In this document: one piece after another, positions 1 to 64,000 of the stretch | Position numbering within the stretch: position 1 is the stretch's first letter | Layout: the number at the start of each line of letters is the position of its first letter | Source of the DNA: Lentinula raphanica | Lineage: Eukaryota; Basidiomycota; Agaricomycetes; Agaricales; Omphalotaceae | Length of the DNA: 64,000 nt | NCBI GenBank assembly: GCA_027919835.1 | Contig: JANVFP010000031.1 | Coordinates: 605,994-669,993, forward strand | Reading direction: 5' to 3' | The notes under the pieces: model-generated | Seen by the model: the letters and a program-made list of their open reading frames with translations, nothing else | Database searches by the model: none | Told to the model about the DNA's origin: nothing | Made by a program: the position numbers and the translations under genes

Positions 1-1
1 C

Positions 2-328
2 CATTTCCTGGAACTCAACACGGTTATCAAACAGACTCGGTGTTCCATACCGGCACTACATATTGAAGACCACAAGGATCAATGCAAATATGAATTCAAC
101 AGTGCCTACATCCCCTGTTCTGGTCACTTCTATGGAGAGAATATCGAAGCTATGTGGGTGGAATCTAACCAGCTTGGTCCTGTGACTCGCCAGATGAACC
201 ATGGCAATCGTATCGGGACAATCACACTGAACTACACATACTGGAACTGGTTGAAAATTACCAGAATGCACCTTTCGTTGTTCAAGGCTTACAAGGAGGC
301 GTTAACGAGGTATATAGTCGGTTCTTAG
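2..328 (+). pseudogene. KDZ-like transposase, C-terminal fragment
   Basis: The frame starting at base 2 is open to a TAG at 326-328. It reads through HFYGENIEAMWVESNQLGP, then VTRQMNHG and YWNWLKITRM. This order (a G/E-x-E..W block, a T-R/K-x-M block, then W-N-W-L-K) is what I associate with the C-terminal catalytic region of fungal Kyakuja-Dileera-Zisupton (KDZ) DDE-type transposases. Only about 100 codons are visible, because the window begins inside the gene. A possible 5' splice site (GTATATAG) lies near 309, so the true exon may end there. The family call is from motif memory, not a search. It may instead be another hypothetical transposase-like protein. Confidence 0.5.
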
Positions 329-1570
329 TATAATGCCTTATGACAGGTCACTTAGCACGAACACAGAGTACGACTTCACAGATTCGTCAATCAAATTGTA
401 TTTATAGCGAGGTGTGGGGCGTTGTCAGAGATTCCGCACTATCTTATATCTCAAGTCGAACGCAGTCTTGTAAGATCTTTTAGATCAGCAATACTGGTCA
501 GCAGAACGAAGTGACACGGATATACCAGTCGTAGATCTGGACTAGAGGGTTTGTTTTGAGTGGCTTCCACTCGGATAAGGGTTTTTAGGCTCAGAAAGCA
601 ACGGGGTACCAGACGTTATGGTAGACCAATTGATTCCGCTCCCGGGTGAAGCAGTACTGATCACTATTCTCAGTAAAACCTCGAAGATCACGCAGATCAC
701 CAATCACTACGTGTCAACTTGAACAGAGCCACCAAAACTCTGCACGTTCACTTGGCACAACCTGAGACCAAGTCCTCTGTATCTCCGGAACGGAGTCTAC
801 CTTCAACTAGCAAGTGACAGACACCAAGTCAAACCACTCAAAAGTCGGGCTTATCGCGATGAAGTAACACACTTAATCTGCAAGGTCCGGTACGGCTTAG
901 AAGCCTTTACTCCCACGTATGGATGAAAAGGATTACCAGTTCAGAGAGATCTGGGCGCGAAACTTGTTTCATGTGTGCGGATACAGGTCTTTAAGTACAC
1001 TACGAAAAGTCCAATACCCATATTTGTCCTTGATCTAGTAGATCTAGCTATTTCTACGGACGGAGTCCAATAATATACACTTAAATAGTAAAATATGACT
1101 GAAACGATACAAACATGCAAGGAAATAGTAAGGAAAACAGAGAAAAAGCTGAAACTTGTCCGTATTTCGTCGTACTTTCGCCAGATCTAGAAGACCAAGC
1201 AAGTTCCGACCATGGTCTGTGCGGCCTCCACATGCTAGGGTGCCTAACTCGTCAGAGTGGCTCCTGCCTGTGTTGCTCAAGTGTTTCCGACGAATTTGCT
1301 TCCGCGGAATAGTAGTGGTCTCCCCAAGTTAATGAGATAGACTCGTAACAGTGGTTGATCTTGCAGATCAGGTTGGTCTGGTCCATAGCTTTCGAACGGT
1401 ATGCATATAGCCTGGTGTTCTGGAGCGGTCAATGAAGATAAATGCTTCAGAAGTGTTTTCCGTAGGTTTCCGCGCGTTTCTGTGGGTGCTGGTCAAAGCT
1501 GTACATATCATACGCTATATCCCAGTTTAGAACTTGAACATATGCATGTTTCCGCTGCGGGTTTCACCCG
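329..1570. other. non-coding stretch with short palindromes
   Basis: No convincing gene is seen; reading frames are short and unconserved. The stretch carries copies of a short palindrome of the type TGATCT-N3-AGATCA, at about 473-487, 683-697, 1031-1045 and 1356-1370. The same motif recurs at 5025-5508 and 43244-48500. This suggests that the stretch belongs to the same host or retroelement unit as genes 1 and 2. Confidence 0.4.
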
Positions 1571-1575
1571 TACTG

Positions 1576-2408
1576 TGTTAGAGTGCTTGATGCTCTAACC
1601 CTCGACAGCACCACAGACGACGGCTACGAGCGATTGATCCACACAAACGTCGTAGAAACTGCTAGGCAGGAAAGTCTACACCGAATGTCTGGACTCGAAA
1701 GGGTTGTTGATAGTTGTTATTACACGTTGATGTTACACCAGAACCAGAACCAGAGACGAAACAAGAGAGAAAGAGCCAAAACCAAAGCCGAGTACGATTC
1801 AAAATAACTGATCTGGGATCTTTACATGCAAGTATCTAGCCTTTATATACTACTGGAAGTCCATATCCCAATTTAGGTCATTGGAGTCATGCTGACTCAT
1901 TTGTATTGTTCCTAATTCACATGGGGTGTCTCCTGTCATCCTGAGTCAATATGACTGGACTCGAGTCATATTGAACAGCCTTCTGTTGAACTAGATCAAG
2001 AATAGCTAGTCTGGAATCCTGAAAAGGCATAGTTCCATGTCATTGTAAAACCATGGAAAAGTGTTCCTGAACTAGACCAAGAATAGCTAGTATGGAATCC
2101 TGAAAAGGAATAGTCCCAATGTTAGTGTAAATCCGTGGGAAAATACTCCGGAGCTAGATCAAGACAATAAGGATTGAGTCACTGAAAGGGGAAATCTCCA
2201 AGTATGGTTAGACCGTGGGAAATTAGACCGGAAATAGGTCCGGAACTTGTTATATTAGATCCAGAAAAGAAATAGTGCAGATCTGAGACCATGGGTTTGG
2301 TTTAGAGCATATCCGAGCTGTAAAAATGCGGAATTAATGAGGAATAATCCCAGGAGTATCGAGGAAATTTGTAGGGGGGGCAGGGGACATATGTTATGCT
2401 TCATAACA
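1576..2408 (-). repeat. 3' LTR of the minus-strand element
   Basis: 833 bp, nearly identical to 4091-4923. The few differences I saw include A/G at the CAGCACCAC / CGGCACCAC site and C/T changes further in. It abuts TSD TACTG at 1571-1575 and the purine tract at 2409-2422. Confidence 0.93.
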
Positions 2409-2422
2409 TTACTCCCTCCTCC
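2409..2422 (-). other. polypurine tract
   Basis: The minus-strand sequence GGAGGAGGGAGTAA lies immediately upstream of the 3' LTR, the expected position of the plus-strand DNA primer. It fixes the element's orientation as minus. Confidence 0.75.
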
Positions 2423-2443
2423 AGGCTAATCCCTCCTACCAGA

Positions 2444-3997
2444 TCAGGGGGATGTAGGGATACAATGATTCAACTCTGCTTTGAATTCCACAGATTGATT
2501 GCACAGCTCATTTGGTGATCCTGGGGGTGGCAAATATAATGGAGGCGGTTCAGGAGGTGGTAATGGTTTGACGGGCAAGTCAGGAGGAGATGGTGTTTGG
2601 TGTGCAGGTAAAACTCCATAACTTGAGTGGCCTTGTCCTAAACCATTTATCCAGATTGGTTGCCACAATATATCATTAGCATACCGGTAATCACTCTTCT
2701 CAAAGTGATGTGCTAGTGGGTCATTCCGAGTAATCAGGTCCTGAAGTTGTCCTTCTTGATTCTGTTCTCCACAACTGAAGTGACCAGACTCATCCACATT
2801 GGGGCCAGAAACTGGGTTACAAGTTGGTTCAGTGACTTGCAGTGGTACAGTGTTCAGAACTGTTGGACTCCTGACCAGTGATAGAATAGTAGCAACAAAA
2901 GGTTTAGGTATGTCTAGATCTTGTTTGTGCTCTCTAGGTGATTTTATCACAACAGCAGAGGCAGAGTGATCATCATCCTCAAAGACTTCAGAAGATGTAA
3001 CCTGTTGCAAAACCAAGATCTGTTGAACAATCTGATCAAACTCAGATCGAATATGGTCCTGATGGAGGGCTTTCTGGAAAAACAGTGGCCTAACAGCATC
3101 TAGCTGGGACACAAGTTTAATCCATTCCTTGGGTGACCTTTCAGGATGATCTCGTGAACCTATAGACAGTACAAAGTTGCGACATCGAGTAGCCAGTTGA
3201 TTGAGTGGATTCTCTGTCAATGCATCCTTTGTCACTAGAGCAGATGCTGATGATGAATGTGAAGCATATGTAGGGACAGTGGAATACAAAGATTCAACCT
3301 TCATGGGAAGTGCAGAAGTTCTTGGAGGGCTAATGGACTGGCTCTGGATAGAGGGGATAGTCTGAGCTGCCTGGAGTTTGACTGAAGTAGGAGCATGAAA
3401 CCCTGGATGTAATGATGAAGATGACACCTTTGCACTGGGAGTTCCTTGCTTCAGAACTCGAGCTTTAGCTGGTTGCTTATAGACAGGCAACATGGAACTG
3501 TAGTGCAGCGGAGGTATGGAAGTTGCTGACATTACTTCAACAGATGGAATGTATACCTGGCCTGAAGTTTGGTGTGTCACTGTAGGCCCTTGCATGTAAC
3601 CATTATGATGAGTGGATACCAGAGATATTTGTAAAGGATAATGTGAAGGGGGTGGTTGCCATTGCCAACCTAAGGGATCAATTGGGGGTGGATCAGGTGG
3701 CAGTGATAGATAAGGATAGGGAACATGAGTGTTTGGTGGCATAGGCATCATGGGATATGAAGACAGAGGCCTATGTTGTTCTCCTGACACTCGAATCGGA
3801 TTCCAGGATGCTTGAGCATAACCTGAAGAATATCTGTTACTAGTTGTAACAGGGGACTGAGTCTTGTTTCCTATCCGGACGGTCGTCATTGGCTCAACCG
3901 GAGGAAGACAGTGACTAGAATTGTTGTAGAAGACACCTTGTGTCATTATGAGAAGGGATATCAATCTGAGTTCTCCGTCCAAGGAGTGATGTGACAC
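2444..3997 (-). CDS. proline-rich 517-aa protein of the non-autonomous LTR element
   Basis: A single uninterrupted ORF occupies nearly the whole interior of the element and ends just before the polypurine tract. The product is rich in Pro, Ser and His with low-complexity runs (PYLSLPPDPPPIDPLGWQWQ near residue 110; PPPEPPPLYLPPP near the C-terminus). A more structured segment around residues 265-330 contains HPERSPKEWIKLVSQLDAVR. I recognise no zinc knuckle, protease or RT motif. Position and strand suggest a gag-like packaging protein kept by a non-autonomous element, but that is inference. The start chosen is the first ATG; an internal Met at residue 18 is also possible. Confidence 0.7.
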   Translation of the reverse strand: MSHHSLDGELRLISLLIMTQGVFYNNSSHCLPPVEPMTTVRIGNKTQSPVTTSNRYSSGYAQASWNPIRVSGEQHRPLSSYPMMPMPPNTHVPYPYLSLPPDPPPIDPLGWQWQPPPSHYPLQISLVSTHHNGYMQGPTVTHQTSGQVYIPSVEVMSATSIPPLHYSSMLPVYKQPAKARVLKQGTPSAKVSSSSLHPGFHAPTSVKLQAAQTIPSIQSQSISPPRTSALPMKVESLYSTVPTYASHSSSASALVTKDALTENPLNQLATRCRNFVLSIGSRDHPERSPKEWIKLVSQLDAVRPLFFQKALHQDHIRSEFDQIVQQILVLQQVTSSEVFEDDDHSASAVVIKSPREHKQDLDIPKPFVATILSLVRSPTVLNTVPLQVTEPTCNPVSGPNVDESGHFSCGEQNQEGQLQDLITRNDPLAHHFEKSDYRYANDILWQPIWINGLGQGHSSYGVLPAHQTPSPPDLPVKPLPPPEPPPLYLPPPGSPNELCNQSVEFKAELNHCIPTSP

Positions 3998-4077
3998 AGC
4001 AAGGGCAGGAGATCAGGGATGATGGATAACGGATCCTTTGTCCAAAGGGTAGCGTAGACTTCCCTGGGGGCAGTGAG

Positions 4078-4089
4078 AGATCAGTTATT
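4078..4089 (-). promoter_or_regulatory. primer-binding site for predicted self-priming
   Basis: The minus strand reads AATAACTGATCT just after the 5' LTR. It is exactly complementary to AGATCAGTTATT inside the LTR (minus strand, 4318-4329; second copy 1803-1814), about 35 nt downstream of a TATA box. This is the arrangement described for Tf1/sushi-type elements, where the 5' end of the RNA folds onto the PBS and primes reverse transcription. Confidence 0.75.
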
Positions 4090-4090
4090 A

Positions 4091-4923
4091 TGTTAGAGTG
4101 CTTGATGCTCTAACCCTCGACGGCACCACAGACGACGGCTACGAGCGATTGATCCACACAAACGTCGTAGAAACTGCTAGGCAGGAAAGTCTACACTGAA
4201 TGTCTGGACTCGAAAGGGTTGTTGATAGTTGTTATTACACGTTGATGTTACACCAGAACCAGAACCAGAGACGAAACAAGAGAGAAAGAGCCAAAACCAA
4301 AGCCGAGTACGATTCAAAATAACTGATCTGGGATCTTTACATGCAAGTATCTAGCCTTTATATACTACTGGAAGTCCATATCCCAATTTGGGTCATTGGA
4401 GTCATGCTGACTCATTTGTATTGTTCCTAATTCACATGGGGTGTCTCCTGTCATCCTGAGTCAATATGACTGGACTTGAGTCATATTGAACAGCCTTCTG
4501 TTGAACTAGATCAAGAATAGCTAGTCTGGAATCCTGAAAAGGCATAGTTCCATGTCATTGTAAAACCATGGAAAAGTGTTCCTGAACTAGACCAAGAATA
4601 GCTAGTATGGAATCCTGAAAAGGAATAGTCCCAATGTTAGTGTAAATCCGTGGGAAAATACTCCGGAGCTAGATCAAGACAATAAGGATTGAGTCACTGA
4701 AAGGGGAAATCTCCAAGTATGGTTAGACCGTGGGAAATTAGACCGGAAATAGGTCCGGAACTTGTTATATTAGATCCAGAAAAGAAATAGTGCAGATCTG
4801 AGACCATGGGTTTGGTTTAGAGCATATCCGAGCTGTAAAAATGCGGAATTAATGAGGAATAATCCCAGGAGTATCGAGGAAATTTGTAAGGGGGGCAGGG
4901 AACATATGTTATGCTTCATAACA
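4091..4923 (-). repeat. 5' LTR of the minus-strand element
   Basis: 833 bp long. On the minus strand it starts TGTTATGAAG and ends CTCTAACA. It contains a TATA box (minus TATATAAAGG, 4355-4364) about 35 nt upstream of the predicted transcript start, where the 12-mer AGATCAGTTATT lies (minus strand, 4318-4329). It also contains two imperfect copies of a roughly 70 bp block with GAATAGCTAGT.TGGAATCC. Confidence 0.93.
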
Positions 4924-4928
4924 TACTG

Positions 4929-5806
4929 CCACGGAAATACTAGATCATCATGTTTCCAATGGTTTCCGCTACTTTGCGTAGGGTTTCCGTGTGGTAACTC
5001 GTCCGGATAGGTTCTCATCGTGTCTGATCTGCTAGATCAAGTGAAATTTCTGTCATCACAGCCAAGTACCAAACTCAGTTATGCCGATCCGGCAGATCTT
5101 GATACTAAGTCAATATTCCCTTGGTGTGCTCGTACCAGTAGTCAGCATTCTTGAAGGATCCCCGACCAAGGGTGCGAGCAATAGCTCTAAGTGGATATTC
5201 ATGGCTGATCCTGCCAAAGGATCTGTATCCAAGCTTATACTGATACAAGTTTGACTGCTAGTTCGGGCTCACTACAGTCCTTATTGATACTATGCAATGG
5301 TCTAAGTTGATCTTTTTGATCATTGCACGCCTGCGCGGAAAAACCGCGCAACATCTCCCCCAAACTAAAGATCTGACCGTCCCCGGTCATCGCTATGGGT
5401 AGTGCAGGCTCGTATCCCTTGGAAGGAGTGTTACTGTAGCTGATCCGACAGATCAATCACTTTTCCGCAAAATTCTGACTTGATTATACCCGGTGATCTA
5501 ACAGATCAAGTTGATCCGTTGATCTAGCACCCGTACCGACAACTCCACTGTCCTCTTGTCGAAAACGCTAAGTCCTCGGTTTGTTATCGGCGCTTAATTT
5601 CCGAGTGTGATATCATGACGTAAATCACGCTTCTAATTCTATCACATCACATACACACTTCCTCAAAACGACTTCTTTTCAACATTTTATATACTATCCC
5701 TATGCCTAGGCCTGGGATTAGTAAGTGCTGACAAAGGTTCAACGGACTTGGAAAATTTTCTAAGTTCGTTTCTTCCTTTCCCCATCGTTGTCCTCATCCT
5801 TGACCG
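4929..5806. other. upstream region of gene 1 with palindrome cluster
   Basis: No gene is seen. It carries palindromes TGATCTGCTAGATCA (5025-5039), CGATCCGGCAGATCT (5085-5099), TGATCCGACAGATCA (5441-5455) and TGATCTAACAGATCA (5494-5508). A 16-mer, CTCCCCCAAACTAAAG (5355-5370), recurs at 43488-43503 upstream of gene 2. The shared 16-mer suggests a related promoter or leader. Confidence 0.45.
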
Positions 5807-6592
5807 ATGGCGTCCTCTTCCAAACGATCCCTTCCTCGGCCAACTCCACAGGCTCCTGCTCCCCAACCTCTCAGGAAAAAGCTCTCCGTTCGCCCTGTTG
5901 ACAAGTTGGATATCGACGCCGTTCACCGCGTGCACTTCGATCGTGCCCTCCGGGAGCTCGGAAAGGTCGCTAACGATTCGGATGCTCTTTTCCTTCCAGC
6001 CTCAGCTGAGGAATGCTCCTTACTCGTCAATCATTGGAAACACCTGCCCAATACAGCCAGCCCCGCTTTCAGCCTCCCTCGTTACACGCACATCGACGAA
6101 GTCAACTTTAAAACGGTGTTAGACCAAAACGTGGATGACATTCGGCCTGATACGTTCTATCCACCTCAGCTATCAACTTTTTGTCAAACATTTTCCACCG
6201 GGGCCATATCTGCTGCTGAGGGGTACCAACTCTACCAAGCTCTAGTCTTTCTGCAGTGCGGCTTTTCTTGCCTCATTCGAGGACACCTTTCCAAGGTGGA
6301 GATCCATCGACGCCTGATGTCATTCACTGCTCTTCCCAACTTTTTGCATAGCTTGGTGCGTCTCAGTCCCATTCCCACGTCCTCTGCGTGACTGACCCTT
6401 CTTTCTTAGGAATATTACCAGCTTTATTGGCATGGTCGTCAAAACTGCCCCCTGGTTGCCCCGCTCCTCGTGATTCTCCTCTGCGAGTTTTGCGAGGAGC
6501 ATCTGACCCTGGCTGAGTATGCAGCTCGGGTTTACAATGTCAAGACACGGGACGGTCCTGGCATGAGCAGCAAGACGCGTGATCGCCTTTTG
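5807..6592 (+). pseudogene. gene 1, 5' part (exons 1-2) of a split gene
   Basis: Exon 1 is 5807-6355 (183 codons), the intron 6356-6409 (GTGCGT..TTCTTAG), and exon 2 6410-6592 (61 codons). A 5' splice site, GTACGT, begins at 6593. The intron continues to 6621 (TSD ACTATTT), where foldback FB-1 is inserted, and resumes at 40871. With the insertions removed it would be about 64 nt, a normal fungal intron. Exon 2 ends and exon 3 (40906) begins in the same phase, so the two parts are one gene. The N-terminus is basic and Pro/Ser-rich, followed by a globular region (LDIDAVHRVHFDRALRELG; EYYQLYWHGRQNCPLV). I do not recognise the family by name. It resembles multicopy, retroelement-associated agaricomycete genes. 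Confidence 0.75.
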
Positions 6593-6621
6593 GTACGTAC
6601 ACCCTTTTCATGTCACTATTT

Positions 6622-7494
6622 CACAGGATACTGTGAAGCTTTTGTAAAAAGGTCCGATGAGTTATCAAGGAACGTTTGAAAAAACCTGTGATAACTCGGA
6701 GGGGGCTCCGGAAATGGCTCCGGGGAGTGGTCATGCCTGTCACCACCTGTCACATGGGGCCTATATTTACTGTTTTGGGTAATTAATAATTATCCAGATA
6801 TTAAATAAGCAGTACATTTTCAAAAAAACCCCAAAATTCATTAAAAATCTAAAAAATCCTAAAAAGCCAGATTAGGTCAGATCAGGGTATGTAAGCAAAT
6901 GACCTCATATAATCAAAAATGATGTAGGGTCAATATAGGTACTAAAAATAGCCCAAAAAATCACTAAAAATGCAAAAAATATTTAGGGATGGTATAGAGC
7001 CTATTGCAGGTCCAGGCCCATCAACATTACCAAAAAAGGAAAAAATTGATCATGATGTCATCTTGTAGCAAAAAATCTGAAAAAAAATCATAAAAATAGT
7101 TAAAAAATTCAGGGGTGCCTTGTTGGCCCTGAAAATGCAAAATAAAAAAAAATACGCGACAAGTGTAAAAAGTTTTATCACTCCAAATCATACCAAATCC
7201 ACTATACAGTCAGAATATATGATGTATATGCTATTTTTAGCACCTCTAGCACCCTCGATCACTCAGAATAGCTTATATCACTTAAAAATCACACCAAACT
7301 GACAACATTGAGTAAATATGATGTAAATGATATTTTTAGCACACCTAGTACCCTTGGACACTCAGAACAATTTTTATTACTCAATATGTTCAGTACACTT
7401 GGTACTTATCACACCTAACATACTAAAATTTGGAACAGTAGTGATATGTATTATGTCTAACACAGTTGACAATAAATACTCAAAATAGTGTTAT
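6622..7494 (-). mobile_element. foldback element FB-1, left half
   Basis: It starts CACAGGATACTG at 6622 next to TSD ACTATTT (6615-6621). It matches FB-2 base for base with few changes up to TTAT (7491-7494), where the composite transposon is inserted. The right half is at 39057-40863. Joined with one copy of TTAT, the element is 2,680 bp, against 2,681 bp for FB-2. Short ORFs inside are not conserved as proteins. Confidence 0.93.
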
Positions 7495-7523
7495 CTATGA
7501 CGATATAATTCGGACAAAATCGG
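7495..7523 (+). repeat. left terminal inverted repeat of the composite
   Basis: Begins CTATGA and continues TCGGACAAAAT; pairs with 39024-39052. The first 6 bp match exactly, then the TCGGACAA block after small indels. Confidence 0.75.
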
Positions 7524-7860
7524 TATAGGTGGTTGGGCACTCCGATTATTTGATCAATGAATCATGGTATTCGCATTTTGACTTGGACTGAATAAATAGA
7601 CGCTCGAGTTGTGTACCGCTCCACTCTGAGTAGGGTCATATAGAAATGGCCTGCACCTGTTAGCACTAACACATATACATGATTGAGTTCAACAAGATGG
7701 CATATAAGTGTTGTTCATTGGTTATTGACTTGCAATAGACTCAAATCAGTCACTCTGGCAGAGATGTGATGAGCGCAATCACTATCTGAGCGCTCATTTC
7801 AGACTTTCCGTGCACGAAGCTTGAGTCTAATTGGTCATTGTTTCTTCACTGTTTTGTGAT
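7503..7860 (+). repeat. left-end repeat of unit 1
   Basis: Related to 19913-20160. Shared blocks include AATTCGGACAAAA, GTGTACCGCTCCACTCTGAG, ATAGAAATGGCCT, ACACATATACATG and TGTGATTGGAATGAAGCA. It marks the left end of each unit in the composite. Confidence 0.75.
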
Positions 7861-8540
7861 TGGAATGAAGCATTTCAACATAGAATGAACAGAACCATTT
7901 CGAGAACTAGTACCAATAGTTGCAGCACTCGCGATCGCAAACTTCATCCATGGCCATTGAACTCGGTCCTATAAAAACATCGTATATTATTTATATATAA
8001 CCCGCTGACAAGTTGCCTATTATGTAGTACGATAGTTCGAAGTACGATAGTTCGAGTAGCTTTGTAGAAGACAGTAAGACCGTGAGCGAGCATAACGCAT
8101 AGCGTCGTCAGAATATTCGGTGTAGATTTCCGTTTTGATTGGCCGGTCGAAGCACTGGACACAACCTGATATCGAGCATCAGTAATATAATGACCGATAC
8201 GAGCCGACTTGCCTGACACGAACAAGTGTAGCGCCGAATAATACCAAATGTCACGGGGGTAATGTGAGGATGAAGAGGGAAGGGGAAAAGAGGGTATGAA
8301 GTGGCGATCGAAGGTGAAAGAAAGCATGTGTATTCAATAAACGAAGTGTATGGGATACGCAAAACAAAGCAGCACAGACAATGATTGGAAGACGATTGTC
8401 CTCACGACCTTACACAAGAATCATATATACTGAAGACGATATGTCAGGAATCTTACTGTCAATATGCGAGAAATACGTACCGACTGATGAATATACAACG
8501 GAACGTATGATCTAGAAACGACACGCAAAGAAAGGATGCT
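7861..8540. other. no supported gene
   Basis: Minus-strand ORFs of 84 and 127 codons overlap each other in different frames and look like chance. A direct repeat, AGTACGATAGTTCGA, occurs twice at about 8026-8055. Nothing else is recognised. Confidence 0.3.
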
Positions 8541-9449
8541 CTACTGCAGGAAACATGGTGAGTAATTTGCGAGAGTATTCAAGGCAGATTTCATTCCAGG
8601 AAGCGTCCTATACAAATTTGTGAGCCATTGACAGAACAGTGAATGTCTTGTCACTTTGCTCACCGTGACTTGTAAGAGGCCCATATGCACAAGCTCAGCA
8701 CTGGCTTTGTCTAACATCTCGCGAACGACACCTCGAATCTCTGTCGACTCTGAATCTGCTAACTTCACCAAAACCTCGAACAGATCAAGGGAATTCCAAG
8801 TGTGACCCTGAACATTAGCTGCAAGGGATTTGACAGTGGGACTGGCGCTTGCAACATCCTCGACTGTTACTATGCGGCGGCCAGGAAGCTGGACAAAGTT
8901 GAACGTGTCACCCGGAAGGGAGAGCAGGGCATCAAGAAGGCGAAGTTGGTAAAGTGCGTTCGACCAAATAGTCCAAAAACCAGTTACAGGGTGGGGATTG
9001 GCGTCACGAGAGCAACCGAGAAGGATGGCGATGAGGAGTTTGAGAGTTGGGGTGTCAACACCGTGTCGGTCGGGAACGTCGAAAGATTTGATCACAGTTG
9101 CCCAATTGAGGTTGGCACTGGGGAAGCTGTTTAAGGCTCGAACTAGAGCTGCTATATCACATATAACCGCTCCTTCAGTAGCCTTCCCGCTCAAGGTTAA
9201 CATGATATCAACGACCAGTTCGTTTTGCGGAGGAGAAACATCAGTGATGCCAAAACGCGCCAAGAGTGCACGAACGACATCGGGTCAGCTGTGATGTCAG
9301 GGCCAAGTTGCGCGAGAGCCTGAACGAGTGTTGTACCGGGGGGTAAACTGTCGAAACTTTGAAGTTGGCATTGATGTATCACATGAGACGATAAAAACTC
9401 ACCTCAAACTAGGCAGAATACGTTGGAGCATAGGAGCAACAGTATCTTT

Positions 9450-9674
9450 CATCAGGAAAAGTACCCTTGGCCCAGGTAACCCAGAGATACCCCCCAAAAC
9501 CTACGCTCTCCCAAAGCACCCAAAGAAATCTGAGGCAAACTCAGGCTTGCCCAGGCTTTTCCAGGCAAACTCAGGCTTGCTCAGGCTTTTTCAGGCAAAT
9601 TCAAAGTTTTCAGACTGCTGAGGTTTTGGGGGGTATCTCTAGGCAGCCTAGGCACCAGGTCAGTTTTGCTGATG
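9450..9674 (+). mobile_element. CATCAG MITE M1
   Basis: 225 bp, ends CATCAGGAAAAG / CAGTTTTGCTGATG, TSD TT (9448-9449, 9675-9676). Subterminal inverted blocks are GAGATACCCCCC and GGGGGGTATCTC. Near-identical to M4 and, inverted, to M6. Confidence 0.9.
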
Positions 9675-9762
9675 TTGCCATATTTGGTCTGTGCTGCCAC
9701 GATAAGTGCTTGTCGTTGTGAGGCATCAAGAACGGGAGAATCTGCAGGAGGATCGGAGAGCA

Positions 9763-10897
9763 CATCAGGAAAAATACCCCTGACCAGAGGTCTTTCAAAG
9801 ACACCAGAGATTCCCCCAAAAGTCTAAAGTCTTTCAAATAGTTTGAAGTATCTAGACTCTCAGAACTCTTTGGGAAAAGGGCTCAAAATTTGGTTTCCTT
9901 GAAATTCTTTAGAATTGTTTCTGAGTTGTTCAAAGGTAACTCAGAGATCCCCAAGATGCTCCAGGTTTTTGGGAATAACCTGAGCTCTTCAGATACTCTA
10001 GAGAGCTTGGATACTCTGAGCTGCCTAGGTTTTTTCCAATATCCTGAAGATTTCTTGAGATTTTTCATGTTCTCTGAATATCTTTGAAAGATCTTTGAAT
10101 ATCTTTGAATATCTTTGAACATCTTTGAAAGATATTTGAGCTTCTCTGAAGACTTTGAGTGTTTGCAAAAATTTGAAATTTGAGATATTGAATATGAAAT
10201 AAGATACTATTGCATCTTAACATCTAGAAGATAGTATAGTGTAGTAATACAGTGTAGATATCAGTTAAACTATTATAACTCACAGTTGTCAATAATATAG
10301 GTGGTCACATGACCTGCTACCGTGGACTGTGTACAATCAAAAAGAATTTCACCAGGTCAAAATCTGAATATAGCTATAATAACATATACTATATACATTG
10401 TTATCTATTATATTTGTTAACATTACACATATATAATGGTTGTAATAATATATTATGATACATATAATCAGAATGTGTTCCGAAATTAATAGTTATCAAG
10501 TTCAAGTACAGTATCTCATAATATATGGGTGTTAGTAGATATAGTCAATATAAGAGCAATAGATAGAGTATCATATGATGAAGTAAAAGTAATTGAATAA
10601 GTTTTTGAATCATTTGAACTCATTAAAGAGCTTTGGAAAATCTTTGAAAGATATCTAAATATCTCTGGAAGACTCTCAGAGATTCTCAGAGATATTCAAA
10701 GATTTCTAAAGATATTCAAAGATATCCAAAGAAATTCAGAGATTTTGAAAGACATTCAAGGAACTCTGAAGGCTTTAGGTTTTGGGGGGTGTCTCAGGAG
10801 ACACTGAAGACACTGAAGACTCTAGAGACCCCAGGCAACCTGGAATTCTTTGAGATCTATGTTGGGTAGCCCTGAGCACAGAACATTTTTGCTGATG
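9763..10897 (+). mobile_element. CATCAG MITE family, long member M2
   Basis: 1,135 bp, ends CATCAGGAAAAATACC / TTTTTGCTGATG, TSD CA (9761-9762, 10898-10899). It shares the inner blocks: GAGATTCCCCCAAAA at the left, TTTTGGGGGGTGTCTC at the right. The interior is AT-rich, with tandem units of about 12 bp (ATCTTTGAATAT type) at 10078-10140 and 10620-10770. No transposase ORF. Confidence 0.85.
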
Positions 10898-11640
10898 CAG
10901 ACTTCCCAGTAATTTGGTAACCTGATTTGGTGACAAGTCTGCAGGGTCGGAAGACGGATTATGACATAGGCTGAGGACTGCATTTTCGAGCTCCTGGTTC
11001 ACGACTATTTGTGCTTGCGCGCTGAATTCTACTCTGACTGGAGAGGAAACGATTGGAGCCGCGAGAACCAGTCGCTCGAGAGGTCGTAAGCCCATGCGAT
11101 CAACGAATCGAACAAAGTCAAATTTCCTGAAGACTTCTCCTTCACTTCCATCAACACCGTCCCGAAAGCGTTCAGCAAGATATGGGTCTCGAGCTAATCT
11201 TTGTGTTTCTTGTAAGAGCAGCCGAAAAGATAGTGAGCACGAGGCGTCGAAGGTCGTGGAATTATTGTCGGAAGACAAACGCGCTTGAGAGTGCGCAATC
11301 AAGCGCCTGATGAAGTACAGGTAGGTATCTATACCATGTTGCTCGGAAAGCTGCAGGAGGTAATGAGTTTTTGTTGGGTGTAGTTGATTGTGAAGACGCA
11401 CTAAGTGAATTTGCAGATGATTCCGTTCATAATTATCCTCCGTCAAGGTTGCCAGCATTAACATTATCACGCCTTTGACGATAGCCGCATGCATGGCCGT
11501 CGTGTCCTCACACAAGTTATCCATATGCGAGTTGGTCCTCGATGGTGGGTCGCTGTGTTGAGGGTGGAATTGTTGATGAATAGTGGGAGGTTGTGATGTG
11601 AAAAAGGATGGGTGGTAACTTGGAGGCGACGCGGTACTTT

Positions 11641-11829
11641 TGAGGCTACAGAGCCACTACGACTGACAAGAGTGAGTCCAACGAGAGAGACAACTTTTGC
11701 GATGATGACTCAGCAGTAAATTTGGTTGAATTTGGAGAGGATTGATAGGCGCTTAAAATAGACGCACACACCTCAAATTTGCGTCTGAATATCGATACAC
11801 TGTCACATTAAGTACATAGAAGAATATAT
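11641..11829. other. junction between NOT1 and PRP8 fragments
   Basis: About 190 bp with no recognisable coding sequence separates the two captured fragments, which lie on the same strand. Confidence 0.3.
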
Positions 11830-17245
<5,416 letters not shown>

Positions 17246-17907
17246 CAGGATATAATCAAAGACCTCGGTTTGGCGAGATCTTCGATGGTGTAGAACTGAG
17301 AGGGTTTGGGGGGGCGTCGATTGAGAGTGAGTGGCTTCAAGAAAACGTGTTCATCTGTAGTTTCTTCGTTCTGTGCGTCGTGTTCTTCAACATCCTTCAT
17401 TAGACTGCCTGCATCAAAGCTGACGGTGAGGAGCTCGGCCTCTTCGTCTCCACGAGAGATGCCACTATATTCCTTTATTGTTCCGTAATGTACGCCAGAA
17501 AGCTGTGAAGAGTGTTAATATTGACAGTGAGAGAGTACCAGAACGAAAGAAAAACAACATGAAAAGCCTTAGCATGCCGGTGTATGCCAAGACACCACAT
17601 TCTGCTGCCCCAAAGTCGGGTCTGCATACTAGAGGCTTGGGCATAATGGAGCTAGGTCAAATCATAGTAATATGCCGAAATACGCAAGGTAGAATTGAGG
17701 CCACTCACATGCAGACATGAAGGTAAGAAGCTAAGAGAAAACAACTGGCGCCGGTGGTTTATCATGACAACGTGATCGCGTCGTCATCATTCGGAATCGT
17801 ACTACAACTTGAACTTGCAACTTAACTTCAAGAAATGGCCCAGCTGAATGCTTTGGCCAGTCAGAAATACATGTTATGAATGATACTCTATCCTATCTTT
17901 CAGTGCT

Positions 17908-18060
17908 CACCGTTTGCTCACCATTTGCTCACCGTCTCGCGGACCAACCGTCCGAATTAGTGGAGACTTCGTCTGACGTAAGCAGTTCTTGATAGCAGGC
18001 GCGCTTTCCTTCCATTGTCAACTTACGTAAAGCTTCATTTTTTGTTGGGCAACGTCGACC
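17908..18060 (+). promoter_or_regulatory. conserved upstream block of Spt5-like copy 1
   Basis: Contains a GCTCACCGT / GCTCACCAT triplet repeat (17908-17937). A block with CCATTGTCAACTTACGTAAA and CTTCATTTTTTGTTG is shared with 24590-24690 upstream of the second Spt5-like gene. Conservation where the coding parts have diverged suggests promoter or leader function. Confidence 0.45.
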
Positions 18061-18084
18061 ACGAATCGCTGCTACTACTGTCTT

Positions 18085-19306
18085 ATCGTTTCTGCTACTC
18101 CATCTTTTCTCGATCGGATGATTCAACATATAGAGGAATCGATTCATCTTCAGGAGATCGCGAGCGCGGGCAGTAGTCGTGTATTTCCAACCGTTATTCC
18201 AGTATCATCGGCGCGCCATGGGCCTCTTCCATCGAGTATTAAACCTAGACGACGCTCAGGATCAACTCCGCCTTTGGGTACAGTAACGCGTATGACAGAC
18301 GTGATGCCTTCGAGTGATATGGAAGCGTCTCATAGTACCGGTGTCGCTGTCGATGTTGCGGGCTCAGAGGTAGAGCAAGATTGGGAAATGGAAGATGAGG
18401 TTGATTTAACCAATGATCAACGTTTATTGAAGCATTGGATCAGAGAACATATGGGTGTTGAAGAGTTGATGGCACCGGGTTTTAAGTTTTTTTACGTTCG
18501 CTGCCAGGTGCATTCCTTTGCTTAATCCACTGAACTCGAACTAATGCAGGAACCTTCAGCCCCAGTTCGAACAAAAAAATGTACATCGCATTTGCACTGA
18601 TATTCAACACCGAGTTAATGACCCTCTGATTCTACGATTTCCCTCTACTTTACCTGGAGGTATATATCTTCAAGCACGAAGCATGCTCCCTCAGAACACT
18701 GTCCTTGCGGCATACCACCTCACAATTCCCGGCTTCTTGTACTCAAAAACCCCCCGATTCGCATTTCCAGTGCACGAGTTGAATCCCCACATATCTACAG
18801 CAGAAGCTCGCACAGAATTAGCGTTACCATCTATAGTCCCATTGATGTTCCTGTGGGCATTCAATGCATTCCACGGCGACCGACCCATCTTGATCGATAT
18901 CCCCCTCGTAGTTGGATCAAAGGCAAAAGCGGTCTTCACAAGGATTTGGACTTGTTGCAGACGAATTCGGTGGAACGGGCTCTCCGTCCAAACCCGTTAC
19001 GAAACACAGGGAATAAAGAATTCGTTTGCCTGGGTCGACTACCACTTACTCCAGCGCATGGATAATGATTGGTTTCTTCATGACGTCGATGGTTCTGACG
19101 AGGCTGGTTTGCATACGAAATGGAATATTCACTGGCGTCTGAAATCTGTCTATACCCCCGCTTACTCACCTGGAGAACGGCGTAATCGGATATTACTGGA
19201 GGAGACTGCACTGGCAACTGGTTCCACGGGCGCAGGACCGACTCGTGCGACAACGTCCTATTTTCAACCCACTCAGTCTGGTACTTACCATTGGAACGAG
19301 CGTTGA
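18085..19306 (+). pseudogene. Spt5-like (NGN/KOW) gene, decayed copy 1
   Basis: Parallels 25140-30200. Shared pieces are MIQHIEESIHLQEIA (18118), DVAGSEVEQDWEMEDEVDLT, the block ending FFYVRCQV at the exon end (about 18510), MLPQNTVLAAYHLTIPGFLY (18683) and RYETQGIKNSFAWVDYHLL (about 18990). The KOW region is joined directly to the later segment, so the middle third seen in copy 2 is deleted. Frames shift between segments and there are stops between 18525 and 18683. Only relics of introns remain. A non-functional remnant belonging to unit 1. Confidence 0.7.
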
Positions 19307-19912
19307 ACACGACGGGATCTTTGCCATGAGGCTTCGCATCGTAGAATTGAAAACTGCTGAGTGGGATCAAAGACTGCTTAGTGAACATCCATACTCACAT
19401 TGCTTTTTTTCCTTCTCGTGTTTTTGCTTTCTTTCGCATACTCACGCTCTGATCACCTATTATTCTGCCGTTGCTAAATCGTCCGCTGGTCTTTCGAGCT
19501 TTGTGATTCTCCTCGTACCTTCACTCTCTTCACTCTTCCCTTCTCCCTTCTCCCTTCACTCTTCCCTTCTCCCTTCACTCTTTCCTTCTCCGTTTGTCGC
19601 ACTGTCTCGTTTCCTCCCGAGCTCGTACCTAGATTAGTGCAAAAAGGATCTCAAGTTTATACGATCTACTTCCGGGCCTTTATTTCCGAGAATCAGCCAT
19701 CGGTTCGGAAAATGCGTACACAATGCATACATACTAGTCCACAAATACACTAATACACTGACCTACTCGCACCGAGATCAACCGAAACATGAGAGCTAAT
19801 ATCGACGTCCGAGGCCTCACTGAGAGACGGTTGCTCAGGAAAGTCAAAATCATAATCTTGAGTGAACATACGAGCCAAGATACGAGATACAAGTCGCGTT
19901 TCGAGTCAAAAT
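19300..19912 (+). repeat. right-end repeat of unit 1
   Basis: Related to 38315-39052: shared GGAACGAGC, TGCCATGAGGCTTCGC, ACTGCT.AGTGGGATCAAAGA and the terminal GAGTCAAA repeats. It includes a pyrimidine-rich tract of CTTCTCCCTTCACTCTTCC units at about 19528-19600. Compared with the outer right end, the last 50 bp or so are missing at the junction with unit 2. Confidence 0.65.
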
Positions 19913-20160
19913 AATTCGGACAAAACCGATATAGGTGGCTGGGTGACCGGGTCCTTCACATCTGCATATAGATCAACGCCGCTCAAATTGTGTACCGCTC
20001 CACTCTGAGTAGGGTCGTATAGAAATGGCCTACTAACACATATACATGCTTGAATTGAACAAGTTGGCGTGTAAGTATTGTGTATTGGTCATCAACTGGC
20101 GATTGGTCATTTTTTAGTGATTGGTCATCATTCTGTGATTGGAATGAAGCAGTATCGAGC
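19913..20160 (+). repeat. left-end repeat of unit 2 (internal junction)
   Basis: Matches 7503-7860 from AATTCGGACAAAA onward but lacks the terminal CTATGACGAT. Together with the shortened right end of unit 1, it shows that two units are fused tail to head with both inner termini lost. Confidence 0.7.
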
Positions 20161-20484
20161 AACCCGGGAGCAACCTCTAGTTCCGATCCTTCACCTACGT
20201 GTGTTTGTCGCAGGTTCGTCGTTCCATTTTGCTGATGCCTTGCTTTACTCTACTGACGTGTCCTTTATTTGGATCGACGGCAGGAACGATACTTTAAAAG
20301 ACGCATGAAGCGGTCAACCCTTCTTCACCCCCCTCTTTTATCCTCCTCTTCGTTCAGCGTTTAGCTCGCCTTCAGCCAATCTTTTGAATTTCTCAGCAAT
20401 TTCTACGGTCAGTACGCAGTGATTAACCGAATTCATGCATAAATCTGATATGTTCTTCAGTTATCATTTCATCTAATCGTCGTC
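20161..20484. promoter_or_regulatory. upstream region of the HECT-like gene
   Basis: No separate gene is supported. Pyrimidine-rich stretches (CTTCTTCACCCCCCTCTTTT near 20320) precede the start codon at 20485, as is common upstream of fungal starts. No clear TATA box. Confidence 0.3.
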
Positions 20485-23400
20485 ATGGATTATTCTCAGA
20501 TCGTCCAACAGTCCCTGCAAGCCATGCTTGCTAGCAATCCCCAGCTCATTCTTCAGTTCTTGCAGCAGTCGTCTCCTCCGGCATCCGGTTCGAGTGGGCC
20601 ACAGTTATCCGTTTCACCTCAGCCGTCAGCTCCTACTCCGTTGACGCCTACCTCTTCTTCCCCCGAAGGCTCCTCAGTCTCGTCTTCAGTTTCAGTTTCT
20701 GCAGCTCCGCCTGCTCTTACGGCTTCGCAGACAAGTCCTGCATCCGCAGCTTCGCAGACGATACCTGCACCGCTACCTTCTACTAGCACGTTAACGAGCT
20801 CGTTGCATTCCCAGCCAGCGCCGCCGATCACAACTTATCTATCTCCTCTCAGTATGTTGGCATCTGTTTGCGCTTCGGGTTCCAACAATGGTCCTTTGCA
20901 CCCCCAGCCTCACCTTTCCATAGCCTCACAACGATAGAACGAGCGAATCGTGACCGTAACAAGCATGCAGCTCAGATGTCGACGAGCAACCCTGAAAGGA
21001 GGAGGAAGAGGAGAGGTCAAGGTAGGAAGCCGCCTAGACTGGTTGGCGGTGTTGGTCCCTTCAAAGTAGAAGATACAATCGCCACAGCGAGCGATGGAAC
21101 GGAAGTTGTGAGCTTGGTCGTCCTCGTGTATCTGCCGCGCCTCAGTCCTGATGACTGTCAGGTATGTCTTCTTATATATCATTCTATAATTTTATGATAC
21201 TAACATGATAATCATTTCAGATTCATAACCTCCCTCTCGAGCTTCACCACTATGTGCAGAACAGCGACGCGTTCCAGACTGTCCTCGAATCTCTCAATCT
21301 AGTCTATCATTTTGATAATTTGTCTCTCAACACGAAGGTTGTCGACCTCCTTGACGTTGTCCAATCGTCTCTATCTCAGGCCGGTTGGACCTTTCCCCAA
21401 AATCCGAGCTCTGGTACCGAGCCATCGGCATTCTTCCGTCGTCACGAGCGCCTTGCTATACAGCTTCTGCGATTTGTTGGCCGAGGCAACATTAATAATA
21501 ACGCGAAGACGCCTCGACTGATCCCAGGGAAAGTAGAATCTGAGACCATGACCTTGGCCCAAGTCGTCTGCAACAGCGCAGACTATGGGGTTGCTAAGTA
21601 CGCTGTCACTCCCGAGAAAAAGTTTCTTCTTCACACCGGTATGGTCCGTGCTTCGATTTCCAAGGGTGATCACTGATTTTAATGCAATAGTCATCCGATC
21701 TCCCAATGTTTCCTTGAACGTCAACCTGTTCGAGAAAGGTCTTGGATCTGAGAATGTCGCACAGACCCATAACTGCCTTTCGAAACGTATATATGGAATC
21801 TTTCGTTCTGACGGGGACGCCCTTGTAGATGAGGGATATAGAGCACTTAACGAGGCCGAAATGGAGTTTGGGTGTAGAAGGAATACCGACGAGGAATCTA
21901 CGGTATGTTTATTCTATCCATTTTAACGACTCGAATTGATTCGATCCTAGGACATGAGGGTAGTAGCTCAAATGCTCACGATGGAGCCGTCGAGTTCTAC
22001 TTCTATCACCCAAGGTAAATTGCTCAATGAGTTGAACATTCCAACAGCTCACCATTCACAGATTTACTCGACTTACCGCCCCCGATTCCTCCAACGATTC
22101 AAATTCAAGGTAGCCCAGAAGAAGCTCCGGAGACTGCAGTAAGTCGCAGGCACTCGTTCAGCTTGCACAGGAGTTCATGTGTTTCGTGATAGCCTATCAA
22201 TATCCTTTGGGATACCACTTGGGTCCCTCCTCCAGTCGCCGAAATGTTTACTATCGTCGATCGTTCACCCATCTTCAAATACGTTTCGGAGCGATACCAC
22301 CACGTATTCGATACTGAAGAATTGGGTTTCATGATCAAAGCGGATACCACGCATGCAATGGTTCAAGAATACACCAAGCTTGTACGCAAAGCAAACATAG
22401 ATGGAGATTTCACTGCTGTCCTGTCGGAGCACAGACATTTTCAGTTGTGAGTGCATCAGGAAAAATATTCTCATCTCTAGAGTCCCCAGAGATACCCCCC
22501 AATTCCTAGGTAATCTCAGAGAGCCTAGAGTATCTGAGTTCTTTGAGGCTTCTAAAAATTCTCTGGGTGCTTTCTGATGCTTTCTGGTGCTTTCTGGTGC
22601 TTTCTGATGCTTTCAGGATCTCTAGGATGTTTTTTGATCTTTCAAAGTTCACAAAAATCTCTGAGCAGCCTAGGAATTGGGGGGTATCTCTGGGGACTCT
22701 AGAGCTGAGAATATTTTTCCTGATGTGCGTTGTTCAGCGAATCAATTGATGTTTCTTATACATATTTCCAGAGTGAATATCGAACCAGATGGCTCCGAGA
22801 CCTATATCACCTCGGGACCCGGCGTCGAAAAGGAGGTTATGAGCATCTTCTTCAAGTCAAACTTCAGTGACGCTGCGAGCCTTCTTACGAACGTTATCGA
22901 TGACTACACCACACTCGCCACCGTGCCCATGCTGTCGGCTTCAGATATATCGCCCACCAAGAAGGATGAGCTAACTCACTTTGGGTCGGTTGTCGGGTTA
23001 TCCCTCATACACGGGGTTTATCCTGCAAATCTGAATCCTCTGCTTCTGGTATACCTCCTCAGTGGTTGCGATCTCGGCTCCATCACGAAAGACTTGGTGG
23101 TTGAATACTTCCCTACACTATATCAGACTTTAAGCCGATGGCTCGCACTCAGATATGACGACAATAGCAATCTAAACTCATTTCAAGCACATTTTGCAAC
23201 TTATCATTATCTACCGGTACGTTCCTCTAGTCGTCGCCATTGCACATACTCAAGGTTTCCCAGGTTGCGGCTTTACGTGATCGTTCTGAAAGACTCCATC
23301 AATCGCTGGCATGTACAATGCTTCACAATGCCATCGTCGGTCCCGAAACCGTCGAACATCCATATTTCAAAGCTTTCTTGAAGGGCCTCCTCCTACCGTG

Positions 23401-24151
23401 TGGGATTCTGGGTGTGGACTTATCCGAAGTACGTATATATCTGTATGCTCGAATAGTGGTCGTACTCACTGTGTGTAATCACTAGATCGCAAGACGTTTC
23501 AGCGGTGGTACGAGTGAATTCGTTACCTCACTCCTCGAAACTCGCATCACAGGCGACTATTCTATGCTTCGAATCGATTACATCGACCATATCAACGGTT
23601 CTATTCAGCGTGAGCTCGAAGACGCTCTGTCGTCGGTTTTCCCAACATTATCTGACAAAGGATTTCCGGCCATCTTCCGAGAGTTTCTGGAAGGTTCAGG
23701 ATTACCGCCACCTCTGACTATACAAGGATTGCGAGGCAGGTTCGCAGATATAGTATCACTCGACGATGTTTCCAAGAAAGGATTCCGAATGAGAATGTTC
23801 TGCTGGGCAACTACTGGAGTGCCTCATATACTCCTCAATGGTTCTTATACTGAGGTGAGTGATTTTTGTTCATATTCGAGGCTATGCTTAAACGATCCAT
23901 AGGTTTGTCTGATTGCAGACAACAGTCCCCAGTACCTTAGTCATGATACTTCAGACGAGGAGCGTGCACAGCATTTGAATAATGGCACATGCTGCTTCAA
24001 GACCTGCACACGCATGATGCTCATACCCGCATCCTACCTTTTGAAGTTGTTACGGACGCCGTCTAGCAATCCACGGGCGGTCATGGACGCAATCTTTAGC
24101 TGGCTATTCTTGCAGATTCTGGATGGCGTTGGGAATTACAACGTTTTGTAG
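20485..24151 (+). CDS. HECT-like ubiquitin-ligase domain protein, intact
   Basis: Eleven exons splice into one frame with no stop: 20485-20851, 20908-21161, 21221-21638, 21691-21902, 21951-22014, 22062-22138, 22193-22446, 22772-23216, 23264-23428, 23486-23854, 23903-24151. They total 2,874 nt, or 957 aa. The N-terminus is Gln/Ser/Pro-rich, then a basic stretch (PERRRKRRGQGRKPPR). The C-terminal third resembles a HECT fold: LTHFGSVVGLSLIHGVYPAN and a C-terminal TCCF..C block (about residue 918) at the place of the HECT catalytic Cys, followed by a helix. HECT proteins accept ubiquitin on that Cys and pass it to substrates. MITE M3 sits inside intron 7 without harming coding. It lies in unit 2 of the composite. 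HECT is my reading of distant similarity. Confidence 0.72.
22454..22725 (+). mobile_element. CATCAG MITE M3
   Basis: 272 bp, ends CATCAGGAAAAATATTC / ATATTTTTCCTGATG, TSD TG (22452-22453, 22726-22727), inner blocks GAGATACCCCCCAATTCC / GGAATTGGGGGGTATCTC. It lies inside an intron of the HECT-like gene. Internally it has a short tandem TGCTTTCTGG/A array. Confidence 0.9.
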
Positions 24152-24999
24152 GCAACGGGCAACGTTCTTTTCGATATACCACGGTCGATTCGCTACTTGA
24201 TACTAATAGATACATATGCCTCGCTCGTTACTCTAGCAATGTTGAAGTACACCTTAATTCAAATTGATGTTTTCATTCAAGGTAGTCATCTTGTTGAGCC
24301 CAGTAGCTTAACGAACTGTGATTGAACATCTAGTTTGGAGAGACTATTGGCGGCTATGATTCAAAATGTCTTTCCCCCTAAAAAAGTAAGGCTTAAACGA
24401 TGTGTTATAGGCATGGAACTGATTTTGATCTGTATCTAGTGGCATCTGCGAACAACTTGTATTGACAAGGCTTTATATCCGCCGTTCAACGCGTACATAT
24501 GTATATTACCGACGTCCGGTGACATGCTGTGAGATATACGTACGGTATCCAGTCTCTGCGCTCGTCGTCTCGCGCACCGGCCGTACTATATAGACTTCAT
24601 CAGCCCATCGTAAGCATTTCATGATAGCGGCGGGCTTTGGTTCCATTGTCAACTTACGTAAACCTTCATTTTTTGTTGAGCAACGTCGTCGTCACCAATC
24701 AGCACCAGCCACAAGTAATCGCTGCTAGCATATCATCCTGCCTATACTTGTAAGCATCGTCATGTTCAAATCACCCATCTGAAAGGACATGAGCCTTCTC
24801 AATGAACAACATAGGCTAAAGGCCAGAAACATAGCAGAAACACTTGTTGAAGTACATGACTTCAATAAGCAAACATGCCAAAAAGTTCAAGTAGAGGCCA
24901 TGCCAAATCTTGGGCAAAATTTATGCCAAAATCCATCAGAAAATATTCATGACACTCTAATAGCCGTGTATACTGACACCCATTCCAGGTCAGACTCGT
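24152..24999 (+). promoter_or_regulatory. region upstream of Spt5-like copy 2
   Basis: The first 400 bp hold nothing I recognise. A block at about 24590-24690 (CATTGTCAACTTACGTAAAC, then CTTCATTTTTTGTTGAGCAA) matches 17975-18060 upstream of copy 1. A 78-codon ORF at 24789 may be a 5' exon or leader of the following gene, but I cannot place a convincing splice. Confidence 0.4.
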
Positions 25000-27900
25000 A
25001 TGATCCACAACTTAATTTTGCTTGAAGCAGAGGAAGAAGATTCAGAATGGGACAGTTCAGATGGTGATGAAGCCACCACTCGTGCTACCGCGGAAATTCC
25101 ATCGGAATATATTCTCCCATCCGCTGATACTCCATATTTTTTCGATCGGATGATTCAGCATATGGAGGAATCGATTCATCTTTGGAATATTGTCAATGCG
25201 CGTACTGGCAGTAGTTGCGTTCTTCCAACCGTTATTCCAGTATCTTCGGCACGCCATGAGCCTCTTCCATCACGAATTACAACTAGACGACGCCCAGCAT
25301 CTGTGCCTCCGCCGGCTATATCAAGGACGACTACCGCCAGACTACCACGTTCGGAATCAGCTCCGCCTTTGGACACAGTAATACGTATGACAAATGTGAA
25401 GTCTTCGAGTGGCATGGGAACGGCGGGCTATAGTACCGGTATCGCGATTGATGTTTCGGGCTCAGAAGTGGAGCAAGATAGGGAAATGGAAGATGAGGTT
25501 GATTTAACCAATGAGCAACGCTTATTGAAGCATTGGATCAAAAAATATATGGGTGCGGAAGAGTTGGTGGTACCAGGGTTCACGTTTTTTTACGTTCGCT
25601 GCCAGGTGGGATCATTCGATTATTCCGTTGAACTTGAACTCATGGAGAGAACCTTCAGCCCCAGTTCGAACAGAAAATCGTAAATCGAATTTGCACAGAT
25701 ATTCAACACCGAAATATTGATCCTCTGATTCTACGAGCGGCATTTCCCTCTACTTTACCTGGAGGTATATATCTTCAAGCACGAAGCATGCTCCCTCAGA
25801 ACACTGTCCTTGCGGCGTACCTTCTTACGATCCCCGGCTTCCTGTACTCGAAAATACCCCGATTCGCATTTCCAGCGCACGAGTTGAATCACCGTATATC
25901 TACAGCAGAAGCTCGCACAGATCTAGCGTTACCCATCCATAGTCCCATTGACGATCCTGCGGGCATTCAATGCATTCTACGGGAACCGACCCATCTTGAT
26001 CGATATCCTCCTCGTAGTTGGATCAAATGCAAAAAGGGTCTTTACAAGAATGACGTTGGACTTGTCATTGCAGACGAATTCGATGAGATCAACTCTGATG
26101 TCGAACGTTTGGTTTTATTTCCTCCTCGAATTGACTGGGACTTGGTTCCCGATTTTTCCAGTGGCAAAGCCTCCCTTGGCAAACGAAAGTGCCAGCCAAC
26201 AGACCGCCCAGGGGTTCTCTCGCGGCAAGCTGGAGAGTATATCGCTGAGAATTACTGCTTCCCCACCCAAATGGATTGTGCTAGACACTGCGAAACGCCC
26301 CATTCATGTTCACATTCTGAAACGACACACAAACGCTATCTATGTCTAGATCAACAGTGGCAGAATGGCCTTGTTCTCGTACGAATAAAGCTCACAGATA
26401 TGGAGCTTGCATCGGAGATTCCAGCCAAGAATCGCTACTATTTTCTAGAATCCAAACATTATGCCGTTCAACAATCTCTCCTATGGATGCCTCCGCCATC
26501 ATCTTGGGAATTCCGGATCGGGGAGGCCGTCCGTTTCACTGATTTCGATGGCCATTGGTGTACACCAGGTGGACGATATACATTCGAACTCCCCGAGGGC
26601 TGTACCAAAGGCATGATTCACCATGTTGGTCCTGCAGATTGTGCAGCTGATACTGTGAAGCTTTTGTAAAAAGGTCCGATGAGTTATCGAGGAACGTTTG
26701 AAAAAACCTGTGATAACTCGGAGGGGGCTCCGGAAATGGCTCCGGGGGGTGGTCATGCCTGTCACCACCTGTCACATGGGGCCTATATTTACTATTTTGG
26801 GTAATTAATAATTATCCAGATATTAAATAAGCAGTACATTTTCAAAAAAACCCGAAAATTCATTAAAAATCTAAAAAATCCTAAAAAAGCCAGATTAGGT
26901 CAGATCAGGGTATGTAAGCAAATGACCTCATATGATAAAAAATGATGTAGGGTCAATATAGGTACTAAAAATAGCCCAAAAAATCACTAAAAATGCAAAA
27001 AATATTTAGGGATGGTATAGAGCCTATTGCAGGTCCAGGCCCATCAACATTACCAAAAAAGGAAAAAATTGATCATGATGTCATCTTGTAGCAAAAAATC
27101 TGAAAAAAATCATAAAAATAGTTAAAAAATTCAGGGGTGCCTTGTTGGCCCTGAAAATGCAAAATAAAAAAAAAATACGCGACAAGTGTAAAAAATTTTA
27201 TCACTCCAAATCATACCAAATCCACTATACAGTCAGAATATATGATGTATATGCTATTTTTAGCACCTCTAGCACCCTCGATCACTCAGAATAGCTTATA
27301 TCACTTAAAAATCACACCAAACTGACAACATTGAGTAAATATGATGTACATGATATTTTTAGCACACCTAGTACCCTTGGACACTCAGAACAATTTTTAT
27401 TACTCAATATGTTCAGTACACTTGGTACTTATCACACCTAACATACTAAAATTTGGAACAGTAGTGATATGTATTATGTCTAACACAGTTGACAATAAAT
27501 ACTCAAAATAGTGTTATCAGTCACTATACTTAACACACTTAACAGTCAAAAAGTCGGAACAATATTACTTGATATACATAACACACTCATTGTTATACTA
27601 TAACACACTTATAACAACGAGTTTTGGGCGCTTATGGGCGCTTATTTGGTGTTTTTGAGTCGAAATTCATTAATAGCACACTCAATAATTTTTGTGTGGG
27701 CTCTATATTGTGTCAGGATGTTGTCTATATCATATTCCTCTAGATATAATTCGGAGAACTCGAAAATACAACCTGTGGGGCTAGCTATACTGTGATCTTG
27801 TGTGATATAATAGTGTTTTATGTAAATGCCAATGCATATGTCCATGTAGTGCAAGTATACTGATGCTAGTGCATGAGAAAAGCACTCCTACAGTCTACTG

Positions 27901-30791
27901 GCAGTGTCTGTACATGATTCAGATAGCTATCATAAAGGTTGGACACTGTGATACACATGTACATGTTTCATGTACACCATAGATGTCTACACCTACATGT
28001 AACAATAGATGTCATATTCAATGACCCCCATTACAGATCTCTTGGTTGTATCACATAGAGTTAGCATAGAATATGTTGTAGGATGACTCTTTTCATGACC
28101 CAGCAGCAGTTTGACTTCATAACATGGGTGTATGCACTGTCATTTACATAAAACAGTGTTATATCACAAAAAATCATAGCATAGCTAGCCCCACAGGTTG
28201 TATTTTCGAGTTCTCCGAATTATATCTAGAGGAGTATGATATAGACAACATCCTGACACAATATAGAGCCCACACAAAAATTATTGAGTGAGCTATTAAT
28301 GAATTTCGACTCAAAAAACCCAAATAAGCGCCCATAAGCGCCCAAAACTCGTTGTTATAAGTGTGTTATAGTATAACAATGAGTGTGTTATGTATATCAA
28401 GTAATATTGTTCCGACTTTTTGACTGTTAAGTGTGTTAAGTATAGTGACTGATAACACTATTTTGAGTATTTATTGTCAACTGTGTTAGACATAATACAT
28501 ATCACTACTGTTCCAAATTTTAGTATGTTAGGTGTGATAAGTACCAAGTGTACTGAACATATTGAGTAATAAAAATTGTTCTGAGTGTTCAAGGGTACTA
28601 GGTGTGCTAAAAATATCATGTACATCATATTTACTCAATGTTGTCAGTTTGGTGTGATTTTTAAGTGATATAAGCTATTCTGAGTGATCGAGGGTGCTAG
28701 AGGTGCTAAAAATAGCATATACATCATATATTCTGACTGTATAGTGGATTTGGTATGATTTGGAGTGATAAAATTTTTTACACTTGTCGCGTATTTTTTT
28801 TTATTTTGCATTTTCAGGGCCAACAAGGCACCCCTGAATTTTTTAACTATTTTTATGATTTTTTTCAGATTTTTTGCTACAAGATGACATCATGATCAAT
28901 TTTTTCCTTTTTTGGTAATGTTGATGGGCCTGGACCTGCAATAGGCTCTATACCATCCCTAAATATTTTTTGCATTTTTAGTGATTTTTTGGGCTATTTT
29001 TAGTACCTATATTGACCCTACATCATTTTTTATCATATGAGGTCATTTGCTTACATATCCTGATCTGACCTAATCTGGCTTTTTTAGGATTTTTTAGATT
29101 TTTAATGAATTTTCGGGTTTTTTTGAAAATGTACTGCTTATTTAATATCTGGATAATTATTAATTACCCAAAACAGTAAATATAGGCCCCATGTGACAGG
29201 TGGTGACAGGCATGACCACCCTCCGGAGCCATTTCCGGAGCCCTCTCCGAGTTATCACAGGTTTTTTCAAACGTTCCTCGATAACTCATCGGACCTTTTT
29301 ACAAAAGCTTCACAGTATCCTGTGGATTGTGAGATCAACATCCCTCTGCAGGTGGCGAATATCACGGTCAACTCACTCCATACGATGTCAAAAGTCCATC
29401 TTGAAAAAATGTTCTATCCGGGCGATACTGTTCAACTTCTTCCTGGGGTCCGTCAAAAGCTTCGCTTACACCATGAAACGAATGGATACATGGCATTGGC
29501 TGAAACGAAGGCGATAGAGCTGGCAGGAAAGGAAGGTCTGGTGATCAGTGTTTGTCCTGGTAGAGTTGAGGTGCTGTTACAGGAGGATCACAATGAGGTC
29601 CGGCTCACTTCTCAATCATCGTACTGATAACTGAATGACTTCTAAAAGCAAATTCTTGAATTTCACCCAAATACACTCACAAAGGTGGAACAATCGGCCG
29701 CCGTCAACGACGTGGTATATCATCGCTCAAACCACCTTTCAACACACCAACACAGGATCCCTTTGATCGAACCCTCCACCGCTCAATTTCCTTTGAAGAA
29801 CGTGGAAGTGTATCCCATCAAATATTCCAAAAAGGGTTATCGAGCCATAGTCGTAGATGCAAAATTGGATGAAGACACCGTCAGCGGGCTCTCCGTCCAA
29901 ATCCGTTACGAAACACAGGGAATGAATAATTCATTTGCCTGGGTCGACTACCACTTACTCCGGCGCGTGGATAATGATCGGTTCCTTCACGACGACGACG
30001 ATAGTTCTGAGGCTAGCTCTCATACAAAATGGGATAGTTACTGGCATCTGAAATCTGGCTACTCCCCAGCTTACTCCCCTGAAGAACAGCGTGATCGGAA
30101 GAGGCGAAAATTACTGGAGAATAATGCACTAGCCACAGACGCAGAACCGACTCGTGCGACAACGCCCTGTTCTTTCAACCCACCCAGTCCGGGCACAGAC
30201 CCAGCCTGGGATCCTTCTTCTCCCGATCCTCCTTCGCACCACTGGATCCTTGATCCGCGCATCGTGACGTCAGTTCAGGGTAACCTGGAACTGTTGGTAG
30301 CAACTACGGCCGACCCAAAGCAAGATCAACGGGTTTTCATACAAACTGTACACGGTGTAACGAAGGTGTACTCTAACGTAGGAAACCTGCGAAGAAGTCC
30401 CAATAGTAGCAATATTGTCGAAGTAGACCCCTGGACCATCCTTCAAAACCCTCGATCATTCTCTGTACCTTCCAATCCCGCGACTGCCAAAGGCCTGTAC
30501 ATCATCTGCTCAGGAGAACACACTGGGAAGTTATGTCGCCGAGTCAACTATATGATGCACTTGGATTCAACAAAACCCTCACGCTGGTTTGTTCAAGTGG
30601 TCAAGCTCATACGCCAACCCAAGCACAGGAAAGGTATACAATTCGATGAAATCATCGATACGGACGCTGGAGCTTTCTGGATTGAAGGCAAAGACCTGGC
30701 TACTGTGCATGAAACTGTGAGTATGCGGGCTAAGGGAAACAAACAGTTGGAATTGATTCGTACTACATATCAACCAATACATGAGTTGTAA
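25000..30791 (+). pseudogene. Spt5-like (NGN/KOW) gene, copy 2, split by FB-2
   Basis: Exons are 25000-25605, 25650-26643 joined to 29332-29597 once FB-2 and one TSD are removed, and 29685-30791. They total 2,973 nt (about 990 aa) in one frame with no stop. The TSD GATTGTG at both edges of FB-2 shows exact insertion into codons. Domains: an acidic N-terminus (VEQDREMEDEVDLTNEQRLL); an NGN-like stretch (residues about 203-290, ending near PGFLYSKIPRF); a KOW-like motif SWIKCKKGLYKNDVGLVIAD at about 310; a later KOW-like FYPGDTVQLLPG..GLVISVCPGRVEV; and a C-terminal region of unknown fold. Spt5/NusG proteins bind RNA polymerase and nascent RNA. This gene looks like a mobile relative, not the housekeeping SPT5. 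The start codon is uncertain. Confidence 0.68.
26644..29324 (+). mobile_element. foldback element FB-2
   Basis: 2,681 bp, starting CAGCTGATACTG and ending CAGTATCCTGTG, TSD GATTGTG (26637-26643, 29325-29331). The two arms are inverted copies of each other over about 1.2-1.3 kb, covering nearly the whole element, with the centre near 27985. The arm interiors carry TTATAACAACGAG, GGGCGCTTATGGGCGCTTAT and ACATGTACATGT motifs. A 70-codon ORF in one arm recurs in other copies but is degenerate in the partner arm. No transposase, so it is non-autonomous. Transcribed through, it would form a very long hairpin. Confidence 0.95.
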
Positions 30792-30976
30792 TCACAGAGA
30801 CTACTTTATACTTCACATTTGGGACTCACTAATTATCGATACGACCTCTTATAATACTCAATGTACTATGTTCAAGTAAGTTGTCTTATCATTATCTTAT
30901 TTAACACACAAGAAATGCAAAGTGTAAACTTGTAGTAGATTGAGGATAGGTACAATTTAAAGAAATGGCATGGTCA
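30792..30976. other. short intergenic spacer
   Basis: Between convergent coding regions. No motif recognised. Confidence 0.3.
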
Positions 30977-31442
30977 TTATGCATTAACCCTCGACTGCAA
31001 AGAAGCTTTCCAACGAATACGAATTGTAAGGTTAGTGCTTTTGGTATTTTCGATAATATGTACTGAGCATCCATTTTCAGCTGAGTCCAGGAGAATGAAG
31101 AACGTTCTGAGGACGAAATGTATGGAGGACAAATCTAAAGGATAGAAGGGAGCTCGCGGATCTGCAAGGTGAGTTCTCAGGGTGGGATCTGTGTTCAAGG
31201 CATATAGTTCCAGCTTATAATACATATCGTAGAACGTCTGAGATGATTGGCCAAGATAGCCTATTTTTCCTAACTGACGGAAATCCACCAGTCTGTGCAA
31301 GGGACCTTGGAAGGTCGGCGGTTCCGTGGCAAATGCCATTATGGTATCGGCGTTGCACACTGAGGGCTGAAACAGGCTGAAACCCACGGGCGAAAAGCTT
31401 TCGCATCGATATCGTACCATTGAAACCCCCTTTAGTTCTCAA
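30977..31442 (-). CDS. unrecognised minus-strand ORF
   Basis: A 147-codon frame ending at 30977 and an overlapping 75-codon frame reaching 31442 suggest a diverged, possibly interrupted gene. It includes GKIGYLGQSSQTFYDMYYKL and FVLRTFFILLDSAENG. It looks more protein-like than chance but has no family I can name. It lies convergent to the Spt5-like gene and divergent from the integrase gene. Confidence 0.3.
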
Positions 31443-31890
31443 CCATCATCGCAGAAGGCAGAGAGGACGCGTTCTGATCAACCAACGTGTCTTCACCATC
31501 AAAGAAAGTGGCATATTGCATGGCAGGTTCAAATTGTAAGCAACGGGATTGGCTTGGGCGAGGTTAGTACTCGTGTCGACCAAGAATCTTTGAGCAATTG
31601 ACCATGTTAAATCCACTGCTAGGAATCTTCAAGGAAAACCCAAGCACCAAGCTCGAGTTTGTGGGAAAGTTGTTATTGCTCACGTTGAAATCATGTACGA
31701 ATACTTGGCAAGGTGAGGTGATAGAAAGAAATTCGCCCAGATATCTGCAGACTACTCAAAGCGGTTTAGCAATAAGTACAGCGAATCGACCAGCAGACGT
31801 CGGAAGACGTTCATCGCGATCGGTGGCGCCACATGGTTGCCATAGAATTGATTCGACCCTGAGATTGAACGTTGAACTTGAACCGCGATC
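31443..31890. other. upstream of the integrase gene
   Basis: A 98-codon plus-strand frame (31598-31894) is not convincing. It may include 5' exons of the integrase gene that I cannot place. Confidence 0.25.
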
Positions 31891-33870
31891 ATGAACCCCC
31901 CATTTTCCTCGTCTTTACTGCTATCTGTGGTCTTACTGGTACTTCCATGTCTGAACTGGCATGCCTACTCAATATTCTGTCGGGCAAGCACTCCTATTTC
32001 ATTACAAGACCCGAACATTTCAGGTCCCGATGCCCTCACACTCCAGGACGAGTTTCGAAGACATTACCACCACTTCCAGTCTGTTTTGAACCAAATATCT
32101 CAGGATGACACGACAGATGTCTTTCATATACTACTGCTAGGCGAAGACCTCGAAGAATATGCCAATCTCGTTGCTCAGGTAAGTGAAACCCAGCAAGTAA
32201 ATGTGCTCAAGCTCAGCGCGAACAGAATTCAGCGACATTTCTCGACCAAGCAGAATGGCAAACACTTCAAACAAACATACAAAGTATGATCATGGACCTT
32301 CGGACGATATACGATCAACGAGTGGAACAGAGTCATCATGGACGCCCAAACATCGTCTCTTGGGAGCACAGTGGTTCTGCAGGGCGACCTCGGGCAATTA
32401 TTGATCCCAGCTTCCTACAGTGGGCTCATGGGCGTCGTTTGACTAGCGGTATCGCATATTTCTTGGGTTTAAGCACTAGGACGGTTAGGAGGTCACTTCT
32501 TGAATACGGCATAGTGTCTCCAGGACATACACCGTTTGCAGATAGAATGGATGCAAATAATGCTGCTCAGGACGACAGTCTTGATCCAGAAACCCTACCT
32601 CCAGAAGTTCAAAACGCGGCAAATGCAATCCAGTCTTCGTCGTCATCAAGTCGCCTTTCAAATATGTCCAACGATGATCTCGATACGATGATACAGTTGC
32701 TCCGTTCACATTATCCCAGTGCTGGGATACGAATATTGGATGGAATGCTGCGACGGCTTGGTCATGTCGTACCGTATGAAAGGATTCGACAATCTTTGAT
32801 GAGAATTAACCCCGTTCAACGTACCTTCGACCGGATCCGAATTCGCCGTCGTCGCTACACAGTTCCCGGCCCTAATTCGCTTTGGCACCATGATGGGCAC
32901 CACCGTAAGAGTCTTCAGTCTTAGTCCATTATGTTGTATGGTGCTAATTTTTCCGGAACCAGGACTTATACGATAGGGTATTGTGATTCATGGGTTTATT
33001 GATGGTTATTCTCGTTTAATCACAGCCCTCCGCGCACACAACAATAACCGCTCCTCGACCGTTCTCTCTTTGTTCATGTCTGCTGCTGCAAGATATGGGT
33101 TACCTTCACGGATACGAGGAGATCATGGTGTGGAGAACGTATGGGTTGCGGCTTACATGGAACACGCCCGAGGTTCAGGACGAGGATCGTATATTTGGGG
33201 AAGGTGCGATGTTGTATCTTCATTTGAACTCCCTTCCTGATGCCCATTTAGATCTGTTCACAACGTTTGTATCGAGAGACTATGGGTAGATGTATCGAAT
33301 TACATTACTCAGCCATGGAACGACATATTTTCCGGGCTCGAGCAACGCTACCATCTGGATATCAGCAATCCGAACCACATTTGGCTTCTCCAGTATCTAT
33401 TCATGGACACCATCAACATTATTCTAGCATTCTGGGCCGAGGGCTGGAATAATCACCGGATTACTCAGCGAGATGGACCAAGTCGTAGCCCAGAAGATAT
33501 GTGGGGTTTCGACATGCTTGTCCATGGGATACGAGGCGATAGTGTGGACGACTTTTCTATGTCGGATCAAGAGTTAGCGGATTTTGGTGTTGACTGGGAA
33601 GATTTGGAAGATGAAGCGTTGTTACAATCACTACGGCGCAACTATGCACATGAAGAGGGTGCCAGCACTTGGCTCGGACGGCACGGTCCTCCACCGGTTC
33701 TCAATGAGGTGCATGTTGAACCCCCTTCGGGTTTGATGACCACTGCGGAGATCCAAGCTCTAGACTCTTTCCTCGAACCAATCTCTCAAATTTCGAATGA
33801 AGGTGACGCAATACGTTTGTGGTGCATGGCCCTTGCATACGTTCGAGCTTTGTATCCCGATTACTTTTAG
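31891..33870 (+). pseudogene. DDE integrase-core protein, candidate transposase, one nonsense codon
   Basis: Exons 31891-32178, 32226-32904, 32963-33203 and 33252-33870 join in frame (608 codons). The order is a helical N-terminus, a helix-turn-helix-like segment (LTSGIAYFLGLSTRTVRRSL), then an rve-type core. Asp is in LWHHDGHH, Asp in [11 protein letters not shown], and Glu in SVHNVCIERLW 35 residues later, a D..D35E spacing. The context [12 protein letters not shown] and EGWNNHRI matches the integrase-core proteins common in fish and fungal genomes. A TAG at 32974-32976 replaces the expected Trp of LIRW. All three catalytic residues survive. It is the only transposase-like gene inside the composite. 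The N-terminal start is uncertain, since the first residues look like a translated intron or leader. Confidence 0.75.
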
Positions 33871-34571
33871 TTTATCTATCCTGCCATCTAAGTAGATCAA
33901 TAGATGTGATTGTCGATGAAATATTCAAGCAGACGCGTTCATCCTCAAGCATTTCCACGACCATCTCTTCTCACTTGCCTTCCATGTTTCTTTCCAGCAA
34001 ATCTTTGAGATTCTTTGACAGATTCTCCGTAGGCTTGTTTTATGTCTGCCTCGAATAATGGACTCTGAGGTCTGCTTAACTCATGAGATGGCTTCAGTAA
34101 GTACAGTCGCTTCCACTCGCCGCCTTTGGCTGATGAACTTTCGTAGAGAACTGATTTCATTCATTGGCCAACCGCGAAAAGATTCTACGCCAAGCCTGCT
34201 TCGATTGTGATTCCATATTCCACCACTACTGTTTACGCGAATTCGTAACTTCGTAGAGTGTTTTGACTGACGCTATCATCAAAATCCATGGAGACTTTAA
34301 GATCATGGTCCCGTTTTAGGGCTTGGCAGGTACAGTGGTCGTCCATCTTCATATGATCATACCTATTTTGACTCTCATCGCTACACATTCATCTCTGAAA
34401 ATAGTGGGGACTTCTCTTCAAAAATTGGAAGGAAATAAACCCTGCAGTAAGCGTTTCGAATTCTTCATACCTCGAGTCGTGGCTCATGATATCTACCGTA
34501 CATGCCTTTGACAACTCCTCGCCTTCTCTACTCGTGCTCGTGAACAATATGCTTAAGGTATTGTTCTGCAG
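33871..34571. other. no supported gene
   Basis: Short frames only. The part from about 34400 may contain badly decayed ACC1 exon sequence just before the recognisable region. Nothing else seen. Confidence 0.3.
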
Positions 34572-37076
34572 GTATTGCTACTGTTCAAGAAATCAGGTCC
34601 ATCCGACAATGGAGCTATGGAACCTTCGGTAGCGAACGTCAAGTAGATATCACAGTCATGGATATCGGAAGATCTCGAGGCTAATGAATACCTTCGTATG
34701 GGCCATTGGTATATCGAAGTTCTCAGAGGGACGAATAACAACAACTTCCCCAACGTTGATCTCATCGTCGATGTCGCAAAACGTGCTGGTGTTCATGTCT
34801 AGGCTGATTGGGGACATGCTTCCGAAAATTCACGTCTACCGGAGAGCCTGACAGCTAGTAAAAACAAGATCGTCTTTATTGGTCCTCCTGGCAGCGCAAT
34901 GAGGAGTTTAGGCGACAAAATTCCAGTACCATCGTCGCCAGCGTGCTCACGTTCCTACAATGCCATGGTCTGGAACGGGGATATCCGACACTGCTCTGTC
35001 CGAGGCTGGATACGTCATCGTCCCCGACTCGGCCTATCAGGCTGCTTGTGTTACGTCCGTTGAGGAAGGCTTAGCAAAGGCCGAAACGATTGGATGGCCC
35101 GTCATGATCAAGGCTAGTGAAGGAGGCGGAGGAAAGGGTATCAGAAAAGTGGAACAACCCGAAGCTTTCAAGAACACGTATCACGCTGTCGCTGGAGAAA
35201 TACCTGGTATGCGATCCACGATCTTCGTGATCTAATGCATATATTCGTCTATATTCTAGGTTCTCCTATATTCATCATGAAGTTGGCTGGAGCCGCTCGC
35301 CATCTCGAAGTACAACTTCTCGCTGATCAGTATGGAAACGCCATTTCTTTGTTCGGACGCGATTGTTCTGTCCAACGCCGTCACCAAAAGATTATAGAAG
35401 AAGCTCCTGTTACAATTGCCAAACCCGACACTTTCAAGAAAATGGAACGTGCGGCCGTGCGTTTAGCAAAACTTGTCGGATATGTTAGCGCTGGAACAGT
35501 CGAATGTCAGTTCTATGTTATTGTTCTGTTTCACCCCCTCACTCACTTGTAAGACAGATCTCTATAGTCACGCTGATGACTCTTTCCACTTCCTGGAACT
35601 CAACCCACGTCTTCAAGTCGAACATCCCACCACTGAAATGGTGTCCGGAGTCAACCTGCCTGCTGCTCAACTCCAAGTAGCTATGGGCATTCCCCTTCAT
35701 CGTATCAGACGTATTCGCCAATTGTACGGTGTGGCTCCGAATGCCGCATCCGAGATCGACTTCGACATGATCAAGCCCGACGCCAATCAACTCCAGCGTA
35801 AGCCACGCCCGAAAGGACACGTCGTAGCAGTTCGTATCACTGCAGAAAATCCCGATGCTGGGTTCAAGCCCTCTTCCGGTTCCCTCCAGGAGCTCAACTT
35901 CCGTTCTAGTATGAACGTCTGGGGTTATTTCTCTGTTAGCTCCGCAGGTGGTCTGCACGAATTTGCGGATTCCCAGTTTGGACATATTTTCGCATACGGT
36001 GAAGATAGAGGCGAGAGTCGCAAGAACATGATCATCGCGCTCAAGGAACTCAGTATCCGAGGTGACTTTAGAACGACTGTTGAGTATCTGATCAAACTGC
36101 TCGAACTGGATGCCTTCAAGGACAACACCATCACCACCGGCTGGCTAGACTCTCTTATCAGCGACAAGCTCACCGCAGAACGTCCCGACGCCACTCTTGC
36201 AGTCATTTGTGGTGCCGTCACAAAAGCATACCTCGCCTCGGAAGCTTGCTGGACAGAGTACAAGCGTATTTTGGACAAGGGTCAGGTCCCAGCTCGCGAC
36301 GTGCTGAAAACCGTCTTTGTGATTGATTTCATTTACGAAAATGTCAGATACTCGTTCACCGCCGCGAGATCTTCTTCTACCGCTTGGACTCTATACCTCA
36401 ATGGAGGCAGCACTATGGTCGGTGCCCGTCCGCTAGCTGACGGTGGTCTTTTGGTTTTGGGACGGAAGGAGTCACTCAGTTTACTGGCGTGAGGAAGTCG
36501 GTGCCCTCCGTTTGATGGTAGATGCAAAAACTTGCCTGATTGAACAGGAGAACGACCCTACCCAGTTGAGGAGTCCGAGTCCAGGGAAGCTGGTTCGCTT
36601 CTTCGTTGATAGTGGGGACCATATCAGGGCTGGAGAGCAATATGCTGAGATAGAGGTATGTTGAATCAGATTTTGTCTTGAGTGTTGATGTTGATCACTT
36701 TCAGGTCATGAAAATGTACATGCCCTCGGTCGCGTCCGAGGATGGGGTTGTGCAGTTGATCAAGCAGCCCGGAGTTAGCCTAGAACCTGGAGACATCCTC
36801 GGTATCCTGACCTTGGATGATCCCGGTCGCGTCAAGCACGCTAAACCTTTTGAAGGTCTTCTTCCTACGATGGGTACTCCGGCTGTGACTGGTAACAAAC
36901 CACATCAACGCTTCGTTCACTGCATCGGCGTCTTGACCGATATCTTGGACGGTTTCGACAACCAGGCAATCATGGCGGCCATAATGAAAGCAGCATCTAT
37001 AGATGTTATCATGGATGAGCCACAGCGTATCAAGTACGCTGAAAAGAGAAAGAGGAATGGGAGGATATCGGGGTGA
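34572..37076 (+). pseudogene. ACC1: ACC1 acetyl-CoA carboxylase, N-terminal fragment
   Basis: Matches eukaryotic acetyl-CoA carboxylase from just after its N-terminus through the biotin carboxylase and biotin carrier domains: EIRSIRQWSYGTFGSERQVD (about 34590), KNKIVFIGPPGSAMRSLGDK, MPWSGTGISDTALSEAGY, the ATP-grasp glycine loop [18 protein letters not shown] (about 35105), [20 protein letters not shown] and the biotin site VMKMYMPSVASEDG (about 36706). It ends at 37076, so the central and carboxyltransferase regions are missing. Lesions include a TAG in the D-W-G-H-A-S-E-N region (about 34800), a frameshift near 34930 and a 2-nt loss near 36460. Introns are kept. The intact enzyme makes malonyl-CoA; this copy cannot. 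Confidence 0.93.
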
Positions 37077-37446
37077 CGCCCACAATGAAGCTGTCGCTGC
37101 AAACGATAATGATCATGTAAGCTTCATATATCGATGTCGGTATTGTTGCGTGGGTTGCGAAACGTTATCCAAATCCGGTAGGGCTTACTGAGGGCGGGAA
37201 TAATGGAATGTATCGCGAGGCGGCAATTACCAAGTTGGGAAAGAGTGAGTCGGCTTGTAACCGATGGAAGTACGCAAGATCTTGATTAAGAAACGACAAG
37301 TCATTGCTTGGTAACTGATCCCATCGACTGCATCAACTCATCTTGCTCTTTCCAGCTTTCCTCCACGCTCATAATCCAGATCCATAAACCTATATAACTA
37401 CCTCTTCCCCAGACACCATTGCCAGCCTTCCTCCAATCTCTCAGCC
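37077..37446. other. spacer between ACC1 fragment and GIY-YIG gene
   Basis: Nothing recognised. GC content resembles the flanking genes. Confidence 0.3.
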
Positions 37447-37948
37447 ATGACCAAGCGACCCCGCCGAGTATTGCGCACTATGTACGCGTCCCGCAGAGCT
37501 CGTCCGACTTCTCTCGCAGATGGGCCCGGCTTTTTATACGTTTTCATCGACAACGGCAACAAGTGGAAGGTTGGGATGTCGAAGAACTTCGCTAGACAAA
37601 GAGCGGAGTGGAACAGGGAGTGTCCGTGTCCGAATTGAGTATGGATGAGGCCCGTCGCGGTCAAACGAAGGCGCAGAGCGGGTACGTCGTTTGTTATCGA
37701 TGTCGAGACCCAGCTGGCTCATCGTCGCCTCAGAGGCACTTGCGCATATCCTCCTCGAGCTCGCATGCTTCGATCGTCCGTACGATTACTGTCCCCACTG
37801 TACGTATTCAATCTCTCCACGCTCAGCTCGCCGACATTTCTGTCAAGGCCGCAAAACCCATCGCGAGGTGTTCATCTTCAATGGAAACCAGGCGAACGTG
37901 TGGAACTCTATCGTTGGTCCGTTGATTTCGAGTATCGTCAAGGCGTGA
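37447..37948 (+). pseudogene. GIY-YIG / T5orf172-like nuclease-domain protein, one nonsense codon
   Basis: Exons 37447-37681, 37734-37799 and 37848-37948 join to 134 codons. The core GFLYVFIDNGNKWKVGMSKN is a GIY-YIG-type motif variant (L-Y-V-F ... K-V-G), followed by FARQRAEWNRECPCPN and a second half with YCPHC, then RKTHREVFIFNGN. Agaricomycete genomes carry many such small T5orf172-type proteins of unknown role. A TGA at 37636-37638 sits where a CGA (Arg) codon would be expected. It lies between the ACC1 fragment and the right end of the composite. It may help nick DNA or may simply be cargo; no evidence decides. Confidence 0.65.
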
Positions 37949-38314
37949 GGTGGGCTTTTCCCTTCTTTCTGAGACTTGTTTACTGACTCTGATTGATTAC
38001 AGTGGGATGGATAGCGATATCTACCAATATTATTCATTGAATTAGCTGTAGTTTTTTAAATATTAAATTCGAGTACGAACAAAGTACGCCGCCACGTACA
38101 AAACACAAAAAACACGCCACATATCCCATCAGATAAGTATTCCCGTCAATCCTTCATGACTCTCGACTCACGAAGCCGCCAGGACGAATCGAATCGAAGC
38201 CGCGGAGGACGTGTATTCTAAAAATCAAGGCGGCGAGAAAAGGAAAAAAAAAAGGGGGGGGCATTTTACTGGTGCGCAAATTCAATCTACTGTTTTTTAA
38301 TTCTTGCTAATCGC

Positions 38315-39052
38315 TGGAACGAGCATGATATCTGCCATGAGGCTTCGCCTCATCGAATTAAAAAATGCTTATGTATTGGAATTAAAAACTGCTTAGTGGG
38401 ATCAAAGAATGCTTAGTAAACCAAAGCTATGTACAGAAATTAGAATTCAAGAACTTGCTTCTTTTTCTCGAGTTTGGGATCGTGTGAGTATGTAGATCAG
38501 TGTAAATCATGCACGGATCATGAATCTAAATTCTTACGCATACGATCTGCTTCCGAAAGTCCGGCTCATTGAATGAGAATCGAACTGAATCTGGAAAACC
38601 AGCGACAATTCCGCAAAACCATTAATCAATCATTTCGGACAAGCGGTACATGAGCTAGAACGCGAGGTCTAAAGATGCATACACACTTGTGTTCGAATTC
38701 AGTAACGTACTCGCACCGGAACCAACCGCAGTCAAAATGATGCGAGTCCATATCTGTCGAAGATGAGTCTACATCGATACGCTATGAGTCCTTTCCGACT
38801 GAACATGACTCGATATCAACAATTTTCCACGAGAGTTGTACGAATGAGTCGAAGTCTAACGTGCTGTTCTCCATACCTATCAAAGGGAGGGATGAATCAT
38901 AGATATCGATTACTCAGAAAAGTCAAAGTCGAGATTCGTAGTGCTCAGACGAGTCGAAGTGCAAAGTTCAAGTCACGTTCCGAGTCAAAGTCACGGCTGC
39001 AGGTCCAGAAAGCTGATCGATGTCAAATATTGTCCGAAAATTACTTTCATAG
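38315..39052 (+). repeat. right-end repeat of unit 2 and right TIR
   Basis: Related to 19300-19912. It ends in a run of degenerate GAGTCAAAGTC / CGAGTCGAAGT direct repeats (38770-39000) and then the right inverted terminus (39024-39052). Subterminal short direct repeats are typical transposase-binding arrays, which is inferred here. Upstream, 38245-38262 is an A10/G8 homopolymer stretch. Confidence 0.7.
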
Positions 39053-39056
39053 TTAT

Positions 39057-40863
39057 CAGTCACTATACTTAACACACTTAACAGTCAAAAAGTCGGAACA
39101 ATATTACTTGATATACATAACACACTCATTGTTATACTATAACACACTTATAACAACGAGTTTTGGGCGCTTATGGGCGCTTATTTGGTGTTTTTGAGTC
39201 GAAATTCATTAATAGCACACTCAATAATTTTTGTGTGGGCTCTATATTGTGTCAGGATGTTGTCTATATCATATTCCTCTAGATATAATTCGGAGAACTT
39301 GAAAATACAACCTGTGGGGCTGGCTATGCTATGATTTTTTGTGATATAACACTGTTTTATGTAAATGACAGTGCATACACCCATGTTATGAAGTCAAACT
39401 GCTGCTGGGTCATGAAAAGAGTCATCCTACAACCTATTCTATGCTAACTCTATGTGATACAGCCAAGAGATCTGTAATGGGGGTCATTGAATATGACATC
39501 TATTGTTACATGTAGGTGTAGACATCTATGGTGTACATGAAACATGTACATGTGTATCACAGTGTCCAACCTTTATGATAGCTATCTGAATCATGTACAG
39601 ACACTGCCAGTAGACTGTAGGAGTGCTTTTCTCATGCACTAGCATCAGTATACTTGCACTACATGGACATATGCATTGGCATTTACATAAAACACTATTA
39701 TATCACACAAGATCACAGTATAGCTAGCCCCACAGGTTGTATTTTCGAGTTCTCCGAATTATATCTAGAGGAATATGATATAGACAACATCCTGACACAA
39801 TATAGAGCCCACACAAAAATTATTGAGTGTGCTATTAATGAATTTCGACTCAAAAACACCAAATAAGCGCCCATAAGCGCCCAAAACTCGTTGTTATAAG
39901 TGTGTTATAGTATAACAATGAGTGTGTTATGTATATCAAGTAATATTGTTCCGACTTTTTGACTGTTAAGTGTGTTAAGTATAGTGACTGATAACACTAT
40001 TTTGAGTATTTATTGTCAACTGTGTTAGACATAATACATATCACTACTGTTCCAAATTTTAGTATGTTAGGTGTGATAAGTACCAAGTGTACTGAACATA
40101 TTGAGTAATAAAAATTGTTCTGAGTGTCCAAGGGTACTAGGTGTGCTAAAAATATCATGTACATCATATTTACTCAATGTTGTCAGTTTGGTGTGATTTT
40201 TAAGTGATATAAGCTATTCTGAGTGATCGAGGGTGCTAGAGGTGCTAAAAATAGCATATACATCATATATTCTGACTGTATAGTGGATTTGGTATGATTT
40301 GGAGTGATAAAACTTTTTACACTTGTCGCGTATTTTTTTTTATTTTGCATTTTCAGGGCCAACCAGGCACCCCTGAATTTTTAACTATTTTTATGATTTT
40401 TTTTCAGATTTTTTGCTACAAGATGACATCATGATCAATTTTTTCCTTTTTTGGTAATGTTGATGGGCCTGGACCTGCAATAGGCTCTATACCATCCCTA
40501 AATATTTTTTGCATTTTTAGTGATTTTTTGGGCTATGTTTAGTACCTATATTGACCCTACATCATTTTTTATCATATGAGGTCATTTGCTTACATACCCT
40601 GATCTGACCTAATCTGGCTTTTTTAGGATTTTTTAGATTTTTAATGAATTTTCGGGTTTTTTTGAAAATGTACTGCTTATTTAATATCTGGATAATTATT
40701 AATTACCCAAAACAGTAAATATAGGCCCCATGTGACAGGTGGTGACAGGCATGACCACTCCCCGGAGCCATTTCCGGAGCACCCTCCGAGTTATCACAGG
40801 TTTTTTCAAACGTTCCTTGATAACTCATCAGACCTTTTTACAAAAGCTTCACAGTATCAGCTG
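39057..40863 (-). mobile_element. foldback element FB-1, right half
   Basis: Continues FB-1 from CAGTCACTATACTTAAC exactly where 7494 stops, through the centre and the full right arm to CAGTATCAGCTG, followed by TSD ACTATTT (40864-40870). Together with 6622-7494 it equals one complete FB element. Confidence 0.93.
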
Positions 40864-40905
40864 ACTATTTCTCTGTCCCGTCTCCTTAACCTGTCCTTTC
40901 TACAG

Positions 40906-42805
40906 GAAGATATCCGGGAAGTCATCGAGCTTCAAGACCTAGCAATCCCGCTGCCGTTAGACCCTTCGACCAGGGAGGGACAGCTGATCTTGACCGTTAC
41001 TAACCAGGGTTCCCATGTGGACAAGATCTCACACCCGGTCTTTCATACGGTATTACAACCAGACCCCGATTTTCACGTTTCTGCTCAAAAGAAAACCTTG
41101 CCATCTCCAGTGACGAAGACCCGTCTCCGCCCTCCTTCTCCCGACTTCGACGTCGTGACTCCTCATCCACCGACTGATCCTGCTCGACCCAAATGTCGTC
41201 TTCCACAGGCGTTTCCCGTACCGTCCTCCGATGTCGAGATGGAGGGGGAGGACGACGAGATCTTCAAGAGTCCCGGTACTCCGGATGTTCTAGTCATTTG
41301 GCAGAGTATAGCTCGTGCCGCAAAATCTAAACCCCTCCTCCCTGAAGAAGTTCGCAAAGCTCCTACACCACCGACTGGCATCAAACGTACCCATTCCCCC
41401 GGTACTACCAAGTCGGAGCCTGCTCCCGCTGAGCCTCCCAAAAAGAAGCGTCGCACTCAGAAGGCAGCAGGGAAGAGTCGGGCTGGCTCCACGGCTCCAA
41501 CGTTGGATGACCCTGCTACACCGGCCGACATGGAATCGTTACGAATTCAAGAGGGCGAGCCCGCCTACTTCCACGGGGATGATACCAGGGTCACCGCTCA
41601 TGCCAACTTCCTTACCAATCCTAGCTTCCAGGTCAAAACTCCTTTCTCTCAACTGATCCGTAAGGCTGTGGCCACCAACAAGCGCGGCTCCAAGATTCCA
41701 TTCCTTCGTGCTCCCAAGTGGAAGGTCTCAGAGGAGATGAAAAACTTCGGTGCTTTCGCAACCATCGGTGATACCACCTTTTCCCTGGAAGGACTAAGTC
41801 GGTTCGGGTATGCCAGCTCTCGTTTCCTATGGCCTACCAACAATCGGACCCTTCCCTCCCCTGAAGCTTTGTACTCCACCAACAATTGTCTGACATGTAC
41901 CACCCGCGGGGAAGTGTGCGAGAGTAGCAAAAAACATGGAGGCCCCTGTCGTCAGTGCAACGGCACCCATTGATCGTGTCCCAGTTGTCTGTCCTTGGAC
42001 GACCACCGCGACCGTTTCCTCGCCCTTCACAAACATGTCCAGGGTTACCCAGATGGTAAGCCACTTTCAACCTCTTCCTTAGCTTCCTATTGCTGAACCC
42101 TTTTTCTTCCTCCAACTTCCAGGTTACGCTGCTTCTCTCGACTACTATGCTTCTGCCTTAGATCGTATCACCAAACTCCAGGCTACCTTTGCTCCACTTT
42201 TCCAAGATGCCACACAAGATCTGCTGAAAGGCATGCGACAGGTACGGGACTCTTCCTTCGACCTAAATGTCGTGCTATCCCGGTGGGCTGACGACAATCC
42301 GAACCTTCCTTTGGACTACGACACGCTTACCTGGCTTGCCACGCTCTTTGGTTGGAATTCCGCTTGCAACCTAACTGATTATCTGGCCAATCCTGATGAC
42401 CTTCCGCGTTTAGAGGAGTTCATGCGGGAGCAGCTTCCTCCTCCTCCGGATTCTGCTGATCCTGCACCTGCGAGCATTCCTCGTTCCGCGAAGTCCTCGC
42501 CTCAGGCTTCCCCTGTCGTCTCCATCCCTGGTCCGCCGGATCCGCAGTCTCTGTCACATCGTCGTCCTGCCGCGGCCGTGCCCAGCAACTTTCACCCTTC
42601 CCCTAGCCGTCGTCCCGTTTCGACTTCCATCCCTACTTCTTCTACCACGCAGGATGACGAGGCCGAGGATGACGATGACGATGAAGATGAGGAGGAGGAG
42701 GAGGATGACGATGATCCTGCTGGTACCGCCGTCAATCACGCCCTTCTTCCAGAGTACGCTAGTGACGAGGAGGATGACCCGGCTGCTGGAGCAGTGGTTG
42801 AATGA
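40906..42805 (+). pseudogene. gene 1, 3' part (exons 3-4) with Cys-rich motif
   Basis: Exon 3 is 40906-42055 (preceded by CCTTTCTACAG), exon 4 42123-42805. With exons 1-2 at 5807-6592 this gives 855 codons in one frame. Features: a Pro/Ser-rich linker; a bipartite-like basic run PPKKKRRTQKAAGKSR (about residue 425); a Cys/His cluster CLTCTTRGEVCESS..GPCRQC followed, past the stop, by SCPSCL..DDHRDRF, suggestive of zinc binding; and an acidic Asp/Glu tail (EDDDDDEDEEEEEDDDD). A TGA at 41971-41973 sits where CGA is expected, inside the Cys cluster. The function is unknown. A nucleic-acid-binding gag-like role is a guess from the basic and Cys-rich make-up. Confidence 0.72.
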
Positions 42806-43588
42806 TCTCGTCTGCAACTCAGTATTTCCATGGTAGCCTAACCCACTTCTTGCCTATGTAGTTTAGTGATCGGACTCTTTCTTTTGAGCCAGACTAATAT
42901 CTACACTTTTTTGTATAAGTCTTGTCTATAGTCTCAATTCCGATCCCTGGTATTCACCCAGTGGATCTGAACACCATCGAATGTCAATGCCCGCAGGGCC
43001 TTTATCTTGTCCTTTCCTACTTTGTACTTTGTATGAGATCTCCTTAAGTATCCTAAGTCAACTTTAAGCCTCTGAATCTCTTTTAAGTTGTCTTAAGTTG
43101 TTAGGTCTGTTGTCCTCAACCAACACCTGATAGAACCCTATGAGCAACTTTATTGATACCATGTTTTCTTCTAAGTGTTCGTCTTTTGACATCCCTACAG
43201 CTTTTGCGTTACTTTTATGATTCACGAAGCACGAATTTCGGTCTGATCAGCTAGATCAGACCCATCAATGTTGATTCTTCGGTTATCAAGTTGGTGGTTG
43301 CAGCCTCATATGGCATGTTAAATCCATTGGGCTTTACAAATTGCCAGCTGCGTCAGTTTTAGATCTGAGTCTTTGCACTGTACACATGCTTGAGCTGTCA
43401 ATGAACACAGGTCTTTCAGATCTCGTAAAATTTTCATGAAAATTTCTGAAATTTGGAAAATTCTTGAAACACTGTGTGTCGGCCCCCCTCCCCCAAACTA
43501 AAGCTCAGCAGTCCCCTGCTGACCCGAAGCTTCGGAAAAGGTATAAAAGCCCTTGATCTAAGAGATCCGACTCCCAACTCAACGAAAA
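42806..43588 (+). promoter_or_regulatory. intergenic region and promoter of gene 2
   Basis: The terminator side of gene 1 followed by gene 2's promoter. Palindromes TGATCAGCTAGATCA (43244-43258, extending to GGTC..GACC) and TGATCTAAGAGATCC (43554-43568), the shared 16-mer CTCCCCCAAACTAAAG (43488-43503), and a TATA box TATAAAA (43542-43548) 41 nt before the ATG. Confidence 0.55.
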
Positions 43589-44328
43589 ATGGCTCCCAAC
43601 TTCGAGTACCACAATCTCCCTATCTCACTTGAAGCTGACTTTGCCAACTGGTGCGTCGATGCGGAGTACTGGGCTGCTCGTGTTAGCAATGACAAGAGCC
43701 TGGCCTGGCAAGGAGCCAAGTACAGTTCTAGCAAGGACAAGGTCGAGTTCACCACGTCCAACAAAACGATCTTTCTGAACGATGTCCGTTGCGCGTACAC
43801 TCATTTGGTACGGAAATTGTTTGATCTGCGAGATCTAGCAAAACTAACCATTTTCCGCCAGCTCATACGAGTGTCCCGTGACGCTGCGTGTATGAACAAG
43901 GAATATTTGCGGGCGTACAACAATCTCGCGGAGGAATTACTTTCCGCCGTGAATGCATACCGCACTATCCGTGACGAGATCCCTAAGCAGTTTCCCAAAC
44001 TCTCTGAAGAGGGAGGGAAGAACACTGAGATCGTCAGTTTCTACATTCAGCTGAACGACCTTCGTTGCAAAAAGCTCCGTGAGGACCAAGGCAGACAGGG
44101 TTCTCCTGCTGTCAGCACTCGCGGACCTAGTGTTCCACCTACTGATCCTGAAGGACCATCGAAATCCAAGTCGAAAGGCAAGGAAGTTGCGACTGATCCA
44201 GCAGATCCAGCAGTTTCTGATGCTGACGCCAAGTTCATGGCAGAGGTGGTGCGTTTCCGCAACTATTTTTGAAGATTCATTTATTAACTGAGGGTTCCAG
44301 GATGCTGATCTTGCAGAACATGGTCCTT

Positions 44329-44553
44329 CATCAGGAAAAGTACCCTTGGCCTAGGTAACCCAGAGATACCCCCCAAAACCTAGGCTCTCCCAAAGCACCC
44401 AAAGAAATCTGAGGCAAACTCAGGCTTGCCCAGGCTTTTCCAGGCAAACTCAGGCTTGCTCAGGCTTTTTCAGGCAAATTCAAAGTTTTTAAAGTGCTGA
44501 GGTTTTGGGGGGTATCTCTAGGCAACCTAGGCACCAGGTCAGTTTTGCTGATG
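44329..44553 (+). mobile_element. CATCAG MITE M4
   Basis: 225 bp, near-identical to M1; TSD TT (44327-44328, 44554-44555). Inserted in exon 2 of gene 2; the exon frame is continuous across the insertion when one TT is removed. Confidence 0.92.
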
Positions 44554-45194
44554 TTCTCCTCCAAAAGGTCCTCGAGGCGCACTTGCTAACCATTTACGAG
44601 GCCGCGGACTTCCCATGCGAGGCCACTTCCGTAGTCCCCGCGAGCAACGTATGGATATGCAAGAATCCCTGCGTATGGGTTTGTCTGTTCCGCGGTATGA
44701 CCCTCCGGTAAGTATTGTACCTTGATCTGTTAGATCAGCTGCTAACGGTTTATCCAGCCTTGTCGTGCTGAACTCGTCATCGATCATATCCTTGGTATGG
44801 ACAAAAGGATCCAGCACGCCAGGGAGGAATGTGAAAAAGGCGAGAAGGGGAAGAAGACTGTGGAAGCGACACCTCCTCCTCCTACCAGACCCTCTACTCG
44901 TTCCAAGAGCAAGAAAAAATCCCCTGACGACGAACCGGCTGCTCTGGCAGATCAGGATGTCTCGGTACGTGGCTGATCTTGTAGATCAGACCAGTTTATG
45001 ACTAACCCGTGCCATAGATGGCTGACGAAGTCGAGGATCCTACTCCTGCGAAGGCTAAGACCAAAACCAAGAAGCGCGACATCGTTGACGACGATGACAC
45101 TCTGAAGTCTTCCAAGACCAAGAGCAAGCGCAAACGTTCCGAACGCGATGTTGGTCCCGCGGACGGTGATGAGACTGAGCGGGCTCTGTCTCCT

Positions 45195-48100
45195 CAGCTG
45201 ATACTGTAAAACTTTTGTAAAAAGTACCGATAAGTTATCGGGTACCTATTGCAAATAGTTGTGATAACCCGGAGGGGGTCCCGGAAATGGCTCCGGGGGG
45301 TGGTCATGCCTGTCACCACCTGTCACATATGGCTTATATTTACTGTTTTGGGTAATTAATAATCATCCAGATATTAAATAAGCAGTACATTTTCAAAAAA
45401 AAGCCAAAAATTCATAAAAATTCATAAAAAACCTAAAATGGCCTGATTAGGTCAGATCAGGATATGTAAGCAAATGACCTCATATGATAAAAAATGATGT
45501 AGGGTCAATCTAGGTACTAAAAATAGCCCAAAAAATCACTAAAAATGCAAAAAATATTTAGGGATGGTATAGAGCCTATTTCAGGCCCAGGCACATCGCA
45601 TTACCAAAAAAGGTAAAAATTGATCATGATCTCATTTTGTAGCAAAAAATCTGAAAAAAATCCTAAAAATAGTCAAAAAATTCAGGGGTGCCTTGTTGGC
45701 CCTGAAAATGCAAAATTAAAAAAAATACACGACAAGTGTAAAAATTTTCATCACTCCAAATCATTCTAAATCCACTATACAGTCAGTATATATGATGTAT
45801 ATGCTATATTTAGCATCCTAGTACCTGTATTGGGCTAAAAATAGAACTTGATCTCATCTGATAGCAAAAAATCTGAAAAAATCATAAAAAATACTCAAAA
45901 AATTCAGGGGTGCCTTATTGGCCCTGAAAATGCAAAATAAAAAAATTTACATGACACAATTGAAAAACAACAAACATCACTCCAAATCATACCAAATCCA
46001 CTACACAGACACAGTCAGTATATATCATGTATATGCCATTTATAGCACCCCTAGTACCCTCAATCATTTATATCACTCAAGAATTATACCAAACTGAATA
46101 ATTTGGGGAGTAAATATATTGTACATGATATTTTTAGCACACCTAGTACCCTTGATAACTTAAAACAATTTATATTACTCAATATGTTGAGTACACTTAG
46201 CACTTATCACACCTAACACACTAAAAGTCATAACAGTACTTATATGTATTATACTTAACACAGTTGACAATGAAAATACTCAAAACAGGGTTATCAGTCA
46301 CTATACTTAACACACTTAACAGTCAAAAAGTCGGAACAATGTTACTTGAATAACATAACACACCCATTGTTATACTATAACACACTTATAACAACGAGTT
46401 TTGGGCGCTTATGGGCGCTTATTTGGTGTTTTTGAGTCGAAAATCATTATAGCACACTCAATAATGTTTGTCTGGGCTCTATACTGTGTCAGGATGTTGT
46501 CTATATCATATTTCTTCAGACACAATTCAGAGAACTCGAAAATTCAACCTGTGGGGTTGGCTATATTGTGATCTTTTGAAATATAACAGTGTTTTATGTA
46601 AATGTCAATGCATATGTCCATGTAATGCAAGTATACTGATGGTGGTTCATGAGGGAATCACTCCTACAGTCTACTAGAAGTATCTGGACATGGTTCAGAT
46701 ACTCACTATGACTATTGGACTCTGTGATATACATGTACATGTTTCATGTACACTATAGATGTCTACACTTACATGTAACAATAGATGTCATATTCAATGA
46801 CCCCCATTACAGATCTCTTTGCTGTATCACATAGGGTTAGCATAGAATAGGTTGTAGGATGACTCTTCTCATGACCCAGTAGCAGTTTGACTTCATAACA
46901 TGGGTGTATGCATTGACATTTACATAAAACACTGTTATATCACAAAAGATCACAATATAGCCAGTCCCAAAAGCTGTAATCTTGCATTCTCCGAATTGTA
47001 TCAAGTGTAGTATGATATAAACAACATCCTTACACAATATAGAGCCCACACAAAAATTATTGAGTGTGCTATTAATGATTTTTGACTTAAAAACACCAAA
47101 TAAGCGCCCATAAGCGCCCAAAACTCGTTGTTATAAGTGTGTTATAGTATAACAATGGGTGTGTTATGTATATAAAGTAACATTGTTCTGACTTTTTGAC
47201 TGTTAAGTGTGTTAAGTATAGTGACTGATAACACTATTTTGAGTATTTATTGTCAACTGTGTTAGACATAATACATATCACTACTGTTCCAAGTTTTAGT
47301 ATGTTAGGTGTGATAAGTACCAAGTGTACTGAATATATTGAGTAATAAAAATTGTTCTGAGTGTTCAAGGATACTAGGTGTGCTAAAAATATCATGTACA
47401 TTATATTTACTGAATGTTGTCAGTCTGATATGATTCTCGAGTGATATAAGCTATACTGAGTGATTGAAGGTACTAGAGGTGCTAAAATAGTATATACATG
47501 ATATATACTGACTGTGTAGTGGATTTAGTATAATTTGGAGTGATGTTGTTTTTCAATTGTGTCATGTAAATTTTTTTATTTTCCATTTTCAGGGCCAATA
47601 AGGCACCCCTGAATTTTTTGAGTATTTTTTATGATTTTTTCAGATTTTTTGCTATCAGATGAGATCAAGTGCTATTTTTAGCCCAATACAGGTACTAGGA
47701 TGCTAAATATAGCATATACATCATATATACTGACTGTATAGTGGATTTAGAATGATTTGGAGTGATGAAAATTTTACACTTGTCGTGTATTTTTTTTAAT
47801 TTTGCATTTTCAGGGCCAACAAGGCACCCCTGAATTTTTTGACTATTTTTAGGATTTTTTTCAGATTTTTTGCTACTAGATGAGATCATGATCAATTTTT
47901 ACCTTTTTTGGTAATGCGATGTGCCTGGGCCTGAAATAGGCTCTATACCATCCCTAAATATTTTTTGCATTTTTAGTGATTTTTTGGGCTATTTTTAGTA
48001 CCTAGATTGACCCTACATCATTTTTTATCATATGAGGTCATTTGCTTACATATCCTGATCTGACCTAATCAGGCCATTTTAGGTTTTTTATGAATTTTTA

Positions 48101-48319
48101 TGAATTTTTGGGTTTTTTTGAAAATGTACTGCTTATTTAATATCTGGATGATTATTAATTACCCAAAACAGTAAATATAAGCCATATGTGACAGGTGGTG
48201 ACAGGCATGACCACCCCCCGGAGCCATTTCTGGGACCCCCTCCGGGTTATCACAACTATTTGCAATAGGTACCCGATAACTTATCAGTGTTTTTTACAAA
48301 AGCTTTACTGTATCCTGTG
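45195..48319 (+). mobile_element. foldback element FB-3, diverged long member
   Basis: 3,125 bp, starting CAGCTGATACTGTAAAAC and ending CTGTATCCTGTG, TSD GTCTCCT (45188-45194, 48320-48326). Same plan as FB-2 but clearly more diverged. The arms are lengthened by a repeated segment near 45835-45960 and its mirror at about 47520-47690. Inserted in exon 4 of gene 2. Confidence 0.93.
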
Positions 48320-48802
48320 GTCTCCTCAAGCACATAGTACGGTTCACGCTGTAACTGCGATCTCCCAGCCTCGTGCTGTTGGTGAAGATCTGATTAAGAG
48401 GGTGAAGTATTCGTTGGAACTCGCGGATACTAGTGAGTACCACTTTCATTTTCCGCTTTTCGTATGGACTTCTACGGAAACTCGTTCATCTGCTAGATCA
48501 CACGGTTTCCGTTAGATATTTTTGTTTTGCATAGTCCGGAGTCCTTCCGCAAAGCTTCGTGTTACTGATTATCGTTACAGGTACCCCCGATGATACAGAT
48601 CATTGAGATCTCGTGCAACTTCTTCACAACATCGAACTCGCCCACAACCCGGAGGTTGAATCGTACACCGAAGAGCAGTACAATGCCTTCATCAACTTCC
48701 ATACGACCCAACTCTTCGACTGTGTTATGAAAGCTCGTTTCTATGCACACCATGGGGAGGCTAGTCAACGGATCATCGACAACGCCTGGGCTGCTCGAAA
48801 GG

Positions 48803-51562
48803 CACAGGATACTGTGAAGCTTTTGTAAAAAGGTCCGATGAGTTATCGAGGAACGTTTGAAAAAACCTGTGATAACTCGGAGGGGGCTCCGGAAATGGCT
48901 CCGGGGGGTGGTCATGCCTGTCACCACCTGTCACATGGGGCCTATATTTACTGTTTTGGGTAATTAATAATTATCCAGATATTAAATAAGCAGTACATTT
49001 TCAAAAAAACCCGAAAATTCATAAAAAATCTAAAAAATCCTAAAAAAGCCAGATTAGGTCTGATCAGGGTATGTAAGCAAATGACCTCATATGATCAAAA
49101 ATGATGTAGGGTCATTATAGGTACAAAAAATAGCCCAAAAAATCACTAAAAATGCAAAAAATATTTAGGGATGGTATAGAGCCTATTGCAGGTCCAGGCC
49201 CATCAACATTACCAAAAAAGGAAAAAAATGGATCATGATGTCATCTTGTAGCAAAAAATCTGAAAAAAATCATAAAAATAGTTAAAAAATTCAGGGGTGC
49301 CTGGTTGGCCCTGAAAATGCAAAATAAAAAAAAATACGCGACAAGTGTAAAAAGTTTTATCACTCCAAATCATACCAAATCCACTATGATTGGATTTGGT
49401 ATGATTTGGAGTGATAAAACTTTTTACACTTGTCGCGTATTTTTTTTATATTCTGACTGTATGATACAGTCAGAATATATGATGTATATGCTATTTTTAG
49501 CACCTCTAGCACCCTCGATCACTCAGAATAGCTTATATCACTTAAAAATCACACCAAACTGACAACATTGAGTAAATATGATGTACATGATATTTTTAGC
49601 ACACCTAGTACCCTTGGACACTCAGAACAATTTTTATTACTCAATATGTTCAGTACACTTGGTACTTATCACACCTAACATACTAAAATTTGGAACAGTA
49701 GTGATATGTATTATGTCTAACACAGTTGACAATAAATACTCAAAATAGTGTTATCAGTCACTATACTTAACACACTTAACAGTCAAAAAGTCGGAACAAT
49801 ATTACTTGATATACATAACACACTCATTGTTATACTATAACACACTTATAACAACGAGTTTTGGGCGCTTATGGGCGCTTATTTGGTGTTTTTGAGTCGA
49901 AATTCATTAATAGCACACTCAATAATTTTTGTGTGAGCTCTATATTGTGTCAGGATGTTGTCTATATCATATTCCTCTAGATATAATTCGGAGAACTCGA
50001 AAATACAGCCTGTGGGGCTAGCTATGCTATGATTTTTTGTGATATAACACTGTTTTATGTAAATGACAGTGCATACACCCATGTTATGAAGTCAAACTGC
50101 TGCTGGGTCATGAAAAGAGTCATCCTACAACCTACTCTATGCTAACTCTATGTGATACAGCCAAGAGATCTGTAATGGGGGTCATTGAATATGACATCTA
50201 TTGTTACATGTAGGTGTAGACATCTATGGTGTACATGAAACATGTACATGTGTATCACAGTGTCCAACCTTTATGATAGCTATCTGAATCATGTACAGAC
50301 ACTGCCAGTAGACTGTAGGAGTGCTTTTCTCATGCACTAGCATCAGTATACTTGCACTACATGGACATATGCATTGGCATTTACATAAAACACTATTATA
50401 TCACACAAGATCACAGTATAGCTAGCCCCACAGGTTGTATTTTCGAGTTCTCCGAATTATATCTAGAGGAATATGATATAGACAACATCCTGACACAATA
50501 TAGAGCCCACACAAAAATTATTGAGTGTGCTATTAATGAATTTCGACTCAAAAACACCAAATAAGCGCCCATAAGCGCCCAAAACTCGTTGTTATAAGTG
50601 TGTTATAGTATAACAATGAGTGTGTTATGTATATCAAGTAATATTGTTCCGACTTTTTGACTGTTAAGTGTGTTAAGTATAGTGACTGATAACACTATTT
50701 TGAGTATTTATTGTCAACTGTGTTAGACATAATACATATCACTACTGTTCCAAATTTTAGTATGTTAGGTGTGATAAGTACCAAGTGTACTGAACATATT
50801 GAGTAATAAAAATTGTTCTGAGTGTCCAAGGGTACTAGGTGTGCTAAAAATATCATGTACATCATATTTACTCAATGTTGTCAGTTTGGTGTGATTTTTA
50901 AGTGATATAAGCTATTCTGAGTGATCGAGGGTGCTAGAGGTGCTAAAAATAGCATATACATCATATATTCTGACTGTATAGTGGATTTGGTATGATTTGG
51001 AGTGATAAAATTTTTTACACTTGTCGCGTATTTTTTTTTATTTTGCATTTTCAGGGCCAACCAGGCACCCCTGAATTTTTTAACTATTTTTATGATTTTT
51101 TTTCAGATTTTTTGCTACAAGATGACATCATGATCAATTTTTTCCTTTTTTGGTAATGTTGATGGGCCTGGACCTGCAATAGGCTCTATACCATCCCTCA
51201 ATATTTTTTGCATTTTTAGTGATTTTTTGGGCTATGTTTAGTACCTATATTGACCCTACATCATTTTTGATCATATGAGGTCATTTGCTTACATACCCTG
51301 ATCTGACCTAATCTGGCTTTTTTAGGATTTTTTAGATTTTTAATGAATTTTCGGGTTTTTTTGAAAATGTACTGCTTATTTAATATTTGGATAATTATTA
51401 ATTACCCAAAACAGTAAATATAGGCCCCATGTGACAGGTGGTGACAGGCATGACCACTCCCCGGAGCCATTTCCGGAGCCCCCTCCGAGTTATCACAGGT
51501 TTTTTCAAACGTTCCTTGATAACTCATCGGATCTTTTTACAAAAGCTTCACCGTATCAGCTG
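48803..51562 (-). mobile_element. foldback element FB-4, rearranged
   Basis: 2,760 bp, ends CACAGGATACTG / GTATCAGCTG. The extra 80 bp relative to FB-2 come from an inverted duplication at about 49389-49478. The flanking 7-mers (CGAAAGG and GACGAGG) do not match, unlike other copies, so the copy is probably recombinant or one flank was deleted. Interrupts gene 2. Confidence 0.9.
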
Positions 51563-51900
51563 GACGAGGAGGAGGAGGAGGACAACGACGATGACTTGGA
51601 CGACGGTGATGGGGAGTGTTAGGAAGTGCACCCTCGAAGAAAGTCTGTATAAGCGCCCAAAGGCCTTGTAATTCATGCCGAGCACCCGAAATGCCGGCTT
51701 AGCGCCTTCCTGGCCGAAATTCCCACGATAAGTGCTCCCTATATCTTTTCTCAATATTATAACCATAATTAATATTATAATTGATAGGATAAGTACTTAG
51801 AGATAGCTACTACTTAGGGTAATCTTATCTACCTGATTTAGCATATCTTTTCACACATTCCTATTACTTCTTTTAGCACATATTTTCTCACACCAGATAC

Positions 51901-51908
51901 TATAAAAG
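51901..51908 (+). promoter_or_regulatory. TATA box of the gypsy LTR
   Basis: TATAAAAG, 36 nt upstream of AGACTTGTTATT (51937), the predicted start of the transcript. Confidence 0.75.
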
Positions 51909-52049
51909 GACCCTTAAATACATACAAACAACCTTTAGACTTGTTATTTTGTAACCTTCACCTACATCCAGAGTATATTTGGGAATTACACATATTGTGT
52001 TGCCTCCACTGTGCATATCCAGTGACATACCAAGCTACCACATAGTTTG

Positions 52050-52400
52050 AAGCCTCGTCTGACGCTTTTCCAGCCGAGTAGATTGCAGTATTGGTTGGAT
52101 TACCTTCCAGGACGACAGATTACCTTGGGAGACGACATCTCAATTCTTATTGCAATACTTGCCTGACGCTTTCCCAGTCAAGTACCCTTGCCTGACGCTA
52201 TTCCAGTCAAGGTCCTTCACCGATATAACTCGATTTTCCTTTCAAGACGTAACATTCCTTGAGAGAAGACCCCTCGCAGTTATCCTTCGACACTACTTGC
52301 CTGACGCTTTTCCAGTCAAGTACCTCTGCCGATATAGTTCGATATTCCTTTCAGGACGTAACATCCCTTGGAAGAAGACCCCTCGCAGCTATTATTCAGC
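52050..52400 (+). repeat. imperfect tandem repeats in the LTR
   Basis: GCCTGACGCTTTTCCAGTCA (with variants) occurs at about 52160, 52193 and 52297. A longer block with CCTTTCA.GACGTAACAT and GAAGACCCCTCGCAG is duplicated at about 52230-52280 and 52345-52395. Confidence 0.75.
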
Positions 52401-52481
52401 AATAACCCCAGGATAAGTTACTTCCTGGTGATCACGAATATATTCTAGAAGGCTATTAAGAAATAATCCGACTCTTAACAT

Positions 52482-52493
52482 AATAACAAGTCT
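52482..52493 (+). promoter_or_regulatory. primer-binding site for predicted self-priming
   Basis: AATAACAAGTCT is exactly complementary to AGACTTGTTATT at 51937-51948, just downstream of the TATA box. Same design as in the element at 1576-4923 but with a different 12-mer pair. Confidence 0.8.
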
Positions 52494-52509
52494 CCGTTGT
52501 TGTTGTATA

Positions 52510-55500
52510 ATGGCTACGAGAACTTTCATCACCGAGGACATCGAGGAGGACATCCGGTACACCCCTTACTCCTTCCATGTCCTTACCCCAAATTCACGTA
52601 ACATCACTCGTGTTACACCAGCACAGTTGCAGGACACTACTGCCAACACTGCTTTACACTTTCCAGAGCGAGGTCGACAACTAGGACGTGCACCTCATAA
52701 TCGTTCATTGTCACCTCTTCCTCATCGTTCAACACAACCTCAACGTTCTGCCCCACCACATCTAGAACGTTCTTTCCAACACCAGTACTATACTCCAGAG
52801 TCTGTTGGGATCCCTATCCGACACAATCCTGGACAGGATAACTTGGCTGTTGAGATGGAGCTTGCTAATACTCCTCCCAGGAGACCAGCATCGACATTGC
52901 CTACCCAAGGTCAGATGTTACTTGCTGAGCTTGCTGCCAATGCTGGACATCATCCTCCTCAACAACAAGATATCCCTACTCGTCAACCTAGTTCAGGGTC
53001 TATGCATGGCCGTGATGTACCATCACAAACAGGTACACCACCTCAACAAACACTGAATAGATCCACTAGTCAACCTTACCAAACCCCACCAACACCAGAG
53101 GAGTTTCATGAACACCTACGAGAGATTGAACAAGAAAACAACAGTAGGTCTAACATCATCCTGGATGATCCTCCTCTTGGTCGTCATCGTCCCTTAGGTC
53201 GTCCTCTTGCAGAGTCAACACCTTTTGTCCATGACAATGCTGCGGAACGTACTACACAATTTCGTTCATACTCTGATGGATATCGGGAGATTATGGGTGA
53301 GTCCCCACTACACTCAAGGAATCTACATGTTCCCGACACACCTGTCAGATGTATGGCTCGTCGTCGTCATTCTGAGGACCATTCCTCACACTCGAGGTCT
53401 TCACTTGCATCCAACCATGCTAGTACTCAACGTCTCCTTCACCACTATGCAAACCTTGCTCGTACCTTGTTGATCAATGTTGGTATTGAGAATCAAGGAA
53501 CATTGACTGCAGTGGGTTGGTTACGGTTGTTCCGACAAATCATGAACACTCCTGAAGAATGTTTGTCGGATAACATCCGTCAGGCTTTACGGATGCCACA
53601 GGTCACCCAACGGACAAATTATTTGTCAACTATCATTGCCCAACCTGATTACATCAGTTATATCAATGATATAGACACCTGGTCATCATATCTAAGGGTG
53701 GATCATCTACCTTTCGAGCGCATGGAGACATTCATACCAGACTATCCAAATCGTATCGAATACCTGGAGAGTAGTCCTCAAGATGAACAAGAGGTCATTG
53801 CACATGAAGTTGGGTTATTGAAAATTGTCAACCCTGCTCGTGAACTGTTGGACTCCTTAGGTTTCCGCGTTGACAACCGCACCTATGCTGGGTTGTTGAG
53901 GCTATTGCGTCGTATTGTTCAGCTCACTGATGATGAAGTGACACCAGACCTAGTACGGTCTCTTCAACAAGGGGATAGTGCTGATAAACTGTTGGATTTG
54001 GAGGAACAGACACATAAACCCGAGTTTGATGCTCTCATCAACAATCCTGATGTCCGTTCAGTATATTCCTCAGCACCTTCATCACGCCAATCCTTGAATG
54101 ATTATGATGAACAACACCGTAATCATAACAGCCAGTATTCTGAGATGCTACCATGGGAAGAGAGCATTGATATTACCCAATCCTGGCAAACCTTACGTGA
54201 TGAACCTCGAAGCCGCATGCGTCAGGATACACCATGGAATCCAAGGATACAAAATTACTCACAACAAGTGCCTAACCAGACAATAACACCACAATCCAGT
54301 AATATCCCTCGTATACAACATTACCATGGAAATTCAAGAAGGACCACTGGTACACTCCCTTCACAGCAGTTCATAGAGCCTCCTCGCTTAACAACAATTG
54401 AGGAAGGACCCACTATTGAGAGTGTCCCTAGTGATCCCCCACAGCAGGAACCCATTGGGCATGATCCATCGGGTGAACCTCTTAGAGATGTTGAAACGAG
54501 TGAAACCCAGAAGGCTACGAACTGTAGACAACAAAGGGTTACTGGGTGGAAAAAGACTAAAGGCAAGGTTCCAGAATACATTGCAGCAGAAAGTTCTGCT
54601 AAGCAAGAAGCATTGGTGGATAACCCTGGAACAACCGATACTCGAAATGATTCTAATATGTTCAACCGAGACACTCCACCCCACATGACAAGGCAGGAGC
54701 CTACTGTTGAATATGTAAGCCCCTTCCAATGTGATAATCGTCCTGGAGTGGGAACATCAAGCTATCCCCATATTCCAAATAAAGGAAAAGAACGGGAAGA
54801 AGGAAATGTCAAAACACCAATAAAAGATTTTCGTCCACGAGTCTTGGAAGAACAAGAGGATCATGATGAAGAAAATATAGAAGTGCAAAAAGCTATCATT
54901 GACAGTTTCATCAATCATGAACGGCAACACCCATCTACTCCAGCACAGTATTATAAAACCCCAAGTCGGCATTCACCTGTAAACTCATCACCAAAAACTA
55001 CCAAATGGTATTCCTTTGAAGAGCATAATACCACAGATCATGTCATACAACCCAACATTCATCCATTGGATTATGCAAACCCCTATCACCCCAGGTCACA
55101 GGGTCAAAGATCCCAGCACTCTGCGGAGGTGGAGAACCACCAAATCCAGGTGGAGATGATGGTTACGATGATGATGATGGAGGTGATGACAAAGATAGAT
55201 CCAATGATAAAATCAAACAGGGTCATCCAGATTGTAACTGCCAAGGACGACATAATGGGCAATGTTGCTGTAGGAGGGGCCGTGATGGACGAGATGAACG
55301 AGATGGCCGTGATGGTCGTGATACTTGTGACTGCCAAGATAGGAGAAGTGACAACAAAGACTCCTATACCAGAGATTTGGAAAAGCAGTTACGGGAATAT
55401 GAACGTGATGAAATGAACCGAGAATCAAAGTTGGATATCAACAAACCAACAATGTTCTCTGGTGAAGATCGGACTGCATGGAGAGAGTTCAAGGAAAATT

Positions 55501-56697
55501 GCGAAAATTTCTTTGCAGCTAAGCCTCGGATTTACTCCAATGATATTTCCAGAATTTCGTTTGCGGCATCATACATGAGTGGACCAGCAAAACGATATTA
55601 TCAAAACTTGATGCGAAGACAAAGAGCGGGATACAAGGTCACTGAACTTGGTAACTGGGACAAGTTTGTGATTTTGTTTGGACAAATGTTTGGTCTCCAT
55701 TATGAAACTATTCAAGCACAGTCCAAGCTGGATGAATGCAATCAAGCGTGGAACGAATCATTTGGAGACTTCTGCATCAGGAAAAATACCTTGGGCCCAG
55801 AGAGCCTAGAGACACCCCCCAAAAGCTTAGGCTTCTCAGGCTTCCCAGAGATTCTCAAAGATTTCCAAAGATTTTCAAAGCAACTCAGGTAAGCCTGAAG
55901 ACATAAGGTTGACTTAAAATCATTTCAAGAACTTGAAACTGCCTGGAATTTTGGGGGTGTCTCCAGGCAACCTGGGCCTAGATAGATTTTTCCTGATGTG
56001 GGTAAGGTTTGAAGATATTGCACTGATGACTGATTATGATGATAGAGCTTTACGATGGAGATTATTGAAGCAAATTCAAAATAATCTGCGCAATCGTCTT
56101 GTGGATCTTGGAGAAATTCCAGAAACTCTTGCAGGTGTGGTAGACAAGTTGTTGGTTCTCGATGGTGCCAAGCAGGCATTCAATCAAATCGGACTGTCAC
56201 CAAAGCCCAACAATAATCGTGGAAATTGGTACAAACCCAATGACAATAACATACCCAAGCAGGAAAACACTGCCTCTAACAATCCACAATCCTCCAACAA
56301 TACTCATCAGAATTCAAAATTCAATGTCCGCACACCTACTGCTCGACAAGCTGCAATGGATGAAGAGCAAGAGCATTTAGAAGCAGTCACTCTAGAAGAT
56401 AATAACAATTCCGAAATCAAAACCCCAGAGAAGGATGGAACATATCCTAGAGTTCCTCAGGCCGAGTGGAATAGGAGAATGAAGGAAGGATTATGTGCAA
56501 TCTGTGCATCCCCTGATCACCGGTACCGTCAGCACTGGAGAAGGAATCCTCCTAATGCAGCTGTACGAGGAACTTTCCTTGAAGAACATGATGCAGAGGA
56601 AGAACTCTACGTGGAAATTGATGGACTTGATCAACCAGTCCATATAGATGATCCCATTCTTACTATGCTCGAGGATGATTTCAACTCGGGAAACTGA
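52510..56697 (+). pseudogene. gag: gypsy gag, frameshifted and split by MITE M5
   Basis: The ORF opens at ATG 52510 and runs long: Pro/Gln/Ser-rich, then a helical segment. Near 55115 the coding frame must shift by one base, because downstream the Gly/Asp-rich stretch (GGGEPPNPGGDDGY) and the capsid-like part (TAWREFKENCENFFAAKPR; AASYMSGPAKRYYQNLMRR) lie in another frame, while the original frame becomes Met/Val-rich nonsense. M5 splits the capsid region after ESFGDF; the sequence resumes as WVRFEDIALMTD. Near the end, GLCAICASPDHRYRQHW resembles a zinc knuckle with the last Cys replaced by Trp. Gag packages element RNA. Confidence 0.82.
55775..55998 (+). mobile_element. CATCAG MITE M5
   Basis: 224 bp, ends CATCAGGAAAAATACC / ATTTTTCCTGATG, TSD TG (55773-55774, 55999-56000), inner blocks GAGACACCCCCCAAAA / TTTTGGGGGTGTCTC. 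Removing it with one TG restores the conserved gag reading GDFWVRFEDIA, which proves the 2-bp TSD. Confidence 0.95.
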
Positions 56698-59600
56698 TCG
56701 AGGGTTCTGAACCAGGGACAGTTCAGGGCCTCCAACCAGATGTCCAATTACAAGCAACTGTAAATGATTCAACACTGGTCTATTCCCGTTCCGAGGAGGC
56801 ATTGATTCTGGAGATTGCTATGGGAGATGAAAAGAGAAAATGTTTGATTGACTCAGGAGCATCAAGAGATTTTGTAGATGAAAAATTAGCAAGGGAATTT
56901 GCAGAAGAACAGGAGGAGCTGACAAAACCTATACCACTACGACTTTTTGATGGTGAATTAACATCTGCTGGCAGCATCACCAAGAAGTTGAAGAAGAATA
57001 TTGTGTTCGATGATGGAACAACACATCTGGTAGAATTTCTGATAACCAAATTACATCCATCAGCACCAATTGTGCTTGGTATGCCTTGGTTACGAAAGTT
57101 CAACCCAAACATAAATTGGAACGAACTCAAAGTATCCTTCCAAACAGGAGTACAATTGTCAGCAATCACAGTTGGTGATACCAAAACCAATCTACATTAT
57201 AGTGGTAAGTCCCACAGTTCAGCACATATGGAGATTGAAGAAGTGGAAGAAGAAATATCATACAAACCTGTCCTTGGTCCTGATGATCCCCTGCTACTTC
57301 ATGAAAGTGAATGGTCAACTTATTTCGCAGAAAAATGCAAATCAAAAGAGTTTTCAAATGGAATGGAAACTTCTTCATCAGAATTCACTCAAAATATACC
57401 TTCATCAGAGTCCACTCAAAATGTATCTCCTCCTATGCCATCGGAGCTACCCAGTTCAGAACATGTCAGTCACAAGAAGGAACCTCGAAAAACACGCTGG
57501 GCTGATACTACAGGGGGAGCAAAGATTGGAATGGTTAATGCTGTTGCATTCAACAAGTTGGTACAAGATGGATGTGAAACATTTGTGTTGCATTATAAAC
57601 CAAATGGTGACATACATGAATGGGAAGAAAAGAAGAGATTTGAAAAGGAGGCAAGACAGGCCTTTGAAGATGCAAAACCAAAATCCCCAGAAGAAGAACG
57701 TCGTTATATTTTGTGGTCAGAACGAGCATCACTGGCATCAGATGAAGAATCCCTCAAGAAATTTGTGCCAGAACAGTATCACTCATTCGCAAAGACATTT
57801 GCTGCTGGAGAAGCCAAAACGCTCCTACAACATCGGTCATACGACATTGAGGTTAATACAGTGGATGACAAACTTCCACCACTGGGAAAACTGTATAACA
57901 TGTCAGAGCCGGAGTTGAAATCATTGAAGGAATATATTGATGAGATGCTCGATAAAGGATTTATCCGTGCATCATCATCCCCAATTGGAGCACCTGTCTT
58001 GTTTGCCAAGAAAAAAGATGGTAGTCTGCGATTATGTGTGGATTACAGAGCACTCAACAAATTGACCAAGAAAAATCGCTATCCATTGCCACTAATTGGG
58101 AACCTCATTGATCAGTTGGGAAAGGCAAAAATTTTTTCCAAATTAGATCTTCGAGCAGGATATCACAACATACGAGTTGCAGAAGGACACGAATGGAAGA
58201 CAGCATTCCGAACACGATATGGATCATATGAATATCTTGTCATGCCATTCGGTCTCACCAATGCACCCTCGTATTTCCAATATTTCATGAATGATATTTT
58301 TCATGATTTAATGGACAATTATGTGGTTGTCTATTTGGATGATATTCTCATTTATTCTCAAAATGAGGAAGAGCATGAAGAACATGTCAAGGAGGTGCTT
58401 CGCCAACTTGAAAAACATGATCTTCATATCAAACCCGAGAAATGCGAGTTTCACACTAAGGAAGTGGAGTATCTGATTGTCATTGTATCACCTAGTGTCA
58501 TCAAGATGGATCCAAGGAAGGTTGAATCAATAAAGAACTGGCCACCTCCACAAAATCTGAAAGAACTCCAATCATTTCTTGGATTTGCCAATTTTTACAG
58601 AAGATTCATTGATAACTTCTCTGGAATTGTCAAACCCCTCACTCGATTACTTGGAAAAAATGTACAATGGGAATGGTCAACAGATTGCCAGTCAGTATTT
58701 GAATTACTGAAGACAGCATTCACAGAAGCACCCATTCTGAAACATTTTCGACCTGAATTACCTATCATTGTGGAATCGGATGCATCAGACTATGCTATTG
58801 CATCAATTATATCACAGTATGATCCAGAAACAGGTTCTTTCCATCCTATTGCATTTTTTGCCAGAGGCCTATCAGGTGCAGAACTCAATTATGACATCTA
58901 TGACAAAGAGATGTTGGCAATTGTTGAATCTTTTAAACAATGGCGAGCCTATCTGGAAGGAGCACAGTATAAGATAGAAGTGTTCACTGATCACAATAAC
59001 CTTCAGTGGTTCACAACTACCAAGAACCTTACCAGAAGACAGGCACGTTGGTCAGAATTCCTTTCTGGATTCAACTTCCACATAAACTACCGCCCGGGCC
59101 GACTCGGAATGAAACCCGATGCACTCACACGACGTCCGGATGTGTACCCAAAGAAGGGGGGAATAAATGAAGCAAACAATATCAATCAGAAAGTATTCCT
59201 TCAACCCGAGCAACTGCTGGCATCACTTATCCTAAATGATGAAGCAGATATCGGAAAAATACGACAAATGAAGAAGGATTCATATTGGACCAAAATGGTG
59301 GAAGTTGCACAGTCAGATAACCCAGGACCATTCAAATTCGAAGATGGATTACTCCTACGGGATGGCAGAATATATGTACCTGACCCGGATGATATCAGAT
59401 TGCGAATCCTACAGACACACCATGATCACAAACTACGAGGGCACCCAGGTATCCGAAAAACTCAGAAGTTGATTCTCCAAACTTATTACTGGAATGGTAT
59501 ACACAAAGATGTGAAACGATACGTGTGATCTTGCCATCAATGCCAAAGAGCAAAGTCATTACGGCAAAAAAAGTTAGGATTGCTCAAACCCTTACCAATT

Positions 59601-60709
59601 GGAGATCGACCCTGGAGCTCAATTTCTGTTGATCACATCACAGAATTACCATTGTCGGATGGTTTCGATGCTATCATGGTGGTAGTTGATCGATTGACAA
59701 AGCAATCTATCTTTGTTCCTTGTCATACTACAGACAAGGCTACAGACCTTGCAAGATTATTCATCCAAGAAGTATTCTCAAAACATGGATTACCGGCAGA
59801 TATTGTATCCGATCGAGGAACACTCTTCATCTCTGAGTTCTGGCGATCATTATGCAAACTCTTGGATATTCGACAGAATTTGTCTACAGCATATCACCCA
59901 CAAACTGATGGACAGACTGAACGCACAAATCAAACTCTTGAACAGTACCTCCGAATCTTTGTTAACTACGACCAAGATGATTGGAACGAGTGGTTACCCC
60001 TTGCAGAATTTGTTTATAACAATACACCACATGATGCAACAGGTGTTACACCATTCTTTGCAAACAAGGGATACAACCCTCGGTTGACACTGAACTTGAG
60101 AGAAGTGCCTAGCCACTCTGCTCATTTGAAGATTCAGGATATGAAGGAGATCAGTGAATATCTAAAGAAAGAAATCACAAGGGCAAATGAAGCATCCGCA
60201 GCACAAATCAACAAACATCGAAGACCCGAGGGAAATGGTTGGACTAAAGGAACAAAAGTGTGGCTGAATACGAAGAACATCCAAACAAAACGTCCATCAA
60301 AGAAATTGGATTATCGGAAATTTGGACCCTTCAAATCAAAGAACAAATATCCACCCATGCTTACCGTCTCGAGTTACCCGGCATCCTTGGAAAAATACAT
60401 GATGTGTTTCATGTTGATCTGTTGAGCAAACACCCTCCAGAATATTTTCCCAAACGGAAAATGCCACGCCAACCTCCAGTTGAAATTGAAGGTGAACCTG
60501 AATATGAAGTGGATGAAATCCTTGATTGCAAAAGGGTTAGAGGGAAAATGATGTACCGTGTCCGATGGAAAGGATATGGACCAGAGGATGATACATGGGA
60601 ACCCTTGGCACATTTACCAAGAGCGAAAGAAGCAGTTAACGAGTTTCATCTCAGACACCAACAAAAACCTCATCTTAGGACAGGTGAATGGTTTCGAGAG
60701 ACTCAGTGA
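56698..60709 (+). pseudogene. pol: gypsy pol with C-terminal chromodomain
   Basis: Protease motif LIDSGASRDF (about 56845). RT with LRLCVDYRALN, KLDLRAGYHNIRV and VVYLDDILIYS (about 58330). RNase H starts VESDASDYAI. Integrase zinc region HHDHKLRGHPG..SCHQCQ, where a TGA (59526-59528) replaces the residue before the CxxC, probably CGA to TGA. Integrase core D in SVDHITELP, D in VSDRGTLFISEFW, E in HPQTDGQTERTNQ. One base is lost in the A-run near 60328. The chromodomain YEVDEILDCKRVRGKM, then RVRWKGYGPEDDTWEP, reads in the shifted frame to 60709. Chromodomains of this class steer integration to heterochromatin. Confidence 0.95.
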
Positions 60710-60864
60710 ACAAAAACATGCAAAGTCATGAAATTCCATTAATACTGGTACAAAGTCAATATTCCTATCCAATATCAACCTATGTTCTGGAGAAACAACT
60801 CCAGAAACTCTATATCAAAACATCAAAACGGAAAATCATCACCAAAGAGTATACATCCTACAAC
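60710..60864. other. spacer
   Basis: AT-rich, no gene. A polypurine tract or 3' LTR start was expected here and is not recognisable. Confidence 0.4.
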
Positions 60865-62801
60865 CTAGTTAGGATATACAAGGTCATCATTATCATAAAG
60901 GTCTTCACCATCATCAGCAGGGTAGATGACAGGGGAATAAGGGACATAATCAGGAGAAAGAACATGAAAGGTACCCAAAGAAGAGGGATCCAAGGTAGTA
61001 TCAGAACTCTGTCCGACCATAGTAGAGGAAGGACCAGCAACAACAGGGTTTTGCTGAAGGTAGAGAGGCAAATCGGGTGACAAACGGGGTAAACTCACAC
61101 CACGTGCCATGTCCCAAGCAGAGGGACCCATGGAACCAACAAAGTTTTGCGCAAAATCCACCGAGGACTGCAACCTGAAGTGAGGTGTAGGGGTATGGGA
61201 TAGAGCTTGGTTGTGGAAGTGAATGGCATCACTAGCGATCATGTCCAGAGTACCAAGAGAGTCCTGAAAATAGTCACGCATGTCGGAGACATGGGACCAA
61301 TCCCCTTCAAAGGTGTGACGATAGAGGATTGACAAGTCCTCCTGAATGACATGGAGGAAACGGAGAGAGTCACTATTCTGATAGACCAGTAGTGCTGCAG
61401 CAAGGTCATAGGAGCAACGGAAGGAAAGGTCGAAGAAGAACAGCAGGGAATTGTAGCGGGAAGTGAGAACATTGAAACGTTCAAGGTTTACCTCATTGGT
61501 AGAGGAAACGGTGGCAAGACGGGCCTCCAGAGTCTCAATGGTAGAACGAAGAATGGAGTTCTCCTCCTCCTGCTGAGCAATGGTTACCTCCTGGAACTCC
61601 GTAGTCATACGAAGGTCATGGACAGAGGTTCGGGACAGATCTAGATCAGAACGGATCTTGTCCAGTTCACTCCAAAGAGCAAGCTGCTGACGCTCGAATA
61701 ACTCTATCACCTCCAAAGAGGGACCACAGGGACGGGAATGAGCAGCCTCAAGCTGGAGTTGACTAATGAAATCAAAAGTTAGTGATAATGAACCCACAGT
61801 GTCTAAAGACATACCTCTGCAGATTCTGGTTGCTAGCCCGTACCAAGTCCTTCAGCTCGACAAGGCGAACATTGTCTGTCTGGAGCCGAATAACCTGGTG
61901 CTCAAGATCACGGCATGTATCCTCTAGTCGATCCACCTCTTGCTGAGCAGCAGCGCGATCCTGCTGGATACGGTCATGCTTCTTACCAAAGCATCATGCT
62001 CATCACGTAAATCCACCAACTCCATCTCAGTGACATCGAAATCGTCTTCCAGACGATCAATGTACTGACGGTTGTCCTCCACTTCCCTACAGTAGATCAT
62101 GATCAGCGTATATTCTTAACAAAGATACTGACAACCTCACTCATGCAAGTGCTCATAAGCCAAGCGGGATGCCACCAGGGCGCGACGAATCTCACCAAGT
62201 TCAGTGCGGAGACGGTCTTGCTCTTGACGGTGCAACCTGACGAAATTTATTATCAATATGAGTTAACTTTCAGAATATCAATGAACGTACCGCTCTACAC
62301 GCTCCAACTCGGCATTAAAAGCCAACACATTCGAGAGAATACCATTGAGGACAGTTGCGGGTAGACGTGAGGGATCAAACTCAGAACCCATCAAACGAGG
62401 GTCCCGAACGATACATCAGCAAAACTGACCTGGTGCCTAGGCTGCCTAGAGATACCCCCCTAAAACCTCAGCAATTTAAAAACTTTGAATTTGCCTGAAA
62501 AAGCCTGAGCAAGCCTGAGTTTGCCTGGAAAAGCCTGGGCAAGCCTGAGTTTGCCGCAGATTTCTTTGGGTGCTTTGGGAGAGCCTAGGTTTTGGGGGGT
62601 ATCTCTGGTTACCTAGGCCAAGGGTACTTTTCCTGATGTACCCAATACAGCACTACGTACCGCGGAACGTAAATCGAGAGCGTTGCCGGAATCGTCCACA
62701 ACCTGTGCGGAACGATCCTCATCAGCGGGATAAGGAGGCGGTGAACCTAAAGGTGTGTTTGTAGGGGCTGGGGGCATAGTGGAATCAACAGGGGAGGACA
62801 T
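60865..62801 (-). pseudogene. gene 3, coiled-coil protein interrupted by MITE M6
   Basis: Minus-strand gene with start MSSPVDSTMPPAP at 62801 (an upstream in-frame Met at 63011 is possible). The first exon is split by M6; removing it with one TA gives continuous reading SAVLGIVRDP. Later exons carry heptad-rich helices (HRQEQDRLRTELGEIRRALV; EVDRLEDTCRDLEHQVIRLQ; QQEEENSILRSTIETLEARL), joined by GT..AG introns at about 62235-62287 and 61812-61763. The last exon (to 60865) ends with an acidic tail. A long coiled coil suggests self-assembly, as in gag-like proteins, but the family is not recognised. Confidence 0.65.
62414..62638 (-). mobile_element. CATCAG MITE M6
   Basis: 225 bp, inverted relative to M1/M4; ends CATCAGCAAAACTGACC / GGTACTTTTCCTGATG, TSD TA (62412-62413, 62639-62640). 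Inserted in gene 3 exon 1. Confidence 0.92.
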
Positions 62802-63202
62802 GGTGGTTGCAAAGAGAGAACAACACGCGGAATCACTAGAAACGCGGAAGTCAGAATCACAAATGGCTAGAGAAATAACGACGACGTACCTATCTTCTGA
62901 CCATTGCCCTCGTGCACAAACACGCGTCTCGCTTAAAGCTCGACTCAAAGTGATCTTGCTATCAGAATCAATGAAGACAGCAAACAAGGGTAATGGACAC
63001 TGTGAAGACATGAGGTGAATTTAGATTGAGACGAGGGATTGCAGGATATTCAGTAATTCAACAAGAATTCAATTATGGGGACAAATGGTACAAGCATAAT
63101 GGGAAAACTACTGGAGAGATGTAAATCACTGCTGGTAAGATGAAGGTTTCCAAACACCTACCTGAGGTGTCCTATGTCCATAACCATACTTCCATCCTCC
63201 AA
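62802..63202. promoter_or_regulatory. upstream region of gene 3
   Basis: Probable promoter and leader of gene 3 on the minus strand. No TATA box or palindrome of the gene 1/2 type is clear. Confidence 0.3.
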
Positions 63203-63586
63203 CAGCTGATTCTGCCAGGCTTTTGCAAAAGATTCCGATAACTATCCAAACATGTTTTGCAAAAAATCTGGATAACTCATCGGCCCTACTAGAAAACTAA
63301 TATTTAAATGATTTAAAAAAGAATTAAAATATTATTTTTAATATGAATTGCTTATATCTCTTGAACCAGCCATTTTTAGAGAAAACTGAGACCCCCCTTA
63401 TGTAATATAGGTCCAGGGCTACCTCCCAACCCCCAACCCCAACCCCTAACCCTAACCCTAACCCATGAAAATATCCTCAACCCCTAACCCCTAACTTTGT
63501 GGCAGTGCTGATAACTATCCAGATATTTTGCAAACATGTTTGGATAGTTATCGGAATCTTTTGCAAAAGTCTGGCTGAATATGGTG
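63203..63586 (+). mobile_element. short foldback-family MITE FB-5
   Basis: 384 bp with perfect TSD CCTCCAA (63196-63202, 63587-63593). Left end CAGCTGATTCTG..GGCTTTTGCAAAAG; right end CTTTTGCAAAAGTCTGG..GAATATGGTG. The ends align with FB-2 (CAGCTGATACTG..AGCTTTTGTAAAA), including the CCGAT.A.TTATC-type motif. Terminal inverted repeats are about 60-70 bp. The interior carries telomere-like repeats. Confidence 0.88.
63425..63495. repeat. interstitial telomere-like repeats
   Basis: CCCAACCCC..CCCTAACCCTAACCC and, after a short gap, CCCCTAACCCCTAAC, which are degenerate copies of the common fungal telomere unit CCCTAA/TTAGGG, located inside FB-5. Confidence 0.8.
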
Positions 63587-63593
63587 CCTCCAA

Positions 63594-64000
63594 AACTCAA
63601 TATCGTCGTATCCTCAAACCGATCCGCTTGAATGGACAAACGAGGGGCCCAGACAAAACAAATATTGACATCAAAGAGTGGAAACGCCGACAAATATCCA
63701 TTGAAAAAAAAAAAAAGCGTCGGGTACACAAATATACAAGGCGATGAATTTTTCCGTTGAGGCGACCAAACGACGAAGCGATTTCACGATTGACAGTGCG
63801 AAATCCGAATCGTCGGAAGACGTATGAAACCTGTGGTGGAATTCTCTGCTAACGCGACGAATGAAGTGTCGAAGTGAGGCTCTGGAAACCAAACGCGAGA
63901 AGAAGATGACAATCGAAGGGCGCCGACAATGGGGGAATCGCGGAGAAGGAATAACGGCGGGAATCTGGAAAAAATGGATAATGTCAGTAGTCTGTGGGTA
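63594..64000. other. end of window, no supported gene
   Basis: A minus-strand 73-codon and a plus-strand 82-codon frame overlap. Nothing is recognised. An A12 run occurs near 63705. Confidence 0.3.

Follow-up and report, generated by a model that had tools for sequence, protein, structure and literature searches.

Within the window, the 64-kb stretch of Lentinula raphanica DNA that was analysed, the foldback FB-1 is broken at positions 7495/39052. Two other foldbacks in the window run uninterrupted through the same site (...AGTGTTATCAGTCAC...), in agreement with the interruption of FB-1 proposed in the initial annotation. The duplicated target is the 6-bp sequence GTTATC rather than the 4-bp TTAT read earlier; it lies at 7490..7495 on the left and at 39052..39057 on the right, and is present as a single copy in the two other foldbacks. 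Because the outer C and G of the CTATGA/TCATAG ends reported previously both belong to this duplication, only the inner part of those ends stands, and the element begins with TATGA and ends with TCATA (first base 7496, last base 39051; 31,556 bp, plus strand). The TCGGACAA blocks are part of an imperfect terminal inverted repeat of ∼25 bp, formed by TATGACGATATAATTCGGACAAAAT at the left terminus (7496..7520, plus strand) and by TATGAAAGTAATTTTCGGACAATAT, read inward, at the right terminus (39027..39051, minus strand).

The transposase gene of the element (31891..33870, plus strand; four inferred exons) is interrupted in the window by a premature in-frame stop. The model of this gene from a near-identical copy at a second site (C30) matched the Pfam family rva_4 with an E-value of 1.7e-67, which bears out the DDE integrase core recognised earlier. 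Upstream lies a gene that we describe as HECT-like (20485..24147, plus strand), with an approximate script model of 14 exons and 813 codons transferred from C30. In this approximate model the window copy contains no in-frame stop, and a nested insertion of 270 bp (22455..22724), with GTGC on both sides, falls in an intron, which is compatible with the intact gene claimed earlier. Two Spt5-like genes are present, of which gene A (18031..19303, plus strand) is a partial duplicate of the multi-KOW gene B (25000..30791, plus strand; approximate model). Gene B is split in the window by the foldback FB-2 (26644..29317), which lies in an exon and is missing from C30. The similarity to Spt5 is weak but consistent: SPT5 was the top match in the PDB (E = 6e-4), KOW1_SPT5 was found in 2 of 20 cases (best E = 0.07) and NGN in 1 of 20 (E = 0.11).

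A GIY-YIG reading frame of the T5orf172 type (37447..37635, plus strand) is ended in the window by an in-frame stop. Its assignment was upheld in the copy C4, which scored 22 bits against a cut-off of 20, but not in C30, which fell below at 19.3 bits. A further open frame (30980..31438, minus strand) matched no Pfam family; over 74 codons it corresponds to sequence found in the equivalent position of the C4 element. No tRNA was detected by a scan of the 64-kb window.

The host-gene fragments reported in the initial annotation were confirmed by Pfam in two cases, a frameshifted piece of Prp8 with its introns (12276..17218, minus strand; 97% identity to the host gene, C21) and a frameshifted piece of acetyl-CoA carboxylase (34515..36990, plus strand; 95% identity to the host gene, C57). 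The third, a 5′ part of a host gene that is putatively Not1 (8544..11841, minus strand; host copy at C3:1812046), had no Pfam match; it is broken in the window by insertions inside 9450-10896, and is free of stops and frameshifts in C30, C8 and C18. All three pieces retain introns and were therefore taken up as genomic DNA. An exon-based comparison of the Prp8 and carboxylase pieces with the host genes gave dN/dS values of 0.11-0.19 despite the frameshifts, as might be expected if they had been captured from an allele or a relative that had already diverged. The C4 element has a piece of Rpb2 instead. Host gene pieces also occur inside Pack-MULE and Helitron transposons, whose transposases differ.

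The search for further copies suggested by the initial annotation found the same ends elsewhere in this genome, in unrelated flanks and with duplications of 6 bp instead of the expected 4. Four elements showed the 6-bp duplication directly (the window copy; C30, GAGAGC; C14, ACTTGC; C4, ACATTC), and three more did so with their halves on different contigs. The flanks of the C8 element do not match and gave no duplication pair. Patterns for the termini, derived from element copies already known, matched the genome 26 times for the right terminus and 9 times for the left, with no match for either reversed control, and 22 of the 26 right termini have an integrase gene in the same orientation within 10 kb upstream. 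In a distant subfamily, C52 and C49 diverge exactly past TCATA. The right ends of C14, C18 and C40 are CCATA. The sharing of ends among unrelated flanks is not due to chance, and together with insertion into an otherwise intact foldback it supports the view of a giant DNA transposon whose ends can be defined. In a search of this assembly for an empty allele of the C30 site, 500 bp of left-flanking sequence served as the query and C30 itself was the sole match.

The elements measure 23.8 kb (C4), 27.3 kb (C30) and 31.6 kb (window). Around 4.3 kb of the window copy consists of insertions missing from C30, in keeping with its earlier description as composite. The left ends of C30 and the window copy are identical for 806 bp, and the two copies differ by 87 substitutions in 27,147 aligned bp. 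Derived changes number 57 in the window copy, 45 of them CpG transitions, and 11 in C30, 5 of them CpG transitions; this excess suggests, at the level of sequence, decay of the window copy through methylation. Besides the split Spt5-like gene, damage includes the stops in the integrase and GIY-YIG frames, and the window copy is most likely a recent insertion that has since been damaged and has accumulated CpG transitions.

The predicted structure of the HECT-like protein falls in the HECT fold, as all 50 of the 50 matches listed in a comparison with known folds were HECT ligases. Confidence in this model is modest (mean pLDDT 59, pTM 0.36), and comparison over the whole domain gave an rmsd of 11-16 in most matches listed. 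None of 16 relatives matched the Pfam HECT profile, nor did the C30 model or the alignment A2, and a sequence search of the PDB gave no HECT match, so that HECT was seen in the fold comparison only. A candidate catalytic cysteine lies in the motif FKTCTR/YRTCSR, which we presume to be that of HECT ligases, in 11 of the 16 aligned relatives; the motif is missing from the other five.

An integrase gene lies within 15 kb of 26 of the 32 HECT-like loci (random mean 0.90, maximum 5). Of the 46 integrase loci, 19 lack a HECT-like neighbour at this distance. The integrase, HECT-fold and Spt5-like genes are under purifying selection between diverged copies, with dN/dS values for C30 against C4 of 0.14, 0.17 and 0.22, respectively, and no stops in any of the three. 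The values were higher for the close pair C30 and C61, at 0.30 for the integrase, 0.54 for the HECT gene and 0.42 for the Spt5-like gene.

According to Kojima and Bao (2023; PMC10045372), IS3EU/GingerRoot transposons have TA..TA termini, usually 6-bp target duplications and a DDE transposase near IS3/IS481 that lacks an HHCC domain. The L. raphanica element shares all of these features. The nearest NCBIfam models to its integrase were IS481 (52.5 bits, E = 4.8e-14; cut-off 224) and IS3 (19.4 bits, E = 5.2e-4; cut-off 160), both matches being under the curated cut-offs. No column of the integrase alignment has Cys in at least 13 of 25 rows, and hence there is no HHCC finger. A comparison of this alignment with the PDB returned one row (E = 0.32), which was treated as chance. 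The ends, the 6-bp duplication and the transposase thus fit IS3EU/GingerRoot and not Ginger, a placement that draws on ends, duplication and profile matches. Taken together, the element is very probably a giant IS3EU-type transposon of a multi-copy family that carries a HECT/Spt5-like module.

The L. raphanica elements appear to differ from the IS3EU/GingerRoot elements described in that source in being giant and in carrying HECT-like and Spt5-like genes and captured host genes; the word 'HECT' is absent from that text. The IS3EU elements of rust fungi, as described by Kojima (2025; PMC12730594), carry TET/JBP and alpha-kinase genes and have 6-bp duplications, TAYGG..CCRTA ends and terminal inverted repeats of >30 bp. 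They resemble the present elements in the duplication, the TA ends (with CCATA in C14, C18 and C40) and the presence of accessory genes by the transposase, but in L. raphanica these genes are HECT-like and Spt5-like and the imperfect repeats are ∼25 bp. That text mentions none of 'HECT', 'Spt5' or 'GIY-YIG'. Starships are likewise giant fungal elements with cargo, but are classified by a tyrosine recombinase (PMC12134995), and a basidiomycete report also relies on captain genes (PMC13066641). The L. raphanica element has a DDE transposase instead, and no tyrosine recombinase turned up in general Pfam scans, which covered 21 of the 22 frames of at least 150 aa touching it. The combination of an integrase with HECT-like and Spt5-like genes was not reported among the literature matches listed, a set that mostly excludes subscription papers.

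A narrower interpretation, to which we give an appreciable but minor probability, is that of a smaller IS3EU transposon with two genes, HECT and transposase, in which the Spt5-like and GIY-YIG genes and the host pieces are passive baggage. At 13 of the 46 integrase loci, a HECT-like and a Spt5-like gene both occur within 15 kb, and the frameshifts in the Prp8 and carboxylase pieces and the presence of an Rpb2 piece in C4 instead also favour it. However, the Spt5-like gene is constrained between C30 and C4, the GIY-YIG exon has a dN/dS of 0.11, though with saturated dS, and the Not1 piece has stayed open in three copies. This interpretation overlaps with that of a giant transposon and is compatible with it.

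A Ginger-type transposon, the comparison proposed in the initial annotation, is very unlikely. The integrase-core DDE transposase is common to both, and rve (PF00665) gave an E-value of 5.4e-7, under its cut-off, but IS481 and then IS3 gave the best profiles, the ends are TA..TA, and the mostly-Cys column is missing. Target duplications are of 4 bp in Ginger1 and of 4 or 5 bp in Ginger2, and Ginger1 has an HHCC domain (PMC10045372), unlike the present element with its 6 bp. A Polinton/Maverick or other virus-like integrating element, with which a 6-bp duplication (PMC10045372) and an integrase-like transposase are shared, is improbable in the extreme, as the transposase is nearest IS481/IS3 and Pfam showed no polymerase, capsid or protease family in 21 of the 22 frames of at least 150 aa touching the element, all but the one that crosses the right end. 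Segmental duplication or rearrangement with no insertion, which the permutation of the C1, C18 and C40 flanks in a three-way cycle (itself either assembly joins or real exchange, as it may be) could suggest, is scarcely credible given the exact 6-bp duplications, unrelated flanks and complete foldback target. Polintons/Mavericks carry polymerase, capsid and protease genes.

For the giant IS3EU-type transposon, the integrase-like transposase would recognise the TATGA...TCATA inverted ends and insert with a 6-bp duplication; the ends and the duplication are observed directly, and the chemistry would be cut-and-paste. The HECT-fold E3-like gene accompanies the transposase at many loci and the Spt5-like multi-KOW gene does so at a subset, and pieces of large essential host genes are carried along, introns included. 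The HECT protein may shield the element from silencing by using ubiquitin to have a host factor removed, and the Spt5-like protein would aid transcription across repressed DNA. We tentatively, and with more doubt than belief, propose a counter-silencing module in which the HECT ligase removes a silencing factor, the Spt5-like protein sustains transcription and the Not1 N-terminal piece stays open as a decoy for CCR4-NOT.

If this account is correct, DDE transposons related to IS3/IS481 can attain sizes of tens of kilobases in mushrooms and carry conserved accessory genes, and would form a class of giant fungal element distinct from the tyrosine-recombinase Starships. A HECT-type ligase by the transposase in diverged families would provide a testable case of transposon ubiquitin against host defence, and the Prp8, Not1, carboxylase and Rpb2 pieces would be material for the study of gene capture. 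The counter-silencing module, if real, would be a protein-based counterpart to the TET/JBP genes of rust IS3EU elements. The family allows tests of how big DNA transposons are assembled, and of whether host silencing is evaded.

The left junction of the element in the window reads ...AGTGTTATC|TATGACG at 7495/7496, and the right junction reads TTTCATA|GTTATCAGTC at 39051/39052. Since two other foldback copies of the window read ...AGTGTTATCAGTCAC... without a break, the duplicated target is the hexamer GTTATC, which places the element at 7496-39051 (31,556 bp). The initial annotation had proposed an insertion at 7495..39052 with ends CTATGA...TCATAG and a 4-bp TTAT duplication; the insertion itself is borne out by the two intact foldbacks, but the outer C and G belong to the 6-base duplication.

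Queries of 806 bp from the left end and 800 bp from the right end recovered further copies sharing these ends in the same genome, as expected if the initial annotation had read a transposon correctly. The C30 copy (544240-571492, 27,253 bp) was 100% identical to the window copy over the left 806 bp, while its flanks differed, and GAGAGC was found on both sides. ACATTC bordered the 23,794 bp of C4 on both sides, and ACTTGC bordered C14 even though 158 kb separates its two ends; the placement of genes suggests large nested insertions there. Three further copies showed a closed three-way permutation of 6-bp duplications, with CTTCTT at the left of C1 and right of C18, CCTCTA at the left of C18 and right of C40, and TGGGAG at the left of C40 and right of C1, which means either that the elements underwent exchange or that the pattern comes from assembly joins. 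The flanks of C8 did not match (left GCAAAT, right GGCTCG); its right flank is common to C61, which may be a second haplotype.

We then searched the genome with a degenerate right-terminus pattern, taken from copies already seen and allowing up to 3 mismatches, and obtained 26 matches against 0 for the reversed control. Most (22/26) lay 0.6-8.0 kb downstream of a same-strand integrase; the distance was 11.4 kb in C4, 21.9 kb in C24 and 107 kb in C14, and a search for an integrase at the C53 terminus found none. A left-terminus pattern gave 9 matches against 0 for the control. In the distant subfamily copies C52 and C49, alignment at the right ends stopped exactly past TCATA, the left ends not being reached.

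The C30 transposase comprises 608 residues from four exons, with intron positions common to C4. Pfam identified rva_4 (1.7e-67) and rve (5.4e-7), and the NCBIfam matches to IS481 (4.8e-14) and IS3 (5.2e-4) both fell below the curated cut-off. Among 25 aligned rows, D-56-D-34-E spacing was seen in 18 of the 19 with all three motifs found, and no column had Cys in at least 13 rows. There were 400 homologues; 116 of the best 120 were named and, judging by those names, are presumably all from Agaricomycetes. PMC10045372 describes IS3EU elements as having TA..TA ends, usually 6-bp duplications and no HHCC, and PMC12730594 describes rust IS3EU elements bearing TET/JBP and alpha-kinase genes, with 6-bp duplications and ends TAYGG..CCRTA.

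Between C30 and C4, dN/dS was 0.14 for the integrase (dS 0.91), 0.17 for the HECT-fold E3-like gene (dS 1.08) and 0.22 for the multi-KOW Spt5-like gene (dS 0.96), all without stops, the HECT and Spt5-like exon models being approximate and script-derived. The exon of the T5orf172-like GIY-YIG frame gave 0.11, but with dS saturated. The close copies C30 and C61 gave 0.30 (dS 0.017), 0.54 (dS 0.109) and 0.42 (dS 0.025) for integrase, HECT and Spt5-like, respectively; constraint on the youngest copies is therefore weaker or poorly measured. The Spt5-like profile matched SPT5 of the PDB in the KOW1 region (6e-4), and Pfam matches to KOW1 and NGN were both weak. The 21 homologues recovered all belong to Lentinula raphanica, and the gene is duplicated in the window family. 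HECT-like and Spt5-like genes both lay within 15 kb at 13 of 46 integrase loci, and an integrase lay within 15 kb of 19 of 24 Spt5-like loci.

The window copy is damaged. Its integrase and GIY-YIG frames carry in-frame stops that C30 lacks, and its Spt5-like gene B is interrupted by the foldback FB-2; the HECT exons are open. Window and C30 differ at 87 positions; at 70 of them the window has T where C30 has C, or A where C30 has G (60/70 at CpG). Polarised with C61 as third copy over 21,153 sites, 57 changes were derived in the window (45 CpG transitions) and 11 in C30 (5 at CpG). We infer from this sequence pattern that the CpG excess would reflect decay following cytosine methylation.

The window also holds other repeats. 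Large foldbacks occur at about 6622-7495 with 39052-40863, 26644-29317, 45195-48321 and 48803-51563; one of this family, FB-2, has inserted into the giant element and is bordered by a near 14-bp duplication. Insertions at 22455-22724 (flanked by GTGC) and within 9450-10896 start ATCAGGAAAA and finish TGAT, and are perhaps short non-autonomous transposons. Outside the element, a direct repeat (1571-1870 and 4086-4385, 300 nt reported at 99%) has a spacing of 2,515 bp, and smaller repeats show the same spacing.

Pieces of host genes were also present. The Prp8 piece (4.96 kb, 97% identity to the host gene) retains introns and shows four frameshifting indels relative to the automatic gene model; a carboxylase piece (2.5 kb, 95%) is frameshifted too. 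An 852 aa predicted protein of Ganoderma boninense (P0067) fuses Prp8 pieces to an IS3EU-like integrase; Prp8 sequence therefore adjoins this transposase in another mushroom lineage too. Seven elements (C31, C30, C8, C18, C1, C40 and C14) carry a 5' portion of what we take to be the Not1 gene, a Pfam scan of the piece giving no match. No stop or frameshift interrupts it in C30, C8 or C18, and the window piece has one frameshift. Nonsynonymous/synonymous ratios on three-way branches were 0.02 (host), 0.34 (C30) and 0.20 (C18); when C8 replaced C30 they were 0.06 (host), 0.44 (C8) and 0.17 (C18), and the short branches alone gave 0.39 (C30) and 0.64 (C8). Constraint on the piece is relaxed yet the ratio is below neutrality, unless the branch is partly older than capture. 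The C4 element carries an Rpb2 piece instead; the host gene is probably that of C12. Decayed Not1-like copies at C4:1390458-1391146 and C24:80668-81356 (55% identity, several stops) have right-end-like sequence within about 3 kb, which suggests an old capture by this element lineage.

Copies stand at different sites with their ends, target duplications and gene order, with selection between diverged copies, and with host-gene pieces on board. Transposition would proceed by cut-and-paste chemistry, and the HECT protein would have ubiquitin-ligase activity. The analogy of the TET/JBP genes in rust IS3EU elements suggests that the HECT, Spt5-like and Not1 parts may counteract silencing.
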